From positions 719,001 through 783,000 of the forward strand of contig JAPFBL010000167.1 in the NCBI GenBank assembly GCA_026182355.1: a stretch of DNA of 64,000 nucleotides, in the 5' to 3' direction. The translations under genes were made by a program, and so were the position numbers. The notes beneath the pieces were generated by a model that worked only from the letters and a program-made list of their open reading frames with translations, was not told the origin of the DNA and did no database searches. The DNA comes from Hermatobates lingyangjiaoensis. Its lineage: Eukaryota; Arthropoda; Insecta; Hemiptera; Hermatobatidae. Of this stretch, positions 1 to 64,000 are shown piece by piece; positions within the stretch are counted from its first letter, which is position 1; each line of letters begins with the position of its first letter.

Positions 1-1008
1 ATAACTTTGTCAATAAGACATTATACTTTGACACTATTGTTTACATTGTTTTTATTTGGATGTATTTTATTGTTCTGAAAATTTAATTTATTTTATTTGA
101 ATGACGAATTTGATTTACTTCAGCATTTTTATATTGTCCTCTTTTCCAGTTTTTCTTTAAATAAATGTAATGAATGACCTGTAAAAATTATTTTGGTTTT
201 TCAGAAGTTTTTATATTTTTTGGTAATTTGGTATTGGTTTAATATTTTACTTCTAGTCAAGAAAATAGATTCATTTTCTTTTTTTTTGGTGGGGGGGGGG
301 GGAGTGGAAAGATTTTTTGATGGGGGATTTTTTCCCCAGGGGTTTTTTCCTCGGAGTATTTTTTCCTGCACCAATTTTGAACAATTATACTCTTCTACAG
401 ACTTCAAACTTTCCCCTTATATTTAATTTTAATGCCAAGGAGCGTGAAAATCCTTGTTTATAGAAGACAAGGTAGAAAGTGGAAAGAATATTTGTTGATT
501 GTGACTTTTATCTGGATATTCGCTCTAATTATTGTTTAATACTTGCAGTGCTCTGGTTATTACCAGGTATATTTCTTCTGCATTAATACCCAAGTATTGA
601 CGTGTTCTGCATTAGGATATTCCGTATGAATGAATATCCAATACTGGAAGTGACGGACTGGCCTACGATCGGATGTTTTTTTTGAAGTAGTACCAAAAAG
701 AGTTTTAAACAATTAATTCCTTTTGGGTTATTCAAGGGCTGAAACGAAATTAAATTGAAACTAAATTTGAAACTAAATTTAATTGAACTAATTGAACTAA
801 ATTGAAATTAAATTAAACGTTCAACTAAATTGAAATATTTAGTACTCAATAATCGGTCATTAATGGTTTATGTCGACTTAAATAAGAATCATCAAATTTT
901 TAATGCTTATGAGCATGATTATGGTGCATGATTCCATAAGGTACCCGTTATGAACTCTCTGTCGTGAACAGCAATCCACAGAACCAATTTATATATCTCT
1001 AATAAATG
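1..1008. other. AT-rich non-coding DNA
   Basis: No supported gene. The stretch is AT-rich with a short G-run near 291-302 and an A/T-rich block around 740-835 in which ACTAAATTGAA-like words recur. The small open frames here are short, low-complexity and in opposite strands, so I treat them as chance. Confidence 0.6.
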
Positions 1009-1209
1009 GCTTGTTTAAGCTATTATTATTATTATTAATAAGTATAAAGACTTAGGATTAAGCTATTAGTTTGTAAGATACATTGTGCAATAGGGGAAAA
1101 AGCCCGGTGGGCGACACTTAGTGTCTCCCGTACGGCTACCCCTGAAATCTGTAAATTCGGAGGAATCCCCAATAAAGAATTTTCATTCATTCATTCGCTT
1201 GTTTAAGCT
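1009..1209 (+). mobile_element. LINE-like 3' tail insertion with 13-bp target duplication
   Basis: The 13-mer GCTTGTTTAAGCT occurs at 1009-1021 and again at 1197-1209, enclosing 175 bp. The insert ends with an AATAAA signal and a short (CATT)n tail just before the second copy. This is the layout of a 5'-truncated retroposon: target duplication at both ends and a simple repeated tail at the 3' end. The GC-richer body (about 1095-1165) does not match the other repeats in the window. The parent element cannot be named from this tail; a non-LTR LINE or its dependent SINE is most likely. Confidence 0.65.
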
Positions 1210-2770
1210 GCATAATCATGAAATTTCATTTCTTTGGTCTTAGAAACATATTGAAATGATAGCAGAAATACTGAATGTTGAAAGATATGGAAATACTTGA
1301 TGGGAAAGTTGGCATTGATGTGAGGACTGTTGGGTAAGGTCGGGTTTGGCTTGGTCATGCGGAAGGGGCGAGCAGGTGCGAGGGCTGTGACCGCCCTTGT
1401 GTGTAATAGACCCAAGGGCCAGACACTGTGGTCTCACCCAGCCAGCCGTGATGCCTCGTCATACGATTACCAACTTAGATGCCGTCTTACCTCCTGGGAC
1501 CTCTCTCTCCCACTCCCTCCCTCTACCTTACCATTCTCGACTTTCCCTTACCATTTCAATACAATTTTAACATTTTCACATACATTCTTTCGTCTCAGAT
1601 ATATTTCTTCATTTCTATAAACAAATTCATAACAAACTTTTCTTGTTACTACAGTTTATCCTTGACCAATTTTGACCTCAACTTTTATATTTCAGCACGC
1701 TTATTAAGAAAATATTGATGAAACATTTTCCCAGTTTATATCGCTGAATGGTAAATTATATACATACATACATAATGGGAAAAATTGAGTAATAGTTTAC
1801 CTTTTAATTGTTTTTTGAGGGGGGATATTTTCCTAGAAAATCGTTCAAAATACGTCGAAATATAAAGCCATTAGTTGTGAGTCAATTTTCAATACCATGC
1901 TGAATACTCCGGCTCCTGCATGGATTTGCGTGGATAATACTTGGATGGGTGACAAACCCTTCCCATAATACCCGACAATTACCTTCTAAACGATTACTGT
2001 TCTAAGAATCATTTGGAGGTGGGCAGCCGCGGTGGTAGAAATCAATCCACCTTCTCGTGAAGCCCCCCTTGACTTGGATAAATAATTGATAAACATCTTC
2101 AAAACAAATATAGCAAGTCAAACTGCAACATGAAAAGGACAACAAACATGACAAGTGCATTGGCTTCGTATTCCGTACCCATGGTAATTATTGTCAATAT
2201 TAATAATTACCCATTTAAAAATTGAAGTTTTACAGTAATGAATGTACTAGTTGGTGACGAGATTGGTCGGATCATCTCTGAGCTAATATTAAATCAGAGG
2301 TGAAATTTGGTAATTATAACTTCTTATTTGGCATAAAACTATATGATCAAATTAATGACAGAAATAATGGCCTTTCAGATTTCAGTTATACTCTGTTATT
2401 GCAATATATATTAGAGAAATATAGCGTTGATGTAATATCACTGCGTTGAGTGAGATATTAATTAGTGTAAATGCTTCTCTTAGACATATGAAGCAGGAGA
2501 ACGGGCGGATTGCGTGGCATGTCACCTGTTTTAGTAAGAGGGACGGTATTAAAGTGCGTCACGAAGATAACCAAAATTGATTAGGTCTGCCCAACTCAGT
2601 GATAAGGGTAGTTTATGAGGCACAATTATAGTTCTTCCGTAGCTTACAGCTGTCCACAGAGGCAGCTCTAGCGACGCACGAGTAACACTTCCTTCTAAAG
2701 GGGCATTCACTTCTTACTTTGACTACACTCTTACAGATGCCAACTTGTGGGAGATTTTCTGTAGATATTA
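1210..2770. other. non-coding DNA with GC-richer patches
   Basis: Contains a GC-richer patch (about 1330-1500) running into a pyrimidine-rich tract (1500-1600), and another GC-richer patch at about 2480-2700. Neither reads as a recognisable protein on either strand. Similar C/T-rich tracts lie at 8.6, 12.75, 17.7, 50.0 and 63.5 kb, the one at 50.0 kb directly upstream of a ribozyme cassette, so some may be retroelement 3' untranslated remains. Confidence 0.4.
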
Positions 2771-2779
2771 TAAGTAGAT

Positions 2780-4080
2780 CAAACTCGAGAGAAAATTTTA
2801 TAATTGATTAGACTGGAGTGGAAATTTTACTATTTATCAGATTAGAGTGGAGATTATAACATATATAAGACTGGAGTACAGATTCTATAATTAATCAGAC
2901 TGGTGAAGAAACTCCAATCTAAACATTTATAGACTCGAGTGCAGGTTCTAAATTCATACGGGAGTAGAGACTCTATCATTTATCAGACCAAAGCGTAGAT
3001 TCTATAATTAACTGGAGTGGAGATCCCATATATAATTGTTGAGTCTAGAATAGTCATTATTTAATTGATCAGACTAGCGTGTATATTGTATTAATTAAGA
3101 AACTAGAGTGGATTTTCTAAACTAAAATTGGTCGGACTATAGTGCAGATTCTATAAATATTCAGATTTGAGTAGAGAACCTGTATGTAATTGATTGGACA
3201 AGAGTGCAAAAGCTATAATTTATCAGAATAGAGTGGATTTCCAATATATAATTGATTATACTTGTTTAAATACGATTGATCATACTAGAATGCAGTTTTT
3301 ACATATAATTGATCAGACTGGAGTGAATTCTAGAATTGATCAGGCTGGAGTGAATTCTAGAATTGATCAGGCTGGAGTGAATTATAGAATTGATCAGACT
3401 GGAGTGAATTCTAGAATTGATCAGGCTGGAGTGAATTCTAGAATTGATCAGGCTGGAGTGAATTCTAGAATTGATCAGGCTGGAGTGAATTCTAGAATTG
3501 ATCAGGCTGGAGTGAATTCTAGAATTGATCAGGCTGGAGTGAATTCTAGAATTGATCAGGCTGGAGTGAATTCTAGAATTGATCAGGCTGGAGTGAATTC
3601 TAGAATTGATCAGGCTGGAGTGAATTCTAAAATTGATCAGGCTGGAGTGAATTCTAGAATTGATCAGGCTGGAGTGAATTCTAGAATTGTTCAGGCTGGA
3701 GTGAATTCTAGAATTGATCAGGCTGGAGGGAATTCTAGAATTGATCAGGCTGGAGTGAATTCTAGAATTGATCAGACTGGAGTGAATTCAAGAATTGATC
3801 AGACTGGAGTGAATTCTAGAATTGATCAGGCTGGAGTGAATTCTAGAATTGAGTTCTGTATTCTACTTGCTTGGGGAACCTATGTTATATATAATTCATC
3901 GAACTAGAATTAAAATTCTATAATAATAAAATGAAATCTATTCATCAGAATAGAGTGGAGATCCTATATGTAAGTCTAGATCAGTCGAGAGTATAAGTTG
4001 TATTATTCATCAGAGTAGAAGCTAATGCTTAATATAATTTATGAAACCAGACTGAACACTTCTCAAGAGATCATGCTGGG
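2780..4080. repeat. degenerate flanks of the 27-bp minisatellite
   Basis: On both sides of the uniform core array (3309-3852) the words GATCAGACT, AGAGTGGA and ATTCTATAAT recur at wider and irregular spacing, with many substitutions and indels. This is how an old, decayed tandem array looks around a recently homogenised centre. Confidence 0.65.
3309..3852 (+). repeat. 27-bp minisatellite, about 20 near-identical units
   Basis: The unit is ATTGATCAGG CTGGAGTGAA TTCTAGA (27 bp), repeated about twenty times with only a few substitutions (for example AAA for AGA near 3630, GGG for GTG near 3727). Because 27 is a multiple of three, the array and its flanks read open on the plus strand as a 237-residue frame (3194-3907) with nine-residue repeats of the form IDQAGVNSR. 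The reading frame begins and ends in degenerate repeat sequence and there is no sign of a signal peptide, splice-supported exon or codon bias beyond that of the unit, so I read it as a satellite and not a gene. Confidence 0.85.
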
Positions 4081-5147
4081 TAATCATATTATTCTCTAAT
4101 ATATCTTTTAATAACTTTTTCGTTAGTATATATTTTGACATTATTTTTTCTTTATTTAATTTATACTAAAAAAAAGTTAAAAATTTAGTTAATTTAGTTT
4201 TAACTAAAAAAAAAGTCTTTTTCAATTCATTACAAATTACTTTTTTTAAAAAAAACTTATACGCCTATTTTTAATAATTTCAAAATATTTCTTTTTATTT
4301 GTATTTTTTTAAACTTTAGTTTTAAAAAAAAAAATTGGAACAAAAGAAGAATATAGGGGACAATTTAAAGTGATTGAAGTTGACGATTTTCTGGCTGACT
4401 AATGATGATTGGAATCTGGTAAAATGATATTTACGTTTTATCTCTCGTCATTTGTTTGTGTAAAACAAATTTGGAAGGCTTTGTGTCAACCTTGCCTCTC
4501 ATTAAACAGGATTCCCTTATTGTCTCTAAACACTGACCCATGGAAAGCCTCTCCATTCGTGTATTCCTCCCATTAACCAATTAGTTAAACAAATTCCTAC
4601 TTCTTAACTCACTTCTTTATCTCTTATCATTTTTTTTTTGTTTAAACAAATTAAACAGTATAAATTATTGCAATAATAAAATAAAAGCTATTCCATATTT
4701 AAGTCTAGATAATCAAACATGAGAACATATATAAGCCTGTTTTATGATAGTGCGTGTCTGTTACATCTACTTTCAAACTCATAATCCCGTTTTCTTTTTT
4801 ATTTAAATTTTTAATTTTTTTTTTCTTTATAAGTTCATGATAACTTAAAAGTCAATAGGTAAAGTCACTTTTAACAAGGTTTCCTTTGAGCTCGTCAAAT
4901 GAAAGTTTAACATAAAGAAGCGATTATGATCAAAGCTAAATTAGTGTCTACCTAAGTCTTATGAATGGTGAAATGTATTGAAATAACCAAATTATCGATA
5001 GAATAATTAATAAGTCGTCAAGCTTTGTGATAACTGTTTAACAGAAAACTGAGCACTTGATTAAGTTCTTTAATAATGAGTAATCGAAAAGACTTAAAAC
5101 TTAAATCCTTTAATATTTTATTGGTTTCTCTGACTTTAGTGTCAATT

Positions 5148-5150
<3 letters not shown>
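4081..5150. other. AT-rich non-coding DNA
   Basis: Homopolymeric A and T runs (for example 4150-4335) and no open frame of note. Nothing recognisable until the (TA)n tract at about 5150. Confidence 0.6.

Positions 5151-5186
<36 letters not shown>
5151..5186. repeat. (TA)n microsatellite bordering a PLE cassette
   Basis: Uninterrupted TA repeat directly abutting the left arm of the inverted repeat that starts at 5186. A matching tract (5567-5611) lies beyond the right arm. Confidence 0.9.
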
Positions 5187-5192
<6 letters not shown>

Positions 5193-5235
5193 GTTACAGC
5201 TAGAGAACACAAGAAAAAGGACGAACACTCACGAA

Positions 5236-5271
5236 TCTCGATTATTTCGGCGTCTTGCCGTCTTCAGGAGA
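5236..5271 (-). ncRNA. Minimal type I hammerhead ribozyme motif
   Basis: Reverse complement of the motif at 5441-5476. On the minus strand it reads CTGAAGA (complement of 5261-5267), a GGC/GCC helix II with an AAGAC loop, GAAA, then TAATC with C as the expected cleavage-site base. Bases TCTC before the core pair with GAGA after the cleavage site, forming helix I. Confidence 0.6.
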
Positions 5272-5440
5272 GTAGAAAGAAAGAAAATAAAATAAAAGGA
5301 GAAAGAATGAAGGAACGGAGACGTAAATGCGTCCACTGGCCGATGTAAACTCTGTTTACTGTTTACATCGGCCAGTGGACGCATTTACGTCTCCGTTCCT
5401 TCATTCTTTCTCCTTTTATTTTATTTTCTTTCTTTCTACT

Positions 5441-5476
5441 CTCCTGAAGACGGCAAGACGCCGAAATAATCGAGAT
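5441..5476 (+). ncRNA. Minimal type I hammerhead ribozyme motif
   Basis: CTGAAGA (5444-5450), helix II GGC-AAGAC-GCC, GAAA (5463-5466), a 2-bp helix III (A-U, U-A around one A), cleavage-site C at 5471, and helix I TCTC/GAGA (5440-5443 with 5472-5475). The self-complementary short helix III is the form reported in PLEs, where two copies can act as a dimer. Activity is inferred from fold only. Confidence 0.65.
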
Positions 5477-5566
5477 TCATGAGTGTTCGTCCTTTTTCTT
5501 GTGTTCTCTAGCTGTAACTTTAATTATTTGTCCGTTTGGACCGTCTGATTTCAATTTCAATTCAAA

Positions 5567-5611
<45 letters not shown>
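5567..5611. repeat. (TA)n microsatellite
   Basis: Separates the cassette ending at 5525-5543 from the next inverted cassette beginning about 5612. Confidence 0.9.
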
Positions 5612-5613
<2 letters not shown>

Positions 5614-5830
5614 AAAAAGATTTCACATAAACACGTGAAATAACAATCAATGATCAAACCACAATAAGAAATAGAAAAACAATACTAAGATCTTTCAACC
5701 GTAACAAGCGGTCTTCGTCAGAGTCAAAAACCCGTTAGTTCGGTTTTTTGTTTTTAACAGGACCGCTTGTTACAGTTGAAAGATCTTAGTCTTGTTTTCT
5801 CATTTATTATTGTGGTTTGATCATTGATTA
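5612..5830. repeat. Inverted ribozyme cassette, GACU lineage, right arm damaged
   Basis: Left and right halves share, in opposite orientation, the segment running from the ribozyme to a TGATCAAACCACAATAA-type end. The left arm holds a complete minus-strand hammerhead. In the right arm (about 5755-5790) the CTGACGA core is replaced by unrelated bases while helix II, GAAA and the AGTC helix I strand remain, so this copy should be inactive. The same lineage recurs at 21.72-21.81, 27.08-27.32, 42.93-43.03, 45.1, 50.15, 50.96-51.10, 58.72-58.86 and 59.10 kb. Confidence 0.75.
5683..5725 (-). ncRNA. Hammerhead ribozyme motif, GACU lineage
   Basis: Minus strand: CTGACGA (complement of 5715-5721), helix II GACCG...CGGTT with a 7-nt loop, GAAA, helix III AG-AU-CU, cleavage-site U. 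Helix I GACT pairs with AGT plus one mismatch here (AGTA in place of AGTC). Confidence 0.55.
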
Positions 5831-5910
5831 TATATATATGACATTATAATGTCATTATACGTCACGATGTGACATTACATTGTAATACACCCTACACTTT
5901 AGTCGTAAGC

Positions 5911-5950
5911 TTAGCCTGATGATGGTCTACGAGACCGAAACATGTCGTTG
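5911..5950 (+). ncRNA. Hammerhead ribozyme motif, CATG helix III
   Basis: CTGATGA (5916-5922), helix II GGTCT-ACG-AGACC (perfect 5-bp stem), GAAA (5937-5940), helix III of A-U and C-G closing a 2-nt AU loop (sequence ACATGUC), cleavage-site C at 5946, and a weak helix I (TAGC with GTTG, two wobbles). It stands alone here, with no inverted partner nearby, about 75 bp downstream of a short TA tract. Confidence 0.65.
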
Positions 5951-6187
5951 TTTTATTGAAAATAATATTTAGTTTGTTCTTAAATAGTGTTAGATATAAA
6001 TAGTTTTAGAATGTGTAGTTATGAAAAGAAAAGTTTGGGCCAGTTGATTTTTTTATTCCCCGAGGAACTATTACCCTGTAGGGCATTAGAGAAACTCTCA
6101 AAAAAGGTAACCAAACATGAAATTGGCATAACATTTTTAGAAATATATATATATATATATATTTAATTTAAGAATTTGGAAAAGACT

Positions 6188-6224
6188 AACCTGATGATGA
6201 CTAAAGAATAGTCGAAAGCTAGTT
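6188..6224 (+). ncRNA. Hammerhead ribozyme motif
   Basis: CTGATGA (6191-6197), helix II GACTA-AAGAA-TAGTC (perfect 5-bp stem), GAAA (6214-6217), helix III A-U/G-C without loop (AGCU), cleavage-site A at 6221, helix I AAC/GTT (6188-6190 with 6222-6224). Confidence 0.6.
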
Positions 6225-6286
6225 TTTATAAGTAAGTCTTAAAATTGTTCACATGCATTAAAGTGTTTCAAAAAAAAAGTGTCTCA

Positions 6287-6438
6287 ATGTCCTTTGGGCA
6301 ACTTATTTGGGAATTACCACCATGCATTCGTAAGACTGTCAGGAGACTGGAACAGCTTAGTTTAAAAGTCGTAAATGCCGAAGCTGCGGTGCATTTTAAC
6401 AAAATATGCCTCCAAGAAGATTTGCTGCCAACCTATAC

Positions 6439-6442
<4 letters not shown>
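6287..6442 (+). pseudogene. PLE N-terminal ORF fragment
   Basis: The frame starts with MSFGQLIWELPP and continues through NAEAAVHFN and ICLQEDLLPTYT before running into the TA repeat. The same protein block, with different residues at non-conserved sites, appears at 27.7, 60.6, 62.1 and 62.4 kb, so it is a real coding remnant under past constraint. A short helical region ending in (E/Q)DLLP.YTN fits the extreme N-terminus of PLE polyproteins, ahead of the RT domain. All copies stop at the same codon region, where TA repeats begin. The frame then reads IYIYIY, an artefact of the microsatellite. It lies about 65 bp downstream of the hammerhead. Confidence 0.6.

Positions 6443-6493
<51 letters not shown>
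6443..6493. repeat. (TA)n microsatellite
   Basis: Begins within the YT(K/N) codons of the PLE N-terminal frame and ends at a minus-strand cassette whose end reads AGTCCATTTC (complement of 6505-6520). Confidence 0.9.
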
Positions 6494-6495
<2 letters not shown>

Positions 6496-6499
6496 TTTC

Positions 6500-6720
6500 G
6501 ATGAAAAATCTGAAATGGACTAATACAGTTCAATGTACATAAAGAAACATGGAGAAAATAAAAACACACACTTACAGTCTCTAATTTTTGGTTGAACCGT
6601 CTTCAAGAGAGATATTCAGGTTTGTCTCTCTCGGTTCAACCGAAGATTAGAGACTGTGAGTGTGTGTTTTTAATTTCTCTATGTTTCTTTATGTACATTG
6701 AACTATATATATATAATCAA
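6500..6720. repeat. Inverted ribozyme cassette, UCUC lineage, damaged
   Basis: Arms (about 6519-6612 and 6635-6713) are reverse complements bearing the GTTCAATGTACATAAAGAAACAT end. The minus-strand ribozyme core reads TTGAAGA and its GAAA is AAAA; in the right arm the CTGAAGA core is deleted next to the centre. Neither should be active. The better-preserved member of this lineage is at 26.77-27.06 kb. Confidence 0.7.
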
Positions 6721-7151
6721 GCACAAAATAAAAAAAAATTTTAGTGGCCTGCACTCAACTTTACTATAAGTAAACATAATATCATACTTCTTCGGTATAT
6801 AATATATAATTTCGTCCCATTTAGGCATAGTAAAAATGTCTAAATGGGTGATCTATATTAGTCTTTCATTCCTAGAGGTAGTACACATAGTGATTGATCC
6901 ACTTATCAATATTTATGCTTATTTTTGTATATCACACCACTGAGGCGTATAATATCATTAGTATAAATACAGCAGTAATAACATTTTTGAAAACCAAAAA
7001 GGTAGATAAATTCTTTATTTATCAATACTAAAATATATTTACTTTTAGTAAAATATATTTTATATTCATCATGATTTGTTTTCTTGACCCAATATTTATA
7101 TGATGTAATTTTCTTGAGGTTTGAGGTCCAATGATAAAAACTAGTCCATTT

Positions 7152-7190
7152 GCCGACGTTTCGACATATATTTATGTCATCTTCAGGGCT
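7152..7190 (-). ncRNA. Hammerhead ribozyme motif, GAAACGTC type
   Basis: Minus strand: CTGAAGA (complement of 7180-7186), helix II GACATA-AATA-TATGTC (perfect 6-bp stem), GAAA, helix III A-U/C-G (ACGU), cleavage-site C, helix I GCC/GGC. Confidence 0.7.
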
Positions 7191-7295
7191 AACTGTTTTA
7201 TCAAAAAATTCCTCTTTATTACCGAACATATTAAAATGTAATAAATTACCAAATAGTAGTAATAGTAGTGCTAATTGTAAAACAATCATGTTGTA

Positions 7296-7333
7296 GCCCT
7301 GAAGATGACATAAATATATGTCGAAACGTCGGC
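7296..7333 (+). ncRNA. Hammerhead ribozyme motif, GAAACGTC type
   Basis: CTGAAGA (7299-7305), helix II GACATA-AATA-TATGTC, GAAA (7323-7326), ACGU helix III, cleavage-site C at 7330, helix I GCC (7296-7298) with GGC (7331-7333). A related motif with CTGAGGA core and CGTT ending lies at 53.97-54.01 kb on the minus strand. Confidence 0.7.
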
Positions 7334-7390
7334 AAATGGACTAGTATTTATCATTGGACCTCAAACCTCAAGAAAATTACATCACATAAA

Positions 7391-9470
7391 ATATATTTTA
7401 CTAAAATGTAAAATTTTAGTTTATGTTTTCTGTATTTATGCATATAGTTTCTACATTAAGTATTTAAGATAAATTTTCTCATTTAAAACTTGAAAATATT
7501 CCTATTTTGTCTGAAAAATATCAAGAACATTTAAGAAAAAATGTCAAATTATCTATAGATCAAATAATTTCTGGAAGCAACATGAAAAAAAAATTTTATT
7601 TCTGGAAGTTCAATTATAATCATTATTTTTAATTTCTTTTGTCTGTTAAAATATGAAATTTATTTTAAGTGAATGGCAGTATTAATTTATATAAATTTTG
7701 AATATAAAGAAGTTTATACAAAGTTTTTTCTTGCATTAAACTTCTTCAAGATAAACTGAGAAATACCATTTGTTTTGGAATAAAACAGGAGAAGATTGTT
7801 TTATGTGATTTCTAATTGAAATATTGTGTGACGCGTATATTTGCTCTCATAATAAATTAAGACGCAATTGTAAAGGTATAGTGGGGGGTAGCTTTCCCAG
7901 TGGAATGAATGTAAGCGAACCTTTGGACCCTATAGTTTGGTGCATGTCTGAACACGCAGTCTCATTCCTGCTTTGTCAGACATCAGAACAGAACAAAATC
8001 ACTTCTCATCATGCTAAGGTATACCTTATGTTTTATAGTTTATAGATCATGTCCTATGATATTATTTTTCTTTATATATACTTTCAAATACATTATAAAC
8101 AATATTTTATGCATAATACCTGTATTTAAAGTGAAAATGGAAGTTATTTTATTTCTTCTTGATCCACCAATATCAAAGAAAGTGTTAGTTCTTGTAAAAT
8201 TTTAGTTTAACAGTTAGAATTTATAAAGCTATGACATTAAAAATGCATAATTAAATTTTTTAGTTCAGTTTTTTTATATAATTTTACTTAACAATTGCAA
8301 TGAGCCAGTTTATATCCGGCTCATTGCAATTTTATGCTATTTTTCAACTACTCACTAATTAGAGATTAACTTTTATCAATTATTTGTAACATTCTGCAAA
8401 TAGCGTCTGAAATTTATTAGATGATCTACGAATTCTTGAAATGGATATACTTTAATGTAACATAATTATGTAATTAATAAAATACAATAGTTTTTTAAAA
8501 ATCAAAGGTTATAATTTTCTATTGAATGCTTGATTTAAGCTTACCTCGTTTAACGTTTGAATGTTAAACTTGCAAGCTTGCCACCATCTTTGATTCCCAT
8601 CTGTTCGTTTGTTCTCACTCCCTCTTCATCCCTGTCATACACTTCTCCCTCTCTACACTATATCGCACTCACTCTTTCTTCTTCTGCTACGTCTCACACC
8701 CTATATCTCGCTGTCCTCTCACACTTCACCCCTCATCTATGTAACAATGTATCAGTTGTATTATTTTTTTTTCCTGATTTTCTGTAAAATAGAGAGTTTA
8801 ATATTCAACTTCTACCTTATACAAATTGAATATATTGATTCAAGTTTATACAATTAGAAATATTCAAAAATACATTACATAATTATAGTGTTTTGCTATA
8901 TAATATAAAATAGAATTACGATATATATTCAGACGGTTTACATTACTAGTTTATGACAGGTCATTTTATCAAAGTAGAAGCCTTTTATTGAATCACATGT
9001 GCTCATTGTAGCCGCCTGTCAAATAATCTACAATGGCATTATATCTAACCCGCATTCAGGTCCAACTATCAATATTTCATTATGTTAATTTCTTACATTT
9101 TCATTTTTCAGAAAGGCATTTATATTTTGTAAAATAATTATTAGTTTTTCATATAAATTTTTAAATATACTATATGTTGTTTACTAGTTTCCATTCCTGG
9201 AGACAATATAGATAGTGATTGATACAGTGTCAATATAGAGACATATTTTTGTATATCACATAACTGATGGGTATAATATAAGTTGTATTACTATAGCAGT
9301 GGTAACATGTTTGTAAAACCATAGTAAAAGTTTTGTTTTACAAAATAATCTCCTACAGGATAACATGGTTTTTGTTCCCATAGCCAATGGATCTCATACA
9401 AAGCTATCAGTAAAATAGCATGAGCATTGGTTCTGTTAAATTTGAAGTAGTTTATCTAACCTCCTTCTAT
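7391..9470. other. AT-rich non-coding DNA
   Basis: No recognisable gene. A pyrimidine-rich tract at 8600-8740 gives two overlapping short open frames that are typical of C/T-rich low-complexity sequence. A 15-bp word CGGCTCATTGCAAT near 8316 mirrors ATTGCAATGAGCC at 8294, a small perfect hairpin. Nothing else stands out. Confidence 0.5.
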
Positions 9471-9536
9471 ATTGAAGATTTTAGCAAAACATTTCTGTTT
9501 AAGACTTCAAAATTTGGAAACTTTTGATACATACTC

Positions 9537-9743
9537 AACCAACCAACCAACCAACCAACCAACCAACCAACCAACCAACCAACCAACCAAACCCAAACCC
9601 AAACCCAAACCCAAACCCAAACCCAAACCCAAACTCAAACCCAAACCCAAACTCAAACCCAAACCCAAACCCAAACCAAAACCAAAACCCAAACCCAAAA
9701 CCAAAACCAAAACCAAAACCAAACCAACCACCCACACACACGC

Positions 9744-9777
<34 letters not shown>

Positions 9778-9806
9778 CACACACACACGCACACACACAC
9801 ACACAA
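9537..9806. repeat. Compound microsatellite (AACC)n, (AAACCC)n, (AC)n
   Basis: Three adjacent simple arrays: CCAA repeats (9537-9588), AAACCC repeats with sporadic T and A changes (9587-9720), and CA repeats (9735-9806). All six frames through them stay open for about 100 codons, giving PTNQ, KPKP and VCVC runs that are artefacts. The six-base middle array resembles some telomere-type repeats but it is interstitial and imperfect. Confidence 0.9.
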
Positions 9807-9829
9807 AAGGTTTAAAGTATATTGTATAG

Positions 9830-10340
9830 ATGTATTATTATGTATTAGGCCTCATTACAGTTGTATATAGTAACTTAAATATAAGACATTATGTATTAAT
9901 ATATTTGTATAATATCATAAATAGTACCAGACATATAATTAAATAACCCTATCATTATAAAAATTGTATTTAAAATTGTACAAAATATTATTGTATCATC
10001 ATATTATAATTTAATGATAAATTACTCATATAATATACATTTAGGATGTAATTAACATAGAATAGGACTATACTATGGAACTAAGTTTTCAATCTTAAGA
10101 TTGAATGTATATACAAAAATTATTGTAAATATCATTATGAATCAATGGAACAACAACATGTAGTACTTTGTGTGGAGCATGTTTAAAAAGAGTATTTAAA
10201 AAAAACACATACACTCACTCTCTCTCTCTCACACAGATATCATCAAAAACTTGTCAATATTTTGACATCTGTCATCATATGGATGAGATGTCAATGTCTT
10301 AAAGATGAACTAAAACAGATGATGGGATATTATCTCTTAC
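9830..10340. other. AT-rich non-coding DNA
   Basis: No open frame or repeat of note apart from a short CTCT/CACA patch near 10210-10235. Confidence 0.55.
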
Positions 10341-10460
10341 TGAGTTGACTGTCAGTAAGTTGACTACCTCTCCGTCAATTCACTTCTTCTCCTGAGAACG
10401 ATCGTCATAACGGCAGAAATAGTGAAAATGAGTTCTATTGTTACGTCTTTCTATATGTCA
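10341..10460 (+). mobile_element. Diverged PLE 3' cassette (22.6-25.1 kb family)
   Basis: Shares with the right arm of the large palindrome the segment from GTTGACTGTC through CCGTCAATTCACTTCTTC and the ribozyme region. The hammerhead has decayed: CTGAGAA core, unpaired helix II, GAAATAG. Ends near the (TA)n tract at 10481-10521. Confidence 0.55.
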
Positions 10461-10477
10461 TTGTTTTTTTTTTAAGT

Positions 10478-10480
<3 letters not shown>

Positions 10481-10521
<41 letters not shown>
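10481..10521. repeat. (TA)n microsatellite
   Basis: Long pure TA tract following a decayed PLE cassette. Confidence 0.9.
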
Positions 10522-10526
<5 letters not shown>

Positions 10527-11092
10527 TTTTTTAAAAATAAGGTATCTTAAAAAATAAAAAATATATTTTATATGTTATAATAACCAGTCTGTTTGATTTC
10601 AGGTATGTCGTGTTATACATCACTTGCTCCATGTGATCACAGTCTTAATGTGAGTTATGCTTTATTTCTTTAATGTTTAACCAATGACTAATAATTGGCG
10701 GATTATACTTGCTACTATGTTTACCGTCGATTTTACCGTCGATTATGCATCTTTGATCTTCAATCTAGCTAAAAACAAAATACTATGTTTGTACCTGAGA
10801 GTTATAAAACCTTAGTACCTTTATAATGTATATGTGACCGTTTTTTTGTTTCTGGTTTGCACTAAATTTAAGCTTAATCAGAATAATACTCCTTAAACGA
10901 AACAAACCTGTATGATATTATTTACTGTGACTGTTTTGTCTCTCATGTATATTATTATGATGAGTGTGAGTAACACTAGTGAAAGTCGGTAGCAAACATG
11001 TGTTCAGAAACTTGATTCCAATCTTAAGCTTTATTACATTTTTTAGAAAAATTCTCTAAAAAAAGGTAAAGAATGAGATTAGGATCAAGTTT

Positions 11093-11146
11093 TTGACCAT
11101 ATGCTTGCAAGAAGGATTGCTACTAACTTTCACTAATATATGTATA
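11093..11146 (+). pseudogene. PLE N-terminal ORF remnant
   Basis: Reads TICLQEGLLLTFTNI, matching the end of the N-terminal block (ICLQEDLLPTYTN) seen at 6.4 kb, with decay upstream. It again stops at an imperfect TA tract (11137-11150), the same boundary as the other copies. Confidence 0.5.
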
Positions 11147-11150
11147 TATA

Positions 11151-11340
11151 TAAATGACACGTTTCAGGAGAAAGGAAACGAAGTCCTCCCTTTTCTTTAT
11201 CTTACAGTTTTTTTTTCGTTTCCTCATTCTGTACTTGGTGGTAAAACGTTGATCGTTAATCAGTCGGCACCTTGCCGACTAATTCTTTCTTTGTAACCAC
11301 AGGTTCTGAAATATTCAAGTGAGTTATAGAAATCTTTTCT
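11151..11340. other. Decayed repeat with short inverted segments
   Basis: Contains GTCGGCAccttGCCGAC (about 11261-11277), a small hairpin, and two partly complementary CGTTTC-rich segments (11160-11225). It sits between a PLE N-terminal remnant and a MITE; I cannot assign it. Confidence 0.3.
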
Positions 11341-11392
11341 ATGTGTTTCTCCCTGCAATATACTCTAAATTTAATCTATAAGACCATATATA

Positions 11393-11647
11393 CAGGGTGT
11401 CTCAAAAAAATGTACTCACTCTTAGAATGACGAGAAAACCTTTATATATGAACATAGAGCGAAATGAAATAGCTTCAAATACATGAGACAAATGTAATTG
11501 AAGAATCAGCAGTTTGAACATTTACTGAACATGATTCTTCAATTACATTTGTCTCATGTATTCGATGCCATTTTATTTCACTCTATGTTCATAAATAAAT
11601 GTTTTGTCATCATTCTAAGAGTGAATACATTTTTTTGAGACACCCTG
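11393..11647. mobile_element. Fold-back MITE with TA target duplication
   Basis: Ends are CAGGGTGTCTCAAAAAAATG and its inverse, and nearly the whole 255 bp is an inverted repeat (about 105-bp arms with a short centre near 11520). TA dinucleotides flank it (11391-11392 and 11648-11649), as expected for a Tc1/mariner-superfamily MITE. No coding sequence. Confidence 0.75.
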
Positions 11648-11719
11648 TAGATACATAAATTTCAATTTAGATAAAGAAACATAGAAAAATTAAGTTTAGA
11701 CTTACAGTCTCTAATTTTC

Positions 11720-11898
11720 GGGTAAGTTAAGTCGTCGGTCCCGAGCCTGTACAATGTCAGGTACTTCTTAAAAATCTCTACTCTAAATAAATTTGAAGCA
11801 AGCAAATTTTAGGACTCCCAATGTAGACTGGACATTATATGGTATCATAACGGGCAAGTGTCTGCTGCCTTTTGGAACTGCCACTGAAACCTAACCTT
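11720..11898 (+). mobile_element. tRNA-derived SINE, 5'-truncated
   Basis: Carries the body and tail of the SINE family: GTCGTCGGTCCCGAGCCTGT, then GTCAGGTAC, the ACTCCCAATGTAGA block and the CCTAACCT-type tail. The tRNA-like head is missing. It is joined tail to tail with a minus-strand copy. Confidence 0.75.
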
Positions 11899-12216
11899 AG
11901 GTTAGGTTTGGTTTGGTTGCAATGGCAGTTCATTGCAATGGTGTTCACAAGTGAATACGCATAGGCCGAACATTGGCTCTTTATGATACCACACAATGAA
12001 CAATCTACATTGGGAGTCCTAAATTTTATCTAACTCAAGTGTATTTAGAGTAGGGATCTTTGACGAGTACCTATTTTCTTGTTGGCTCTAAACCGATGGC
12101 TTAACGTGATCGGATTTATTCACCTCCTGCGTGAATAAATCGGGGTCCAGAGTGGGTATTGAACCCCGGATCAAACAGTCCCAGAGGCGAGCACTTTACC
12201 ACTGGGTTAACCTGGT
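11890..12216 (-). mobile_element. tRNA-derived SINE, minus strand, near full length
   Basis: From the tail (AGGTTAGGTT on plus) through the TAGGACTCCCAATGTAGA block, the GAATAAATC hairpin region and a tRNA-like head with a B-box match (complement of GGTTCAATACCC-type sequence at about 12157-12170). The head ends with GAACCAGGTTAACC (complement). The two copies meet at their AACCTAA tails. Confidence 0.75.
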
Positions 12217-12960
12217 TCAGGAACCAATTTTAGCCTACAATTAGGAAAGAGTGATCAACTTATCTACTACAATATGATGAACAATCGTGGAATTTTGTTT
12301 TTACCATATGAATGTGTATTATTTTTCGGCTTATTATAACATTTCTGATTATTAAATAGTTTAATCAGAAGTACCCAAAGTTGAAGTATCTTATGCTGAG
12401 CAAAATTAAAATTTAAATTAAAAGTAATTTTTGTTTGAAAGATTTTGAAAAATGTATTATAAATACATGGTCTGTTTTAACCTTAAATTTAGCTGTGAAA
12501 AAAAAACGGAGGAATATAGCAGCCTTGTGAAACTGCTGTAATGACAGTACATTCAAAAGACTGTATTAGAATCTAGTTAAAAATATAAATTATCTGTGGA
12601 AGGGTTTTGTTGCGTATTGAAAGTTGGTTACTGGTGGGCTGGTGTGATGCCCGAGGCGAAGTCACGCCACCTGAGTATAGCCTCTCAGTCCCTCTCAGGT
12701 CACGCTGGCTGATCCCAACACTTTCCACCCTGCCTTTACTATATAGCTCTGTCTCCTTCATACCTCTCTCTCTCTTTATTCCATTTTCTCCATCATTCAT
12801 TATTTTTAACTTTTCACATTGTTCATTAATTGAAGTATAATTGTAACATACTTTTGATGTTGCTATTCTTAATTTTACATAACACTATTGTTTTTCATCT
12901 GTTCCAGAAAAATAAGAATTTATTTTACATTGTGTGCTCTGAATAGATATGTACCAGGAC
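12217..12960. other. Non-coding DNA with a GC-richer patch
   Basis: Patch at 12607-12800 is GC-richer then pyrimidine-rich and gives short open frames on both strands with no recognisable domain. Confidence 0.4.
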
Positions 12961-12979
12961 CTCAATTTTTACGATACTA

Positions 12980-13520
12980 AGGGTAGTAACATAAAAATAG
13001 AGTAGAACCTCGTAGTACGAGTGCCTCATTGTACGATACTAAGAGTGGCAACATAAAAATAGAGTAGAATCTCGTATTATGAGTGCCTCATTGTACGATA
13101 CTAAGAGTAGTAATATAAAAATAGAGTAGAACTTCGCAGTACGAGTGCCTCATTGTACGATACTAAGAGTAGTAACATAAAAATAGAGTAGAACCTCGTA
13201 TTATGAGTGCCTCATTGTACGATACTAAGAGTAGTAGCATAAAAATAGAGAATAACCTCGTAGTACGAGTGCCTCATTGTACGATACTAAGAGTAGTAAC
13301 ATAAAAATAGAGTAAGACCTCGTAGTACGAGTGCCTCATTGTACGATACTAAGAGTAGTAACAAAATAGAGTAGAACCTCGTAGTACGAGTGCCTCATTG
13401 TACGATACTAAGAGTAGTAGCATAAAAATAGAGAGTAACCTCGTAGTACGAGTGCCTCATTGTACGATAATAAGAGTGGTAACATCAAAATAGAGTAGAA
13501 CATCGTAGTAGGAGTAGGAG
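12980..13520. repeat. 62-bp minisatellite derived from a transposon terminus
   Basis: About eight to nine units of roughly 62 bp, each containing GAGTAGAACCTCGTAGTACG followed by AGTGCCTCATTGTACGATAC. The first part matches the pogo/Tigger-like terminal repeat seen at 40583 and 40944. The array runs straight into a single-copy stretch (13520-13745) related, in inverse orientation, to the interior of that element. Units differ by single substitutions and 1-3 bp indels. Confidence 0.8.
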
Positions 13521-13745
13521 GAGCATCATTGTACGAGCAATTCGCTTTACGTGTAGCCCTTCGTAAGAATTTCAGTCTTGTATGAAGAGTACAAAGCGTA
13601 GTATGAGAACCGTCTTCCTCTCACCTAGATCATCTCCGTTTTAAGTTGATTAGGTTAATAAAACATGAATTTTCTTGCACGCATTTTTATTATTCATATT
13701 ACTTCTACAGTATTATTTATTTTTTCCAATTGCACCTTTTCTATT
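13521..13745 (-). mobile_element. Truncated pogo-like MITE interior
   Basis: Shares with 40670-40930, in the opposite orientation, landmark words such as AACGGAGA/TCTCCGTT, GTAAAGCG/CGCTTTAC and GGTGCAATT/AATTGCACC in the same order. With the adjacent array it is one copy whose terminus was tandemly amplified. Confidence 0.6.
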
Positions 13746-13794
13746 TAAAAAAAATAAACTTGAATATAGGCATTTTCGGGATGGAATGTATTAT

Positions 13795-14032
13795 TTATTG
13801 ATAAAAGTATCGACCGTGGAATAGAAACAAAACTAAAGTTTATCAGAACTCGGTCAGTTCTTCAGGTTCAAATTAAACTCTCATTGCCAACGTTTCGGTT
13901 TTTCTTTAAAACCTTTTTGTTAGGCAGAACTATAAAGTTTCGTAAACAAAAAAACTAAGTATTACATTAAGGATTTTGGTGTAATTTGAACCTGAAGAAC
14001 TGACTGAGTCCTGATAAACTTTAGTTTTATAT
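13795..14032. repeat. Inverted PLE-type cassette, TATCGACCGTGG lineage
   Basis: Left arm carries TATCGACCGTGGAATAG, the GTTTATC...GGTCAGTTCTTCAGG block and a GCCAACGTTTCGG motif; the right arm repeats AACCTGAAGAACTGACTGAG and AAACTTTAGTTTT inversely. On the minus strand GAAACGTTGGC follows a good helix II (GGTTTTAAAG...), but the expected core reads AACAAAAA, not CTGANGA, so ribozyme function is doubtful. The same lineage recurs at 21.85-22.49, 31.02-31.10 and 59.21-59.50 kb. Confidence 0.65.
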
Positions 14033-14047
14033 ATATATATATAATAT

Positions 14048-14150
14048 ATTCTATATTTTGTTATTCAGGGCTAGGTCAAATAAAAGAAAATGAACTCCTT
14101 CCTAGGCCGACGTTTTATCTGACCTAGCCCTCAATAACAAAATATAGAAT
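14048..14150. repeat. Small inverted repeat
   Basis: TTCTATATTTTGTTATT...GGGCTAGGTCA and its complement (14113-14150) with a 30-bp centre. A decayed GTCGGCC-type end sits beside the centre. Followed by (TA)n. Confidence 0.7.
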
Positions 14151-14183
14151 AGAATAGAGAGGTCAAGAACAATTTTTGGAGAT

Positions 14184-14186
<3 letters not shown>

Positions 14187-14233
<47 letters not shown>
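14187..14233. repeat. (TA)n microsatellite
   Basis: Pure TA tract between two inverted cassettes. Confidence 0.9.
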
Positions 14234-14236
<3 letters not shown>

Positions 14237-14514
14237 TCACATAAGGGGTTATTGAGGATTTTGGTCATAAAACATACAACTCCTGATCATCACAACAAGA
14301 CTTTTGTGGTTCTCTGGGTACTTTAATTGTTGTTTGTGTCGTTTGTTTTCTGTTGGATGGTGTCCGATGATGTATTTATCTTGCTTTACTTATGTTGTTT
14401 AATAAATTGTTTTTTAGCCTTGAAAATGCCAAACAACTTTTGGCCAAATGTCGGCTGATGATCAGGAGTTGTATTTTTTATGACCAATATCCTCAATAAC
14501 CCCTTAAGTGAATT
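14234..14514. repeat. Inverted repeat with 58-bp arms and long spacer
   Basis: AAATTCACATAAGGGGTTAT...CAACTCCTGATCAT (14233-14290) is mirrored at 14456-14514. The spacer (about 165 bp) is GT-rich and not repeated. CTGATGATCAGG occurs next to the right arm but no GAAA or helix II follows, so I do not call a ribozyme. Confidence 0.7.
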
Positions 14515-14529
14515 TGAAATATCAGTGGT

Positions 14530-14560
14530 CGAGAAATTATATCAATATATATATAACTAA

Positions 14561-14600
<40 letters not shown>

Positions 14601-15320
14601 AGGTTTTTGTTATCGTGATTAATTCATGGAATAGAGGACTAACATAAAATAAAAATTTGCTTAGAAAAGGTATAAAAATCGCTGTTAAACTCCTCCTTTG
14701 AAGTGAGTTCATTTTGCGAGTCACGCAAGGAAAGTGAGTCAAACTACTTTTCAGCTTAATCAGCTATTGCTTTTGACATGACGTACGGTTACTTAATGAA
14801 GGATAATAAATGATATAAAGTATGTATATTGGATTGTTCACTAATATAATGTAACTGTGCAGGTCTTCTGTTCAGTAGTTCTTCTAAATTGATGATTTAT
14901 GATTACGGTCACAATATATTACTGGTTTGCCATTATAAACAACTAAACGTGTTTCGATGCAACCTATGTACAATAACAACAGTTTATTTTTACGTAATAT
15001 AATTAATTACTACAATTGATATAATTATGGTTATGACTAGGTTTTCTTACGGGAGACGATTTTACAAACTGTCATCAGCTTATATTGGATTGGTTATCCA
15101 TGGATCAAATCATGGTTTTGTGGTTATGTTACGGGGAAGATGTTCGTGCTAACATTCTTAAACATTTATTGGATATCCATGGTTCATCAAATCATGGTTA
15201 TGACTCTAGTTGTCTCATGTGGAACACGGTTGTACCAAATTTCTTCCTCATATATTAGATAACCGTGTGTTTCTAGCAAGTGAAAACGTCAGCCTTTTAA
15301 CGGTTTATTGCTTGATAAGT
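14530..15320. other. Non-coding DNA with imperfect internal repeats
   Basis: Starts with (GA)n at 14565-14597. Between about 14990 and 15270 the words ATCCATGG, AATCATGGTT and TGACTCTAGTT recur (15096, 15175, 15190; also 15735 and 15825), suggesting an old irregular duplication into which SINEs later inserted. Confidence 0.4.
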
Positions 15321-15321
15321 G

Positions 15322-15737
15322 ATTCTACATTGAGAGTCCTAAATTTTGCGTAAATCAAGTGCATTTCGAGTACGGATTTTTTTTAACTTTTTTTTAATGT
15401 ACCTGACATTGTATGGCCAGCACCTACCAGCTGAAAAGTTTAAGGACTACCTTACTGGTCAGAGACCTGGGTCGTCCCCCTCCGAAGAGGGAAATACCCG
15501 TTCCCCCGGGCCAGGGCTCATTAAGAATGAGTACCAGTATAGGAGCATTTGAATGGTCATTTCAAAAGCCTGACATTGTACAGGCTTGGGATCGACGGCT
15601 TAACGTCCTCTCCGAGGGACGGCGCACTCTGATTTATTCATCTCCCGTGTGAATAAATCGAGGGCGAGGTGGGGATCGAACCCCTGACTACCAACCCAGA
15701 GGCGAGTAGGTTAACCAGTGATCTAACCTGGCGCCTT
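15322..15737 (-). mobile_element. tRNA-derived SINE interrupted by a nested insertion
   Basis: Minus-strand SINE: tail-side ATTGAGAGTCCTAAATTTTG at 15331, GACGGCTTAACGTCCTCTCC near 15594, the GAATAAATCGAGGGC region and the tRNA-like head with a B-box complement (GGGGATCGAACCCC) ending at GCGCC. The body is split: CCTGACATTGTA occurs at about 15402 and again at 15570, bracketing about 160 bp of GC-rich foreign sequence. Confidence 0.75.
15414..15568. mobile_element. GC-rich insertion nested in a SINE
   Basis: About 155 bp between two copies of CCTGACATTGTA, which looks like a 12-bp target duplication. It contains a CCCCCTCCGAAGAGGG hairpin and CCCGGGCCAGGG. No coding sequence or known family recognised. 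Confidence 0.45.
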
Positions 15738-15879
15738 ATAACCATGGTACAAATAATGGTTACAAGTCTAGTGCCTCCAATTGTGAGACAGTATTACCTA
15801 GTTTTTTTTACACGTTTTAATTAACCATGGTTCGAATCGTAGTTATAACTCTAGTTTTTCCATGTGAGAGATGGCCGTC

Positions 15880-15965
15880 CGTGTCTGAGCCGTTATAGAC
15901 TTTATATAGCAGTCGGTCCCGAGCACGTAAGTTTGTCAAGTATTTGTTAAAAAACCTCATTTTAA
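15880..15965 (+). mobile_element. SINE fragment
   Basis: AGTCGGTCCCGAGC and the following GTCAAGTA...GTTAAA match the SINE body on the plus strand; both ends are missing. Confidence 0.55.
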
Positions 15966-16184
15966 TAATTATGTATGAATATTTCCACCCTCAAACTTAA
16001 AGATTATTTATTTTTAATAAAAAATACACCAACTGGGAAACACAAACAACAAAATATTAAAAAGGTTAAGAGGACCGACCGACCACCTGTGTTATGACCG
16101 AAGCAATAGATAGGTAATCAATATTTATGCTTCTTCTTTATTAGCATATATGGTTGCTAGTACCACAGAGGTTATTAAATATAT

Positions 16185-16290
16185 TATTAGAATATAAATT
16201 TATCATTTCTTATAAATTTATTGTATACTACACCGGTTTTATAACGTCTGTGAAATGGCTCTTGGATATAGATTATAACTTCCTTATCAT
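16185..16290. repeat. 100-bp direct repeat, copy 1
   Basis: AGAATATAAATTTATCATTT...CTTGGATATAGATTATAACT recurs at 16750-16855 with only about three differences (for example AACGTCTGTGAA versus AATGTCTGTCAA). Confidence 0.8.
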
Positions 16291-16293
16291 AGG

Positions 16294-16533
16294 TTGAATT
16301 ACATTAAACGCCAGTCATCTTGTACAATATTTCATAAAATAAAATTGTTTTTGGCCAAATTCTTTAAAACAAAAAAAAAATGTATATTAACTTTTAAATC
16401 CAGAAAATGTATGATAGATGACCATACGTTATTAGCTCATGTTGATAAAATAAATAAAGAAATCGCGTTTCAAACTTATAGTATTCTTCTTCAGGGTTGT
16501 AATAACTATTTTGATGATTCAAAAGGACTATAA
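16294..16533 (+). pseudogene. Unrecognised 79-codon open frame between direct repeats
   Basis: An open frame reading MNYIKRQSSCTIFHKIKLF then a lysine-rich segment and a more polar tail (HVDKINKEIAFQTYSIL). It has somewhat protein-like composition and lies between the two copies of a 100-bp direct repeat. I do not recognise a family. In an AT-rich region a frame of this length can arise by chance, so coding status is open; it may be debris of the element that the repeats flank. Confidence 0.2.
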
Positions 16534-16749
16534 TCTTGTTTTCATGTTGGAAAAGCGTTGTTTGTTTAAAATTAGATTTGTTGAAATAATAAAATAATTA
16601 TATATGATAGAAATGAAGTAAAGTTACTTTCAAATTGTTCAACAGTTTTTTTTCTCTTCAGAACAGCTGATAGAGCTGTTGTATTTAAATTGATAAATAT
16701 TTAATTATATTAAATTGATTAAACAGTTGTAAGATGAATGAATATATAT

Positions 16750-16857
16750 TATTAGAATATAAATTTATCATTTCTTATAAATTTATTGTATACTACACCG
16801 GTTTTATAATGTCTGTCAAATGGCTCTTGGATATAGATTATAACTTCCTTATATTAA
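16750..16857. repeat. 100-bp direct repeat, copy 2
   Basis: Second copy of the 16185-16290 segment. A SINE fragment was inserted right at its end, at ATATTAACGTCTTCTCC. Confidence 0.8.
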
Positions 16858-16965
16858 CGTCTTCTCCGAGGGATGACGTACTCAGATTTACCTCCCGCGT
16901 GAATAAATCGATGGCTAGGTGGGGATCGAAAACCGGACTACCAGCCCAGAGGCGAGTATGTATAA
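16856..16965 (-). mobile_element. SINE fragment, head part
   Basis: CGTCTTCTCCGAGGGATGAC, GTGAATAAATCGATGGC and GGGGATCGAAAACCGG match the SINE head on the minus strand. The tail half is missing. Confidence 0.65.
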
Positions 16966-17249
16966 ATGTGGTATTAAACAGCCATTGTCTATATATTTGT
17001 AAAAATAAAGTGAACAACAGGCTTCACATAAAGTAGTTTTTTAACAAAACAAAAATATAGAGTCCTTTCTCATGTTTATCTGCTTGTATTAAAAAGTTAG
17101 ATTTTACGATATAAACCTGAAGCAATGCTATGTGTTCAAAATGCATTATTTAAAAAGAAAAACAACTTTATATGGAAACTTTTTTAATAATGAAGTTGGC
17201 AATAAGCTGTGTTCAAAATCCAGGAGCTTTATTATATTGATTTATATTA

Positions 17250-17345
17250 TTAATATGGCAAACCGTCATGCCTCGTACAATGCTGTAGGAGTCGTTGGAG
17301 CGCTTTCGGACGTTGTCCATCTTCAATCGCAACTAACTAATGAAC
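17250..17345 (-). mobile_element. PLE-type cassette, ATGGCAAACC lineage
   Basis: Shares ATTAATATGGCAAACC and a CTCGTACRATG block with the palindrome at 48.98-49.10 kb, and the TTGAAGA ribozyme variant with 47.1-47.6 kb. Confidence 0.5.
17296..17334 (-). ncRNA. Hammerhead-like motif with U at core position 3
   Basis: Minus strand: TTGAAGA (complement of 17320-17326), helix II GGAC-AAC-GTCC, GAAA, helix III AG-CG-CU, cleavage-site C. Helix I is poor: GTTG pairs with CAAC only if three bases are bulged. The core has U where C3 is expected, as in the 47-kb lineage. Confidence 0.4.
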
Positions 17346-18812
17346 CTATTTAGCTGTTATAAAGGGGGTTGGTTTTCTGTCAAGTCCACTGGTATCCTGA
17401 TATTATTACTTTGAATTTTTTTTAGTTATTTTTGATTATTAGTTTTTAGTTATTATGTAGTTCGATTTTTTTATATTTTGTAACGTCGTCATATATCTGT
17501 CCAGTATGCATGTACTTATTATATTGTTTAAAATGATATAAATTATTTGACAGTCTAACCAGCTGGCATTGACCACTATTGAAACATACTTAGGGAAGGC
17601 GGATGTTGAAGAAATAACTATGTTTGGCTAGACAAGAGCCGTCTCAACTGACAGCAGCAGTAACCTCTACTTACTCTAGGACACCTGTCAACTGCGAGTC
17701 ACTTTCACTCTCTTTTCTATTGCCTGTCAATTCCCTTTATATTCCATTGTCTGTTATCAAAGACCTGTCAAGCACGTACTAGCCTTCTTTCATTTCATAA
17801 TTATAATCTATTCCATCTCACTTTTCTTCATTTTTACTAAAAATTGATTGAAGTATAGGACAAATAAGTGGTTTCTTATTCAGTATTTTCATACTATGTT
17901 TACTACATTTATTTTTCCATTATGTTATACTGGTTTTTTTTTCTATTTCCTTCTTTGTTTTTCTCCCTTTGGATTGACAATTTTCAGCTATTCATTAACT
18001 CATTACTTGCGCAGTCCATAATTGTGTAGTATTTATTCATACTGGGATATTTGTAAATATTTGTAAATGGATAATACAAAGTCTCCACACAAAAAAAGTT
18101 TGTTTTATTCAAACTACGCTTATTTGAATAAGTTGCCGGTATTTCCCGCAAAAGGAAAATATGAAGTTAAAGAGTATGGGATAAGTTCCTAGTTAAACTG
18201 AACAAAATAACGTTGAACAAACTATAAACTGAAAATACAAAACTGCATTAGTTTCCGGATTTCTTTCGCCATTATCAGATGGATAGGTCTATTTATAGTA
18301 AATCAGTATGAATATATTTTGGGAGCAGGCTTTCATTGAATTCCTTGATACATATTTCATTAAATTCTTTGTTTGAATAGCGCCAAAGCTAGTGTGAAGG
18401 ACCAAACATCACGAGTTACCAGAATATTGAAATTACATTTAGGAGAATCGCCAAACAGTGATCAGGGAAAACTAAAAATTAATTTGCATCCTTTAGGGCT
18501 AAATATTTTATGACCAATGCAAACCTATAGTACCTTCAAACTACTAAAGTCTAACTCCAACTTTCTAATTGTAACTGTAAAATATGCATAGTGACTTTAT
18601 TTTTCTTAAAATTATTATTCATTACTACTAAATTAGATATACATTCATAATTTAAATTAGTGTGCAAAATCCCCTGAGAATGATATTAAATAAAGTATTA
18701 ATGAATTATAAAATAGTTAAATAGTTATTAGTTTAGTATAATAACAACCATTGCAATAAAACCTTTGGAGTTCTAATGTAGTGCAATCAGTTATTATGTG
18801 GTATTTACTCAT
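17346..18812. other. AT-rich non-coding DNA
   Basis: No gene recognised. A C/T-rich stretch with repeated CTGTCAA words (17650-17780) may be retroelement 3' sequence. The rest is featureless. Confidence 0.45.
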
Positions 18813-18964
18813 TGTAGGGTAAAAATCTAATGAAATGGTCTCCACATATAAAAATTTAATGTGGATTAAATGTTAACTTCGTTAACACGTAGTGTTCGAA
18901 ACGCGTTGTTTATATCATAAAATTTTTATATGTGGAAACCATTTTATTAGATTTTTACCCTACA
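18813..18964. repeat. Inverted repeat with decayed ribozyme-like centre
   Basis: TGTAGGGTAAAAATCTAATG... and its complement (ending 18964) form about 50-bp arms. The centre has AACAC-GTA-GTGTT, then CGAAACGCGTTG, which matches helix II, GAAA, helix III (AC-GC-GU) and cleavage-site U of a hammerhead, but CTTCGTT stands where CTGANGA should be. Confidence 0.6.
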
Positions 18965-19848
18965 AACCTTTGGAGCTTGCTATTTAGCAAACCTGATGAT
19001 TAAAAACACCAGATAAGAAAGTTAGAACAGTTGTCCAAAAGGGTTACTAAAACATGGATTTAAAAGGAATTTAACATAAAAAATGACTATATTTAACGTA
19101 AAAAATGACTATAAAAACTATCAGTAATGATACTCGTATTGTATAGTTTTGTTATATTCTCATTTTTTCAATATGGTTTTTTAATTTTTTTTGTTATTTA
19201 GGATATTTATACAAATAGTAATCCATGTTTATACCACAGTGAGAAATACAGAAATTGAGCTAAGATTTGTCCACTAATCTAACGGTCCTAAATCAGAGTT
19301 CCACAGTGACAAAGATCAGTTAATTTAGTGGAAAGATCTTAGGCCGATTTCTCAATTTGTTACTGCAGTTTCGATGTTGATATTTATTTGACTTTTTCAT
19401 TATGAAATCTTGTTAAAGATTCTTTTTACGTTTTATTGAATGTTATTGTTTAATTTTTTTTTTAATTTAAGTCTTTAAAAATGTTTCAGTGAATGTTTTG
19501 TTATTACGATTGGTACACCGAGGTGTGAGCAGGAATTAATTAGGATAGAGTAAAGCAAATGTGCAATGCATATCAAGTAATCTGATGGAAGAGTGTGGGA
19601 ATAGTGTCAGCGAGTCTAGCTCTTTTCAAGTTGTTTTTATTTCATACATCACACGGGTGTTTTATTTGCCTCAGTTTTCAATATCCTATCAAACTGTTTC
19701 ATTATCAACTATTTTACAGGAACCATCAATTCCCGTCATTGTGATTAAGCGATGTTATAGGGAATTTTACTCAAAGTGAACCCTATTAGATTCATTGTGA
19801 TATCCGAGATCACAATGTCATTAACTATGATAATAGCACCCTAGGAAG
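18965..19848. other. AT-rich non-coding DNA
   Basis: Contains a pair of imperfectly complementary segments around 19230-19360 (GAGAAATACAGAAATTGAGC / ATTTCTCAATTTGTTACTGC) forming an old inverted repeat of about 130 bp. No gene. Confidence 0.4.
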
Positions 19849-20193
19849 GTGCAGGGGCCCGGGGCAACACAACAACTGCTGGTTTATGGATTCTCCGTCT
19901 GGTTTAGAGCTGCACCAACGAACAAGGCGTGTATCCAGATTGTTCAAAATAAGTGTACCCGCCTTATAGCCAGGGCTCCTTGGTACGCCCGTAATATTGA
20001 TATTCACCATGATTTGAAAATGGAATCCATAGATAGCTACATCACCCGACTTACTACCAATGAAGAGAAGAAAGTATCTACTCATCCAAACTTCCTTGTA
20101 CAAACTCTAAATCCTGTCGCCAACCTTCCTCAACCTCACTTAATAATTACTTCATCCAGTGACTATCTGACTACCTTTCCAGCTCATGCCTAA
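19849..20193 (+). pseudogene. Jockey-like LINE ORF2 C-terminal remnant
   Basis: The frame contains VQNKCTRLIARAPWYARN, then IDIHHDLKMESIDSYI and STHPNFLVQTL. This IQNK..R...APWY.RN..IH.DL pattern, followed by the STHPNPL-type tail, is the signature of the extreme C-terminus of reverse transcriptases of Jockey-clade non-LTR retrotransposons. The upstream part of the protein (endonuclease, RT) is absent, so this is a 5'-truncated copy. The open frame ends shortly after at 20193. The following 400 bp (GGGGGCTCCCCC at about 20320, CCGGTCTCTATC near 20530) could be its 3' untranslated region. No function is expected. Confidence 0.7.
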
Positions 20194-20199
20194 AAGCAT

Positions 20200-21550
20200 T
20201 AAAAACTATGACTAACAAAACCACATGACCGCGAATACATCTGGCCTCTGGTCTGGAACTGCTAGTTACGACGTGCACTATAGTGCGCGGTTATATTCGT
20301 TGGTCGTTGGTCAACTGCGGGGGCTCCCCCATCAACAAATTATTATCCATAAAAAAATTGTTGAATTGGTTATATTGTGCAGGTATTAGAAATGAAAAGT
20401 AGTATTTGCGGCAGCTTTTAATCTGAGATGCTGCCGGCATGACAGATTAACCAGTGAACAGGTCATTTTCCCGAGTTCATTACCGTCGTCCCGCGGTGTT
20501 CCCACAAGTGTGGAACCCAGCGTGTTACCCGGTCTCTATCAGCCAAGGGTCGGGCCTGACTATGATTATTAGAGAATGTTGATGCAGTACGAATCTTTAA
20601 ATATTTCTTTTCAACAGGCAGGAGCACTAATCCGGGATAATTTCTTTTCTCCTTTACAGATTAGATGTATTTCAATACAATGTGTATAATTATAAATATA
20701 CTTACGTTGATAAAACAACAGAAGACTTTATTTAGAATTTAGAAGAAAAAACTAGCAAACATATTCTCGATTGGCAGTCCACTCCCGCATTTGCAATAGT
20801 GAAAAAAACAATAGTAATTAAATTTGACTTTAGCTTTTATTAAAAACACTGGTATAAATTTCACATTTGTGTATTGCAGAATATCAAAATCTACATCTCA
20901 AGTGAATCTGTTTTTCTTTTAAATTTTTTCATAAAATGAAAACGAATATAATTCATAATAACAGGTAAAAGGCTTTTTATGAATTTATGGTTATATGAAT
21001 TAATTTAAAAAAGGATAAGCTTAAAATATTACTATTAATGCAGTAATGTGGCCCATAGCTTATAATAATAATTGGCCCAAAGTGATAAGCTAACCTGCCA
21101 CCTCCTAGGGAGCGATAAAGGTGAAAGCCTAGAAGCGAGAGCTTGTCAATAATGGCTGACATACAGATCAACTTTCAGCTCTTTATTTCACCAAAGGCAT
21201 AAAGTAAAATCAAATGGAACATTAACAGATCTTAAACTAAGGGAAAATACATGAAAAATTTGCGCCTAAGAACACATTTACACTGACTGATGAATATCAA
21301 AACATAAACAAATTAGCATACATGCTAATGTATCATCATGTATCATCACTGAATATTTTACAAAAAATTCAGTAATGATACGTGGTATTCTAAAATATTA
21401 TTACAAATTATAGAATAGTAGAAAATATCTTTATTAGCACAGTCCATAACTGTCATAAGATCTGGAGTTTTTTTTTACGTTTTGCAGCTGCCACAAGAAG
21501 AGTTTTGCAGTCCCATAACGTAAATTTTCCTAACGTAACGTAATGGTAAC
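20200..21550. other. Non-coding DNA; first 400 bp may be LINE 3' UTR
   Basis: GC-richer to about 20560, then AT-rich. No other gene recognised. The minus-strand frame near 21.0-21.2 kb is short and unremarkable. Confidence 0.4.
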
Positions 21551-21553
21551 GTA

Positions 21554-21691
21554 AATTTTTGAAAGAAGAGTAACACACATAGTAAGGAAACACAATTTCA
21601 GACTCAAATTTTTTCAGATTTTTCGGATTACCCGAAAATTTGGGTCTGTAAGTGTGTTTCCTTACTCTGTGTGTTACTCTTCTTGAATTTT
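21554..21691. repeat. Inverted cassette with deleted ribozyme
   Basis: Arms of about 60 bp (AAGAAGAGTAACACACATAG / GTGTGTTACTCTTCTTG) match the end of the cassette at 50.30-50.40 kb. The centre keeps GGATTACCCGAAAATTTG (helix II and GAAA) but the CTGAAGA core is lost. Confidence 0.7.
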
Positions 21692-21719
21692 GAACTCTTG
21701 TATATATATATACAAATCT

Positions 21720-21815
21720 CGTATAAAGATTTCACATAAACACGTGAAATAACAATCAATGATCAAACCATTTTTCCCATTTCTTATTGTGGTTTGATCA
21801 TTGATTATATATATA
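21720..21815. repeat. Inverted end of the GACU lineage without ribozyme
   Basis: GATTTCACATAAACACGTGA, TGATCAAACCA and its inverse flank a short centre. The ribozyme part is missing completely. Confidence 0.65.

Positions 21816-21853
<38 letters not shown>
21816..21853. repeat. (TA)n microsatellite
   Basis: TA tract with one interruption, ahead of the next inverted cassette. Confidence 0.9.
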
Positions 21854-21857
<4 letters not shown>

Positions 21858-22490
21858 CAACTAAAAAATGATTGATCGGGATGCGGTCAGTTTCTTCCAC
21901 TTTTTAATTCAAACTCTCATTGCCGACGTTTCGATTTTATTCAAAATCTTTTTCATAGGCCTACAAACAGAGGAAAAACAAGAATTTTAATACGTACATT
22001 TTTAAACACAAACAAAAGAAATACACTATGAAAATTAAATACAATCTTAAGTATTAGGATAACAATGACAGAATAATAAAAAAGAGAAAAAGATGGAGTC
22101 TAACTATAAAAACAAAGTTTTTTTTTTTTTTTTTTTTTTTTACAATGTACTTACATAAGTAGGAGTATTGGCAATTGAAGGAACTATTACATTTTACAAA
22201 AAAAAAAAAAAAAAAAAAAAAACTTTGTTTTTATAGTTAGACTCCATCTTTTTCTCTTTTTTATTATTCTGTCATTGTTATCCTAATACTTAAGATTGTA
22301 TTTAATTTTCATAGTGTACTTCTTTTGTTTGTGTTTTAAAAATGTACGTATTAAAATTCTTGTTTTCCTCTGTTTGTAGGCCTATGAAAAAGATTTTGAA
22401 TAAAATCGAAACGTCGGCAATGAGAGTTTGAATTAAAAAGTGGAAGAAACTGACCGCATCCCGATCAATCATTTTTTAGTTGTATATCTG
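21854..22490. repeat. Palindrome with poly(T)/poly(A) centre
   Basis: Arms of about 285 bp (21854-22140 and 22200-22487) are almost perfect reverse complements. The inner ends are T22 and A22-type runs around a 60-bp non-repeated centre. Outer parts carry GACGTTTCGATTTTATTC (left) and its inverse, the GAAACGTCGGC ending of a hammerhead-like motif with a GATTTT/AAAATC helix II. The core reads CTATGAAAAA, not CTGANGA. No coding sequence. Confidence 0.8.
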
Positions 22491-22514
22491 TCACACGGTC
22501 GAGAAGTTATTAGT

Positions 22515-22525
22515 GTTTATATATA

Positions 22526-22563
<38 letters not shown>
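22515..22563. repeat. (TA)n microsatellite
   Basis: TA tract abutting the left outer end of the 2.6-kb palindrome. Its partner is at 25185-25227. Confidence 0.9.
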
Positions 22564-22572
<9 letters not shown>

Positions 22573-22609
22573 TAAGCAGTGACACATAAACAGAAACACA
22601 ACAAAGACT

Positions 22610-22655
22610 CACTTTTCAATATTTCGACCGTAATGGCGGTCGTCCTCAGGAGAAG
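22610..22655 (-). ncRNA. Hammerhead ribozyme motif
   Basis: Minus strand: CTGAGGA (complement of 22643-22649), helix II GACCG-CCATTA-CGGTC (perfect 5-bp stem), GAAA, helix III AUAU, cleavage-site U, helix I CTTCTC with GAAAAG (one mismatch). Lies about 235 bp beyond the endonuclease end in the same orientation. Confidence 0.7.
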
Positions 22656-22889
22656 AAGTGAATTGACGGAGGGACGACAGTCAACTGAAAGAACTCACTG
22701 GGTGAGGGCTAAAGCAGTGCTGCCGCAAAGGAGACAAATAAAAAAGGAACTAGGAAGTCGAGAGCAGAAAAAAAAAAAAAAAATGTTTTTGAAAGGTAGA
22801 AAAAGGTTAAGAAAAGAAAAAATAAAGAAAATATATAGAACAATTAAAACATAAAAAAATAAAAAAAAATTAAAAAATAAATAAATAAA

Positions 22890-23236
22890 TAAATAAATAA
22901 CGATTTAAATTCAAGCCAGGTTTCGAGCGTGCCCCTAGGAGCCAAATGTGGGCTTCCTCAGAAGCTTTTAAAGTAACTTGTCTGTTATCACTGGGGACTT
23001 GTTTAAGAACTTGGACTGTGAAACAATCATTGAAACTGAGATGGTGGGAATTAGCGTGAGTGGCGACAGGGAGACTGCTGCGTTTACCAACCGAAAGCCT
23101 GTGATTATTCATCCGAAGGTTCAGCATCGTAGATGCTAAACCAACGTAAAAAGCATCACATTGGGTGCATTTCAAGAGGTAAACGCAGTCAGTGGAGATA
23201 CAGGAGGAAGGACTGTGAATAGGGTAAGAATTAAGA
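22890..23236 (-). pseudogene. PLE GIY-YIG endonuclease domain, left arm
   Basis: Minus strand reads CVYLLKCTQCDAFYVGLAST, then LNLRMNNHRLSVGK and later EEAHIWLLGARSKPGLNLNR. VYLL and FYVG stand for the two halves of the GIY-YIG motif at normal spacing, with the catalytic-type Arg in LNLR, and a histidine (THANSHH) and acidic residue (EEAHIW) downstream, as in PLE endonucleases. In active elements this domain nicks target DNA to prime reverse transcription by the RT. Here the frame linking it to the RT part is shifted by one base near 23357, so the arm is broken. Confidence 0.8.
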
Positions 23237-23240
23237 TTAG

Positions 23241-23897
23241 TTAGAGACTCAAATGAAGACCCAGAATCAACAATGGGACAGGTAAGACATCTCCGACGTC
23301 CACAACGTTGTAGGCCACCGCTGCTTTGGGGATTCTGAATAAGTTTGCCGGCCGGTGGGAAAAAATATTTGAGAGATTGGGGGCTCTTCTAAAGGAAATG
23401 CGGGGCAACTGGTTAAAAACTGAAACGGTAGAGGGGGAAGAGGAAAGGATAGGGTAAAGTTCTTTAATAAATTTTCTTAATTTATGGACACCAGGGAAAT
23501 AATTTGTAAGAAGCGAAGCAGTAGTAGTGGGGTCTCTTCTGTTATTAGTGGAAAAGTTGACATTGGCAGGGATGATTCGGCTATTGATTAAATTGGGGGG
23601 ATAACCACGCTGAGTGAATTTGCATTTAAGTTTTTGAAGATTGGTTTCCCGATCTTGGATATTATTACAGAGGCGATGAAGACGGATTGAAAGAGACCGC
23701 GGGATAGATTTTTTAATATGAGGAGGATGACAACTTTTGTAATGGAGGTAGTTTTGGGCGTTGGTGGGCTTAACGTTAACAGACGTCGTGAAGGTCCCAC
23801 TGTTAAGAGTGATGTCAACATCTAAGAAAGTTATGTTGTAGGGGGAGAACATAACTTTCTTAGATGTTGACATCACTCTTAACAGTGGGACCTTCAC
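23241..23897 (-). pseudogene. PLE reverse transcriptase C-terminal part, left arm
   Basis: Minus-strand frame includes FLDVDITL, GTFTTSVNVKPTNAQNYLHY, SCHPPHIKKSIP and LSIRLHRLCNN. FLD.....G...T.V..KPT....YLHY.S.HP...K..IP....R..R.C is the well-known block following the YVDD box in PLE reverse transcriptases (thumb region). The upstream catalytic palm is absent: the copy is truncated at the palindrome centre and the first 16 residues of the open frame are read from the opposite arm. After SHRPANLFRIPK the frame diverges from the endonuclease frame because of a one-base deletion. Confidence 0.8.
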
Positions 23898-24291
23898 GAC
23901 GTCTGTTCACGTTAAGCCCACCAACGCCCAAAGCTACCTCCATTACAAAAGTTGTCATCCTCCTCATATTAAAAAATCTATCCCGCGGTCTCTTTCAATC
24001 CGTCTTCATCGCCTCTGTAATAATATCCAAGATCGGGAAACCAATCTTCAAAAACTTAAATGCAAATTCACTCAGCGTGGTTATCCCCCCAATTTAATCA
24101 ATAGCCGAATCATCCCTGCCAATGTCAACTTTTCCACTAATAACAGAAGAGACCCCACTACTACTGCTTCGCTTCTTACAAATTATTTCCCTGGTGTCCA
24201 TAAATTAAGAAAATTTATTAAAGAACTTTACCCTATCCTTTCCTCTTCCCCCTCTACCGTTTCAGTTTTTAACCAGTTGCCCCCAACTTAA
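23848..24291 (+). pseudogene. PLE reverse transcriptase C-terminal part, right arm
   Basis: Plus-strand counterpart of the left-arm RT piece, beginning NITFLDVDITL at the palindrome centre and differing by a few residues (SVHVKPTNAQSYLHY). It stops at 24289-24291 because a 14-bp duplication (CCAACTTAACCAGT region) introduces a frameshift and TAA. The other arm does not carry this lesion. Confidence 0.8.
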
Positions 24292-24297
24292 CCAGTT

Positions 24298-24809
24298 GCA
24301 TTTCCTTTAGAAGAGCCCCCAATCTCTCAAATATTTTTTCCCACCGGGCCGGCAAACTTATTCAGAATCCCCAAAGCAGCGGTGGCCTACAACGTTGTGG
24401 ACGTCGGAGATGTCTTACCTGTCCCATTGTTGATTCTGGGTCTTCATTTGAGTCTCTAACTAATCTTAATTCTTACCCTATTCACAGTCCTTCCTCCTGT
24501 ATCTCCACTGACTGCGTTTACCTCTTGAAATGCACCCAATGTGATGCTTTTTACGTTGGTTTAGCATCTACGATGCTGAACCTTCGGATGAATAATCACA
24601 GGCTTTCGGTTGGTAAACGCAGCAGTCTCCCTGTCGCCACTCACGCTAATTCCCACCATCTCAGTTTCAATGATTGTTTCACAGTCCAAGTTCTTAAACA
24701 AGTCCCCAGTGATAACAGACAAGTTACTTTAAAAGCTTCTGAGGAAGCCCACATTTGGCTCCTAGGGGCACGCTCGAAACCTGGCTTGAATTTAAATCGT
24801 TATTTATTT
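24298..24809 (+). pseudogene. PLE linker and GIY-YIG endonuclease, right arm
   Basis: Frame reads SFRRAPNLSNIFSHRAGK, GGLQRCGRRRCLTCPIV, then CVYLLKCTQCDAFYVGLAST and EEAHIWLLGARSKPGLNLNR. The CGRRRCLTC cysteine pair upstream of GIY-YIG fits the zinc-binding linker of PLE endonucleases. In this arm linker and endonuclease are in frame with the end of the RT part, unlike in the left arm, but the upstream 14-bp duplication separates it from the RT block. The frame runs into (TTTA)n after LNRYLFIYL. Role in an intact element: target nicking for integration. Confidence 0.8.
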
Positions 24810-25058
24810 ATTTATTTATTTATTTTTTAATTTTTTTTTATTTTTATTTTTTTTTATTTTTTTATTTTTTAATTGTTCTATATATTTTCTTTATTTTTTC
24901 TTTTCTTAACCTTTTTCTACCTTTCAAAAACATTTTTTTTTTTTTTTCTGCTCTCGACTTCCTAGTTCCTTTTTTATTTGTCTCCTTTGCGGCAGCACTG
25001 CTTTAGCCCTCACCCAGTGAGTTCTTCAGTTGATTGTCGTCCCTCCGTCAATTCACTT

Positions 25059-25102
25059 CTTCTCCTGAGGACGACCGCCATTACGGTCGAAATATTGAAA
25101 AG
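25059..25102 (+). ncRNA. Hammerhead ribozyme motif downstream of PLE endonuclease
   Basis: CTGAGGA (25065-25071), helix II GACCG-CCATTA-CGGTC, GAAA (25089-25092), AUAU helix III, cleavage-site U at 25096, helix I CTTCTC/GAAAAG with one mismatch. About 250 bp downstream of the endonuclease frame, and 60 bp before a GTCC-TGCC-GGAC mini-hairpin (25157-25168). Confidence 0.75.
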
Positions 25103-25156
25103 TGAGTCTTTGTTGTGTTTCTGTTTATGTGTCACTGCTTATTTTAATTGTTATTT

Positions 25157-25170
25157 GTCCTGCCGGACCG
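25157..25170 (+). other. Conserved TGTCC...GGACCG mini-hairpin
   Basis: GTCC-TGCC-GGAC followed by CG, 60 nt after the predicted cleavage site. Equivalent hairpins at the same distance follow the ribozymes at 5471 (5530-5541), 27437 (27498-27509) and 53731 (53796-53806), and TTTGTCC ends occur at 27062 and (minus) 58873-58890. It could be an RNA element of the terminal repeat or a downstream promoter element. Confidence 0.45.
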
Positions 25171-25184
25171 TTTTTCGTTTATCA

Positions 25185-25190
25185 TGGTAT

Positions 25191-25227
<37 letters not shown>
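25185..25227. repeat. (TA)n microsatellite
   Basis: Bounds the right outer end of the 2.6-kb palindrome. Confidence 0.9.
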
Positions 25228-26083
25228 GGTAAACGCTAATTTTACCCGTTTTGCAGGTTTTTTTAATGGTATTCAGACTTCCTATGATGTTGCATACCAA
25301 TATGTTTCAAATAAAATTTGTATATAATGAAATTAATAATCAACTCCGATTGATCGGATCTCTCCTCTACAGATATTATTCATTCAAATATTTTGCTATC
25401 GTTTTTAAAACTTTTTTTAACTTAGACCTGAGGTGTTCAATAAGTCGATCAGGATCTATTAGTCGATCGTTAAGGTTTTATTGGTAGATCGCATGACATT
25501 AAAGAACTTGACATCAGCCTATAATTCAACCCGTCACTGATTGATGTAGGACAGTCAGTCGAATGGTTTCTATTTCTGATTCTACTTAGGTCACTGTGCA
25601 ACCACAAAAGTGGCTCTAAGTGATGTAAAGCTAATGCTATAGTCATTATGTTGTCTGGAACTTTCTGCATTTATTTTTTTTTCTTTTAAAATTCAGAAAG
25701 GGTATACATATTATCGAGACTGGATCCGGTAAGAAGAAAAACAAATGTATCACTTTCATATGAAATGGCGTTCAGAAGGATTTTTTCACGATGAAATATT
25801 TCATAAATCATCACAAATTGTAAAGAGTTCTCAGTATATTTCCAAATAAATAAAGTGGGTGGATGGTAATTGTCACTTGTTCATTTCATAAGTACATCGA
25901 ATGCAGAAAGTGTGTGAACACACTTGAATTAGACGAATTTTTAGGTTGAAAGGATCTGAAAAATACTTGTTGTGTACTTGGCGATAACAAATTAATGATA
26001 CCTGTTAGGTTTAATTAGCATCATAAAAAAATGGGGCATATGTTCTTTACAGTCCTCTGTGATTCTGTTTTAAAAATGGCACA
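25228..26083. other. Non-coding DNA
   Basis: AT-rich with no supported gene. A GATCGG/CGATCAGG-rich patch lies at about 25350-25500. Nothing else recognised. Confidence 0.45.
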
Positions 26084-26523
26084 ATATACACCAGTGTTTC
26101 CCAAAGTGGGCGGTGCTTTGATATTGGGGGGCGGTAATGCAAAAAGGAGCAGGGATTCTATTTCCATAAATTGAAAATGTTCATGCAATATAATTTCTAA
26201 ATTTAAGTAAAAACAGGACATGTAAACTTCTAGTAAACAGTTCTTAAAATTATTTGTTTTGATAATTCATTTATATGTTAAAAGTATACTCCCACCTAAG
26301 TTTCTTTTACTGTGTATTAATTCTTTTGCATAAATATGCTATGAAATAATACATCTATTGGATTCTAAATAAATATTCGATTAGTAATTAAATTAATTTA
26401 ATTATTAAAATGTTTTTCATTTGGTTATTTAGTCTAGGAATCTGATTATTATTCAAGAGTATTGAGTTATAGGTTTATGGAGGGGGCGGTACTCAAAAAA
26501 GTTTGGGAAACACTGATATACAC
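26084..26523. mobile_element. Non-autonomous hAT element with 8-bp target duplication
   Basis: The 8-mer ATATACAC occurs at 26084-26091 and 26516-26523, immediately outside terminal inverted repeats CAGTGTTTCCCAAAGTGGGC (26092) and its near complement GTTTGGGAAACACTG (ending 26515). The 424-bp body has GGGGGCGGT near both ends and no coding capacity. An 8-bp duplication and CAGTG ends define the hAT superfamily. Confidence 0.85.
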
Positions 26524-26717
26524 GGTTATAACGGTCTATACCTAAAACCGTTGGAGAAATTTGATGACAAAAATATACTCACGATGTTTATTATAAATTA
26601 TATAATAGTAACAACTTTATTATATAAAACTTTAATATAGTAATATCATGCCAAAGTGTAATTAAAATAACGATAACTAATACAAGTTTAAGTTGTACAT
26701 AACTCTAATCAGGTTTC

Positions 26718-26723
<6 letters not shown>

Positions 26724-26763
<40 letters not shown>

Positions 26764-26770
26764 TATATAC
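26724..26770. repeat. (TA)n microsatellite
   Basis: TA tract before the inverted UCUC-lineage cassette. Confidence 0.9.
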
Positions 26771-26821
26771 AGTTCAATGTACATAAAGAAACATAGTGAA
26801 ATTAAAATCACACACCTACAG

Positions 26822-26855
26822 TCTCTAATTTTCGGTTGAACTGTCTTCAGGAGAG
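26822..26855 (-). ncRNA. Hammerhead ribozyme motif
   Basis: Minus strand: CTGAAGA (complement of 26844-26850), helix II weakened by one change (GTT-C-AAC core pairs), GAAA, AAUU helix III, cleavage-site A, helix I TCTC/GAGA. Confidence 0.55.
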
Positions 26856-26972
26856 AGAAACCAAGCGCACTGGAACAGAGACGGTTGGGGTCTCCAACCC
26901 CAACTTAAAAGAGTTGGGGTTTCAGGAGAGGACAGTCTCTCCCTTCAGGAAGATAAGTTTCCCTCTTTTATC

Positions 26973-27006
26973 TCTCCTGAAGATGGTTCAACCGAAAATT
27001 AGAGAC
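26973..27006 (+). ncRNA. Hammerhead ribozyme motif
   Basis: CTGAAGA (26977-26983), helix II GGTT-C-AACC, GAAA (26994-26997), AAUU helix III, cleavage-site A at 27001, helix I TCTC (26973-26976) with GAGA (27002-27005). Confidence 0.65.
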
Positions 27007-27079
27007 TGTAAGAGTGTGATTTTAATTTCTGTATGCTTCTTTATGTACATTGAACTGTATTTGTCCAAGTATATATAAA

Positions 27080-27325
27080 GATTGATACTTATTGCAAAGA
27101 TTTTACTATAAACACGTGTAATAAAAATCAACGTCTAAACCACATTAAAAAAAATTGAACAAAGGCTAGAACCTTTCAACTGAAATAAGCGGTCTTCGTC
27201 ATAGTCAAACCAATGCTGATCGGTTTGAGTATCAGTTTGTCTCTGACGAAGACCGCTTGTTTCAGTTGAAATGTCTTAGTCTTTTTTCTGATTTCTTGAT
27301 GGGATTTAGACGTTGATGTGTATAT
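27080..27325. repeat. Inverted cassette, GACU lineage, both ribozymes mutated
   Basis: Arms carry ACACGTGTAATAA/..GATTTAGACGTTGATG ends and GCGGTCTTCGTCA / TGACGAAGACCGC. The plus-strand copy (CTGACGA 27243-27249) has lost pairing in helix II and III (GAAATGTCTT); the minus copy has ATGACGA in the core. Confidence 0.7.
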
Positions 27326-27334
27326 ATATATATA

Positions 27335-27560
27335 TAGCACTGCTTTAGCCCTCACCCAGTGAGTTCTTTAGTTGACTGTCTTCCCTCCGTCATTCACTTC
27401 TTTTCCTGAGGATGACCGCCATTACGCTCGAAATATTCAAAAGTGAGTCTTTGTTATGTTTTTGTCTATGTGACACAGTTTATTTTAAGTATAATCTGTC
27501 CTGCCGGACAGAACGGTAATCTGTAATACCGTTTCCGTTGATCATGGTATATAAATATAT
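27335..27560 (+). mobile_element. PLE 3' cassette, copy of the 25.0-25.2 kb segment
   Basis: From AGCACTGCTTTAGCCCTCAC through the ribozyme to the GTCC-TGCC-GGAC hairpin and TTGATCATGGTATAT end, this repeats 24.99-25.19 kb with modest divergence. The coding part is absent: it begins directly after a TA tract. Confidence 0.75.
27400..27443 (+). ncRNA. Hammerhead ribozyme motif
   Basis: CTGAGGA (27406-27412), helix II GACCG-CCATTA-CGCTC (one pair lost), GAAA (27430-27433), AUAU helix III, cleavage-site U at 27437, helix I partly mismatched. Confidence 0.55.
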
Positions 27561-27619
27561 ATAAATAAGAATTTAAATTATTTATCTGTCATGTTAGTTT
27601 TTCAGTTGTATTAAAATTG

Positions 27620-27780
27620 TTGATATCTATTAAAGTGTTTCAAAAAAGTGTCTCAATGTCTTTTGGACAACTTATTTGAGAATTACCACCTTCTATTTGT
27701 AACACTGTCAGGAGACTTGAACAGTTTAGTTTGAAAGTCGTTAATGCCGAAGTTGCAGTACATTTCAACAAAATATATAT
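27620..27780 (+). pseudogene. PLE N-terminal ORF fragment, decayed
   Basis: Same family as 6.25-6.44 kb: SVSMSFGQLI can be followed with one stop (TTATTTGAG), then TVRRLEQFSLKVVNAEVAVHF NK, ending in imperfect TA repeats at 27772. The end of the block (ICL.EDLLP.YT) is lost, so this copy meets TA sequence about 15 codons earlier than the others. Confidence 0.55.
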
Positions 27781-29586
27781 TTTAAAATATGTTTCTGCTG
27801 ACCAGATATCTCGTTTCGGTTATTCTTATCTTTTTAAGATAGTTGAATGGGGCACCATAAATTGCAGAATCATACTGCATGTCTCATGTTTGAGAGGCAC
27901 CTGGATTTCAAGGTAAGCCTATATCTGTGCAAATACTTCTGCTGATTTTACAAATGCCCAACATTTGTGCAACAAACATTCAAGATAGTCTAGAATTGAA
28001 TGTGGACAATTTTTTCCCTCTTTACAGAAAATACCCATTTTTAGATGGTACTTTTTTTTAAAAAAAAAAAAAAAAATAATCAGTACAGTTCTAAGCAAGA
28101 CGTCGACCTTGATGGTAATTAACAGCCTTGGTCAAGATGTAGAGTTGAAATAAGAATATGGAAGAGCAAGGACAAACCAATGCGGGTAAGGTGTGGCATA
28201 TGGGCGAAAAAGCAATGCAAAGGAGTATAACTAAAGATAGTAATATAGCTCTCTTACTCAGAACTGGATTCCTATAAATCCCTAGATTGGATCTAGAATG
28301 AAACCCTACAGGCATATACTTCTGTAATACGTAAATAATTACTTTTATCTTATCAATAACTTTGTAATGTTCGTACTATTTAAGTTATGAAACTCCTTTT
28401 TGTTAAAAAATAGTAAAATAAAAACTATTCACGTTCAAATTTTTAATCAAAACAACGATTTTCAAACACATATTATGTTTACTTCATAACAAACATTGTA
28501 AAAAAAAAACTCAGTCAAGAATCTATTAAAAAATTCTAAGGAAAAAAATTCTCTCCAGTATTTTGAAATAAAACTTCTCCTTTATGTCTTTAGAACAGTT
28601 ATTTCTTTCTTTCCATCCAAGGAACTTTTTTTAATGCTGTGTGTCTTTGAAAAAAAAGAAAAAAGAACATTTTTATATTATGTTTAACGCAATTTGAACT
28701 GTTAAGGGGAACCACATCTCTGATGAGTTAGAGTTTTTTTGTTATATTTTTTTTTTGAGTAATTTTAATTAAAAATAAGTCACATTTATTATTATAAACC
28801 TGTGTTCTCTATTATAAGACTCCTTTAAAAGAGTTAGAGAGAGAGACATGCATACTGTACATATTGTGAAGCTAACATAATTCAGGCTATGTATGTTTCA
28901 TGGGTATAGATGTTTCATTTACGTGTTATTTGTGTGCGTTGTGTAATGACCGAATAGTGTAGCCTTTTTATAGCGATTTGCCTTTTGGTACAATTTGCTA
29001 TCAATTTATTAAATTTTATATTCATTAAATTATTATTAATTTTAAATTAAAATTATATAAAATAAAATTAAATAATGTATTTTATATTATTTAATTTTAT
29101 TTATATTAAAGTAATAACTGGCGTGGTATATAAGCATTTAATAAGCTCTCTGTATGAGATACTAATAAAAAATAATATTGTTAATTGCGTATTTATGTGA
29201 TATGTAAGTCTAGATATGCCAATAGAAATAAAATATATATAAATTAATAGCAAAATGTTCGGATTGAAATATTTTGAAAACAAATGCTTTGTCTACAACT
29301 TTTATTGTTGATATTTTTCGTTGTGATATCATCTGAGCTTTAGAAATTTTTTTAAAAAAAAAACTGTTGGAAATGTAACCTTGGTGTTTGACATTTAATT
29401 AGGTTTTGACACTTATCTACCAGTTATGCAGGTATTGTTACCCAAGAATTTAATATTGATTTTTATAGTGTAACATCTGATAATGTTTAATCCTCTGCAC
29501 TTTATTTAGTTGGAGAAGTTATCAAATATAATTTAATGAACAGTAATTGTTAAGAATTACTATTTGTAAAATCCGCGCGTTTAATC
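27781..29586. other. Non-coding DNA
   Basis: AT-rich with a GC-richer island at about 28090-28320 that shows no recognisable domain. Poly(A/T) runs near 28050 and 28500. Nothing supportable. Confidence 0.45.
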
Positions 29587-30065
29587 ATATAGATCAGTGC
29601 TTCTCAAACGGTGCGCCCGGGCGTATTGGTGCGCTCCAAGATAATGGAAGATTAAGTTTATATAACAGATTTATATTTTAGTTTTTGCATCATTTTAATT
29701 TATTTGAGAAAACACCAAGTATGTGGTTTTCAGGTCTGAGTCAAGTCTCGGCCACTTCATATTTTGAACTGGAAGGTAAATTTCTTTAATCTTTAAGCAT
29801 CAATGGATAATACTTCCTGTTTACCTTTACTCGGAGATTTAAATCATTTTTACTAGCCCTCCCTCCCTCTCTCTCACTCTCACAGTTGTTTCTCTTTCTT
29901 TCTTTTTCTTAAAAAAAATTATACATTTTAATTTCGAATCATTTTCCTGTTATCAAATCTCAGGATTAAATTTTCTATATTAAAATCAGTGATGTGCCCC
30001 AAAGTTTGGTTTAGTTTTATAGGTGCGCCCAGAAGTAAAAAAGTTTAAGAAACACTGATATAGAT
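29587..30065. mobile_element. Non-autonomous hAT element with 8-bp target duplication
   Basis: ATATAGAT at 29587-29594 and 30058-30065 flanks termini CAGTGCTTCTCAAACGGTGC (29595) and AAGTTTAAGAAACACTG (ending 30057). Both ends have a GTGCGCCC block just inside. The 463-bp body has no coding frame. It is a different hAT family from that at 26.09 kb, although the target duplications are similar. Confidence 0.85.
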
Positions 30066-31020
30066 AAACCTTTTATTTGTTGGCATGAATATGTTCGTTT
30101 TTATTTGATAGTTTAATTTAACAAATATTTAATTCATTTGAAATTTAGCTCAAATGCATTACAGTAAAGAAATTGCAAATCATTTACAGGAGTATTTTAA
30201 ATAAAACATCTGTGAAATTAATTATTATATCAGTTTATTTTGATCCGTGTGAAGCCAGACAGATTGGGGAGGCTACTGGTAAAAAAATAAATCTTTTAGT
30301 TTATTTCGAATAGTTTCGTATTGTTGGAGACTTTAATATTGTGATACCCATTTTTCAATCAGAGTGAATCCGTTATTGTTTTTAAAAATGGCTGTTATGA
30401 TTAATCAGTGATGCATGGATGAACATCTTTAGTTATTTATTAGTGATGGTGTCTCGTTTTTCAAACAGTGTCATACGTTTATATTGTCAAATGCGTGGAA
30501 TTCGGTCATGGAGACAAGGCGATAGGGAGCATTATTTATGTCGGCTAGTCGAGCGTATATCCCTTGCAGCTCCCTTGCAGTAGGCCTACCTGTTTGCATG
30601 CTAACTTACAAATAAATTGTCAACGTCAAATTACACCAAATTGATTTTAAGGTGTTTTTGGTGTTGTCAGGTAGCTATAAAAGGAACTTTATACGTTCTG
30701 ATTCTGACATGCTGATGTGAAACTGGGAACTTATCTTCGATAAGCATTTCATATCTTTCATGGTACTTAATTTATTGCATGAATGAAGCATTCAGATGAA
30801 ATACGATTTTCCGGAGGCATTACTTTGCAAAAACGATTCTGAGTATATGTCAGAGCCTTGATTCTAATACTAGAAAACTTCTAATCAGCTGGGTTATGTC
30901 CTACCCGTTAACTATATCTTACTCGACTACTAACAAAGGTGGTTGAACAATTTTAACGCTTGTCTCAAGACTGAAAGTAAAAGTACATAAGCGGTAACTA
31001 AGTTCATCTCACCTAACTGT
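30066..31020. other. Non-coding DNA
   Basis: No gene or repeat recognised. Moderately AT-rich, with a less AT-rich part at 30480-30860. Confidence 0.45.
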
Positions 31021-31135
31021 ATTATTAGACTCTCATAGCCAACGTTTCGGTTTTTATTTAAAACCTTTTTCATAGGGGTCCTACAAAACAGAGGAAATAT
31101 AAGAAATAATTCAATCATTCAAAAATCAAACATAC
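31021..31135 (-). mobile_element. PLE-type 3' cassette, TATCGACCGTGG lineage
   Basis: Minus strand holds CTATGAAAAAGG, helix II GGTTTTAAATAAAAACC and GAAACGTTGGC, plus the GTTTGATTTTTGAATGATTG end shared with 59.34-59.38 kb. The ribozyme core is non-canonical. Confidence 0.55.
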
Positions 31136-31147
31136 ATAAAAACCGCA

Positions 31148-31312
31148 TATCCAATATCATCAATTCTTGCTAACTTAGTAATGATTGAATTACTAAAGTA
31201 TTCTAAAAGTAAGTTTGGCTCAATAGTTAAATTCATGAAACTCTATGTCGATGATTTGTTTCTAATTATTGAAAAAAGAGGATTAGATAATGTTTTGAAT
31301 GTATTCATATCA
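31148..31312 (+). pseudogene. PLE reverse transcriptase fragment with YVDD box
   Basis: One plus-strand frame reads YPISSILANLVMIELLKY, then IVKFMKLYVDDLFLIIEK and LDNVLNVF before a stop at 31313. G(S)P(L/I)SP.LAN and YVDD are RT motifs B and C; the order, spacing (about 27 residues) and the F..LYVDD.F.I sequence are those of PLEs rather than LTR or Jockey elements. The aspartates of YVDD bind the catalytic metals. The first residue of motif B is changed (GSP to YPIS). The RT fingers and thumb are missing. It lies next to, but in opposite orientation to, the minus-strand cassette at 31.02-31.13 kb, consistent with inverted PLE debris. Confidence 0.7.
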
Positions 31313-31799
31313 TAATTGACTTAATAACTTCTTTTTAATAAAAATGAAAAAACAAAAAGAAGAAATAAGAAATAATTAATAAAAAAAATTCACAAGGGCG
31401 TGGTAAATAGGAAGTTGGGCGATATGAATTAGCCAATCAGATCAAAGGAAACATCTTTGGTTATTTTTTTATTAATTTCAACTTCTATTTGTTGATATTT
31501 TTATTATTATCTTGTTACAATTGTTTATGTTTTAATATTTTTCATTAATTTTTAGTCTTTATTGAATATTTTTTAATAGCTTTTATTAAGCCTTTCATTT
31601 AATACTGTAGAATGTATGGTATGGTATTTTGACCCAACAAGTCACTGGTTGTTTTGAAATCTTTCTTGATCGTACAAGAAGAATCCTGTATATTTTCTTC
31701 TCTAATACTAACTACTGTACTTTTTCATTACGAGTAGTATTTTTTTTTTTTTTTTACTACAATCACAGTTGAATATTTTTTATATTTTTTAATTTTTAA

Positions 31800-31873
31800 T
31801 TGAACATTTCAGGACTTCGTGAAACATTGAACCCGCGAAAACTTAACCGCGAACTAGCGAGGGATTACTGTAT
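31800..31873. mobile_element. Terminus of a Tc1/mariner/pogo-type element
   Basis: On the minus strand the sequence begins TACAGTAATCCCTCGCTAGT and continues TTCGCGGTTAAGTTTTCGCG, a terminal repeat type common in pogo/mariner-group DNA transposons. No matching left end was found within 400 bp, so it is a fragment. Confidence 0.55.
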
Positions 31874-33540
31874 TTAGTTTTCGCATATTTTCTTTGCCCT
31901 TTTTAAGTATTTCTCATTCCAGGCCAGGATTCATCCAAAATGAGTTACATTCCTCCGGATTACTTCCACAAGGCCTCTTTTACATACTGGTAGATGTCGA
32001 CGTCTTCTGCTAGTTCTTGCTAGTTTCCAACTAAATTCCTCAGAAGGTAACTTCTTCACACACAGTTATCTTTCTGTGAGAATGTTGCGGAGTCTTACTT
32101 CTTTCCTTGGTTCGAGAATAGGTATTGGTCTACTTGATTTAATGTCAAGTACTGTTTGAATTATGGACATGCTATCAATTTTAATATAGATTTGAAAGCT
32201 ATTTATCAGTAAACATTTATAAGCAATCAATAATAATTAAAAATACATTTTTTTTATTCTTTCAAATGGTATTTACTCAAAATGAACTCATTAAATATAT
32301 TAAATTAAAAAAATGACTCTCGTTGTCCAAGTGTCAATTGCTTTAAAGACTCTTGACATTACAAACCAGATTTTCAATTTAATTCAGAGCCTTAAATTGA
32401 ACGTGGCAGACATCAATAAAGCAGGCCAAAAGGAAATGATTTACTGGGCTAAAGCCGGAGGCAAACAAGGCTTTAATTGCAAAAGGGTCTAATTAGATAA
32501 GATTATCAGATAAGGGCGGGTGTTGGGAGCAGCTGAAGGACAAAGCCCTGTTCAGCTCTTTATGACGCCGATTTCTTTAAACTTAGCCTGAATCAAGAGC
32601 AATTTAGTTCTTGTGATTTTTTTTATTTTAAATTTGAATTGCATCTTTTTCAAGAATGTTTTAAAGCCTCTCTGCAGTCATTCACTCCTTATATTCAAAA
32701 TAGTCTACCATGTCATTTTACATACATAAATTTATAATTATTGTAAAATTCATATGGAATGTTAAAAATAACTTGAGCCTTAAATTTGACAAACTTTATT
32801 TCTTCATTTTTTGCAAAAAATTGAATGAAACTTTGATTACTACTCCTTATGGTGTTTGAAAGTATCATATGAAATGATAAGAGTCTTTGGTGAAAATTTG
32901 ACGTCTGCCCATTTAAAATCACTCTCAGGTTGACCCAGCTCTCTCAAGGAATCCTAACATAATTTGACTAGGTTCAAATTTACTGTATCCTGGAGGAAAG
33001 CGTGTAAAACTAATTATTTATTACGTAAGTTTCTTTGAATTTTTTTCTGAAAAGTAAAAAAACTAAACTTTCCGGATCTGGTTCACTTTTTGTTTAACTA
33101 CGATAGTACTGGTTTTTAGTGGTCTATAGCCCAAATTTTCATTTTCTAAAATCTGTTGGTATTACTTTTAGCAAAAAGTATGCGGAGAAAGTTCGAAAAT
33201 AATCGCAAAATTTTAAGGAAACTATTCAGGAGGACATCAGAGTTTGTCTGTTAATAACGTCGACTTGTTGAACTCATTTCTGCTTCTCTTAAAGATAATA
33301 AACGAAAAAATTCTTTAAACAAAAGGAAAAGTGTGGGAAAACTCTTAAGATTTAACTGATTAAACATAATAAACAAATTATCGCCCAAGTTCCATTTTTT
33401 TAGAAAATTAAAAAATGATACTTATCAATGGTTGGGACTTCCTTTTCTTGTTTTTTTTGTCACCCATATACAGGTAAATTATACTAACTTATTTAAATTC
33501 CAAAAAAAAATATTCCACCTGAAGAATATAAATACGCAGA
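31874..33540. other. Non-coding DNA with a possible regulatory island
   Basis: No gene supported. An island at about 32340-32610 is non-repetitive and less AT-rich. It has a GATA-site cluster (AGATAAG and TTATCAGATAAGG at 32497-32517) next to CTAATTAG, plus GGGCGGG. At 31908-31990 a T/C-rich tract ending in CAG precedes an ATG frame of 17 codons; I do not consider it an exon without further support. Confidence 0.35.
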
Positions 33541-33545
33541 AAAGT

Positions 33546-33700
33546 AAACAATACACTGACTAACACTAATTTTTGGAAAATCTTTCTTCAAGAAAGAAGT
33601 GCGAGAGTTCAGGAGAGAGTGGTCTTACTCATTTTTCTCTCCTGAAGACGGATTTTCCGAAAATGAGAGTTAGTAAGTGTGTTCATTACTCGTGTAGTAA
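33546..33700. repeat. Inverted cassette with degenerate ribozymes
   Basis: Arms share CACTGACTAACACTAATTTT / GAGAGTTAGTAAGTGTG. The plus copy has CTGAAGA (33642-33648) and helix II GGATTTTCC with GAAA, but helix III is broken by a U-to-G change (AAUG). The minus copy core reads TTGAAGA. Confidence 0.65.
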
Positions 33701-35183
33701 TTATATTAATATATGTAAATAATAAAACACTATATAGTAAAATGATTATGTATTTTATGTAATAATACTTTCATTTTTTATCAGTCATACTTCATAGAAA
33801 CTCTGGTTGGGTTAGAGAAGTGCGAATTTTTCCTTTGATTTGTGTCTTAACTAACCGTGGAAATATATAATACTAGACTATCCGCAATCCTTTGTGTCAC
33901 TCACAAATTATAGCAATAAATATTGAAATAAACTCACTGAAAATGATTGACGGGGATAATTTTAATTGTTGTTTCTTGTTATTAAGGCACGGAAACAGAT
34001 TCTTATATGGCCTCAAGCATTTTGATATAGTATTCTTAACATGATTCAAGATATGTACACAGTAAGTATATTTAGCAGAATAAAAATCATTTAAAAGTAA
34101 AAAAAAAACATTTATTTTATCATATAAATAAATAAAACATTAATTCAAGTTATATACACAATGAAATATATTTAAAACAAACAAAACTTGTAAATGGAAA
34201 TATTCAATGTATTTATCAACCATTAAAAACATTAATGAAAGGAATATGTCGTTATAATATTACCTTAGAACATTTTTATTTTATCTGATAGTTGTGTTCA
34301 AGTTTGTTTCTAAAATTATTTATTTCTAAGCTCTAACGTGATAGTCTATTATATATTATAGGCTACCCTGACCCCTAATGAGAAATATTATTAAATAATA
34401 TTGTAGAAAGTTGAGGCGAGTGCGCAAGCCACTAGGCTACCCTGACACCCTAATACGATTTGTTATTATTTAATACAACCACAACAAAGCCAATCACAAC
34501 AAAAGTAAAGTGGATGAACAAACAAACAAACAAACTCACAAACTTTTTAAAAATATAGATAATCTACATTTTAAACCATTGTTTGATAAGTCGGTCATAA
34601 TATTTTTGTTTTATACTATTTTGAATTTTATTTAGTTGGTCATTTTCATATATGTAATAGAATATTTGAACAATATTGAAATAGTCTGCCAGTTATTCCG
34701 GGTGGTAATATTTCGACCAGTGTAAACATACCGCTTGGGAGAAGAATATTTTCCGGTCTGCTAAGTTATTCAACTCCATAATGCCGAACCCAGTGTTACT
34801 TCAACTATTTAGAACATATATTTTATTCATTTAAACTAAAATTTGAACAAATAGTGAATATGGACTAATTTCTAGTTTAAATAAGTTTAATATTAATATA
34901 AAATATTTGTTTTACAAAACAATATCATATTTCATTTTTAGAGAGTTAGATTAATATAGTTAATATTTTTTTGTATATACAGAAGTGTGTTATGTTTGGT
35001 GAATAACTCAGGAATCTGTACATGTGTTTCTCTGTGGATTGTTGTATCACAAATTTGGCGCCGCAGAGTTTCTTATTTTACGTGCGGCAATATCATGATT
35101 TTGCAGAACAAAAAATCGATTGAATAGTCAAACCTCTTCTTATTTTACTTCCTTCAAGTCTTCTATTCCTATATAATCAAAAA
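33701..35183. other. AT-rich non-coding DNA with a tRNA-like SINE scrap
   Basis: At 34363-34460 a tRNA-like SINE head scrap lies on the minus strand (AGGCGAGTGCGCAAGCCACT) with GGCTACCCTGAC present on both sides. Otherwise featureless. Confidence 0.4.
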
Positions 35184-35515
35184 GGGGGCCAGGCTAGCTC
35201 AGTTGTTACGTACTCGCCTCTGAACTGATAGGACCGGGGTTCGATCCTCACCTGGCCCTCGATTTATTCACGCGGGAGGTGAATAAATCTGAGCGCGTCG
35301 TCCCTCGGAGAAGGACGTTAAACCGTCGGTCCCGAGCCTGTACGATGTCAGGTACTCGTTAAAGATCCCTATACTCTAAATACACTTGAGTTAGGCAAAA
35401 TTTAGAACTCCCACTGTAGAATCAATCTTCATTGTGTGGTATCACAAAGGACCAATGCTCGGCCTACGTGTGTTCCCTTGTGTGATTGCCATTGCAACCT
35501 AACCTAACCTATAAT
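35184..35515 (+). mobile_element. tRNA-derived SINE, best full-length copy
   Basis: Starts GGGGGCCAGGCTAGCTCAGT with an A-box match (TAGCTCAGTTG) and has a B-box GGTTCGATCC 45 bp later, i.e. an internal RNA polymerase III promoter. The body follows: ATTTATTCACGCGGGAGGTG AATAAATC hairpin, GGACGTTAAACCGTCGGTCC, the ACTCCCACTGTAGAATC block, GTGGTATCACAAAGGACCAA and an AACCTAACCTAACC tail. About 330 bp. At least eight other copies or fragments lie in this window. Confidence 0.85.
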
Positions 35516-37620
35516 TCAAAAAAACCTTCAATATGAATTATTGTAACTATTAGTATTACCTGCAACTGAATTGTATTAATTTACCTTTATTATAAAATTG
35601 TTTTGTGTAGAAAATTAGTGTGGATAAATGAATGACTGACTACCAAGTTCAGTTTAACGAGGAGTTGCAATTTAAGATGATAAAATGACTGCTCTTGATA
35701 AAGCACAATTGATGAAACTGGGACGTTTGAGCACAATTAAATCAGTTCTGTGGATTTTCAACACCTGGAAACAACCTCTACTAAGAATATAACTGAAGCG
35801 AAATAACAGTATTGGGCTAAGGAAGGGAATTAGAAGGGCTCAGACGTCTGCAACCAACTTAAAGAACTCGTCGACTCAATTTCATTGGATTAATGTTTTA
35901 ACAAGACATTTATTAAAATTTCAAAGTTAAAACGAGTAATAGCGTCGTAATAAAGGCCCATGATTTGATAATTTACAGGCTTCGCATAAACCACAAAATT
36001 CATATTTTATTAATGATATTGCTTTTAGTTAAGAGTTTATTTTACAAACTAAAGTCAAAACTCTTGCCTTCTCTGTTAAAGGCAACATTTTGGCTCGATG
36101 AATTGAGAGACACTGAAAGGTAAACAGAGTTTTACTAAATGGGAGTTTGTACCAAATATTTTTGGCCAAGCCCCAAAAAATTAATTAATCTCGCTATATC
36201 AAAGTGCAGTAAATTAAACACGCCGAATGAAGAAGTGGTTTTGCAGTTTCCTAAATTAAATTAAAGTTGATCGAAAACCTTCTACTATTAGATACCTATA
36301 ATTATATTCACAATGGTATATATATATATGCTTTTAAAAACTGGATGTCTGTTTCCACTTGGTTCAATTTCGTCTTATATTTTTCCAAATTACGAAATTT
36401 TTTCTTTAATTCAGAGTTCAACTTCAAAATTAAATCAAATGATAAAAGATACTTGAAACATAATAAGAGATTTTCATGTATATTTCAAACTTGTTACCTC
36501 ATTGATATTGTTTCAGACTGTATACAGTTGTTTTGTTCTATCTCTAAAGCGTTAGCTAGGAGGGATATGATAACGAAGAAATTAGATAACATTGCAAGTT
36601 TATTATATTAATTAAGATGCTAAACATAAACTAACAAGTCCTGCGTTCGAGGTGTATTAATCTAGACTTCAGCTGGTAATGGAAGCATTTAATAAACCAA
36701 GAATGGTTTCTTATTGTGACAACAGAAATAGATGTCGATCGAAACATTCTTGATTGTCTTTCAAGAGGCTGATGAGTATCACAATTGCTTCATCTCAGGA
36801 AAACCAAGTAGTCTGGACTGAAGAGTACGATTTTCGACCTTATTGCAACTAGAGTTTGGTTTAATGCTCTTGCTGATGGAAGCTGAGATTGATAGCAACC
36901 GCAACCTTATCTACAGAACATGATTGCTTACCACTGGGCCAATTTCAACGCTATCAAATTGTTACCTTACAACAGGTTTCTCATTCTTATAGAATCGATA
37001 AATATGGATCATTCACAGCTAAGAACAATTTACAGTGGCCGACATAAGGATATCGCTGGTATCAAAAATACTGTACTATAATTGGATAATTATTCTTTCA
37101 TTCATACGACTCTCATTTACCTCTTTATAAAATTTATTTAAAAATTATGATTTTTTTATAAAATACATAATTTTACAATTAAATCGTGACTCAACCTGTA
37201 AATACATTTGAAGACAAAATATACAAATATTTTATATTTACTTGTTGCATTTTCTCTTTAATAAAATGAAAATTGATCCAAAATGGTCAACAAAAGTACT
37301 CAAAAATATACTAAAGAAAGAACAGATATTAGGTGCTGCACACTTAGAGTTTCAAAGTTTCGGTTTAAGTGTTGCCAGAGGAAATGAACCTCTGGTTGGA
37401 AACTGTTATCTTGCCTCTTCTGTTCCTCCAGATGACAGTTAAAGCAAAAATTTGTGACTATTAAGTTTCAAACCTATTATGTGTGGTTATTTGTTTTAAT
37501 TTTGAAAACTTTTGTTTAGATTTTATTGTTCACCTGTCAGTGAAATGAAAGACAGCTGAACTTTATTTACAAAAAAAAAGAACTTTTAAGTGTTAATCAT
37601 TTTAAAGTGCATAATTTGTG
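35516..37620. other. Non-coding DNA with two unassigned open frames
   Basis: A 114-codon plus frame at 36267-36611 (MIENLLLLDTYNYIHNG start; hydrophobic and aromatic-rich first half, basic middle NDKRYLKHNKR) and a 66-codon frame at 37242-37442 show no family I recognise. Both are compatible with chance in this base composition. Confidence 0.3.
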
Positions 37621-37825
37621 CTAAGCTTGTTCTCTCTTCTCTCTCTCTTTCCACTCTCTTTTACTCACATTTGTAGACAAACACATACATATTCACAGAG
37701 GGCTCACCAGTATAGACGCATCATTCCTTCTCCTTCTCTCTCTCTCTCTCTCTTTTACTCACATATGTAGACAAACACATACATATTCACAGAGGGCTCA
37801 CCAGTATAGACGCATCATTCCTTCT

Positions 37826-37892
<67 letters not shown>

Positions 37893-37960
37893 TCACATAT
37901 GTAGACAAACACATACATATTCACAGGGGGCACACGAGTATAGACGCTTCATTCCTTCTC
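37621..37960. repeat. Tandem repeat with embedded (CT)n, about three units
   Basis: The block ACTCACATATGTAGACAAAC, CACATACATATTCACAG and GGGCTCACCAGTATAGACGC ATCATTCCTTCTC is present about three times (37660, 37755, 37890), each followed by a (CT)n tract of different length (longest 37825-37886). The last unit is shorter and more diverged. Confidence 0.8.
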
Positions 37961-39240
37961 TCTTTCTCTTTCACATAACAGACACACAAACACACATAAT
38001 GGAACACATTCCTATCACTACATTGTACAACTTGGGACAATCGGCTTCTAAGTCACTTGGTATAATTCAATCAAAAATTGTTGTTATATTTTTATCACAT
38101 AACACATAAACACAGTCTTTTCCTTTGAAAGTTTCTTCTGCCGTTCACAAATGTTTGCGAATGTTAAAGTGTCTCAATTTACAGACACCTTGAATTTAAC
38201 TTTGTTTTATAAATTCACAATTGAAATTATAAATATGCTGTGATACAGAAGTTTTACTTCCTTTGAAAATAGGTTAGATTGTTGAAGTATTTCGGATCTA
38301 TTTGGTAGATGTTGTTCAGCATTTATGATATTAAATGTGAAAAAAGTCGGAGTGTACTTAAAGAAATATTTATAAAACGAACGTCTCTGAGTTCATGTTA
38401 CTGTATATTTGGCTAGCTGTCATTGTGTTTTTGTTGTCTTATGGTTTGCTTTCGTGTCATTGTGCTAGTTTTGCTATATGATTTGGCATGTGTATTACTG
38501 TGTTCGTGTTTGCCTATGTTTTGCCACGTGTCATTCTGTTCGTATCGGTCTATGTTTTAACGTCTATATCACTGTGTTGTGTTGATATATATTTCATTTT
38601 GTGTGTCAATGCACCTAATTTGCATTATCTTTTGTCTTGTGTAATTGTGTTCATGTTGGAGTAAGCTCTGCTCCTGTGTCATTGTGTTCATGTTTTCTGT
38701 GTTTTGGTTTATATATATGATTGTGTTTGTGTTGCTCTAGTTTCGGCTATTGTATCACTCTCTTCAATTCTTCTCTTTTAAATTAAACAGTTTATTATTT
38801 TCTAAATGCCTTTATTTTTGCAAAAAAATCAGACTTTATTTATAAACTAAAATATAAAAGAAAACAATCAGCATCTGCAAGATACGTGAGGCAAATTTCT
38901 TCCAAGCTTTAGAGTTTATGATAAATTAAAAATATAAGAAAATGATGGTAATATCTTGAGGGAGACGGAACGAAGACGGAATTCTGAAGCGGAATGATCT
39001 CGTCATTTGCTTAACCTACACAATTTCTGCAAGCGAAAAAATATGTCCCTAAAACATTCCAAACTGTTTTAGAAATAATTTTTAATATAAAAACAGTTAA
39101 CTGGAATCGAATTTCTGGATTCAATCAATTGCTATTACATTATTAACTTAATGTAGAGTTTGTTTATTTTTGGATTATTCTATTTTTTAAATCACATTTT
39201 TTAAGATTATCGTTCTTTCTGTTACAATGTATTCAAACTT
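37961..39240. other. Non-coding DNA, GT-rich part
   Basis: From about 38400 to 38760 the words TTGTGTTCATGTT, GTGTCATTGTG and TATGTTTTGCC recur irregularly, a decayed tandem repeat of about 45-50 bp. No gene. Confidence 0.45.
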
Positions 39241-39290
39241 TCTGTCCTTTCGACCGAGATTTGGTCTTCTTCTAAGGTGCATAGTGATTA
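39241..39290 (-). ncRNA. Decayed hammerhead-like motif
   Basis: Minus strand: helix II GACC-AAATCTC-GGTC followed by GAAAG, but the core reads TTAGAAGA. Probably a lone dead copy. Confidence 0.25.
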
Positions 39291-39457
39291 CATAAATGAA
39301 AGAACTTTTGATGGGGGTTTTGAAAATCAATTAAGTCTTCACTTACGAGTAAGTTGAAACTAACGCGTTGTTAGTTTTAACCATAAAGCCCTTTTGTGTG
39401 GAGACAATTGTTTTGAAATCCCCCATCATGATTAAATGTCATGCTAAACAGATTGTT

Positions 39458-40195
39458 CTAGTATTGAATACGGGGACTTTGGATTGCTTTACTTATTGCA
39501 TAACTCTTATTGTTCTAGTGTTGAATACAGGAACTTTGGATTGCTTTACTTATTGCATAACTCTTATTGCTCTAGTTTTGAATATAGGAACTTTGGATTG
39601 CTTTTCTTATTCCATAACTCTAATTACTCTAGTATTGAATACAGGAACTTTGGATTGCTTTACTTATTGCATAACTCTTATTGCTCTAGTTTTGAATATA
39701 GGAACTTTGGATTGCTTTACTTGTTCCATAACTCTAATTACTCTAGTATTGAATACAGGAACTTCGGATTGTTTTACTTATTGCATAACTCTTATTTCTC
39801 TAGTTTTGAATATAGGAACTTTGGATTGCTTTACTTGTTCCATAACTCTAATTACTCTAGTATTGAATACAGGAACTTTGGATTGCTTTACTTATTGCAT
39901 AACTCTTATTTCTCTAGTTTTGAATATAGGAACTTTGGATTGCTTTACTTGTTCCATAACTCTAATTACTCTAGTATTGAATACAGGAACTTTGGATTGC
40001 TTTACTTATTCCATAACTCTTATTGCTCTAGTATTGAATACAGAAACTTTGGATTGCTTTACTTATTCTATAACTCTTATTTCTCTAATATTGAATACAG
40101 TAACTTTGGATTGCTTTACTTATTGCATAACTCTTATTGCTCTAGTATTGAATACAGGAACTTTGGATTGCTTTACTTATTGCATAACTTTTGAA
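39458..40195. repeat. 57-bp minisatellite with alternating unit types
   Basis: About thirteen units of 57 bp built on CTCTAGTATTGAATACAGGAACTTTGG ATTGCTTTAC type sequence (written here in two parts). Through 39560-39990 two variants alternate: one with TTATTGCATAACTCTTATT and TTTTGAATATAGG, the other with TTGTTCCATAACTCTAATTA and TATTGAATACAGG, giving a 114-bp higher-order unit. As 57 is divisible by three, two plus-strand frames stay open (282 and 236 codons; repeats such as LVLNTGTLDCFTYCITLI). I read these as by-products. Confidence 0.85.
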
Positions 40196-40580
40196 CTTAT
40201 GATTGGGAGGTTATAATAAATAGGGTTTGCTCTAACAGCATATTACCATATTTACTAAATAATTTATATGCAGTGAAATAAAAATGAAAAATAAATCAGT
40301 AGTAAACTGAAAAATTGAATTCCTTATTTCTATAGAGGTTTTACTTTTTATATATTTTTTTTAAAAGTAGGATGAAATTAGATCACCTTAGTTGCTCAAG
40401 TTTCCAATTTTTATTTGAGCTATATATATCTGCGTTGATTTACAGGCTACAAATTTAATGGGCGACCTAAACAAAAGTCAGCTTACTTTTACGAATATCT
40501 GGTGTCAACAATAACAGTTCTTATTTTTGAGGTACTTATTGCAAAGTTTGGTGAAGGAGGATGATTAGTTTTAAAGCAGG
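40196..40580. other. AT-rich non-coding DNA
   Basis: Nothing recognised. Confidence 0.5.
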
Positions 40581-40946
40581 TACAAAAGAACCTTGCAGTA
40601 CGAGTTTAATTCGTTCCCAGACCGAGCTCGTGTTATGATGTAATTTTTCGCATTGAAATTAATATGAATACAATGTAAATAAACAGAAATGGTGCAATTT
40701 AAAAAATAAATTATACTGTACGTATAATATTAATAATATTACTGGAACAATAAATGTATGCAAGAAATAATAATGTTTTAGTATTAAACTACTAAACTTA
40801 AAACGGAGACGATCAAGACGTGAGAAACGTGGTCACTCGTACTACAAATTTGTATTCGTTGTGAGAGACAAACATTGTTACGAATGGTTGCTTGTAAAGC
40901 GGATTACTCGTACAAAAGGGCACTAGTGCTACAAGGTTCTAGTGTA
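40581..40946. mobile_element. pogo/Tigger-like MITE flanked by TA
   Basis: Termini CAAAAGAACCTTGCAGTACG (40583) and, inverted, CACTAGAACCTTGTAGCAC (ending 40944) resemble the CAGTAGAACCTCG ends of pogo/Tigger elements; TA flanks both. The 362-bp interior is non-coding. The same element, inverted, underlies 12.98-13.75 kb, where its terminus is tandemly repeated. Confidence 0.7.
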
Positions 40947-41229
40947 TAATTAAAAGTAACAAGAGCTTTATGTTTTTATCTCTTGAAATTGTAGCCTTAA
41001 TGTGTTCGCATAAATTATTAAAATATATAGTATCTGGTCTACTTCACTGGCGTTGTAACTGCTTTGAACACCTAGTAGCAAAGGCCAGCTTTGTGGAAAC
41101 TTGACCGCATTGATGATACTATAAGTAAGCTTACAGATTTCTTAATATACAAAGTCGAAAGTTGGGGAACTAAAGCCCTCTTATTCTATATTTAGCCTCC
41201 AATATAGAGTGACTCATTCTAATGCAGTA

Positions 41230-41870
41230 TAGCGGTTACAATATTATTGAATTATTTTTTGAAATTTGTTTACATTTTTCTCGGGATAAGTCTGGTATAT
41301 CCCGATGGTATCTTGTGATTTCGAGCACACATTTTTGTTTTATTAACTTCATTAAATAATATTTCTAAAATTGTTTTGTTATTAATGTTTGATACCGATT
41401 CATTAGTGGTTTGCGCCACCTTGAGATGACTATGCAACTATGCCAATGAAAACATATTTGTGGTTGGCAGCGGGTTTAATTGGGTCTGAATCAAATTACT
41501 TGGGGGGGCAGGGAGTTGGGGGGTGGGTGGACGGTGGAGAAGCGGAGCTTTATTCGATGGTTCAGCTTCCAAACTGCGAGTCGCCTAGCTTGAGTCAGGG
41601 TTTCATTATTATTGAATTATTCATTGCTTGTAACTTTGTTTGAACATTCTCATAAGTCGGTATAGTCGCCATGGTATCTGTGAATCGATGCCACATTGTT
41701 TGTTATATTAAACTTATTAAAATAATATTTAACTACAAATGTTTTGTTATAATGTATATGTACACGATTCATTAGTGGTTGCGCCACCTTGAGTAATGGT
41801 ATGCAACTATGCAAGAAATAATTTGTGGTATGAGCACCAGGCAGTTTAATTGGTCTGAACACAATATGGC
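41230..41870. repeat. Diverged tandem duplication of about 360 bp
   Basis: Segment 41235-41500 (TTATTGAATTATT..., GATTCATTAGTGGTTTGCGCC, ACCTTGAG, ATGCAACTATGC, GGTTTAATTGGGTCTGAA) recurs at 41608-41860 in the same order with many substitutions and indels. The second copy leads into the 35-bp minisatellite. Confidence 0.7.
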
Positions 41871-42335
41871 AGAAAAGTTTGTGTTGAGCGATGGGGCAGA
41901 AAGTAATTTGTGTATGAAGCACACATGGGTCACGAAAAATAACTCGTGTGCTATAGCACTAGAGTAGGTCATAAATCATTAGTGTTGGTACACAATGGCA
42001 CTGAAATAACTGTTATGAGCACACAATGGCAGTAAAGGCTCAATCTTTGTATGACACACAATAGCATAAAAGTAATCTTGTATGAGCACACAAGGGCAAA
42101 AAAGTAATTGTGATGATCACAATAGGCATAAAAAGTAATTTGTGTATGAGCACACAATGGGCACAGAAAGTAATTTGTGTATGAGCACACAATGGGCAGA
42201 AAAAGTAATCTGTGTATGAGCACACAATAGGCATAAAAAGTAATTTGTGTATGAGCACACAATGGGCAGAAAAAGTAATCTTTGTATGAGCACACAATGG
42301 GCAGAAAAAGTAATCTTTGTATGAGCACACAATGG
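41820..42335. repeat. 35-bp minisatellite
   Basis: Unit GCAGAAAAAGTAATCTTTGT ATGAGCACACAATGG. It is regular from about 42120 to 42335 (six units) and increasingly degenerate leftward to 41820, where the seed seems to be single-copy sequence AGAAATAATTTGTGGTATGA of the 41.6-41.86 kb duplicate. Minus-strand frames reading CAHTQITF are artefacts. Confidence 0.8.
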
Positions 42336-42925
42336 GCTGCAACAAAAATAAAATAAAAGTGAAATTATCTAATACTGAATTATAGATAAAAAATATAATA
42401 CTGACATGAAATATGGGAAACAATGTGTATTACAGAATTATGTTAGTCATACAAATACATTATTTATATATCTAGTTACATACATGATAGGATAACAACA
42501 TTACATATTGTGGCATGCAATTTACATTCAGAGTTGCTAGATTCTATGTGAACAAATTATGTAATATTTATTTTTCAGTATGTATTGCATATTCACGAAG
42601 TGAACATGTGCTATATTCCAAGAAGTAAGCAAAGTGCTACAAAGGAAGCGCTTTGAGAGTAGGAGTGTTCGAGTATGCTGTGTAGGAAGATGATGAACAC
42701 TGTGAACGGCTTGTGATGTCGCAAGGTTGTTTTTTCCTTTATGTTCACCTTGCATTCTCAATCCTGACATTATTGCATATTGCTACTTCAGTTATAAACA
42801 GAAGTAAAAAAAAAAAATTATTTATGTCTTCGTCACCTTAGTGTACCTTAGTCACCTTAGTCACCAAATCTGTAAACATAGGTACATATTTTATATATAT
42901 CAACATCTAAATCAGGTTGGTAATT
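42336..42925. other. AT-rich non-coding DNA
   Basis: Nothing recognised. Confidence 0.45.
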
Positions 42926-43035
42926 CAGAAATGGGTGTAAGTTCTTTCGTCAGAGTCACACTCGAACTGAAGAGGAACTAGTATTTTTTTTTTTTTCAAA
43001 AGATCTTAGTCCCATTTCTCAACATCTTCATATGA
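42926..43035. repeat. Decayed inverted GACU-lineage cassette
   Basis: AGTTCTTTCGTCAGAGTCA (left) and AAAAGATCTTAGTCCCATTT (right) are the two ends of a damaged inverted pair; the ribozyme cores are gone. Confidence 0.5.
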
Positions 43036-43397
43036 TTTTGACCATGATTCTTATTTCTTCCCATGGTATGCCAATCATTGTCTAAATGTTACTGTAAAAT
43101 AAAATTTTGCATTCTACTATATAAATAGAAGTATACTATGTAATTTTGTTATGAAACTAACCTTCTTGAACAAATTGCTTTATAAATAATATAATGAGCT
43201 TTTGATTGCTCATTGATGCCCAAAAATTATCTGGAAGTTTGATGACTTATTGATGGGTCTACATCGCTTATAGGTTTCATTCCATGCAGTTTATTTTATA
43301 CTCATTTTTTATATATATTACTAATCTTAGTTATTGTTTCATGTTTGATTTTATTTGTTTATAGAGTGTTATACGTTATGGTAATATCTTTTACTTA

Positions 43398-43610
43398 TAG
43401 TACAATTGGACTGGTAGTCCGGAGTTCAATCCCCACCTGGTCCTCGATTTATTCACGCGGGAGGTGAATAAATCTGAGTACGTCGTTTTTCGGAGAGGAC
43501 GTTAAGTCGTCGGTCGCGAGCCTGTACGATGTCAGGTACAAAGTTGAAAAATCAACTTTGCACTTGAGTTAGGCAAAATTTAGGACTCCCAATGTAGAAT
43601 CTGTAGAATC
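43398..43610 (+). mobile_element. SINE, 5'-truncated
   Basis: B-box region GAGTTCAATCCCCACCTGG, CTCGATTTATTCACGCGGGA, GGACGTTAAGTCGTCGGTCG and the ACTCCCAATGTAGAATC block follow the family order. The A-box half of the head and the tail are missing. Confidence 0.75.
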
Positions 43611-44580
43611 ACCGATCAGACAAAAAGCCGGGAAAACAGCTGACGTTATCGCCTGCTAGGGAATCGGTTTAAACAATAATGATAATAATAATAATAATAT
43701 ATAGTAAAATTGAGTAAAGTACTCGAAATTTGTTTAATAAAACTGTATTCTATCATTAAGTTTACTGCAGTCACAATCAACGTAAGTTTAATCTATTGAT
43801 CTGAGTTTGAATTCCTCATGCCTGACAGTTGGTTCTTTATCCAACTAAATCTTTTTCCTATTGAAGCCAATTTCGTTTTATAAAGTATTTTTAAGTTCAT
43901 CGATGCGTTATGTTTGTTGAACGAAATTCAGATATGTTTTAAAGTAAACTCCTCTCTGTGGGTTTTTAAATAACAAATCGTATCTTTCAAAATAATATAG
44001 ACTAAAAAAAAAAAAAAATTCAAAGTTCTTATTGATATGAAGATTCACTTTCCCTTTGAAGCCTAATTCAAACAGTCATCTCTACGGTTTATTTATGGAG
44101 GCTTAACATTCTTTTATTGAATACAAGGTATCGTCGTATGCTGGAGTAAAATTCCAAACTAAGCCCTTGACATCTTTTCTCCCCCCCTGTGTGTAAGTGT
44201 ATTTCGTAAGTGATATGTTCGATTTCTTCCATCTTTCCAACCCTTGTGAAAGGGTGTATCTTTACGCCAGCTGGCATTAAAGTCGACTATCGTATTTCCA
44301 AATCCTCTTTTATTTTGTTGGGCTTCCACTCCTCTTACGCAATATGGATTAATTACTTACAAAGAGCTAATAATATCCTTCTTTTAACCTTATTTTCAAT
44401 TTCGATATTTTATTTTCTGTATTATCTATTTATATAAAAGTCAATACTTGTGTATTGACTCATTGAATCATCTTCTATCTATAGTATAAAATATGACTTG
44501 TCAGATTAAAAGTTAAAGGTGTTTTCAAGAAAAATTTTCTTAAAATTCAAGGAAAGTAGTGAAGAATCTCATAAGGTAGT
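43611..44580. other. Non-coding DNA
   Basis: A (AAT)n patch at 43678-43700. Minor inverse-complement frames at 44.1-44.4 kb have no recognisable domain. Confidence 0.4.
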
Positions 44581-44880
44581 TATGGGTAGGTTAGTTAGTT
44601 TGCAGTGGCAGTACTACAAGGGAAAATACATAGGCCGGTCATTGGTCATTTGTCATACTATACAATGAATTGGGACCAACTCAAGTGTATTTAAAGTAGA
44701 GATATTTAACGATTACCTGGCATCATATGGCCTCATGACCGACGGCTTAACGTTCTCAATGGCATGCTCAGATTTATTCAACTCCCGAGTGAATTAATCG
44801 AGGGCCTGAGTGGATGTTGAACCCCGGTTCTGCCAGTTCAGAGGGGAGTAGGTTACCACTGGGCTACCCTGGCCCTGCTA
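44581..44880 (-). mobile_element. SINE, near full length
   Basis: On the plus strand it appears in reverse: tail GGGTAGGTTAG, GTCATACTATACAATG, CTCAAGTGTATTTAAAGTAG, ACCGACGGCTTAACGTTCTC, GAATTAATCGAGGGCC, B-box complement GTTGAACCCCGG and head end GGGCTACCCTGGCCC. Diverged copy. Confidence 0.75.
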
Positions 44881-47050
44881 AGGAGCTTTTTTTTTAACTT
44901 CACGTTAAAATTTACCAGTTGTTTATATTGTAAAATTTACTTGTAAGATATTCTTTTTCCAAGTTATATTAAATGATTATGAAAAAACCGTTAATCGTAG
45001 AAAACATAAAGTTACTGATCCAAAGCCTGTACCATGTTAGTTACTCGTTAAAGTCCATTCTTTAGCAAGAGTCCACTGCAAACAAGTGAACTAGAAAACA
45101 ACGTCTAAACTACAGTAAGAAAAATAGAAATATGGCTAAGATCTTTCAACCAAAACAAATGTTCTTCGTTGCATTTCTGATTTTTCTTCCAAAGGTTTAG
45201 AACAACCATTCTTAATACGACTAAATATTTACCTAGCGTATATTTTTGGACTCCTAATGAAATCAACCTGGTAATACGACTCGAGCATGCAAATGTGGGT
45301 GCCAAATAATAAATGAGTCACATTTACAGCCCTTGAAAAAGGCAAAAGGCATTAAATGGATACAATTGAATGATGAAATTTATTAAGCCTTTATTGTTGT
45401 TACTTTGAATATAAGTTTTAAAATTTGAGATATTCCAGCTGTTTTACTATTTAAAAAAAAAATACATAATCCATCCAACCATTTCTTTTGGTATTTATAC
45501 TTAAAACAAAACTCTTCACATTTACATAGAAAATATATATTATATATGCTAATGTAACTGTTTAACTATAATGCTGTAACATATTATTATTTTTCAAAAT
45601 TTTTGTTCAGATCAGATGTTGTGTTGGTATTAATTTTTTTATTACATGTAATTTTTATATGTTTATTATCTTTAAACAATTAGAAAAAATGTTTTATTAA
45701 AATATTGTACATGTTTGTTTAATTAGCGTTTAATTAAGCAATATAGGTATCTAGAAACAATGAATGTTAATTTTCTTTCGACGGATATTCAACAATGTGT
45801 AGTGTACAAAGACGTTAAGGGGCAACACTGATGAATGATAAGAGCAATGGATTTGTTATCACGAAAGGGTTTTTATTAATTTTATTCTGGAATTCGGACA
45901 CACGTCAGGCGATTACGAAAAGAAGTTGGAAAACTTTATCCATTTTAAACTGATAGGGCGATTATGGTACGAAGGGCCTTCAATGCAGTCAGATCTAATC
46001 AGGTTTGTTCGACTGACAAGCTAAGGAGGTCACACAAGCCATTTCATGCCTGTTTTAGTTTCACCTTCAGTTGATTCATTGATTCAAAGTTTTTTTTACA
46101 ATTTATTTAAATGTTTATTTAAATGCATATATTATAGGTGCTATAACATTTTATCCGGAGAGTTCAGGTAGGAAATACATAAATCTTGTACTAGATCTCT
46201 CACCTTATCTCTACTTAATTAAAGGTCAAAATAGAAATATGAAAAAAGATTTGATTCTGCATTCAAGATGTATAAACATTCCAGTATGTTTTATTTGACA
46301 GAGTGCACTGTATTATTAATACATGCTTTGCATTGATATAATGGACTACATATATTATAGAATTTTAATATAACCCATTATAGCACGAAATTACAAATAC
46401 AATGTAGATTAAAAGAACAATTATTTTTTTATTATATATAAATGTATCAAAAATATGCTTTGTTGATTTTTGCAATTCATAAAGTATTTTGTTATTCTTA
46501 AATATTAGAAACAGAAATATTATTCTTGAAGGGACAAAGGACAGTTGGTAAGTAAGTTATTCCCTTCTTTAACTGTGGTTTGGTTTAAGACAAGAGAGAT
46601 TGCTCACTGACGGGTGATGTTTTCTCAGATATCTTGTCAAACAATTTTCCACTCAGTGGAGAAGAAATAGAGATAGCCCACCTAGTCCGGTGGTGGTAGG
46701 GAGGGATGCTGTTTGCGATTCTAAACGGAGTGATTTCACGGATTCAACTTCCTCTTGCCTCGGAGGCCTGATTGTGTTGAGAGGCTCAAGTTTAGAATTG
46801 TCCTTGGCTTTTGTTCTTTCCTTTTCCAACAGCCTTTTAGAACAACCCACCCATTCTAAATCGTATTTTGATTTGTTTAAACCAAACGTTTAGTTTTCTT
46901 TACAACATGGGTGAGCTTTGCAACACAACAACAACGTTCATTGTTGATTATACAGAGCGATTCAAAAATAACTATACAATTTTAAAATTATATTAAATAT
47001 TACAAAAATAAACGCTGCTTGTTTTCATATTTTTAGCATTAATAAAGCAT
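44881..47050. other. Non-coding DNA with minor repeat scraps
   Basis: A SINE scrap (GCCTGTACCATGTTAGTTAC) is at about 45024-45050 and a decayed minus-strand GACU cassette (TAAGATCTTTCAACC, TTCTTCGTTGC) at 45070-45190. An island at 45890-46085 is less AT-rich and non-repetitive. The rest is AT-rich. Confidence 0.4.
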
Positions 47051-47116
47051 TAATATTAAAATTATATTAGAATTAGTAATAATACATTCCGTCATACCTC
47101 GTAAAGTCTCTGAAAA

Positions 47117-47159
47117 GCTCGACCGGTTTCGGGTCCGTCTGGATCCCATCTTCAAGAGC
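47117..47159 (-). ncRNA. Hammerhead-like motif, U at core position 3
   Basis: Minus strand: TTGAAGA (complement of 47149-47155), GGG/CCC-closed helix II with an 11-nt loop, GAAA, helix III AC-CG-GU, cleavage-site C, helix I GCTC/GAGC. Confidence 0.5.
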
Positions 47160-47245
47160 ACCTAACTGACTGTGAATGTTGTTTTCCTATAACCTACCTA
47201 TATATAGCAAGGCTATAGGAAAACAGCATTCACAGTCAGTTAGGT

Positions 47246-47288
47246 GCTCTTGAAGATGGGATCCAGACGTACCCGAAACCGGTCGAGC
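47246..47288 (+). ncRNA. Hammerhead-like motif, U at core position 3
   Basis: TTGAAGA (47250-47256), GGG/CCC helix II, GAAA (47275-47278), helix III AC-CG-GU, cleavage-site C at 47284, helix I GCTC (47246-47249) with GAGC (47285-47288). The C3-to-U change would turn the C3-G8 core pair into a wobble and may slow cleavage. Confidence 0.5.
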
Positions 47289-47423
47289 TTTTCAGAGACT
47301 TTACGAGGTATGACGGAATGTATTATTACTAATTCTAATATTACTAACCTCAGTGGAACTAACCCATTAACTATATTAAAATTATAGTAATCCGTCTTAC
47401 CTCGTACCCTGCTGCTGAAGCTT

Positions 47424-47463
47424 CTCGGACCGGTTTCGGGCGTCACCCATCTTCAACAAGAAC
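47424..47463 (-). ncRNA. Hammerhead-like motif, U at core position 3
   Basis: Minus strand: TTGAAGA (complement of 47450-47456), helix II GGG-TGACG-CCC, GAAA, AC-CG-GU helix III, cleavage-site C, helix I TCTTG with CGAGA including one wobble. Confidence 0.5.
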
Positions 47464-47518
47464 TGATCAACGAGAACTACGGAGTCCTACCTTTCTTGTT
47501 TCTAGTTCTTGTTGATCA

Positions 47519-47560
47519 GTTCTTGTTGAAGATGGGTGACGCCCGAAACCGGTCCGAGAG
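47519..47560 (+). ncRNA. Hammerhead-like motif, U at core position 3
   Basis: TTGAAGA (47526-47532), helix II GGG-TGACG-CCC, GAAA (47545-47548), cleavage-site C at 47554, helix I TTCTTG (47520-47525) with CGAGAG (47555-47560), six pairs including two wobbles. The longest helix I in the window. Confidence 0.5.
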
Positions 47561-47635
47561 CTTCAGCAGCAGGGTACGAGGTAAGACTGATTACTATAAT
47601 TTTAATATTAATTATACTAACCTCTGTGGTAATGA

Positions 47636-48970
47636 CGAAATGCATGAATCTATAAAGCAGTCAACTCATTTTACTGTCTACATTCCCTATCATTTTTCGA
47701 AGACTTGATAACCAGCTATATATCTCCACTTAAATTCCCTCATTTTCTACTGTTTCTAGTGGATCAAAATTCTTCGATATTTTGAAGCATATCACTCTCA
47801 ATTTTGCTACAAGGGGTGAGAATTTTTTTGTCAAAAAAGTGGCAGGTCTCTGGGTTTAGGGGCTTACACTTTACTCTTGAAATGAGGTCACAAGGGAATG
47901 CGAAGCCCATTCTAGTGAAAGTTCGGTGTTTTCAGCCGTGATCGCAGTATCAGTTCTTCCACGGCATCCTTTGTCAAGAAAAGATCCTGTTTTCAGAATT
48001 TTGGAAAAGCGTATATATTGTTAAGCGTTGGAATAGTGGTAACGACAATAAAGTTTTTGAAACTCGCACTGATCATTAGTTGGAGACCAGAAAACATCTA
48101 GCCAACGTAAATTTTTTATAGTCTGCTCTTCTATTAACTGGCAAGTCACGATAAATAATTTTTAAACGATAAAAACTGCAACCCATGAGGTCCTGAGGTG
48201 CTGATACCTGAAAAGAAAAATCTCATACAAAGTCTCAAAAATGTAGAGACTTTGGGATACCCAATATGACATCATTTATTCGTTACAGTTGGAGTAACTC
48301 ACTGAAGTCGTACTCATTATGGCATTTTATATATTATTAATCCATCATGCCTATGAATGAAAAGTGTTGTTTTAAGCCCTCTTCATTGAATAGAACATTT
48401 ATCAGGCTAATTTATTTCAACCCCTGTTTATTCAATAAAAGACCTTCTAAAGCCGACCTTTTCTCCACCTTTTTTCTTAAAAAAAAAGGGGGTAGATGCC
48501 GTGACTCCTAATGTCCATGTTTAATGTTTGTGCTGTGCCAATGGACAAAGTGCTGACACCTATTATAAGAAAGCGTGGAATAATGCAGGGGGTTTGACTT
48601 CCCCCTCAGTTAGTGATTTTTATGCCCCGGCCTAATTGTAACTAAGAAACTGGAAAGGCGTAAGAACTCGTGTACAGTGACAAAATCTTATAACACATGC
48701 CTTCGTAAAAATGAAGTCTGGGCTCTACACCTTGCAGCTATAGTCATACAAGCAAGCTTCTCCCCTTCTCCAACCTTTCTCCCGTTTCTTACAACCATTG
48801 ATATTTACTATTTTTTTTTATAAATACATTTGAAATAACAGAACTTTTATTTAATGTAATCTAATGGAGATATTGGGAGATGTATAGAACATATTTTTTC
48901 TAATTCTGACTCCTTTCTTACAACTTGTCGAGTGTGAAATACATGCATATTATTATTACCACTGGGGTTA
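47636..48970. other. Non-coding DNA
   Basis: No gene supported. A long non-repetitive stretch, less AT-rich from about 47810 to 48760, without a reading frame longer than about 40 codons. Confidence 0.4.
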
Positions 48971-48974
48971 GTAT

Positions 48975-49105
48975 TATTTTTATTATTAATATGGCAAACC
49001 CTCATATCTCGTACGATGATATTGGAGTCAACTCTGGCATCGTATGACTCCAACATCATCGTACGAGGTTTGACAGTTTGCCATATTAATAATATAAATT
49101 TTCGA
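48975..49105. repeat. Inverted repeat, ATGGCAAACC lineage, no ribozyme left
   Basis: ATTATTAATATGGCAAACCC TCATATCTCGTACGATGATA TTGGAGTCA and its complement (49040-49095) form about 50-bp arms with a 16-bp centre. The ribozyme part is deleted at the centre. Related to 17.25-17.35 kb. Confidence 0.7.
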
Positions 49106-49870
49106 CTGTGACTCTGGAACACTGTTCGTGTATGAGTCCATAGCTTGGTGTTTGCTCATGGTGTGCTCGCTTCCATACTTAATACCGCCACCGTGTGAGA
49201 CTAAGTCAGTATATTCCTTTGTTGTTGATCTTATCGTGATAATGGACATGTTATGGATCTTTGCTTCATGAGGCAGTCCTAACAAGCAGGCTCATAAGGT
49301 CAGTCGAAGCACTACTTATTGATCGATGATATACCATTTATCTATAAAAATTTATATGAATATCTAATTTACATTTCTTTTTATAGTTATAATGAAAATT
49401 TATTTTCGAAAAAAGTTACAAAAGTCTCAGAATTAGAGACGGATTTAGTGGGCATTTCCTAATCCAATAATTTTTTTTAAGCAGCCAGCAAACCAAATCC
49501 AGAAAGGATTTAATAGTAAATTAAACCGCGTTGAAGCGACTACAAGATTAAATATGAAATGAGAGGAATGAAAGAAAAGTCTTTGATCTGTTATTTCTTC
49601 AGGTCTCCTTTTTATACTAATATGTGAAATCCCTGTACTGTGAACACCGACGAGACATTCTTTTTTATTCGGTTGTACATGGGTGGCCACTCAGAAGGTG
49701 TTCTTTTACGTGTGATCTTAACATTTCTGATCGTAAAGGATTATATACATAGCCAGTTTTTCCACCTACAATTAAAATTGAACACATTTTACTTGCACTG
49801 TTATGTTAGATTCAAAAAAAGGTAACACTTTGAAACTTCTTTGATTTCACATTCCTGCATTATATTTAAA
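49106..49870. other. AT-rich non-coding DNA
   Basis: Nothing recognised. Confidence 0.4.
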
Positions 49871-50245
49871 ATAAAAAAAAAAAACGGTCAACGAGGACAA
49901 CAGGTTAAATTACGCAGAAGAGACTCTACTTTCCTCATCATCACTTATTTTCCTCGTGCTAATAGGCAGGGTGCAGTTATCGGGGAGTTTTTCCTTATAC
50001 TTACTGTACTCCTTTTTTCCCCAAACATCCCTTTCTGGCCATTTGTCCTTTCCTGCACTTTCACCCTTTCAAAATACCACTCTTCCCTCCCATTCTTCTC
50101 AACCTTTCACCAGATGTTTTCTGCATCTAGTGTTTCAGTTGGGTTTTTGACTCTGACGAAGACCGCTTGTTACGGTTGAAAGATCTTAGTCTTGTTTTCC
50201 CATTTCATATTGTGGTTTGATCATTGATTCATCATGGTATATATA
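49871..50245 (+). mobile_element. PLE 3' region, GACU lineage
   Basis: After an A13 run, a GC-richer then pyrimidine-rich segment (50000-50130) leads into the intact ribozyme and the TGATCATTGATTCATCATGG TATATA end. The position of the C/T-rich tract upstream of the ribozyme matches the 3' untranslated region of the 24.8-25.1 kb copy. No recognisable endonuclease remains. Confidence 0.55.
50149..50191 (+). ncRNA. Hammerhead ribozyme motif, GACU lineage, intact core
   Basis: CTGACGA (50153-50159), helix II GACCG-CTTGTTA-CGGTT, GAAA (50178-50181), helix III AG-AU-CU, cleavage-site U at 50187, helix I GACT (50149-50152) with AGTC (50188-50191). All core positions are as expected. Confidence 0.75.
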
Positions 50246-50289
50246 TATACTTGCAGTAACTTAACGGGTTACTTGCCGTTGCGTCTACA

Positions 50290-50410
50290 ACGTGCTTGGT
50301 CTCCCATTCTCTTTTCTCCTGAAGACGGATTACCCGAAAATTTGAGTCTGTAAGTGTGTTTCCCTACTTTGTGTGTTGCTCTTTGTTAATCTCGAACTCG
50401 TATGTGTGTA
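50290..50410 (+). mobile_element. PLE terminal cassette, CACTTACAGACTC lineage
   Basis: Ribozyme followed by TCTGTAAGTGTGTTTCC and ACTTTGTGTGTTGCTC, the end found also at 21.56-21.69 kb, then TA repeats. Single, not inverted. Confidence 0.6.
50316..50347 (+). ncRNA. Hammerhead ribozyme motif
   Basis: CTGAAGA (50319-50325), short helix II GG-ATTA-CC, GAAA (50336-50339), AAUU helix III, cleavage-site U at 50343, helix I CTC (50316-50318) with GAG (50344-50346). Confidence 0.6.
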
Positions 50411-50507
50411 TATATATATATATATATTATATATATATATATTATATATTTATATAGACATACGTATGAATTAAATACCACAATAAAGAAATATGTATTA
50501 ATTAAAA

Positions 50508-50545
50508 TGCTCTAAGGCCTTTCGTAACAACATCATCAGAGAGCT
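50508..50545 (-). ncRNA. Hammerhead ribozyme motif
   Basis: Minus strand: CTGATGA (complement of 50533-50539), short helix II GT-TGTT-AC, GAAA, helix III AG-GC-CU, cleavage-site U, helix I GCTCT/AGAGC (5 bp, perfect). Confidence 0.6.
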
Positions 50546-50658
50546 AAATGAAACAAAAAAAAATATAAAACAAGTTAACCTGGTTGATTCTGGTGCTTGG
50601 TTGAGTCAATCAACCAGGTTAACTTGTTATTATATTTTTTGTTAGTTTGTTTCATTTA

Positions 50659-50694
50659 GCTCTCTGATGATGTTGTAACGAAAGGCCTTAGAGC
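50659..50694 (+). ncRNA. Hammerhead ribozyme motif
   Basis: CTGATGA (50664-50670), helix II GTT-GT-AAC, GAAA (50680-50683), AGGCCU helix III, cleavage-site U at 50689, helix I GCTCT (50659-50663) with AGAGC (50690-50694). Confidence 0.65.
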
Positions 50695-50959
50695 ATTTTA
50701 ATTAATATATATTTGTTTATTGCGGAAGGGAGAGAGGATTAAGTAGGCATGAAGGGCAGGGCACTGAACTCTGCTACCTCTTTTATTAACTTATATCTAG
50801 TATCACATTTTTTTTTCTAAACTAGAGATTACATTTAGGTAAGTGTGTAGGATATTAACACAGGGGTTATTGTCTTTTATGAATAGGGCTTCGAAGATAT
50901 GTAATCTGAAGTCGTCTCGGAACCTTTGTAGGATGGTTGTGCCTTCCTATAAAGCTATA

Positions 50960-51105
50960 TATGATCAAACCACAATAAGAACTGACGTTGGGTTTTTGAC
51001 TCTGACGAAGACTGCTTGTTAAGAAAGATCTTAGTCTTGCTTTCCCATTTTCTTTAGTGTGGTTTGATCATTTATTGTTATTCCACGTGTTTATGTGAAA
51101 TCTTT
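50960..51105. repeat. GACU-lineage cassette with helix II deletion
   Basis: TGATCAAACCACAATAAGAA (left end) is mirrored by the right end (TGTGGTTTGATCATT). The central motif keeps GACTCTGACGAAGACTGC and AAAGATCTTAGTC, but the 3' side of helix II is deleted (TGTTAAGAAAG), so it should be inactive. Confidence 0.7.
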
Positions 51106-51124
51106 ATATATATATATATATATG

Positions 51125-52535
51125 ATTGGTTTTCATTAATTTGTTATTATTATATTGTTTTTAATGGCTTATTCTTTTTTTTCATGCTGAGTTTTACTTA
51201 TTTATTCATCACTTCCTTTGTTCTCCTCTGTTAGTATCTATTATTTGTTATTTGTTAATACTTTATTATTTGTTTTCTTATTGTTTAATTTATATTTTAT
51301 GCTTTTCATTTAAAAGGTTCAATATTTGTTTTTATCTCTAAGCGTTATTTACTTCACTGTTTTGTACATTATTTTCTCCATTCCATGCACATGACATTAC
51401 GGTTAGCCTCTAGCATTCACTGAATAGGTGTCTTTCGTTTTCTCTTTCTTGTCATCTGATATCCGTTGTAAAAAAAATTTGAGATGGTCTGTTTTTTCCA
51501 TTTATTTGTCGACCACCGTTTATATTCCACCTGTTCAATTTATTGTCTAATTTTAATTTGTAAAGATAATTGAACTGTCTCAATGGATAATACGTCAATT
51601 ATCATTAACAATAGACAAGGGCAAACATGAAATATCTTCTATGCATCGTGAGGTGTGCAGATAGTAATAACTCTATGGCAGAGCTAATGGGCCTTCCATT
51701 CAAACAACTGGGCGGGAATTTCACTATTTTTCACAATTGTGAATGACTGCTAGGGTTAATTTACCAAAACAGAAAGCGTTCTGTTTTCTTTCTAGCCTTT
51801 CAGAGTACTATACCTTGAGAGATGTGGTGAGAGATACGAGTTGAATCATTCCACAAAACGCATTGTACTATGCTTTTCTAATGCACTATAACTACTAATC
51901 TATAATGCCTGTCTATCTCTTCAGTCATGCGTGTTTTTCCCAGGCAATAGTCAACATCAATGCAAACAATAAACCAGTGAATTTCTTTCTTTCACGTTCA
52001 TTAAACATTCATTCATTCAATAATATTACACAGATTTCACCGATTATAATGCTAAAACTACAATATTTCCTTTGCTAAATTTTAGCTCATTATAATAATT
52101 TTGCAAAAAAATAATATATATTAGCACTAACAATTAGGTTTGTTCACTTTTTGTTGAAATAATTTTATATTATTCGTTTCAGTTATAAAACATAAATAAA
52201 TATGTGGACAAACACTTACTTTAATATATTTTAAGTATATGTCTACCAGTTGAAGTTTAATGTACCTTTCTTGCTTTGAAGGGGAGGAGTTGCATATAAT
52301 AAAAAGCATGAGTAAAGTATTGTATTAGTTTGTGATTTAACAAGTTTATAACAGATGCATGAAATAATAGTCGTTTTAGAGTAAGAAAGTCAAAAATGGG
52401 ACTACGAACATTCGACCAAATAACGGGCCATTCATCGTGCAACTCTAACAATGGTTTTTTTTTGCTTGTTTAAACCGATCCCTAGCGGGTTAAAAACTTC
52501 AGCTCTTTACGGTCTTTCTTGTTTTTTTTTTATTG
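51125..52535. other. Non-coding DNA
   Basis: AT-rich, with a less AT-rich island at about 51580-51760 (TCAATTATCATTAACAATAG and GGGCCTTCCATTCAAACAAC) that could be regulatory. No gene. Confidence 0.35.
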
Positions 52536-52776
52536 GTGATTCAACATTGGGAGTCTTATATTTTCCCTAACTCAAGTGTATTTAGAGTAGGGATCTTTAA
52601 CGAGTACATGATATCGTACAGTCTCGGCACCGACGGCTTTACGTCCTGTTTTGAGGGAGGAAGTAATCAGATTTATTCACTTGTCGTGTGAATAAATCGA
52701 AGGTCAGGTGAGTATCGAACCCTGGACCTGCCGCTTCAGGAGCGAGTACGTTAACCACTGAGCTAACCTGGTCCCA
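52536..52776 (-). mobile_element. SINE, lacking tail
   Basis: Minus-strand copy: GATTCAACATTGGGAGTCTT, CTCAAGTGTATTTAGAGTAG, CACCGACGGCTTTACGTCC, GTGAATAAATCGAAGGTC, B-box complement GTATCGAACCCTGG, head CTGAGCTAACCTGGTCCC. Confidence 0.8.
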
Positions 52777-53400
52777 ACCAGGATCATTTAGTCGAAAGAA
52801 CTTAATTCATTTTATAATATCAAACTGTGATTTGGATGTGGATAACGTCAGTAAAATCTTATAAATAAGAATGTAAGATTCATAATTTTATGAATATATT
52901 AAAAGCTTTTTTATCCTTATAAAACATGTCACGTGCCCAACTGCTATTTCAATTAACCCCTCACAGAAGAAAAGTGGTTCGTGATAACGAAGCTCTCAGA
53001 AGATCGTGAATGCTAAGACTACAGTGCAGTTTAATGAAATACACACACACATAAATACACACACTTATATAAATATAAATGTATGTATATATTTATCATA
53101 TGTATCATATCAGAGGTGAAATTTTCTTAAATTTAATTTTTTTTTTAAATTTAAAAAAAAACTTTTTAATTTATTATTATTATTTATTTTATTAATTCTT
53201 AATATTCTGTTCTTTTGAATTTTATAGTTATGAAAATTCCTTCTATTATATAACTTTTTCCTTATTAATTTTTTTATTATTATATTTTTCCTCGTTGCTA
53301 TTCTTCTTCAGCATTCCTAATACTTTTTTTCGTTTTCGTTGTGGCCAACCTGTACATATTCTGTGAAGCTGTCCAGTTGGCTTTTGTCTTCTTGCCACTC
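52777..53400. other. AT-rich non-coding DNA
   Basis: Nothing recognised before the decayed cassette at 53.4 kb. Confidence 0.4.
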
Positions 53401-53500
53401 AACTTCCTTTCCAGAGGACGCCCGTTAAAAGGGTCGAAAGTGAGTCCTAGTTTCTGTTTTATTCGTGTTTCTCAAAGTTTTCAAAGTAATTGTATATATA
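53401..53500 (+). mobile_element. Decayed PLE cassette
   Basis: CAGAGGACGCCCGTTAAAAG GGTCGAAAGTGAGTCC keeps helix II (CCC/GGG) and GAAA, but the core has A for U (CAGAGGA). It is followed by TTTATTCGTGTTTCTCAA and (TA)n. Confidence 0.45.
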
Positions 53501-53558
53501 TATATATATAAAATAAATTCAAAACGAAGGAAACACACAGAAAGACACAGACATAACT

Positions 53559-53597
53559 CACATGGATATTTCGACCATCGTCGTCATCAGGAGGTGT
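53559..53597 (-). ncRNA. Hammerhead ribozyme motif
   Basis: Minus strand: CTGATGA (complement of 53584-53590), helix II GAC-GATG-GTC, GAAA, AUAU helix III, cleavage-site C, helix I CACCTC pairing with the downstream CATGTG with mismatches. Confidence 0.6.
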
Positions 53598-53699
53598 GAA
53601 GAGCGAAGAGCGAAGAGTCCCGCAGTAAGACAGGGCGGCGACTGCGGGACTGAGTCGCCGCCCAGTCTTACTGCGGGACTCTTCGCTCTTCGCTCTTCA

Positions 53700-53738
53700 C
53701 ACCTCCTGATGACGACGATGGTCGAAATATCGATGTGA
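53700..53738 (+). ncRNA. Hammerhead ribozyme motif
   Basis: CTGATGA (53706-53712), helix II GAC-GATG-GTC, GAAA (53724-53727), AUAU helix III, cleavage-site C at 53731, helix I CACCTC (53700-53705) with GATGTG (53732-53737), one mismatch. Confidence 0.65.
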
Positions 53739-53840
53739 GTTATGTCTGGTCATTCTGTGTGCTTCCTTCGTTTTGAATTTATTTTATTTAAAAAAGTCCG
53801 CTGGACCGTTTCTTTTAATTGTAATATTTATATATATATA

Positions 53841-53841
<1 letters not shown>

Positions 53842-53874
<33 letters not shown>
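53842..53874. repeat. (TA)n microsatellite
   Basis: TA tract between the plus-strand cassette above and the minus-strand PLE remnant below. Confidence 0.9.
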
Positions 53875-53876
<2 letters not shown>

Positions 53877-53967
53877 CATCTTGCTGTTCGTTTCTTGACC
53901 ACTCTATACTTAAAGGTTTTGAGATTTTTTGAGGGATTTTGGTATAGATATTAAAAAACACTTCTTT

Positions 53968-54006
53968 ACCAACGTTTCGACATACATTTATGTCCTCCTC
54001 AGGGCT
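53968..54006 (-). ncRNA. Hammerhead ribozyme motif, GAAACGTT type
   Basis: Minus strand: CTGAGGA (complement of 53996-54002), helix II GACATA-AATG-TATGTC (perfect), GAAA, ACGU helix III, cleavage-site U, helix I GCC with GGT (one wobble). It lies about 440 bp downstream, on the same strand, of a PLE endonuclease remnant. Confidence 0.65.
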
Positions 54007-54446
54007 AAAACATTGATACATTCAGCACCACTTGTTAACTGGGATCTTCAGATACCATGTTGATTCCTCAAACAGTAAATTGTAAATGACTATTTATTTT
54101 ATATATGAAGTCAGATAAATTTAAGTGAAAACAATTTTACCCACGTTAGCTAAATTGATGGTTACCCAATGGATAATCATCATGTTATAAGAGATAACAA
54201 ACTATATATTAAAAATAATAAGAAAATGATAGTAATATATTAACATTCTTAAAAAATAATAAAAATGGAAAACAAATAATGAAAGTATATAAATGTACTA
54301 AAAGGTAAAACATAAAATATTATAAAAGAAAAAAGGGTAAAATACTGGTAATTAGAGTAATGTTAATACAGAATAGAAAGATAATAGCACAAGGTTATGT
54401 AGTTACAACAAAATTGAAGTAAAAGGAAAAATGTAAAAAATTATCT

Positions 54447-54611
54447 TTTGTGATTTAGCTCTGGTGTAATACGCGACCTGAGCAACCAGATGTGAGCCCA
54501 TCACAAGTTCTAAGAGTCAGCGTGTCGTCAGGAGGTCTGTCGCAGAATCTGTGCTCTGAAGCATTCAATGAATTGTAGATTGTGGGAGTTGGCGTAGATG
54601 GGAAATTACAG
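54447..54611 (-). pseudogene. PLE GIY-YIG endonuclease C-terminal remnant
   Basis: Minus-strand translation gives YANSHNLQFIECFRAQILRQ, then stops, then WAHIWLLRSRITPELNHK. Compare the 24.7-kb copy: HANSHHLSFNDCFTVQVLKQ and EAHIWLLGARSKPGLN. The alignment is clear although four stop codons interrupt it. The N-terminal GIY-YIG half is not recognisable upstream of 54611. It is an old copy of a different lineage from the 2.6-kb palindrome, and its own ribozyme is at 53.97-54.01 kb. Confidence 0.65.
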
Positions 54612-54619
54612 TGCTTTTA

Positions 54620-56210
54620 TATATAATAAAAAAAGGATCTCCTGTAAAATAATAAAGGTATCCTTCCATTAACTTGAATCAAGAATTCACCAAAGCATCT
54701 TCACACTTTAATACTGTTGAACTCCAAACACTGAACCATGATTATATAGTAAATGAAATGGAAACCACCGTTATGAATTCAATTCGTTCCTATCTTCTTA
54801 TTATAGCAAAATTAACGCAGTTATAAATATGATTGAAAAGATTCTCAAACAACTTGCAGTGGAAGGGAAAGAGTCAGCCTTGCAGCTCAAGAGGGCAATC
54901 ACATCGTTATAGAACAGCCCCCTTTGGCACTGGCCTATTAAGGGAATTTAGAGCAATTGTTGCTGAATAACCCTCCCATTTTCAAAGCTTGTTTTGATTT
55001 TATCTCCTAAAGCAATCTTTCTATTAGGTAATTAGAACAATTTCAATCTATCGATAAAATTTTTTTAACCATATTGGTTATAATGCCATGCAGGGCCCAT
55101 TGGCCTTATATCTCAAGTGGTTATTAAATATTAGAGAAAATAATGTGTTTATATATGTATCAATTCATCAGATTGATAAAACAAAAATGGAAAAACTTCT
55201 CAGTTTTGTAAAAACATCGTCAATATTTGTAAATTTTAAATATTTTGTAAAAAAAATTTGTGTTGTTAAAATATTGGCCTGAAAACGTTTGAAAGCAAGG
55301 GTGTTGCTGCATTTAACACAATGTTTGTATTTAAAGCATATCTGCTCCTAAAAGTTAGTTTTACCTAGATATGGATATCAATGCCTAAGCCATTGTACGA
55401 CATCAGAAATGAGACAAAGATCTTATTCTCAAAGGACCTAGAGTGTTATATAATAATGATTATCGAGAATGAACCAGCGAACTAAAACCAAAATCACAAA
55501 GAGAAAATTCGTAAATTTCACTACGATATTTGACAAAAATCGGTCACCAGGAGGCTGATGAGAGTTGACCGCTCCTCAGTTCTGATTCGACAAAATTAAT
55601 CAATAAACCAAAATATAGTAAAAAGTAAATATAATAAATCATAATAACAATATTACAATAATTATTGTATTTGTCTCCTTGTAGATAGACCTGTCTGTGG
55701 AGCCATTCTATAACAATACTCCTGTTATTTTACGAATACATGTATATTTTTTAAGTTTTCTTTCGATTTATTTAATTATTTTAAAATATTTTATAATTCA
55801 ATCTATGTTCCTATGGTTTTTTTATTACTTTTTTTGTCTCCCCTCCCTCCATAGGTTATCGTCACTACTACAGTGCTTCTGAGAAAGAGATTTCAATCTT
55901 GCTTTGTCTTCTGAACAGCTCGTTTCACCCTTCTGATGGCGATAGATGTAGCTAAATTTTATAGTGAGTTTTGTGTGTTTTCACCCTGATTATTGGAAGC
56001 AGTCTGTCTTTTATACTATGTATATAAGAAATAAGTTTAACTGAAAAATTATTTAAAAAACAAATTAAACAGATCTCATATTTCTATGCCTGGTGGCTGG
56101 GTAGACCACTTCTACCCTCTATTGACGATGACAATGAAGATCTACAAGTAAGTTGTGTCAGTCCATGCTATATGGTTTTATGTATTGTCCTCCTTTACTT
56201 TCCCTGTTTT
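54620..56210. other. Non-coding DNA with a possible regulatory island
   Basis: Island at about 54830-55040 is non-repetitive and less AT-rich (TTGGCACTGGCCTATTAAGG, GAGCAATTGTTGCTGAATAA). A decayed ribozyme-type scrap may be at 55910-55985 (CTGATGGCGATAGATGTAGC). No gene. Confidence 0.35.
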
Positions 56211-56212
56211 GG

Positions 56213-56221
56213 TATATATTA

Positions 56222-56252
<31 letters not shown>
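56213..56252. repeat. (TA)n microsatellite
   Basis: Interrupted TA tract. Confidence 0.85.
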
Positions 56253-56253
<1 letters not shown>

Positions 56254-57360
56254 TTTGGGGAGGAGACCTGGTCTCACCAATTACTCATTTTGGTTAGATA
56301 ATTAACTTTAAAAAATAATGAAATAAAATCAAATAAATTTGTTAAGTTATAAAACTTTTTGATATGTTTTGTACAATTGGTGTCTTTATTTATAAATAAA
56401 TTGACGGATTGGAGAAACAACAATGAGTTCTTTATGGTGGAATATGTTGCACTCATTCCTCTCTTCATTGGTAAACATATTAGGACAGACACATTCTGAG
56501 TATCTGTATTATTTTCTTTTAGTTTTTAGTATTTTTTGTTTGAAATCGAAAGTTGTATTGTTCTCAATAATGTTTGACTAGCAGCTGCAAGATTGTGTTT
56601 GTGAGGGAATGCTGACTGTGTTGTTTTGACGGTTTGCTGATGATTTCTCTGTCTGGTGGTTTAGTGTTGGGTGGAGGCTTGGGACCAGTCACAAGCAGCT
56701 CTGATGATCTATTTCTGGCGGAGGAAGAGGACTCGAATTCGCTTTAGGCACCGACGATGAATGCTAAGACAGGTGTTGGCGTCCTTGACATCGAGTGTGG
56801 TCAGGTTGCATTCCTGTTGGGCTGTCCTGTCTGCTAGTGGGGGATTTCATGAGTCTCTAAAAGGAATTCTATTATTAACTGGCTAGCAAGAGGGTGGGGT
56901 GTGGAGGTCAGACGTCTGAGGCACGCGTTTGATACAAACTAAAGAGTCTCTCTACCTTCTAGCAGAGTGCCTAAAAGATTTCATAAAACCCAAGTCAAGA
57001 TTCCAGCTGTTCAGGATTCCACGATCTTTTGCAGGCTTACAGATGCCATACAAAATGCTACCAACAAATCAGGCGGTTACTCAACGACAGAAATTAGTAT
57101 TAAATATCGACACCTGAGATATTTAAATTCAGTCAACATTTTTAAAATTGAATTTAAAGGATCTCAGAGCATTGTCAATCCGTTAAAATTTCAAAAGCAG
57201 TTGTAGATTTTTGTACTTGAAAAATTGAAAAAAGTGTAATTCAATAATGAATGAACAAACTTTAAAGGCGATTTTTGCACCAGTTTGTATAGTACGGAAT
57301 ACGATGTCAGGCAATTTTCATCTATAGAGTAGAAAAATACAGGGAATATCGCTATAATAT
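56253..57360. other. Non-coding DNA
   Basis: Less AT-rich from 56580 to 57060. Two overlapping 60-80 codon plus frames at 56.93-57.2 kb have no recognisable domain. Confidence 0.35.
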
Positions 57361-57600
57361 AAGGTGGGATGTCAGAGTAGCCCAATGGCATACGTGCTTA
57401 CCTATAGACTGGTAGATCCGTGATTCTAAAAAAAAAAAAATCTTTATATGTCGTCCCTCAGCGAGGACGCTAAGCAAGTCCCGAGCCTGTACAGAGGCAA
57501 ATACTCGAAATGTAGAATGCTCATTGTGTGGTATCACAAAGGGCCAATGTCTGTCCTATGGGTGATCTCTCGTGGAAAAGCCACTGCCAACTAACTTAAA
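57361..57600 (+). mobile_element. Diverged SINE copy
   Basis: Head-like GGATGTCAGAGTAGCCCAAT, then after an A-run GTCGTCCCTCAGCGAGGACG, CCCGAGCCTGTACAGAGGC, AATGTAGAATGCTCATTGTG TGGTATCACAAAGGGCCAAT in family order. The tail is diverged. Confidence 0.7.
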
Positions 57601-58710
57601 CTACTCGTAAAAGGTGACTATGTAGAAAAATAAAATATTTCTTTGCCGAAAAAATTTTGTTTTATTCAAAAAGTCACGGACTTATCAAACTGCCCTCGTA
57701 TTCTCAGTAGTCATTCATAACAACTTAGATTCACGTCTTTAATCAGTGGTCAGTAAGTCAAATATATAAATAGGCAATTCATTATTTCTATTGAATTAAT
57801 ACAAGACAGTAAATATAATTTGCCTATCTAAACTGACTATTATTGATATCCACCTTGTGCAGTTAATTCGTTTGTAGAGCAATAGCGACAATTGTTTAAT
57901 TTAGCAAAGAGAGTTGGCTAAACTTGTCTAATGGGTGATTGCCGCTAACAGCCAGTTATATTATAGCAATTCACAATGTAATATACTGTAATAGCAGTGT
58001 TATGATCTCTGTAATTAACCCAATTTGTTTTTCTTTTCAGGTCAGTACATACTTTGGATTTCACCATTATTTTACCGTAAGTTTATAATTGATTTTTTTT
58101 TTTTTATGAAATAACCTTTTAAGTTTACCAATGTTATTACGTATATTAAATACTTTAACAGTATTTATTAAAATGCTGTTAAAAAAACACATTAATATGT
58201 TGAACAATAAATTCTCTTTACTAATAGATCATTAACAAATTATTCATACCATAGATTGTCTTAAACTGGATTCTTTGTTGTGATTCATAGATTTTTAAAA
58301 GAAACAAATTTCAAGTTCTTCATTTATTCCAGTTATAAATAAAAACTGTCAATGACTTAAACCTATTCTCAACAGAAAAGACAAACATATGTGGCAAATG
58401 CAACTAAAAAGATCGCAGATCCCTACCTTGGAAAAACGATTTTCAAAAAGCTATGATGTAGCCATCTTCTTCCTGATATAATTTCAATTATTATTTTAGA
58501 TAATGAACAACAATTAATATTAATTGTTAATTAATTAATTTCAAATTAACGTTTATTCTTAGAAAAATATATGTTTGGATTTTTTTGCCTCTCATTTGCG
58601 ATATTTTTGTAAAAATGTGTTTTCGATTCTACCAGATAATATTAACTGTTTTCTTTTTTTTTTTTTAACTGAAAATCATAATAATTGTAACTTTTACATC
58701 ATTTATCAGG
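57601..58710. other. Non-coding DNA
   Basis: AT-rich. A less AT-rich island at 57830-57990 (GACAATTGTTTAATTTAGCA, GGGTGATTGCCGCTAACAGC) could be regulatory. No gene. Confidence 0.35.
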
Positions 58711-58714
58711 TAGC

Positions 58715-58860
58715 AGTGATCAATGATTAATGATCAAACCACTGTTAGTGGTTAGTGGTCAATGATCTTTCAACCGTTAGTCTTTTTTTCCCTTTTCATA
58801 TTGTAGTTTGATCATTTATGTTATTTCACGTGTTTATGTGGAAGCTTTATATATATGTAC
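58715..58860. repeat. GACU-lineage cassette without ribozyme core
   Basis: Left TGATCAAACCACTGTTAGTG and right TTGTAGTTTGATCATTTATG ends enclose a deleted ribozyme (ATCTTTCAACCGTTAGTC). Confidence 0.65.
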
Positions 58861-59035
58861 AATTTTTCGATGAAAATACGATCCGAAACGGACAAATAAA
58901 GTTACACTTGCGCAAGTGTGCTTAGTTTCTCTCTCTCTCTTATCTCTGCTGAAGACGGTTCAAATAGAAAATTAGAGATTTTAAGTGTATGTTTTTAATT
59001 TATCTATGTTTCTTCATCAACATTGAAATATATAT
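58861..59035. repeat. UCUC-lineage cassette, decayed
   Basis: Minus strand TTTGTCCGTTTCGGATCG (58871-58897) is the hairpin end; the plus side has TCTGCTGAAGACGGTTCAA and TAGAAAATTAGAGATTT with helix II broken. Confidence 0.6.
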
Positions 59036-59039
59036 ATAT

Positions 59040-59071
<32 letters not shown>

Positions 59072-59072
59072 G
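59026..59072. repeat. (TA)n microsatellite
   Basis: TA tract immediately before a minimal plus-strand ribozyme unit. Confidence 0.9.
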
Positions 59073-59087
59073 TATGTATATATATAC

Positions 59088-59175
59088 AGGGTTTTTGACT
59101 CTGACGAAGACCGCTTGTTACGGTTGAAAGATCTTAGTCTTGTTTTCCCATTCTTATTGTGGTTTAATCATTGAT
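59088..59175 (+). mobile_element. Minimal solo ribozyme cassette between TA tracts
   Basis: Only about 88 bp: CAGGGTTTTTGACT, ribozyme, TTGTTTTCCCATTCTTATTG and TTTAATCATTGAT, with TA repeats on both sides. The smallest complete unit in the window. Confidence 0.65.
59097..59139 (+). ncRNA. Hammerhead ribozyme motif, GACU lineage, intact core
   Basis: CTGACGA (59101-59107), helix II GACCG-CTTGTTA-CGGTT, GAAA (59126-59129), AG-AU-CU helix III, cleavage-site U at 59135, helix I GACT/AGTC. Identical to the motif at 50149-50191. Confidence 0.75.
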
Positions 59176-59204
59176 ATATATATATATATATATATATTTA
59201 TAAA

Positions 59205-59500
59205 AGTATCGACCGTGGAATAGAAACAAAACTGAAGTTTATCGGGAGTAGGTCAGTTCTTCATGTTCAAATTAAACTCTCATTGCCAACGTTTCGGTCT
59301 TTATTTTAATCCTTTTTCATAGGCCTACAAAAACAGAGGAAATATAAGAAATAATACAATCATTCAAAAATCAAACATACATAAAAGTGCAATTAGTTAC
59401 AATTAAGAAATGAGAGTTTAATTTGAACCTGAAGAACTGACCGAGTCCCGATAAACTTTAGTTTTGTTTTTATTCCACGGTCGATACTTTATCAATCTAT
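59205..59500. repeat. Inverted PLE-type cassette, TATCGACCGTGG lineage
   Basis: Arms of about 100 bp (TATCGACCGTGGAATAGAAA, GGTCAGTTCTTCATG, AATTAAACTCTCATT) around a 120-bp centre. The left arm has GCCAACGTTTCGG and CATAGGCC, the non-canonical ribozyme-like end; the right arm lacks it. TA tracts lie outside both ends. Confidence 0.75.
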
Positions 59501-59514
59501 ATATATATATATAT

Positions 59515-60530
59515 TACGAATGGCTTCGTAACCATTGTTCTAGTTCAACGATTAATTTGCAAGTAAATTGCAATAATAAAAACAAATTTAAAAAGGGATA
59601 AGCCATGTTTCGACCGAATATATGAAGAAAGAGGCTTTAGATTGTTAAATTGTGTAGGTCAAATTTTAATTCCATAGGTGTTTACTCCTTCAATTCAGTT
59701 TCTTTAGATGCAGCATATTCAACTGAAGTGGCTTTTATTTCATTTAATTATTGAGTATATATTTCAATTTATTTTTGTAATTAGTGCTTATTACATACTA
59801 TATTTGCTAATTTTAAAATATTTTATTGCATTTAATTATTATTTATTAATATTGGGTAATCAGTATCAAAATGTAGCATGTCAAAAGTATGACAAAATCT
59901 CTCCAAGGAGTGGTATTACTTCAAAAGATGAAAAAACGAAAATATAAGAATGTATAGGGATGAGAAAGTGATACAAATTATGAAGGTACTTGTTCAATAT
60001 TATATGGTCTATTCCTGGAAAAGACAATTTTCAAAAAATGACGATACCTGTGCTTTTATCATACACCAGTTAAATTTTTATTTTATGGCTGCAGATAAAG
60101 CTAAAACATCCATGTGTTGAAAACTCTAATGTTATATGGTTCGAAAACATCTAGGCTCTCAGGGCAGTAACAGTTTTCTATACACATTTTGTTTAATAGT
60201 TTGATATCGAGATTATTTTATAGGAGTTTTGGCTGTAAAGATAAAAAGAAACTGATAAAAGAATATTTCCTGATTCGAAACCTTTATTTATGTTTGTGGA
60301 TTGTTTCAACAGGAATTAGTTTTTTGCCAGGTTCAGAATAGTTAATCAATAAAGCTAATTATATAATATTAGATTCCAGCCCTTGTGGTTACCCAGTCTA
60401 AATAACATACCTAAATGTAGCTTATAGTTTTACATCACGTGCTTCCAGAGTAGCCCTTTGCTCTGTTGCATTCAAACTATTTTGCTTTACTGATGATGTT
60501 GTGTTTCAGTTTATGTGTCACTGCTTTTTT
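59515..60530. other. AT-rich non-coding DNA
   Basis: No gene. A GTTTCGACCGAATATATGAA phrase near 59610 may be a dead ribozyme scrap. The 79-codon frame at 59.71-59.95 kb is hydrophobic and low-complexity. Confidence 0.4.
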
Positions 60531-60533
60531 AAT

Positions 60534-60536
<3 letters not shown>

Positions 60537-60583
<47 letters not shown>
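60537..60583. repeat. (TA)n microsatellite
   Basis: TA tract beginning, on the minus strand, right after the YTH codons of the PLE N-terminal frame. Confidence 0.9.
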
Positions 60584-60589
<6 letters not shown>

Positions 60590-60767
60590 ACAAAGGCAGC
60601 AGGTCTTCCCTTAAGCATATGTTATTAAAATAAGCAGCAGCTTCTGCATTGACCAGTTTCTTGTTGACACTCTCTACTTTTCGTATCACTTTGCGGTGAG
60701 ACTCTGGTAGCTTCCAAAGAAGGTTAGCAAAAGACATTAACACACACAATAAACATAGGTCAAACAC
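60584..60767 (-). pseudogene. PLE N-terminal ORF fragment
   Basis: Minus strand: MSFANLLWKLPESHRK, VNKKLVNAEAAAYF and NNICLREDLLPLYTH, then TA repeats. It aligns with 6.29-6.44 kb residue by residue (MSF..L.W.LP...RK....E.....VNAEAA..FN.ICL.EDLLP.YT). A preceding in-frame Met gives MFDLCLLCVL as a possible longer start. It is the inverted twin of 62.08-62.23 kb. Confidence 0.65.
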
Positions 60768-60825
60768 GAAAAACTAAATCTTAATCACTGTATTAATCAC
60801 TAAATTAACAAACTAAATAAAAATG

Positions 60826-60864
60826 CGTACAAGCTTTCGGCTCTCATTGGCCATCTTCAGGTAT
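60826..60864 (-). ncRNA. Hammerhead ribozyme motif
   Basis: Minus strand: CTGAAGA (complement of 60854-60860), helix II GGCC-AATGAGA-GCC, GAAA, AGCU helix III, cleavage-site U, helix I TAC/GTA. Confidence 0.6.
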
Positions 60865-61133
60865 AAACTAAAATTAATAAAGTCTAAAGCACTATAGTTA
60901 GAATAAAATAAAATACTTGAACAGTGTCTAAAAAATTACTGTACAACAGGAAGTGAATCTAAGGTGGGAGTGAGGGGAAGGGGAGGTATGCATGGCGACA
61001 GGGTCGGCCAAAACTACCTGTGGTTCGTTCACCTCCCTCTCTCCCTTACAAGCTTGAAAGTATTGTCAAAATTCTTAAAGCTAGGCACAGAGTTGAAATC
61101 ATTGCTCTGGACATTTAGCCTTAGCCTCATACA

Positions 61134-61800
61134 TCAAGAGTTAGAACGTTCAACCCAGGTGCTGGTTAATAATGGTTTTTCGAACCAGGAGGTCGCCAAC
61201 TCAATTAAAACTTTTTGCAATAAATGGTATGCTAGTAACGAGACAGCCCCGCCTACAGGAGAGACTATCCGCCTGTTTTACAAAGGATACTTTAGTACGG
61301 AGCATAGACAAGAGGAACGCGCAATACAAAAACTGGTAAATAACAATATTCAGACTACCAACGAGCAGGACAAGATAAGGCTGACTATATATTATAGAAG
61401 TAAAAAGACATCGGACCTACTACTCTACAATAGACCGAGAACTGAGACCCGGAGCTACAACGTAGTCACCTTGTGTATGAGTACAAATGCAGTATAGGGG
61501 ACTGTGCAACCCTCCCATCCTCATACATAGGGATGACTACTACGAAGCTTTCGCGGTGTCTAACTGTCCACCTGAGCACTGGGGCCCCTAAAAACCATAC
61601 GGAGGACGCTCACCGAGTAAGACTGACGAGGCAGGCCCTGATTGAGGGCACTTCCATTCTGCAAGTGTGCCACGAGCCTGGCAGGTTACATATACTGGAG
61701 GCTCTGTATATTAAAGAATGTAACCCCAGGCTAAATGTCCAGAGCAATGATTTCAACTCTGTGCCTAGCTTTAAGAATTTTGACAATACTTTCAAGCTTG
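61134..61800 (+). pseudogene. PLE linker and GIY-YIG endonuclease, frameshifted
   Basis: Frame 1 (to 61497) contains RSTQVLVNNGFSNQEVAN, an RT thumb-side helix region, then FYKGYFSTEHRQEERAI and KTSDLLLYNR. A shift moves the reading to a second frame (from 61473) with YEYKCSIGDCATLPSSYIGM TTTKLSRCLTVHL and LHILEALYIKECNPRLNVQ. YEYKC and SYIGMTT are the two halves of the GIY-YIG motif, followed by the usual R and H region, and EALYIKECNPRLN is the conserved C-terminal end with the metal-binding Glu. CSIGDC adds a cysteine pair between the halves. It differs strongly from the 24-kb endonuclease, so a separate PLE lineage. Confidence 0.7.
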
Positions 61801-61983
61801 TAAGGGAGAGAGGGAGGTGAACGAACCACAGGTAGTTTTGGCCGACCCTGTCGCCATGCATACCTCCCCTTCCCCTCACTCCCACCTTAGATTCACTTCC
61901 TGTAGTACAGTAATTTTTTAGACACTGTTCAAGTATTTTATTTTATTCTAACTATAGTGCTTTAGACTTTATTAATTTTAGTT

Positions 61984-62024
61984 TATACCTGAAGATGGCC
62001 AATGAGAGCCGAAAGCTTGTACGC
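61984..62024 (+). ncRNA. Hammerhead ribozyme motif between endonuclease and N-terminal ORF
   Basis: CTGAAGA (61989-61995), helix II GGC-C-AATGAGA-GCC, GAAA (62011-62014), AGCU helix III, cleavage-site U at 62018, helix I TAC (61986-61988) with GTA (62019-62021). It lies 190 bp after the endonuclease end and 90 bp before the next ORF start. Confidence 0.65.
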
Positions 62025-62081
62025 ATTTTTATTTAGTTTGTTAATTTAGTGATTAATACAGTGATTAAGATTTAGTTTTTC

Positions 62082-62231
62082 GTGTTTGACCTATGTTTAT
62101 TGTGTGTGTTAATGTCTTTTGCTAACCTTCTTTGGAAGCTACCAGAGTCTCACCGCAAAGTGATACGAAAAGTAGAGAGTGTCAACAAGAAACTGGTCAA
62201 TGCAGAAGCTGCTGCTTATTTTAATAATATA
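62082..62231 (+). pseudogene. PLE N-terminal ORF fragment downstream of ribozyme
   Basis: MFDLCLLCVLMSFANLLWKL and VNKKLVNAEAAAYFNN, then a short TA tract. Twin of the minus copy at 60.58-60.77 kb but cut twelve codons earlier (FNNI). Its placement after the ribozyme shows that the cassette includes the start of the coding region. Confidence 0.65.
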
Positions 62232-62235
62232 TATA

Positions 62236-62452
62236 TATATGTTGTTGAAGGCCACAGCGGCTTCAGTATTTACGATCTTTCTCAGTAATTGTTCCTTTTT
62301 TCTGAACATTTTTCTGAAGGTTACGCTGTGGCCTTCAACAACATTGTTTAGAAGAAGATTTGCTGCCCATTTATACGAATATTGTTCAGAAAAAAGGAAC
62401 AATTACTGAGAAAGATCGTAAATACTGAAACCGCTGTGGCCTTCAACAACAT
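62236..62452. repeat. Inverted and directly repeated PLE N-terminal segments
   Basis: TGTTGAAGGCCACAGCGG...GTTCCTTTTTTCTGAAC (62238-62308) is the reverse complement of 62382-62453. Between them is a partial direct copy (62318-62381) of the CCTTCAACAACAT...TTTATACGAAT block that recurs at 62440-62490. Confidence 0.7.
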
Positions 62453-62485
62453 TTGTTTAGAAGAAGATTTGCTGCCCATTTATAC

Positions 62486-62492
<7 letters not shown>
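62385..62492 (+). pseudogene. PLE N-terminal ORF fragment
   Basis: Frame reads FRKKEQLLRKIVNTETAVAF and NNICLEEDLLPIYTN, then the TA tract. Same block as 6.4 and 60.6 kb with a different sequence (NTETAVAFNN versus NAEAAAYFNN), so a third lineage. It stops at exactly the same YTN codons. Confidence 0.65.

Positions 62493-62530
<38 letters not shown>
62489..62530. repeat. (TA)n microsatellite
   Basis: TA tract starting at the YTN codons, followed by a (GATA)n/(GA)n stretch to about 62620. Confidence 0.9.
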
Positions 62531-62532
<2 letters not shown>

Positions 62533-62582
62533 TGAATGATGGATAGATAGATAATTAGGTAGATTGATAAAGAGGGGTAGAA

Positions 62583-62617
<35 letters not shown>

Positions 62618-63010
62618 AGTGAGCCAAGGTGAATGGACAAACATACAAACACATGAGTTTGCGCACGCAAAGAATAAATATATGGATATTCACGCACACA
62701 CTAGACACATATAGATATGAACATACGACATAGATCAATATATGCATACATGAATAGACTTGTGTACCTGAAAGTATGTATATGTACAGGTATGTGTGCA
62801 GCTATTTAAATACTCTAGTTTTTAGGTATCCAGAATCCTCAAAAGAGGATTTTGTGAAATGACAGAAAAAAAAATCTTTTTAGAATAAATTTTTAATAAA
62901 TATTATATTTTAATTAAACTAAATAGATTTACTATTATATACAGGAACAAAATGTATATTTTATATTATTCATTATATTAAAAAGAAATATATCAGTTAT
63001 GAGGCATTGA
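62531..63010. other. Simple-repeat-rich DNA
   Basis: (GATA)-like then (GA)n (62582-62620), then irregular ACATA-rich sequence (62640-62800). No gene. Confidence 0.55.
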
Positions 63011-63019
63011 TGCTTTAAT

Positions 63020-63200
63020 TACACATATAGCCGTATATGCCATGAGCCGAATTCGGTCTGCAGTCCATAATTTGCCCATCAGTGTTCGATTATAATGCAC
63101 TGATGCACTTGACGTATCCACAGTCTGCAAGGGACGTCTTGACTGAACCTCTCTCAGAGATGCCCATCACAGTGGATGCTTACTAATGAATGTATTATTA
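63020..63200. mobile_element. Possible hAT-type terminus
   Basis: CGGTCTGCAGTCCATAATTT GCCCATCAGTG resembles the subterminal and terminal end of some hAT elements. No partner terminus or target duplication was found, so the call is weak. Confidence 0.25.
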
Positions 63201-64000
63201 ATTAATTACTAATGTTGATAGTCCCAGCATAATTGATTTTACTTAGTTAATCACTTATTTACTAATTAATAAATGAATCGTTTAATTAATTCAATACTTT
63301 TGATTTTGTTATCTTTGCGTAATTAGTTGATATGTGAAAGACTGTGCGAAACAGTTGAAATTAGCATTGTTGAAGGGGGGGGGGGGGAGGTAAAACTGAC
63401 TAGTCAAGGGTTATTAACGAAGGACTTCAATTGGACACTGCCTGTCCACTTAACTCCATTAGATAAGGGCTGCTCCAGTATGAATTATAATTGCCCCCGA
63501 CTCGTTGGCCAGCCACTCTCTTCCCCTTTCTACCTATTGTGCTTTTCTTTTCCATTCTCTCACATCACAGAGACCTATTAGTATTGTTTCCCTCTTTCTC
63601 ACACACTCATATACACTTCAAGTCATCTTTGATCTTTTTTTCGAAATCGCTAATAATAAAACGCCTGTATTGTTCTCAGCACTGCTGTCGTGGCTGATTA
63701 GCCTTCTCTTGGGAGTACCATCTTACTTACAATTTCTGGCTCAAGTACATCTATTTTTTCAGCCGGGGGTCCGTTTTTTTTTTCTTTTTCGTCGTAGGAT
63801 GTGGAAAAATCTGTTCATCAGATCCCTTAGCAAGACGTCTTGCTTAGGGTATGTGGGGTTGGGAGTCCCGACCCACTAAAAAACCACATCCTATTTCCTG
63901 GCAATACCCGACACGGAAACCGTTTGCACATTACTTCATGCCGGTGCCTCAGTCCTCCTGAATAGGATTCACATTCTTGTCCCCATTCGTTTACCTATGA
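63201..64000. other. Non-coding DNA with pyrimidine-rich tract
   Basis: G-run at 63376-63388 and a C/T-rich tract at 63490-63640 produce overlapping short open frames on the plus strand with no recognisable domain. The GC-richer end (63690-64000) runs off the window; it may belong to an element continuing beyond it. Confidence 0.35.

Follow-up and report, generated by a model that had tools for sequence, protein, structure and literature searches.

Minimal hammerhead motifs with an additional core nucleotide near the 3' ends of Penelope-like elements, and a putative two-ended route of insertion, in Hermatobates lingyangjiaoensis

Introduction

Minimal hammerheads of Penelope-like elements (PLEs) are said to have been treated by Cervera and de la Pena in 2014, and PLE hammerheads reportedly cleave as dimers, as Lunse, Weinberg and Breaker are said to have found in 2017. 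The conserved hammerhead core reads C3 U4 G5 A6 N7 G8 A9 ... G12 A13 A14, with the pair A15.1-U16.1 and H17. Neither the insertion mechanism of PLEs nor the reason for their hammerheads is settled in the field.

By the descriptions in the available parts of two reviews (PMC6155905 and PMC7761336), PLE hammerheads combine the core with a reduced helix III and lie in PLE terminal repeats, as they do here; unlike those descriptions, the genome studied here combines an extra core nucleotide (N10) with some 240,000 matches in 910 Mb, and 64 kb of it holds about fourteen lineages. The Poseidon PLE of Anolis carolinensis (PAc), in the accessible text of PMC11167929, encodes a reverse transcriptase (RT) plus GIY-YIG protein and carries a hammerhead, as here. 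Its two adjacent RT starts bounding a 30–40-nt tail, its AT-rich targets and the cutting and extension of both strands in vitro are features to which the present elements can be likened by sequence. PAc copies are described there as tandem, and their hammerhead is located where the ORF starts, whereas here the hammerheads follow the coding pieces on the downstream side, and two-armed copies stand head-to-head at (TA)n, their genomic ends usually corresponding to one start site each.

The Penelope of the rotifer Adineta vaga, as far as the available portion of PMC3846280 describes it, resembles these elements in its inverted pLTRs, its head-to-head palindromes and an optional 31-bp tail on one inverted pLTR. 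Its copies are very few, whereas those here are very numerous and mostly noncoding, which allows the one-tail rule described below to be counted; the rotifer palindromes are read in that source as self-priming and those here as two primed ends. Animal retrozymes (PMC7229834, in part) are likewise short type I hammerhead elements, numbering as many as 120,000 in axolotl; they are characterized by tandem arrangement, canonical hammerheads and circular RNA, of which the first two are not the rule here. The plus-strand hammerhead of chrysanthemum chlorotic mottle viroid, in the accessible part of PMC3705267, has one residue added between A9 and G10.1, as here, but it belongs to a single viroid and carries A10, whereas the nucleotide here is most often U or C and occasionally A, across many lineages with unrelated helices. 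Hammerheads, inverted pLTRs and the tail of PLEs were already known.

Results and Discussion

What are the motifs in the window (the whole 64-kb stretch analyzed), and do they exceed chance expectation? We scanned both strands with a strict grammar: helix I of at least 3 bp, CTGANGA, 0 or 1 nt, helix II of at least 3 bp, GAA, a helix III of the form A..T of 2–8 nt, and an H that is not G. This returned 13 sites, 11 with a helix III palindromic throughout, compared with a mean of 0.03 and a maximum of 2 in 300 dinucleotide shuffles of the window; the many minimal hammerhead motifs claimed in a preliminary description thus survive the comparison with shuffled sequence. Scrambled cores, searched in the real sequence in 200 draws, gave at most one site each, leaving aside a single draw in which the scramble had reproduced the true core itself. 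A relaxed scan, tolerating one core mismatch and 0–2 extra nucleotides, found 23 sites, 19 palindromic (1.15 and 0.17, respectively, in 60 shuffles), of which about 21 stand, in 12 lineages (A–J, N1, and N2). Two relaxed sites, 45610 and 60252, were judged chance, and a look-alike at 24739 with its copy at 22961 was removed as coding sequence, the end of a GIY-YIG ORF. Rfam gave no hammerhead in the window at the gathering cut-off or at E ≤ 10. Two further decayed lineages seen by eye, L (13.8, 21.9–22.4, and 59.3 kb) and M (about 14.4 kb), bring the total, decayed copies included, to about fourteen, as first described.

The core is intact in lineages A–J, so that 10 of the 12 representatives have it in full; N1 and N2 read TTGAAGA, with C3 changed to U. 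Core letters and an H17 other than G were required by the scans, and the weight therefore rests on the shuffle and scrambled-core controls of the strict scan. Helix III is palindromic in 11 of the 12 lineages, the exception being lineage A (AUAAU). The helix sequences listed in the preliminary description were all recovered, and its claim of unrelated helices with pairing kept agrees with 94 of 96 helix cells (I, II, and III) paired across the 12 lineages (5,000 partner shuffles: mean 62.8, maximum 74), a test that is partly circular because the representatives came from scans demanding pairing and for which the shuffled-sequence scans are the fair control. By predicted fold, the window motifs are minimal type I-like hammerheads.

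The layout first proposed for these motifs, a core with paired helices, stands in those respects but not in placing helix II directly after CUGANGA: intact sites have one additional unpaired nucleotide, N10, between A9 and helix II. With a scanner permitting 0, 1 or 2 extra nucleotides, N10 was present in 14 of 14 sites in the window and 19 of 19 in a 200-kb comparison sample (a nonrandom set of 20 pieces of 10 kb, each taken at one set offset in numbered contigs). Since helix II directly follows A9 in the canonical form, and given the viroid precedent, we class the intact sites as a variant. Genome-wide, 141,688 pattern matches have N10 and 1,831 have the canonical layout, against 486 for each control. 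Among the first 100 N10 places listed, for which no pairing was demanded except the closing G-C, 74 have a helix II of at least 3 bp (16 with interiors shuffled); in these 74, N10 is C in 34, U in 32, A in 8 and G in none, and it is U in 8 of the 12 window lineages. We found no description of this dominance of N10 in the accessible literature; Cervera and de la Pena (2014) and Lunse (2017) may draw it. Hammerhead searches using the canonical layout may undercount N10 forms, and the genome offers a natural experiment on one added core nucleotide across many hammerhead lineages.

These counts bear on the reading that the motifs are chance occurrences, or DNA-transposon inverted repeats that resemble ribozymes. 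The sequence is AT-rich with many short inverted repeats, and the candidate at 24739 did prove to be coding; the controls nonetheless refute this reading, to which we attach practically no probability: shuffles yield 0.03 sites where the window has 13, the reversed pattern matches the genome 486 times where the real one matches 141,688 times, and GIY-YIG and RT-like coding sequence lies between or beside the arms.

A second reading concerns function. The hammerhead fold may be retained chiefly so that the PLE protein can dock close to the RT start sites, with catalysis weak or off; N10, able to pair with G12 when it is C or U, would help to hold it off. We do not favor this reading but regard it as a real possibility. 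In the minimum-energy folds of 7 of the 12 lineages an N10-G12 pair lengthens helix II, none of the 74 sites scored among the first 100 listed has G at N10, and lineages with damaged cores (N1 and N2 with TTGAAGA; L without G5, by eye) have several copies. In the available text of PMC11167929, moreover, the lizard PLE hammerhead is uncleaved without protein and catalytic mutants leave in vitro insertion unaffected; the same text refers as well to a PLE hammerhead that had earlier been seen to cleave itself at 3–25 mM magnesium, which points the other way. The viroid study (PMC3705267, accessible part) cuts both ways as well: changing A10 to C was strongly detrimental, in keeping with docking, but U at N10 made cleavage 3–4-fold faster, and U is the nucleotide in 8 of the 12 lineages. 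Against docking, too, every core letter is kept in 10 of 12 lineages despite their differing helices, although the scans favored intact cores.

Which elements carry the hammerheads? The PLE origin suggested at the outset is upheld by arms that resemble inverted pLTRs and enclose GIY-YIG coding pieces, a tail of 28–41 nt (ten reference arms from nine lineages, L in two forms) and (TA)n targets. The C-terminal GIY-YIG endonuclease of PLEs is recognizable through matches that all lie under curated cut-offs. The L010 ORF matches GIY-YIG in Pfam at E 0.00029 (21.5 bits, cut-off 22.6) and an NCBIfam group I intron endonuclease at E 0.00023, below its cut-off, and shows a YVDD box and subsequent motifs by eye; L032 has a GIY-YIG ORF (Pfam E 0.0026, under the curated cut-off) between two lineage I arms. 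In the window, lineage E has a GIY-YIG ORF piece at 24273..24830 (+), inverted copy 22870-23388 (−), with Pfam E 0.014, also under the curated cut-off, and a PLE RT-like ORF piece at 23842..24291 (+), inverted copy 23241-23906 (−), which has no Pfam match and aligns at 28% identity with the RT-like portion of the L010 ORF (tblastn, E 6e-9). The lineage J ORF pieces (60907-61497 and 61446-61820, +) have no GIY-YIG match in Pfam and are GIY-YIG by eye only; no coding piece matched an RT family in Pfam or NCBIfam.

A (TA)n tract of at least 10 units lies within 150 nt downstream of 9 of 21 hammerheads (null mean 1.5; 5 of 5,000 shifts reached 9), a test independent of the hand-set element ends; with those ends, 24 of 30 such tracts touch an element end. 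In seven lineages measured, the hammerhead stands 36–60 nt upstream of the tail-less 3' end; in B, C, and J its distance from the end is about 200 nt. By position, then, the predicted hammerheads sit near the 3' ends of PLEs.

Many site pairs in the window are the two arms of a single insertion, with hammerheads facing outward, an arrangement that the preliminary description overlooked along with the tails and the (TA)n targets. Lineage A (5187..5567; arms 5184-5350 (−) and 5361-5527 (+)) carries a hammerhead at 5440..5475 (+) and its partner at about 5236-5271 (−), a tail at the right end only and (TA)n on both sides. Lineage D (7072..7390) has hammerheads at about 7152-7189 (−) and 7296-7333 (+), a tail at the left end and AAAATATATTTTA common to its flanks, a possible 13-bp target duplication by eye. 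The lineage E insertion (22566..25187) has arms of about 1.3 kb around a 10-nt center, hammerheads at about 22616-22651 (−) and 25063-25098 (+), and by eye a tail at the right end only. Tails are at the left end in lineage H (50457..50725; hammerhead 50659-50694, +) and lineage J (60584..62226; hammerheads about 60828-60863 (−) and 61986-62021 (+)), and at the right end in lineage I (53511..53828; hammerhead 53704-53733 (+), partner on the − strand). Lineage F is two-armed at 6493..6703 (tail at the left end only, cores decayed) and at 26769..27068 (hammerhead 26973-27005, +), where it was scored tail-less with a short right tail remnant seen by eye. Two-armed lineage G insertions occupy 5611..5828, its left arm bearing the tail and a hammerhead at about 5683-5724 (−) and its right arm tail-less, and 27069..27320, tailed at the left end; a third G insertion (50957..51104) has a left arm of 22–24 nt and a full, tailed right arm. 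The related palindromes N1 (47062..47341) and N2 (47390..47600) hold hammerhead-like folds at about 47117-47159 (−) and 47246-47288 (+), and at about 47422-47462 (−) and 47518-47562 (+). Hammerheads also occur at 5912..5950 (+) in lineage B (helix III ACAUGU), at 6188..6224 (+) in lineage C (AGCU), in one-armed lineage G copies at 50149..50191 (+; AGAUCU) and 59097..59139 (+; between (TA)n tracts), and in a solo D-like copy at 53968..54005 (−).

Among the first 100 listed of 11,046 lineage I sites, all 19 neighbor pairs within 400 nt faced outward and none was tandem, with 18 different spacings; tandem dimers in cis are thus not the usual arrangement of lineage I. One lineage G pair among the listed places is tandem, 231 nt apart. 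The outward pairs weigh against these being retrozymes, that is, nonautonomous type I hammerhead elements moved via circular RNA from two tandem hammerheads. The short noncoding repeats with type I-like hammerheads do recall animal retrozymes as described in part of PMC7229834; however, none of the 19 close lineage I pairs was tandem, copies are head-to-head, PLE-tailed and at (TA)n, helix III is minimal and the canonical layout is hardly present, which makes a retrozyme origin very improbable.

First noticed in the window, the one-tail rule was then scored in insertions inside and outside it. Lineage G had a tail at exactly one end in 25 of 26 scored two-armed insertions (a second lineage G reference gives the same count, on largely identical insertions), and its tail-less end fell mostly at reference positions 90–92 (range 87–99). 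Nine other reference arms, from eight lineages, gave one tail in 19 of 22, including 11 of 14 insertions not used to place the boundary. Overall, 36 of 40 insertions had one tail (P about 9e-8 versus one half), and 32 of 34 outside the window alone (P about 3e-8); 8 two-armed G insertions and 6 of other lineages were left out because an end was unscorable. Arms were paired by distance alone, so that neighboring insertions may be joined in places. The exceptions are one lineage G insertion with two tails, whose arms are 132 nt apart and which is perhaps two insertions; L at 59.2–59.5 kb, with two tails; and two lineage F cases without any tail. One-armed copies are common (in lineage G, 27 scored, 17 tailed and 10 without a tail). 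We found no description of the one-tail rule in the accessible literature.

Could fold-back self-priming, which the available part of PMC3846280 puts forward for the Penelope elements of rotifers, have produced the palindromes? The arms of A, E and I do meet with 9–10-nt centers, but if the first cDNA had been copied by folding back, both ends would show the tail and the flank, and exactly one tail was found in 25 of 26 scored lineage G insertions; the tail-less end lies mostly at one position, and spacings vary. We consider fold-back improbable.

The presence of one tail per two-armed insertion is read here as reverse transcription from both DNA ends at two RNA sites. The PLE protein would cut both strands of AT-rich DNA, and each DNA end would prime reverse transcription on PLE RNA, one starting at site 1, before the tail, and the other at site 2, after it; both cDNAs would run toward the RNA 5' end and be joined wherever they stop. 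The resulting insertion would be palindromic and variable in length, and only one of its two 3' ends would carry the tail. In the accessible text of PMC11167929, the lizard PLE provides an in vitro precedent, cutting and extending both strands from two adjacent RNA starts that bound the tail; the start site there does not differ between strands, which counts against the proposal. Taken as a whole, N10 hammerheads near PLE 3' ends together with two-ended, two-start-site insertion are probably the correct description. More tentatively, and with rather less than even expectation, PLE insertion could be intrinsically two-ended, with one cDNA begun at each of the two RNA start sites, one for each DNA end, the tail being the distance between start sites and every complete insertion one-tailed; the N10 hammerhead would be protein-gated, its additional nucleotide holding it silent until a complex of two RNAs and two DNA ends forms.

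Within lineage G insertions, arm identity (mean 0.90 in 15 pairs) hardly exceeds that between insertions (0.89), so that one shared RNA per insertion is not supported, and all of the 52 inner arm ends were more than 4 nt away from where cleavage is predicted. At such large copy numbers the mechanism becomes readable from the ends of insertions, which have a fixed outer boundary on either side, an inner junction that varies and one tail. Cores that should be dead recur in several copies of N1 and N2 (U in place of C3) and of L (without G5, by eye), which speaks against the mechanism; broken-core lineages that still multiplied make the need for catalysis directly testable.

Is the window exceptional? 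By a hand list it holds about 28 pieces from some fourteen PLE lineages; most are tiny insertions, and a few have coding pieces. The same scanner found 14 strict sites in the 64-kb window and 19 in the 200-kb sample, a 2.3-fold excess with P about 0.016 for a window picked because it looked rich. The sampled remainder of the genome looks like the window, so the dense packing singled out in the preliminary description as unusual is not peculiar to it: judged by sequence matches, the window is not special, and predicted PLE hammerheads are spread through the whole genome. Pattern matches number of the order of 240,000 in total, and one lineage alone accounts for 96,970 in the 910-Mb genome.

Hammerhead motifs and their extra nucleotide

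Are the hammerhead motifs of the window real, and what layout do they share? We scanned both strands with strict and relaxed forms of a hammerhead grammar. The strict form returned 13 sites, whereas 300 dinucleotide shuffles averaged 0.03, a result that confirms the motifs that a preliminary description had picked out by eye and whose helix sequences it had listed correctly. Scrambled cores (n = 200), run on the real window sequence, gave at most one site each, except for one draw identical to the true core. Two of the 23 relaxed-form sites (45610 and 60252) were discarded as likely chance. The candidate at 24739/22961 was discarded too, since it is the coding end of a GIY-YIG ORF and its H17, the base before the predicted cleavage, would be G. 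The "about fourteen" lineages described earlier are a fair count: the core is intact in ten, carries U at position 3 in two (47.0–47.6 kb), and is decayed, by our own reading by eye, in a further two. Covariation between lineages had also been proposed; with one representative per lineage (12), 94 of 96 helix cells are paired, against a maximum of 74 in 5,000 partner shuffles, in a test that is partly circular because the scans themselves require pairing. Helix III is fully palindromic in 11 of the 12 representatives, and a dimer energy computation predicts that the helix III duplex alone is energetically unfavourable in 4 of 12 lineages (AUAAU, AUAU, AAUU). Rfam reported no hammerhead in the window, either at the gathering cut-off or at E <= 10; several of its sub-threshold matches to miRNA precursors coincide with palindromes there.

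The layout as first described left out one nucleotide, N10, which lies unpaired between A9 and helix II in all 12 representatives (U in 8, C in 3, and A in 1). A scanner permitting 0, 1, or 2 extra nucleotides found one in 14/14 window sites and in 19/19 sites from 200 kb sampled across this genome (20 x 10 kb, at fixed offsets rather than random); shuffling the sample 20 times left 0.2 sites on average. Across the whole genome (909,949,117 bases), the pattern CTGANGANGN{6,14}CGAAA occurred 141,688 times; dropping the extra base left 1,831 occurrences, and the reversed controls gave 486 each. These and the later genome counts are pattern matches, and repeat counts are lower bounds. Some of the matches lacking the extra base resemble N10 copies in which N10 has mutated to G. 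Among the first 100 N10 places listed, which form 23 clusters, helix II has at least 3 pairs in 74, compared with 16 after shuffling of the interior letters, and the N10 letter in those 74 is C in 34, U in 32, A in 8, and G in 0. Vertebrate PLE motifs probably carry an extra A at this place too. N10 may already have been described. The available text of one review of chrysanthemum viroids reports the same extra residue in a chrysanthemum viroid hammerhead, whose trans-cleaving rate was moderately lower with A10, 3–4-fold higher with U, and very detrimentally affected by C and G (PMC3705267). In predicted folds of 7/12 lineages, N10 pairs with G12, a pair that would need opening before catalysis.

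Penelope-like elements carrying the hammerheads

According to the portions available of two reviews, Penelope-like elements (PLEs) have minimal hammerheads whose role is unknown (PMC6155905, PMC7761336). In the two-armed copies studied here, the arms are inverted with hammerheads pointing outward, coding pieces lie between or beside them, and (TA)n usually lies outside, being absent from the two-armed copies of lineages D, N1, and N2. A (TA)n count that used hand-set element ends was partly circular and was redone from hammerhead positions alone: (TA)n lies within 250 nt of 11/21 hammerheads, a number reached in 13/5,000 shifts. Pfam matches to GIY-YIG, all under the curated cut-off, were obtained in lineage E (E = 0.014), between two lineage I arms at another locus, L032 (E = 0.0026), and in a 320-aa ORF at a third locus, L010 (E = 0.00029). 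The latter ORF is flanked by two lineage G arms, one at the locus edge and one tailed, and contains, by eye, what we take to be a YVDD box; it had no match among solved structures. The coding pieces searched matched no RT family, lineage J pieces gave no GIY-YIG match, and protein searches outside this genome with two PLE pieces returned zero relatives. A search of viral contigs likewise returned zero relatives; pattern scans of them found five stretches, and the two examined looked phage-like and unrelated to PLEs. A hammerhead-like site on one phage-like contig (L002, 6267–6300; CTGATGA GGCC...GGCC GAAACGTC) has helix II directly after A9, the canonical layout, unlike the sites of this genome.

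Usually one tail per two-armed insertion

How do the two arms of an insertion differ? The available text of one report describes Penelope copies with inverted pLTRs and a ~31-bp tail on one of them (PMC3846280). We first noticed the one-tail pattern in the window, where the tail is a 28–41-nt extension at an arm's outer end. For lineage G, a single real tailed arm served as the reference for all copies in the window, in eight hammerhead-matching loci, and in the 200-kb sample. Both ends could be scored in 26 two-armed insertions: 25 had exactly one tail (on the left in 14, on the right in 11), and one had two; 8 more were left out, as an end was not reached. A second lineage G reference, covering largely the same insertions, again gave 25/26. 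Tail-less ends fall mostly at reference positions 90–92 (range 87–99) and tailed ends at 115–120, while inner ends vary widely. Nine other reference arms, from eight lineages, gave one tail in 19/22 scored insertions (6 more unscored), or 11/14 without the 8 boundary-defining window insertions. The pooled count is 36/40 (P about 9e-8 against one half), and outside the window it is 32/34 (P about 3e-8). Among the first 100 lineage I sites listed, neighbour pairs within 400 nt were outward in 19/19 cases at 18 different spacings; thus, each insertion seemingly formed its own palindrome instead of receiving a ready-made one.

Fold-back copying could also make palindromes, but it would duplicate the tail, and one-tail insertions predominate; two independently primed cDNAs need not repeat it. 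We therefore favour two-ended target-primed reverse transcription, in which there would be one start site per DNA end. The accessible text on a lizard PLE reports that reverse transcription has two adjacent start sites, which flank the tail, and that the enzyme cuts and extends both strands; in vitro, it showed no difference in start site between the strands (PMC11167929). Either this result speaks against a strict one-tail rule, or the rule is set at a later step of the reaction. Lineage G arms gave no clear signal of a same-RNA origin for an insertion's two arms. The idea of a leading and a trailing polymerase, with the tail-less arm longer, was unsupported (10 vs. 7, with 9 equal). In the window, the tails of lineages A, E, and I have a common small hairpin, GTCC...GGAC, and the lineage G tail has a different one, TTTCACGTGTTTATGTGAAA; tail hairpins may mark a second start site.

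Possible role of the hammerhead

H17 precedes the tail-less end by 36–60 nt in lineages A, D, E, F, G, H, and I; for B, C, and J it precedes the end by 196–220 nt, that end being (TA)n for B and C. In lineage G, none of 52 inner ends maps to within 4 nt of where cleavage is predicted, so these insertions show no visible sign of being delimited by cleaved RNA. Lineages with U3 (N1 and N2) or with G5 lost (L, by eye) have several copies. Predicted hammerhead cleavage may serve transcript processing, or the fold may be in the service of the PLE protein.

Lineage L (window 13801–14036, 21855–22517, and 59191–59497) keeps helices I–III (GCC/GGC, ACGU). G5 is apparently lost from its copies at 21.9–22.4 and 59.3 kb, and the core is further altered at 13.9 kb; the lineage has multiplied despite this changed core. 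Its 59-kb copy has tails at both ends. N1 and N2 (47062–47600) are neighbouring, related palindromes away from (TA)n, with TTGAAGA (U3) and helix III ACCGGU in both, different helices I, and mutually similar 3' flanks.

Abundance across the genome

How widespread are these hammerheads? Allowing two mismatches, the genome has 96,970 matches to lineage G; allowing one over 39 nt, it has 11,046 to lineage I (control 0 for each). Because its helix II ends with U, lineage G is expected to lie mostly outside the 141,688 N10 matches; if the two sets are mostly non-overlapping, they sum to the order of 240,000, possibly with broken copies among them. The window holds 14 strict sites, against 6.1 expected at the sample rate; thus, the dense packing, which had been considered unusual for this stretch, is a property of the genome, modestly enriched locally. 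Of the 200,000 sampled bases, arms of 13 window references account for 8,985. For comparison, the available part of one paper gives >6,000 type I hammerheads in a coral, belonging to 16 families, and about 5,000 in a mussel, while retrozymes number up to 120,000 in the axolotl (PMC7229834).

Other features of the window

Minisatellite arrays occupy 3307–3852 (27-bp unit), 12970–13515 (62-bp unit), 39452–40189 (57-bp unit), and 41900–42337 (35/70-bp unit). A 122-nt inverted repeat at 11387–11653, with ends CAGGGTGTCTCAAAAAAATGTA and TA flanks, is presumably a short mariner-like DNA transposon. At 62241–62480, adjoining a lineage J insertion and (TA)n, GTTGTTGAAGGCCACAGCGG recurs in repeated and inverted pieces, perhaps another element end.
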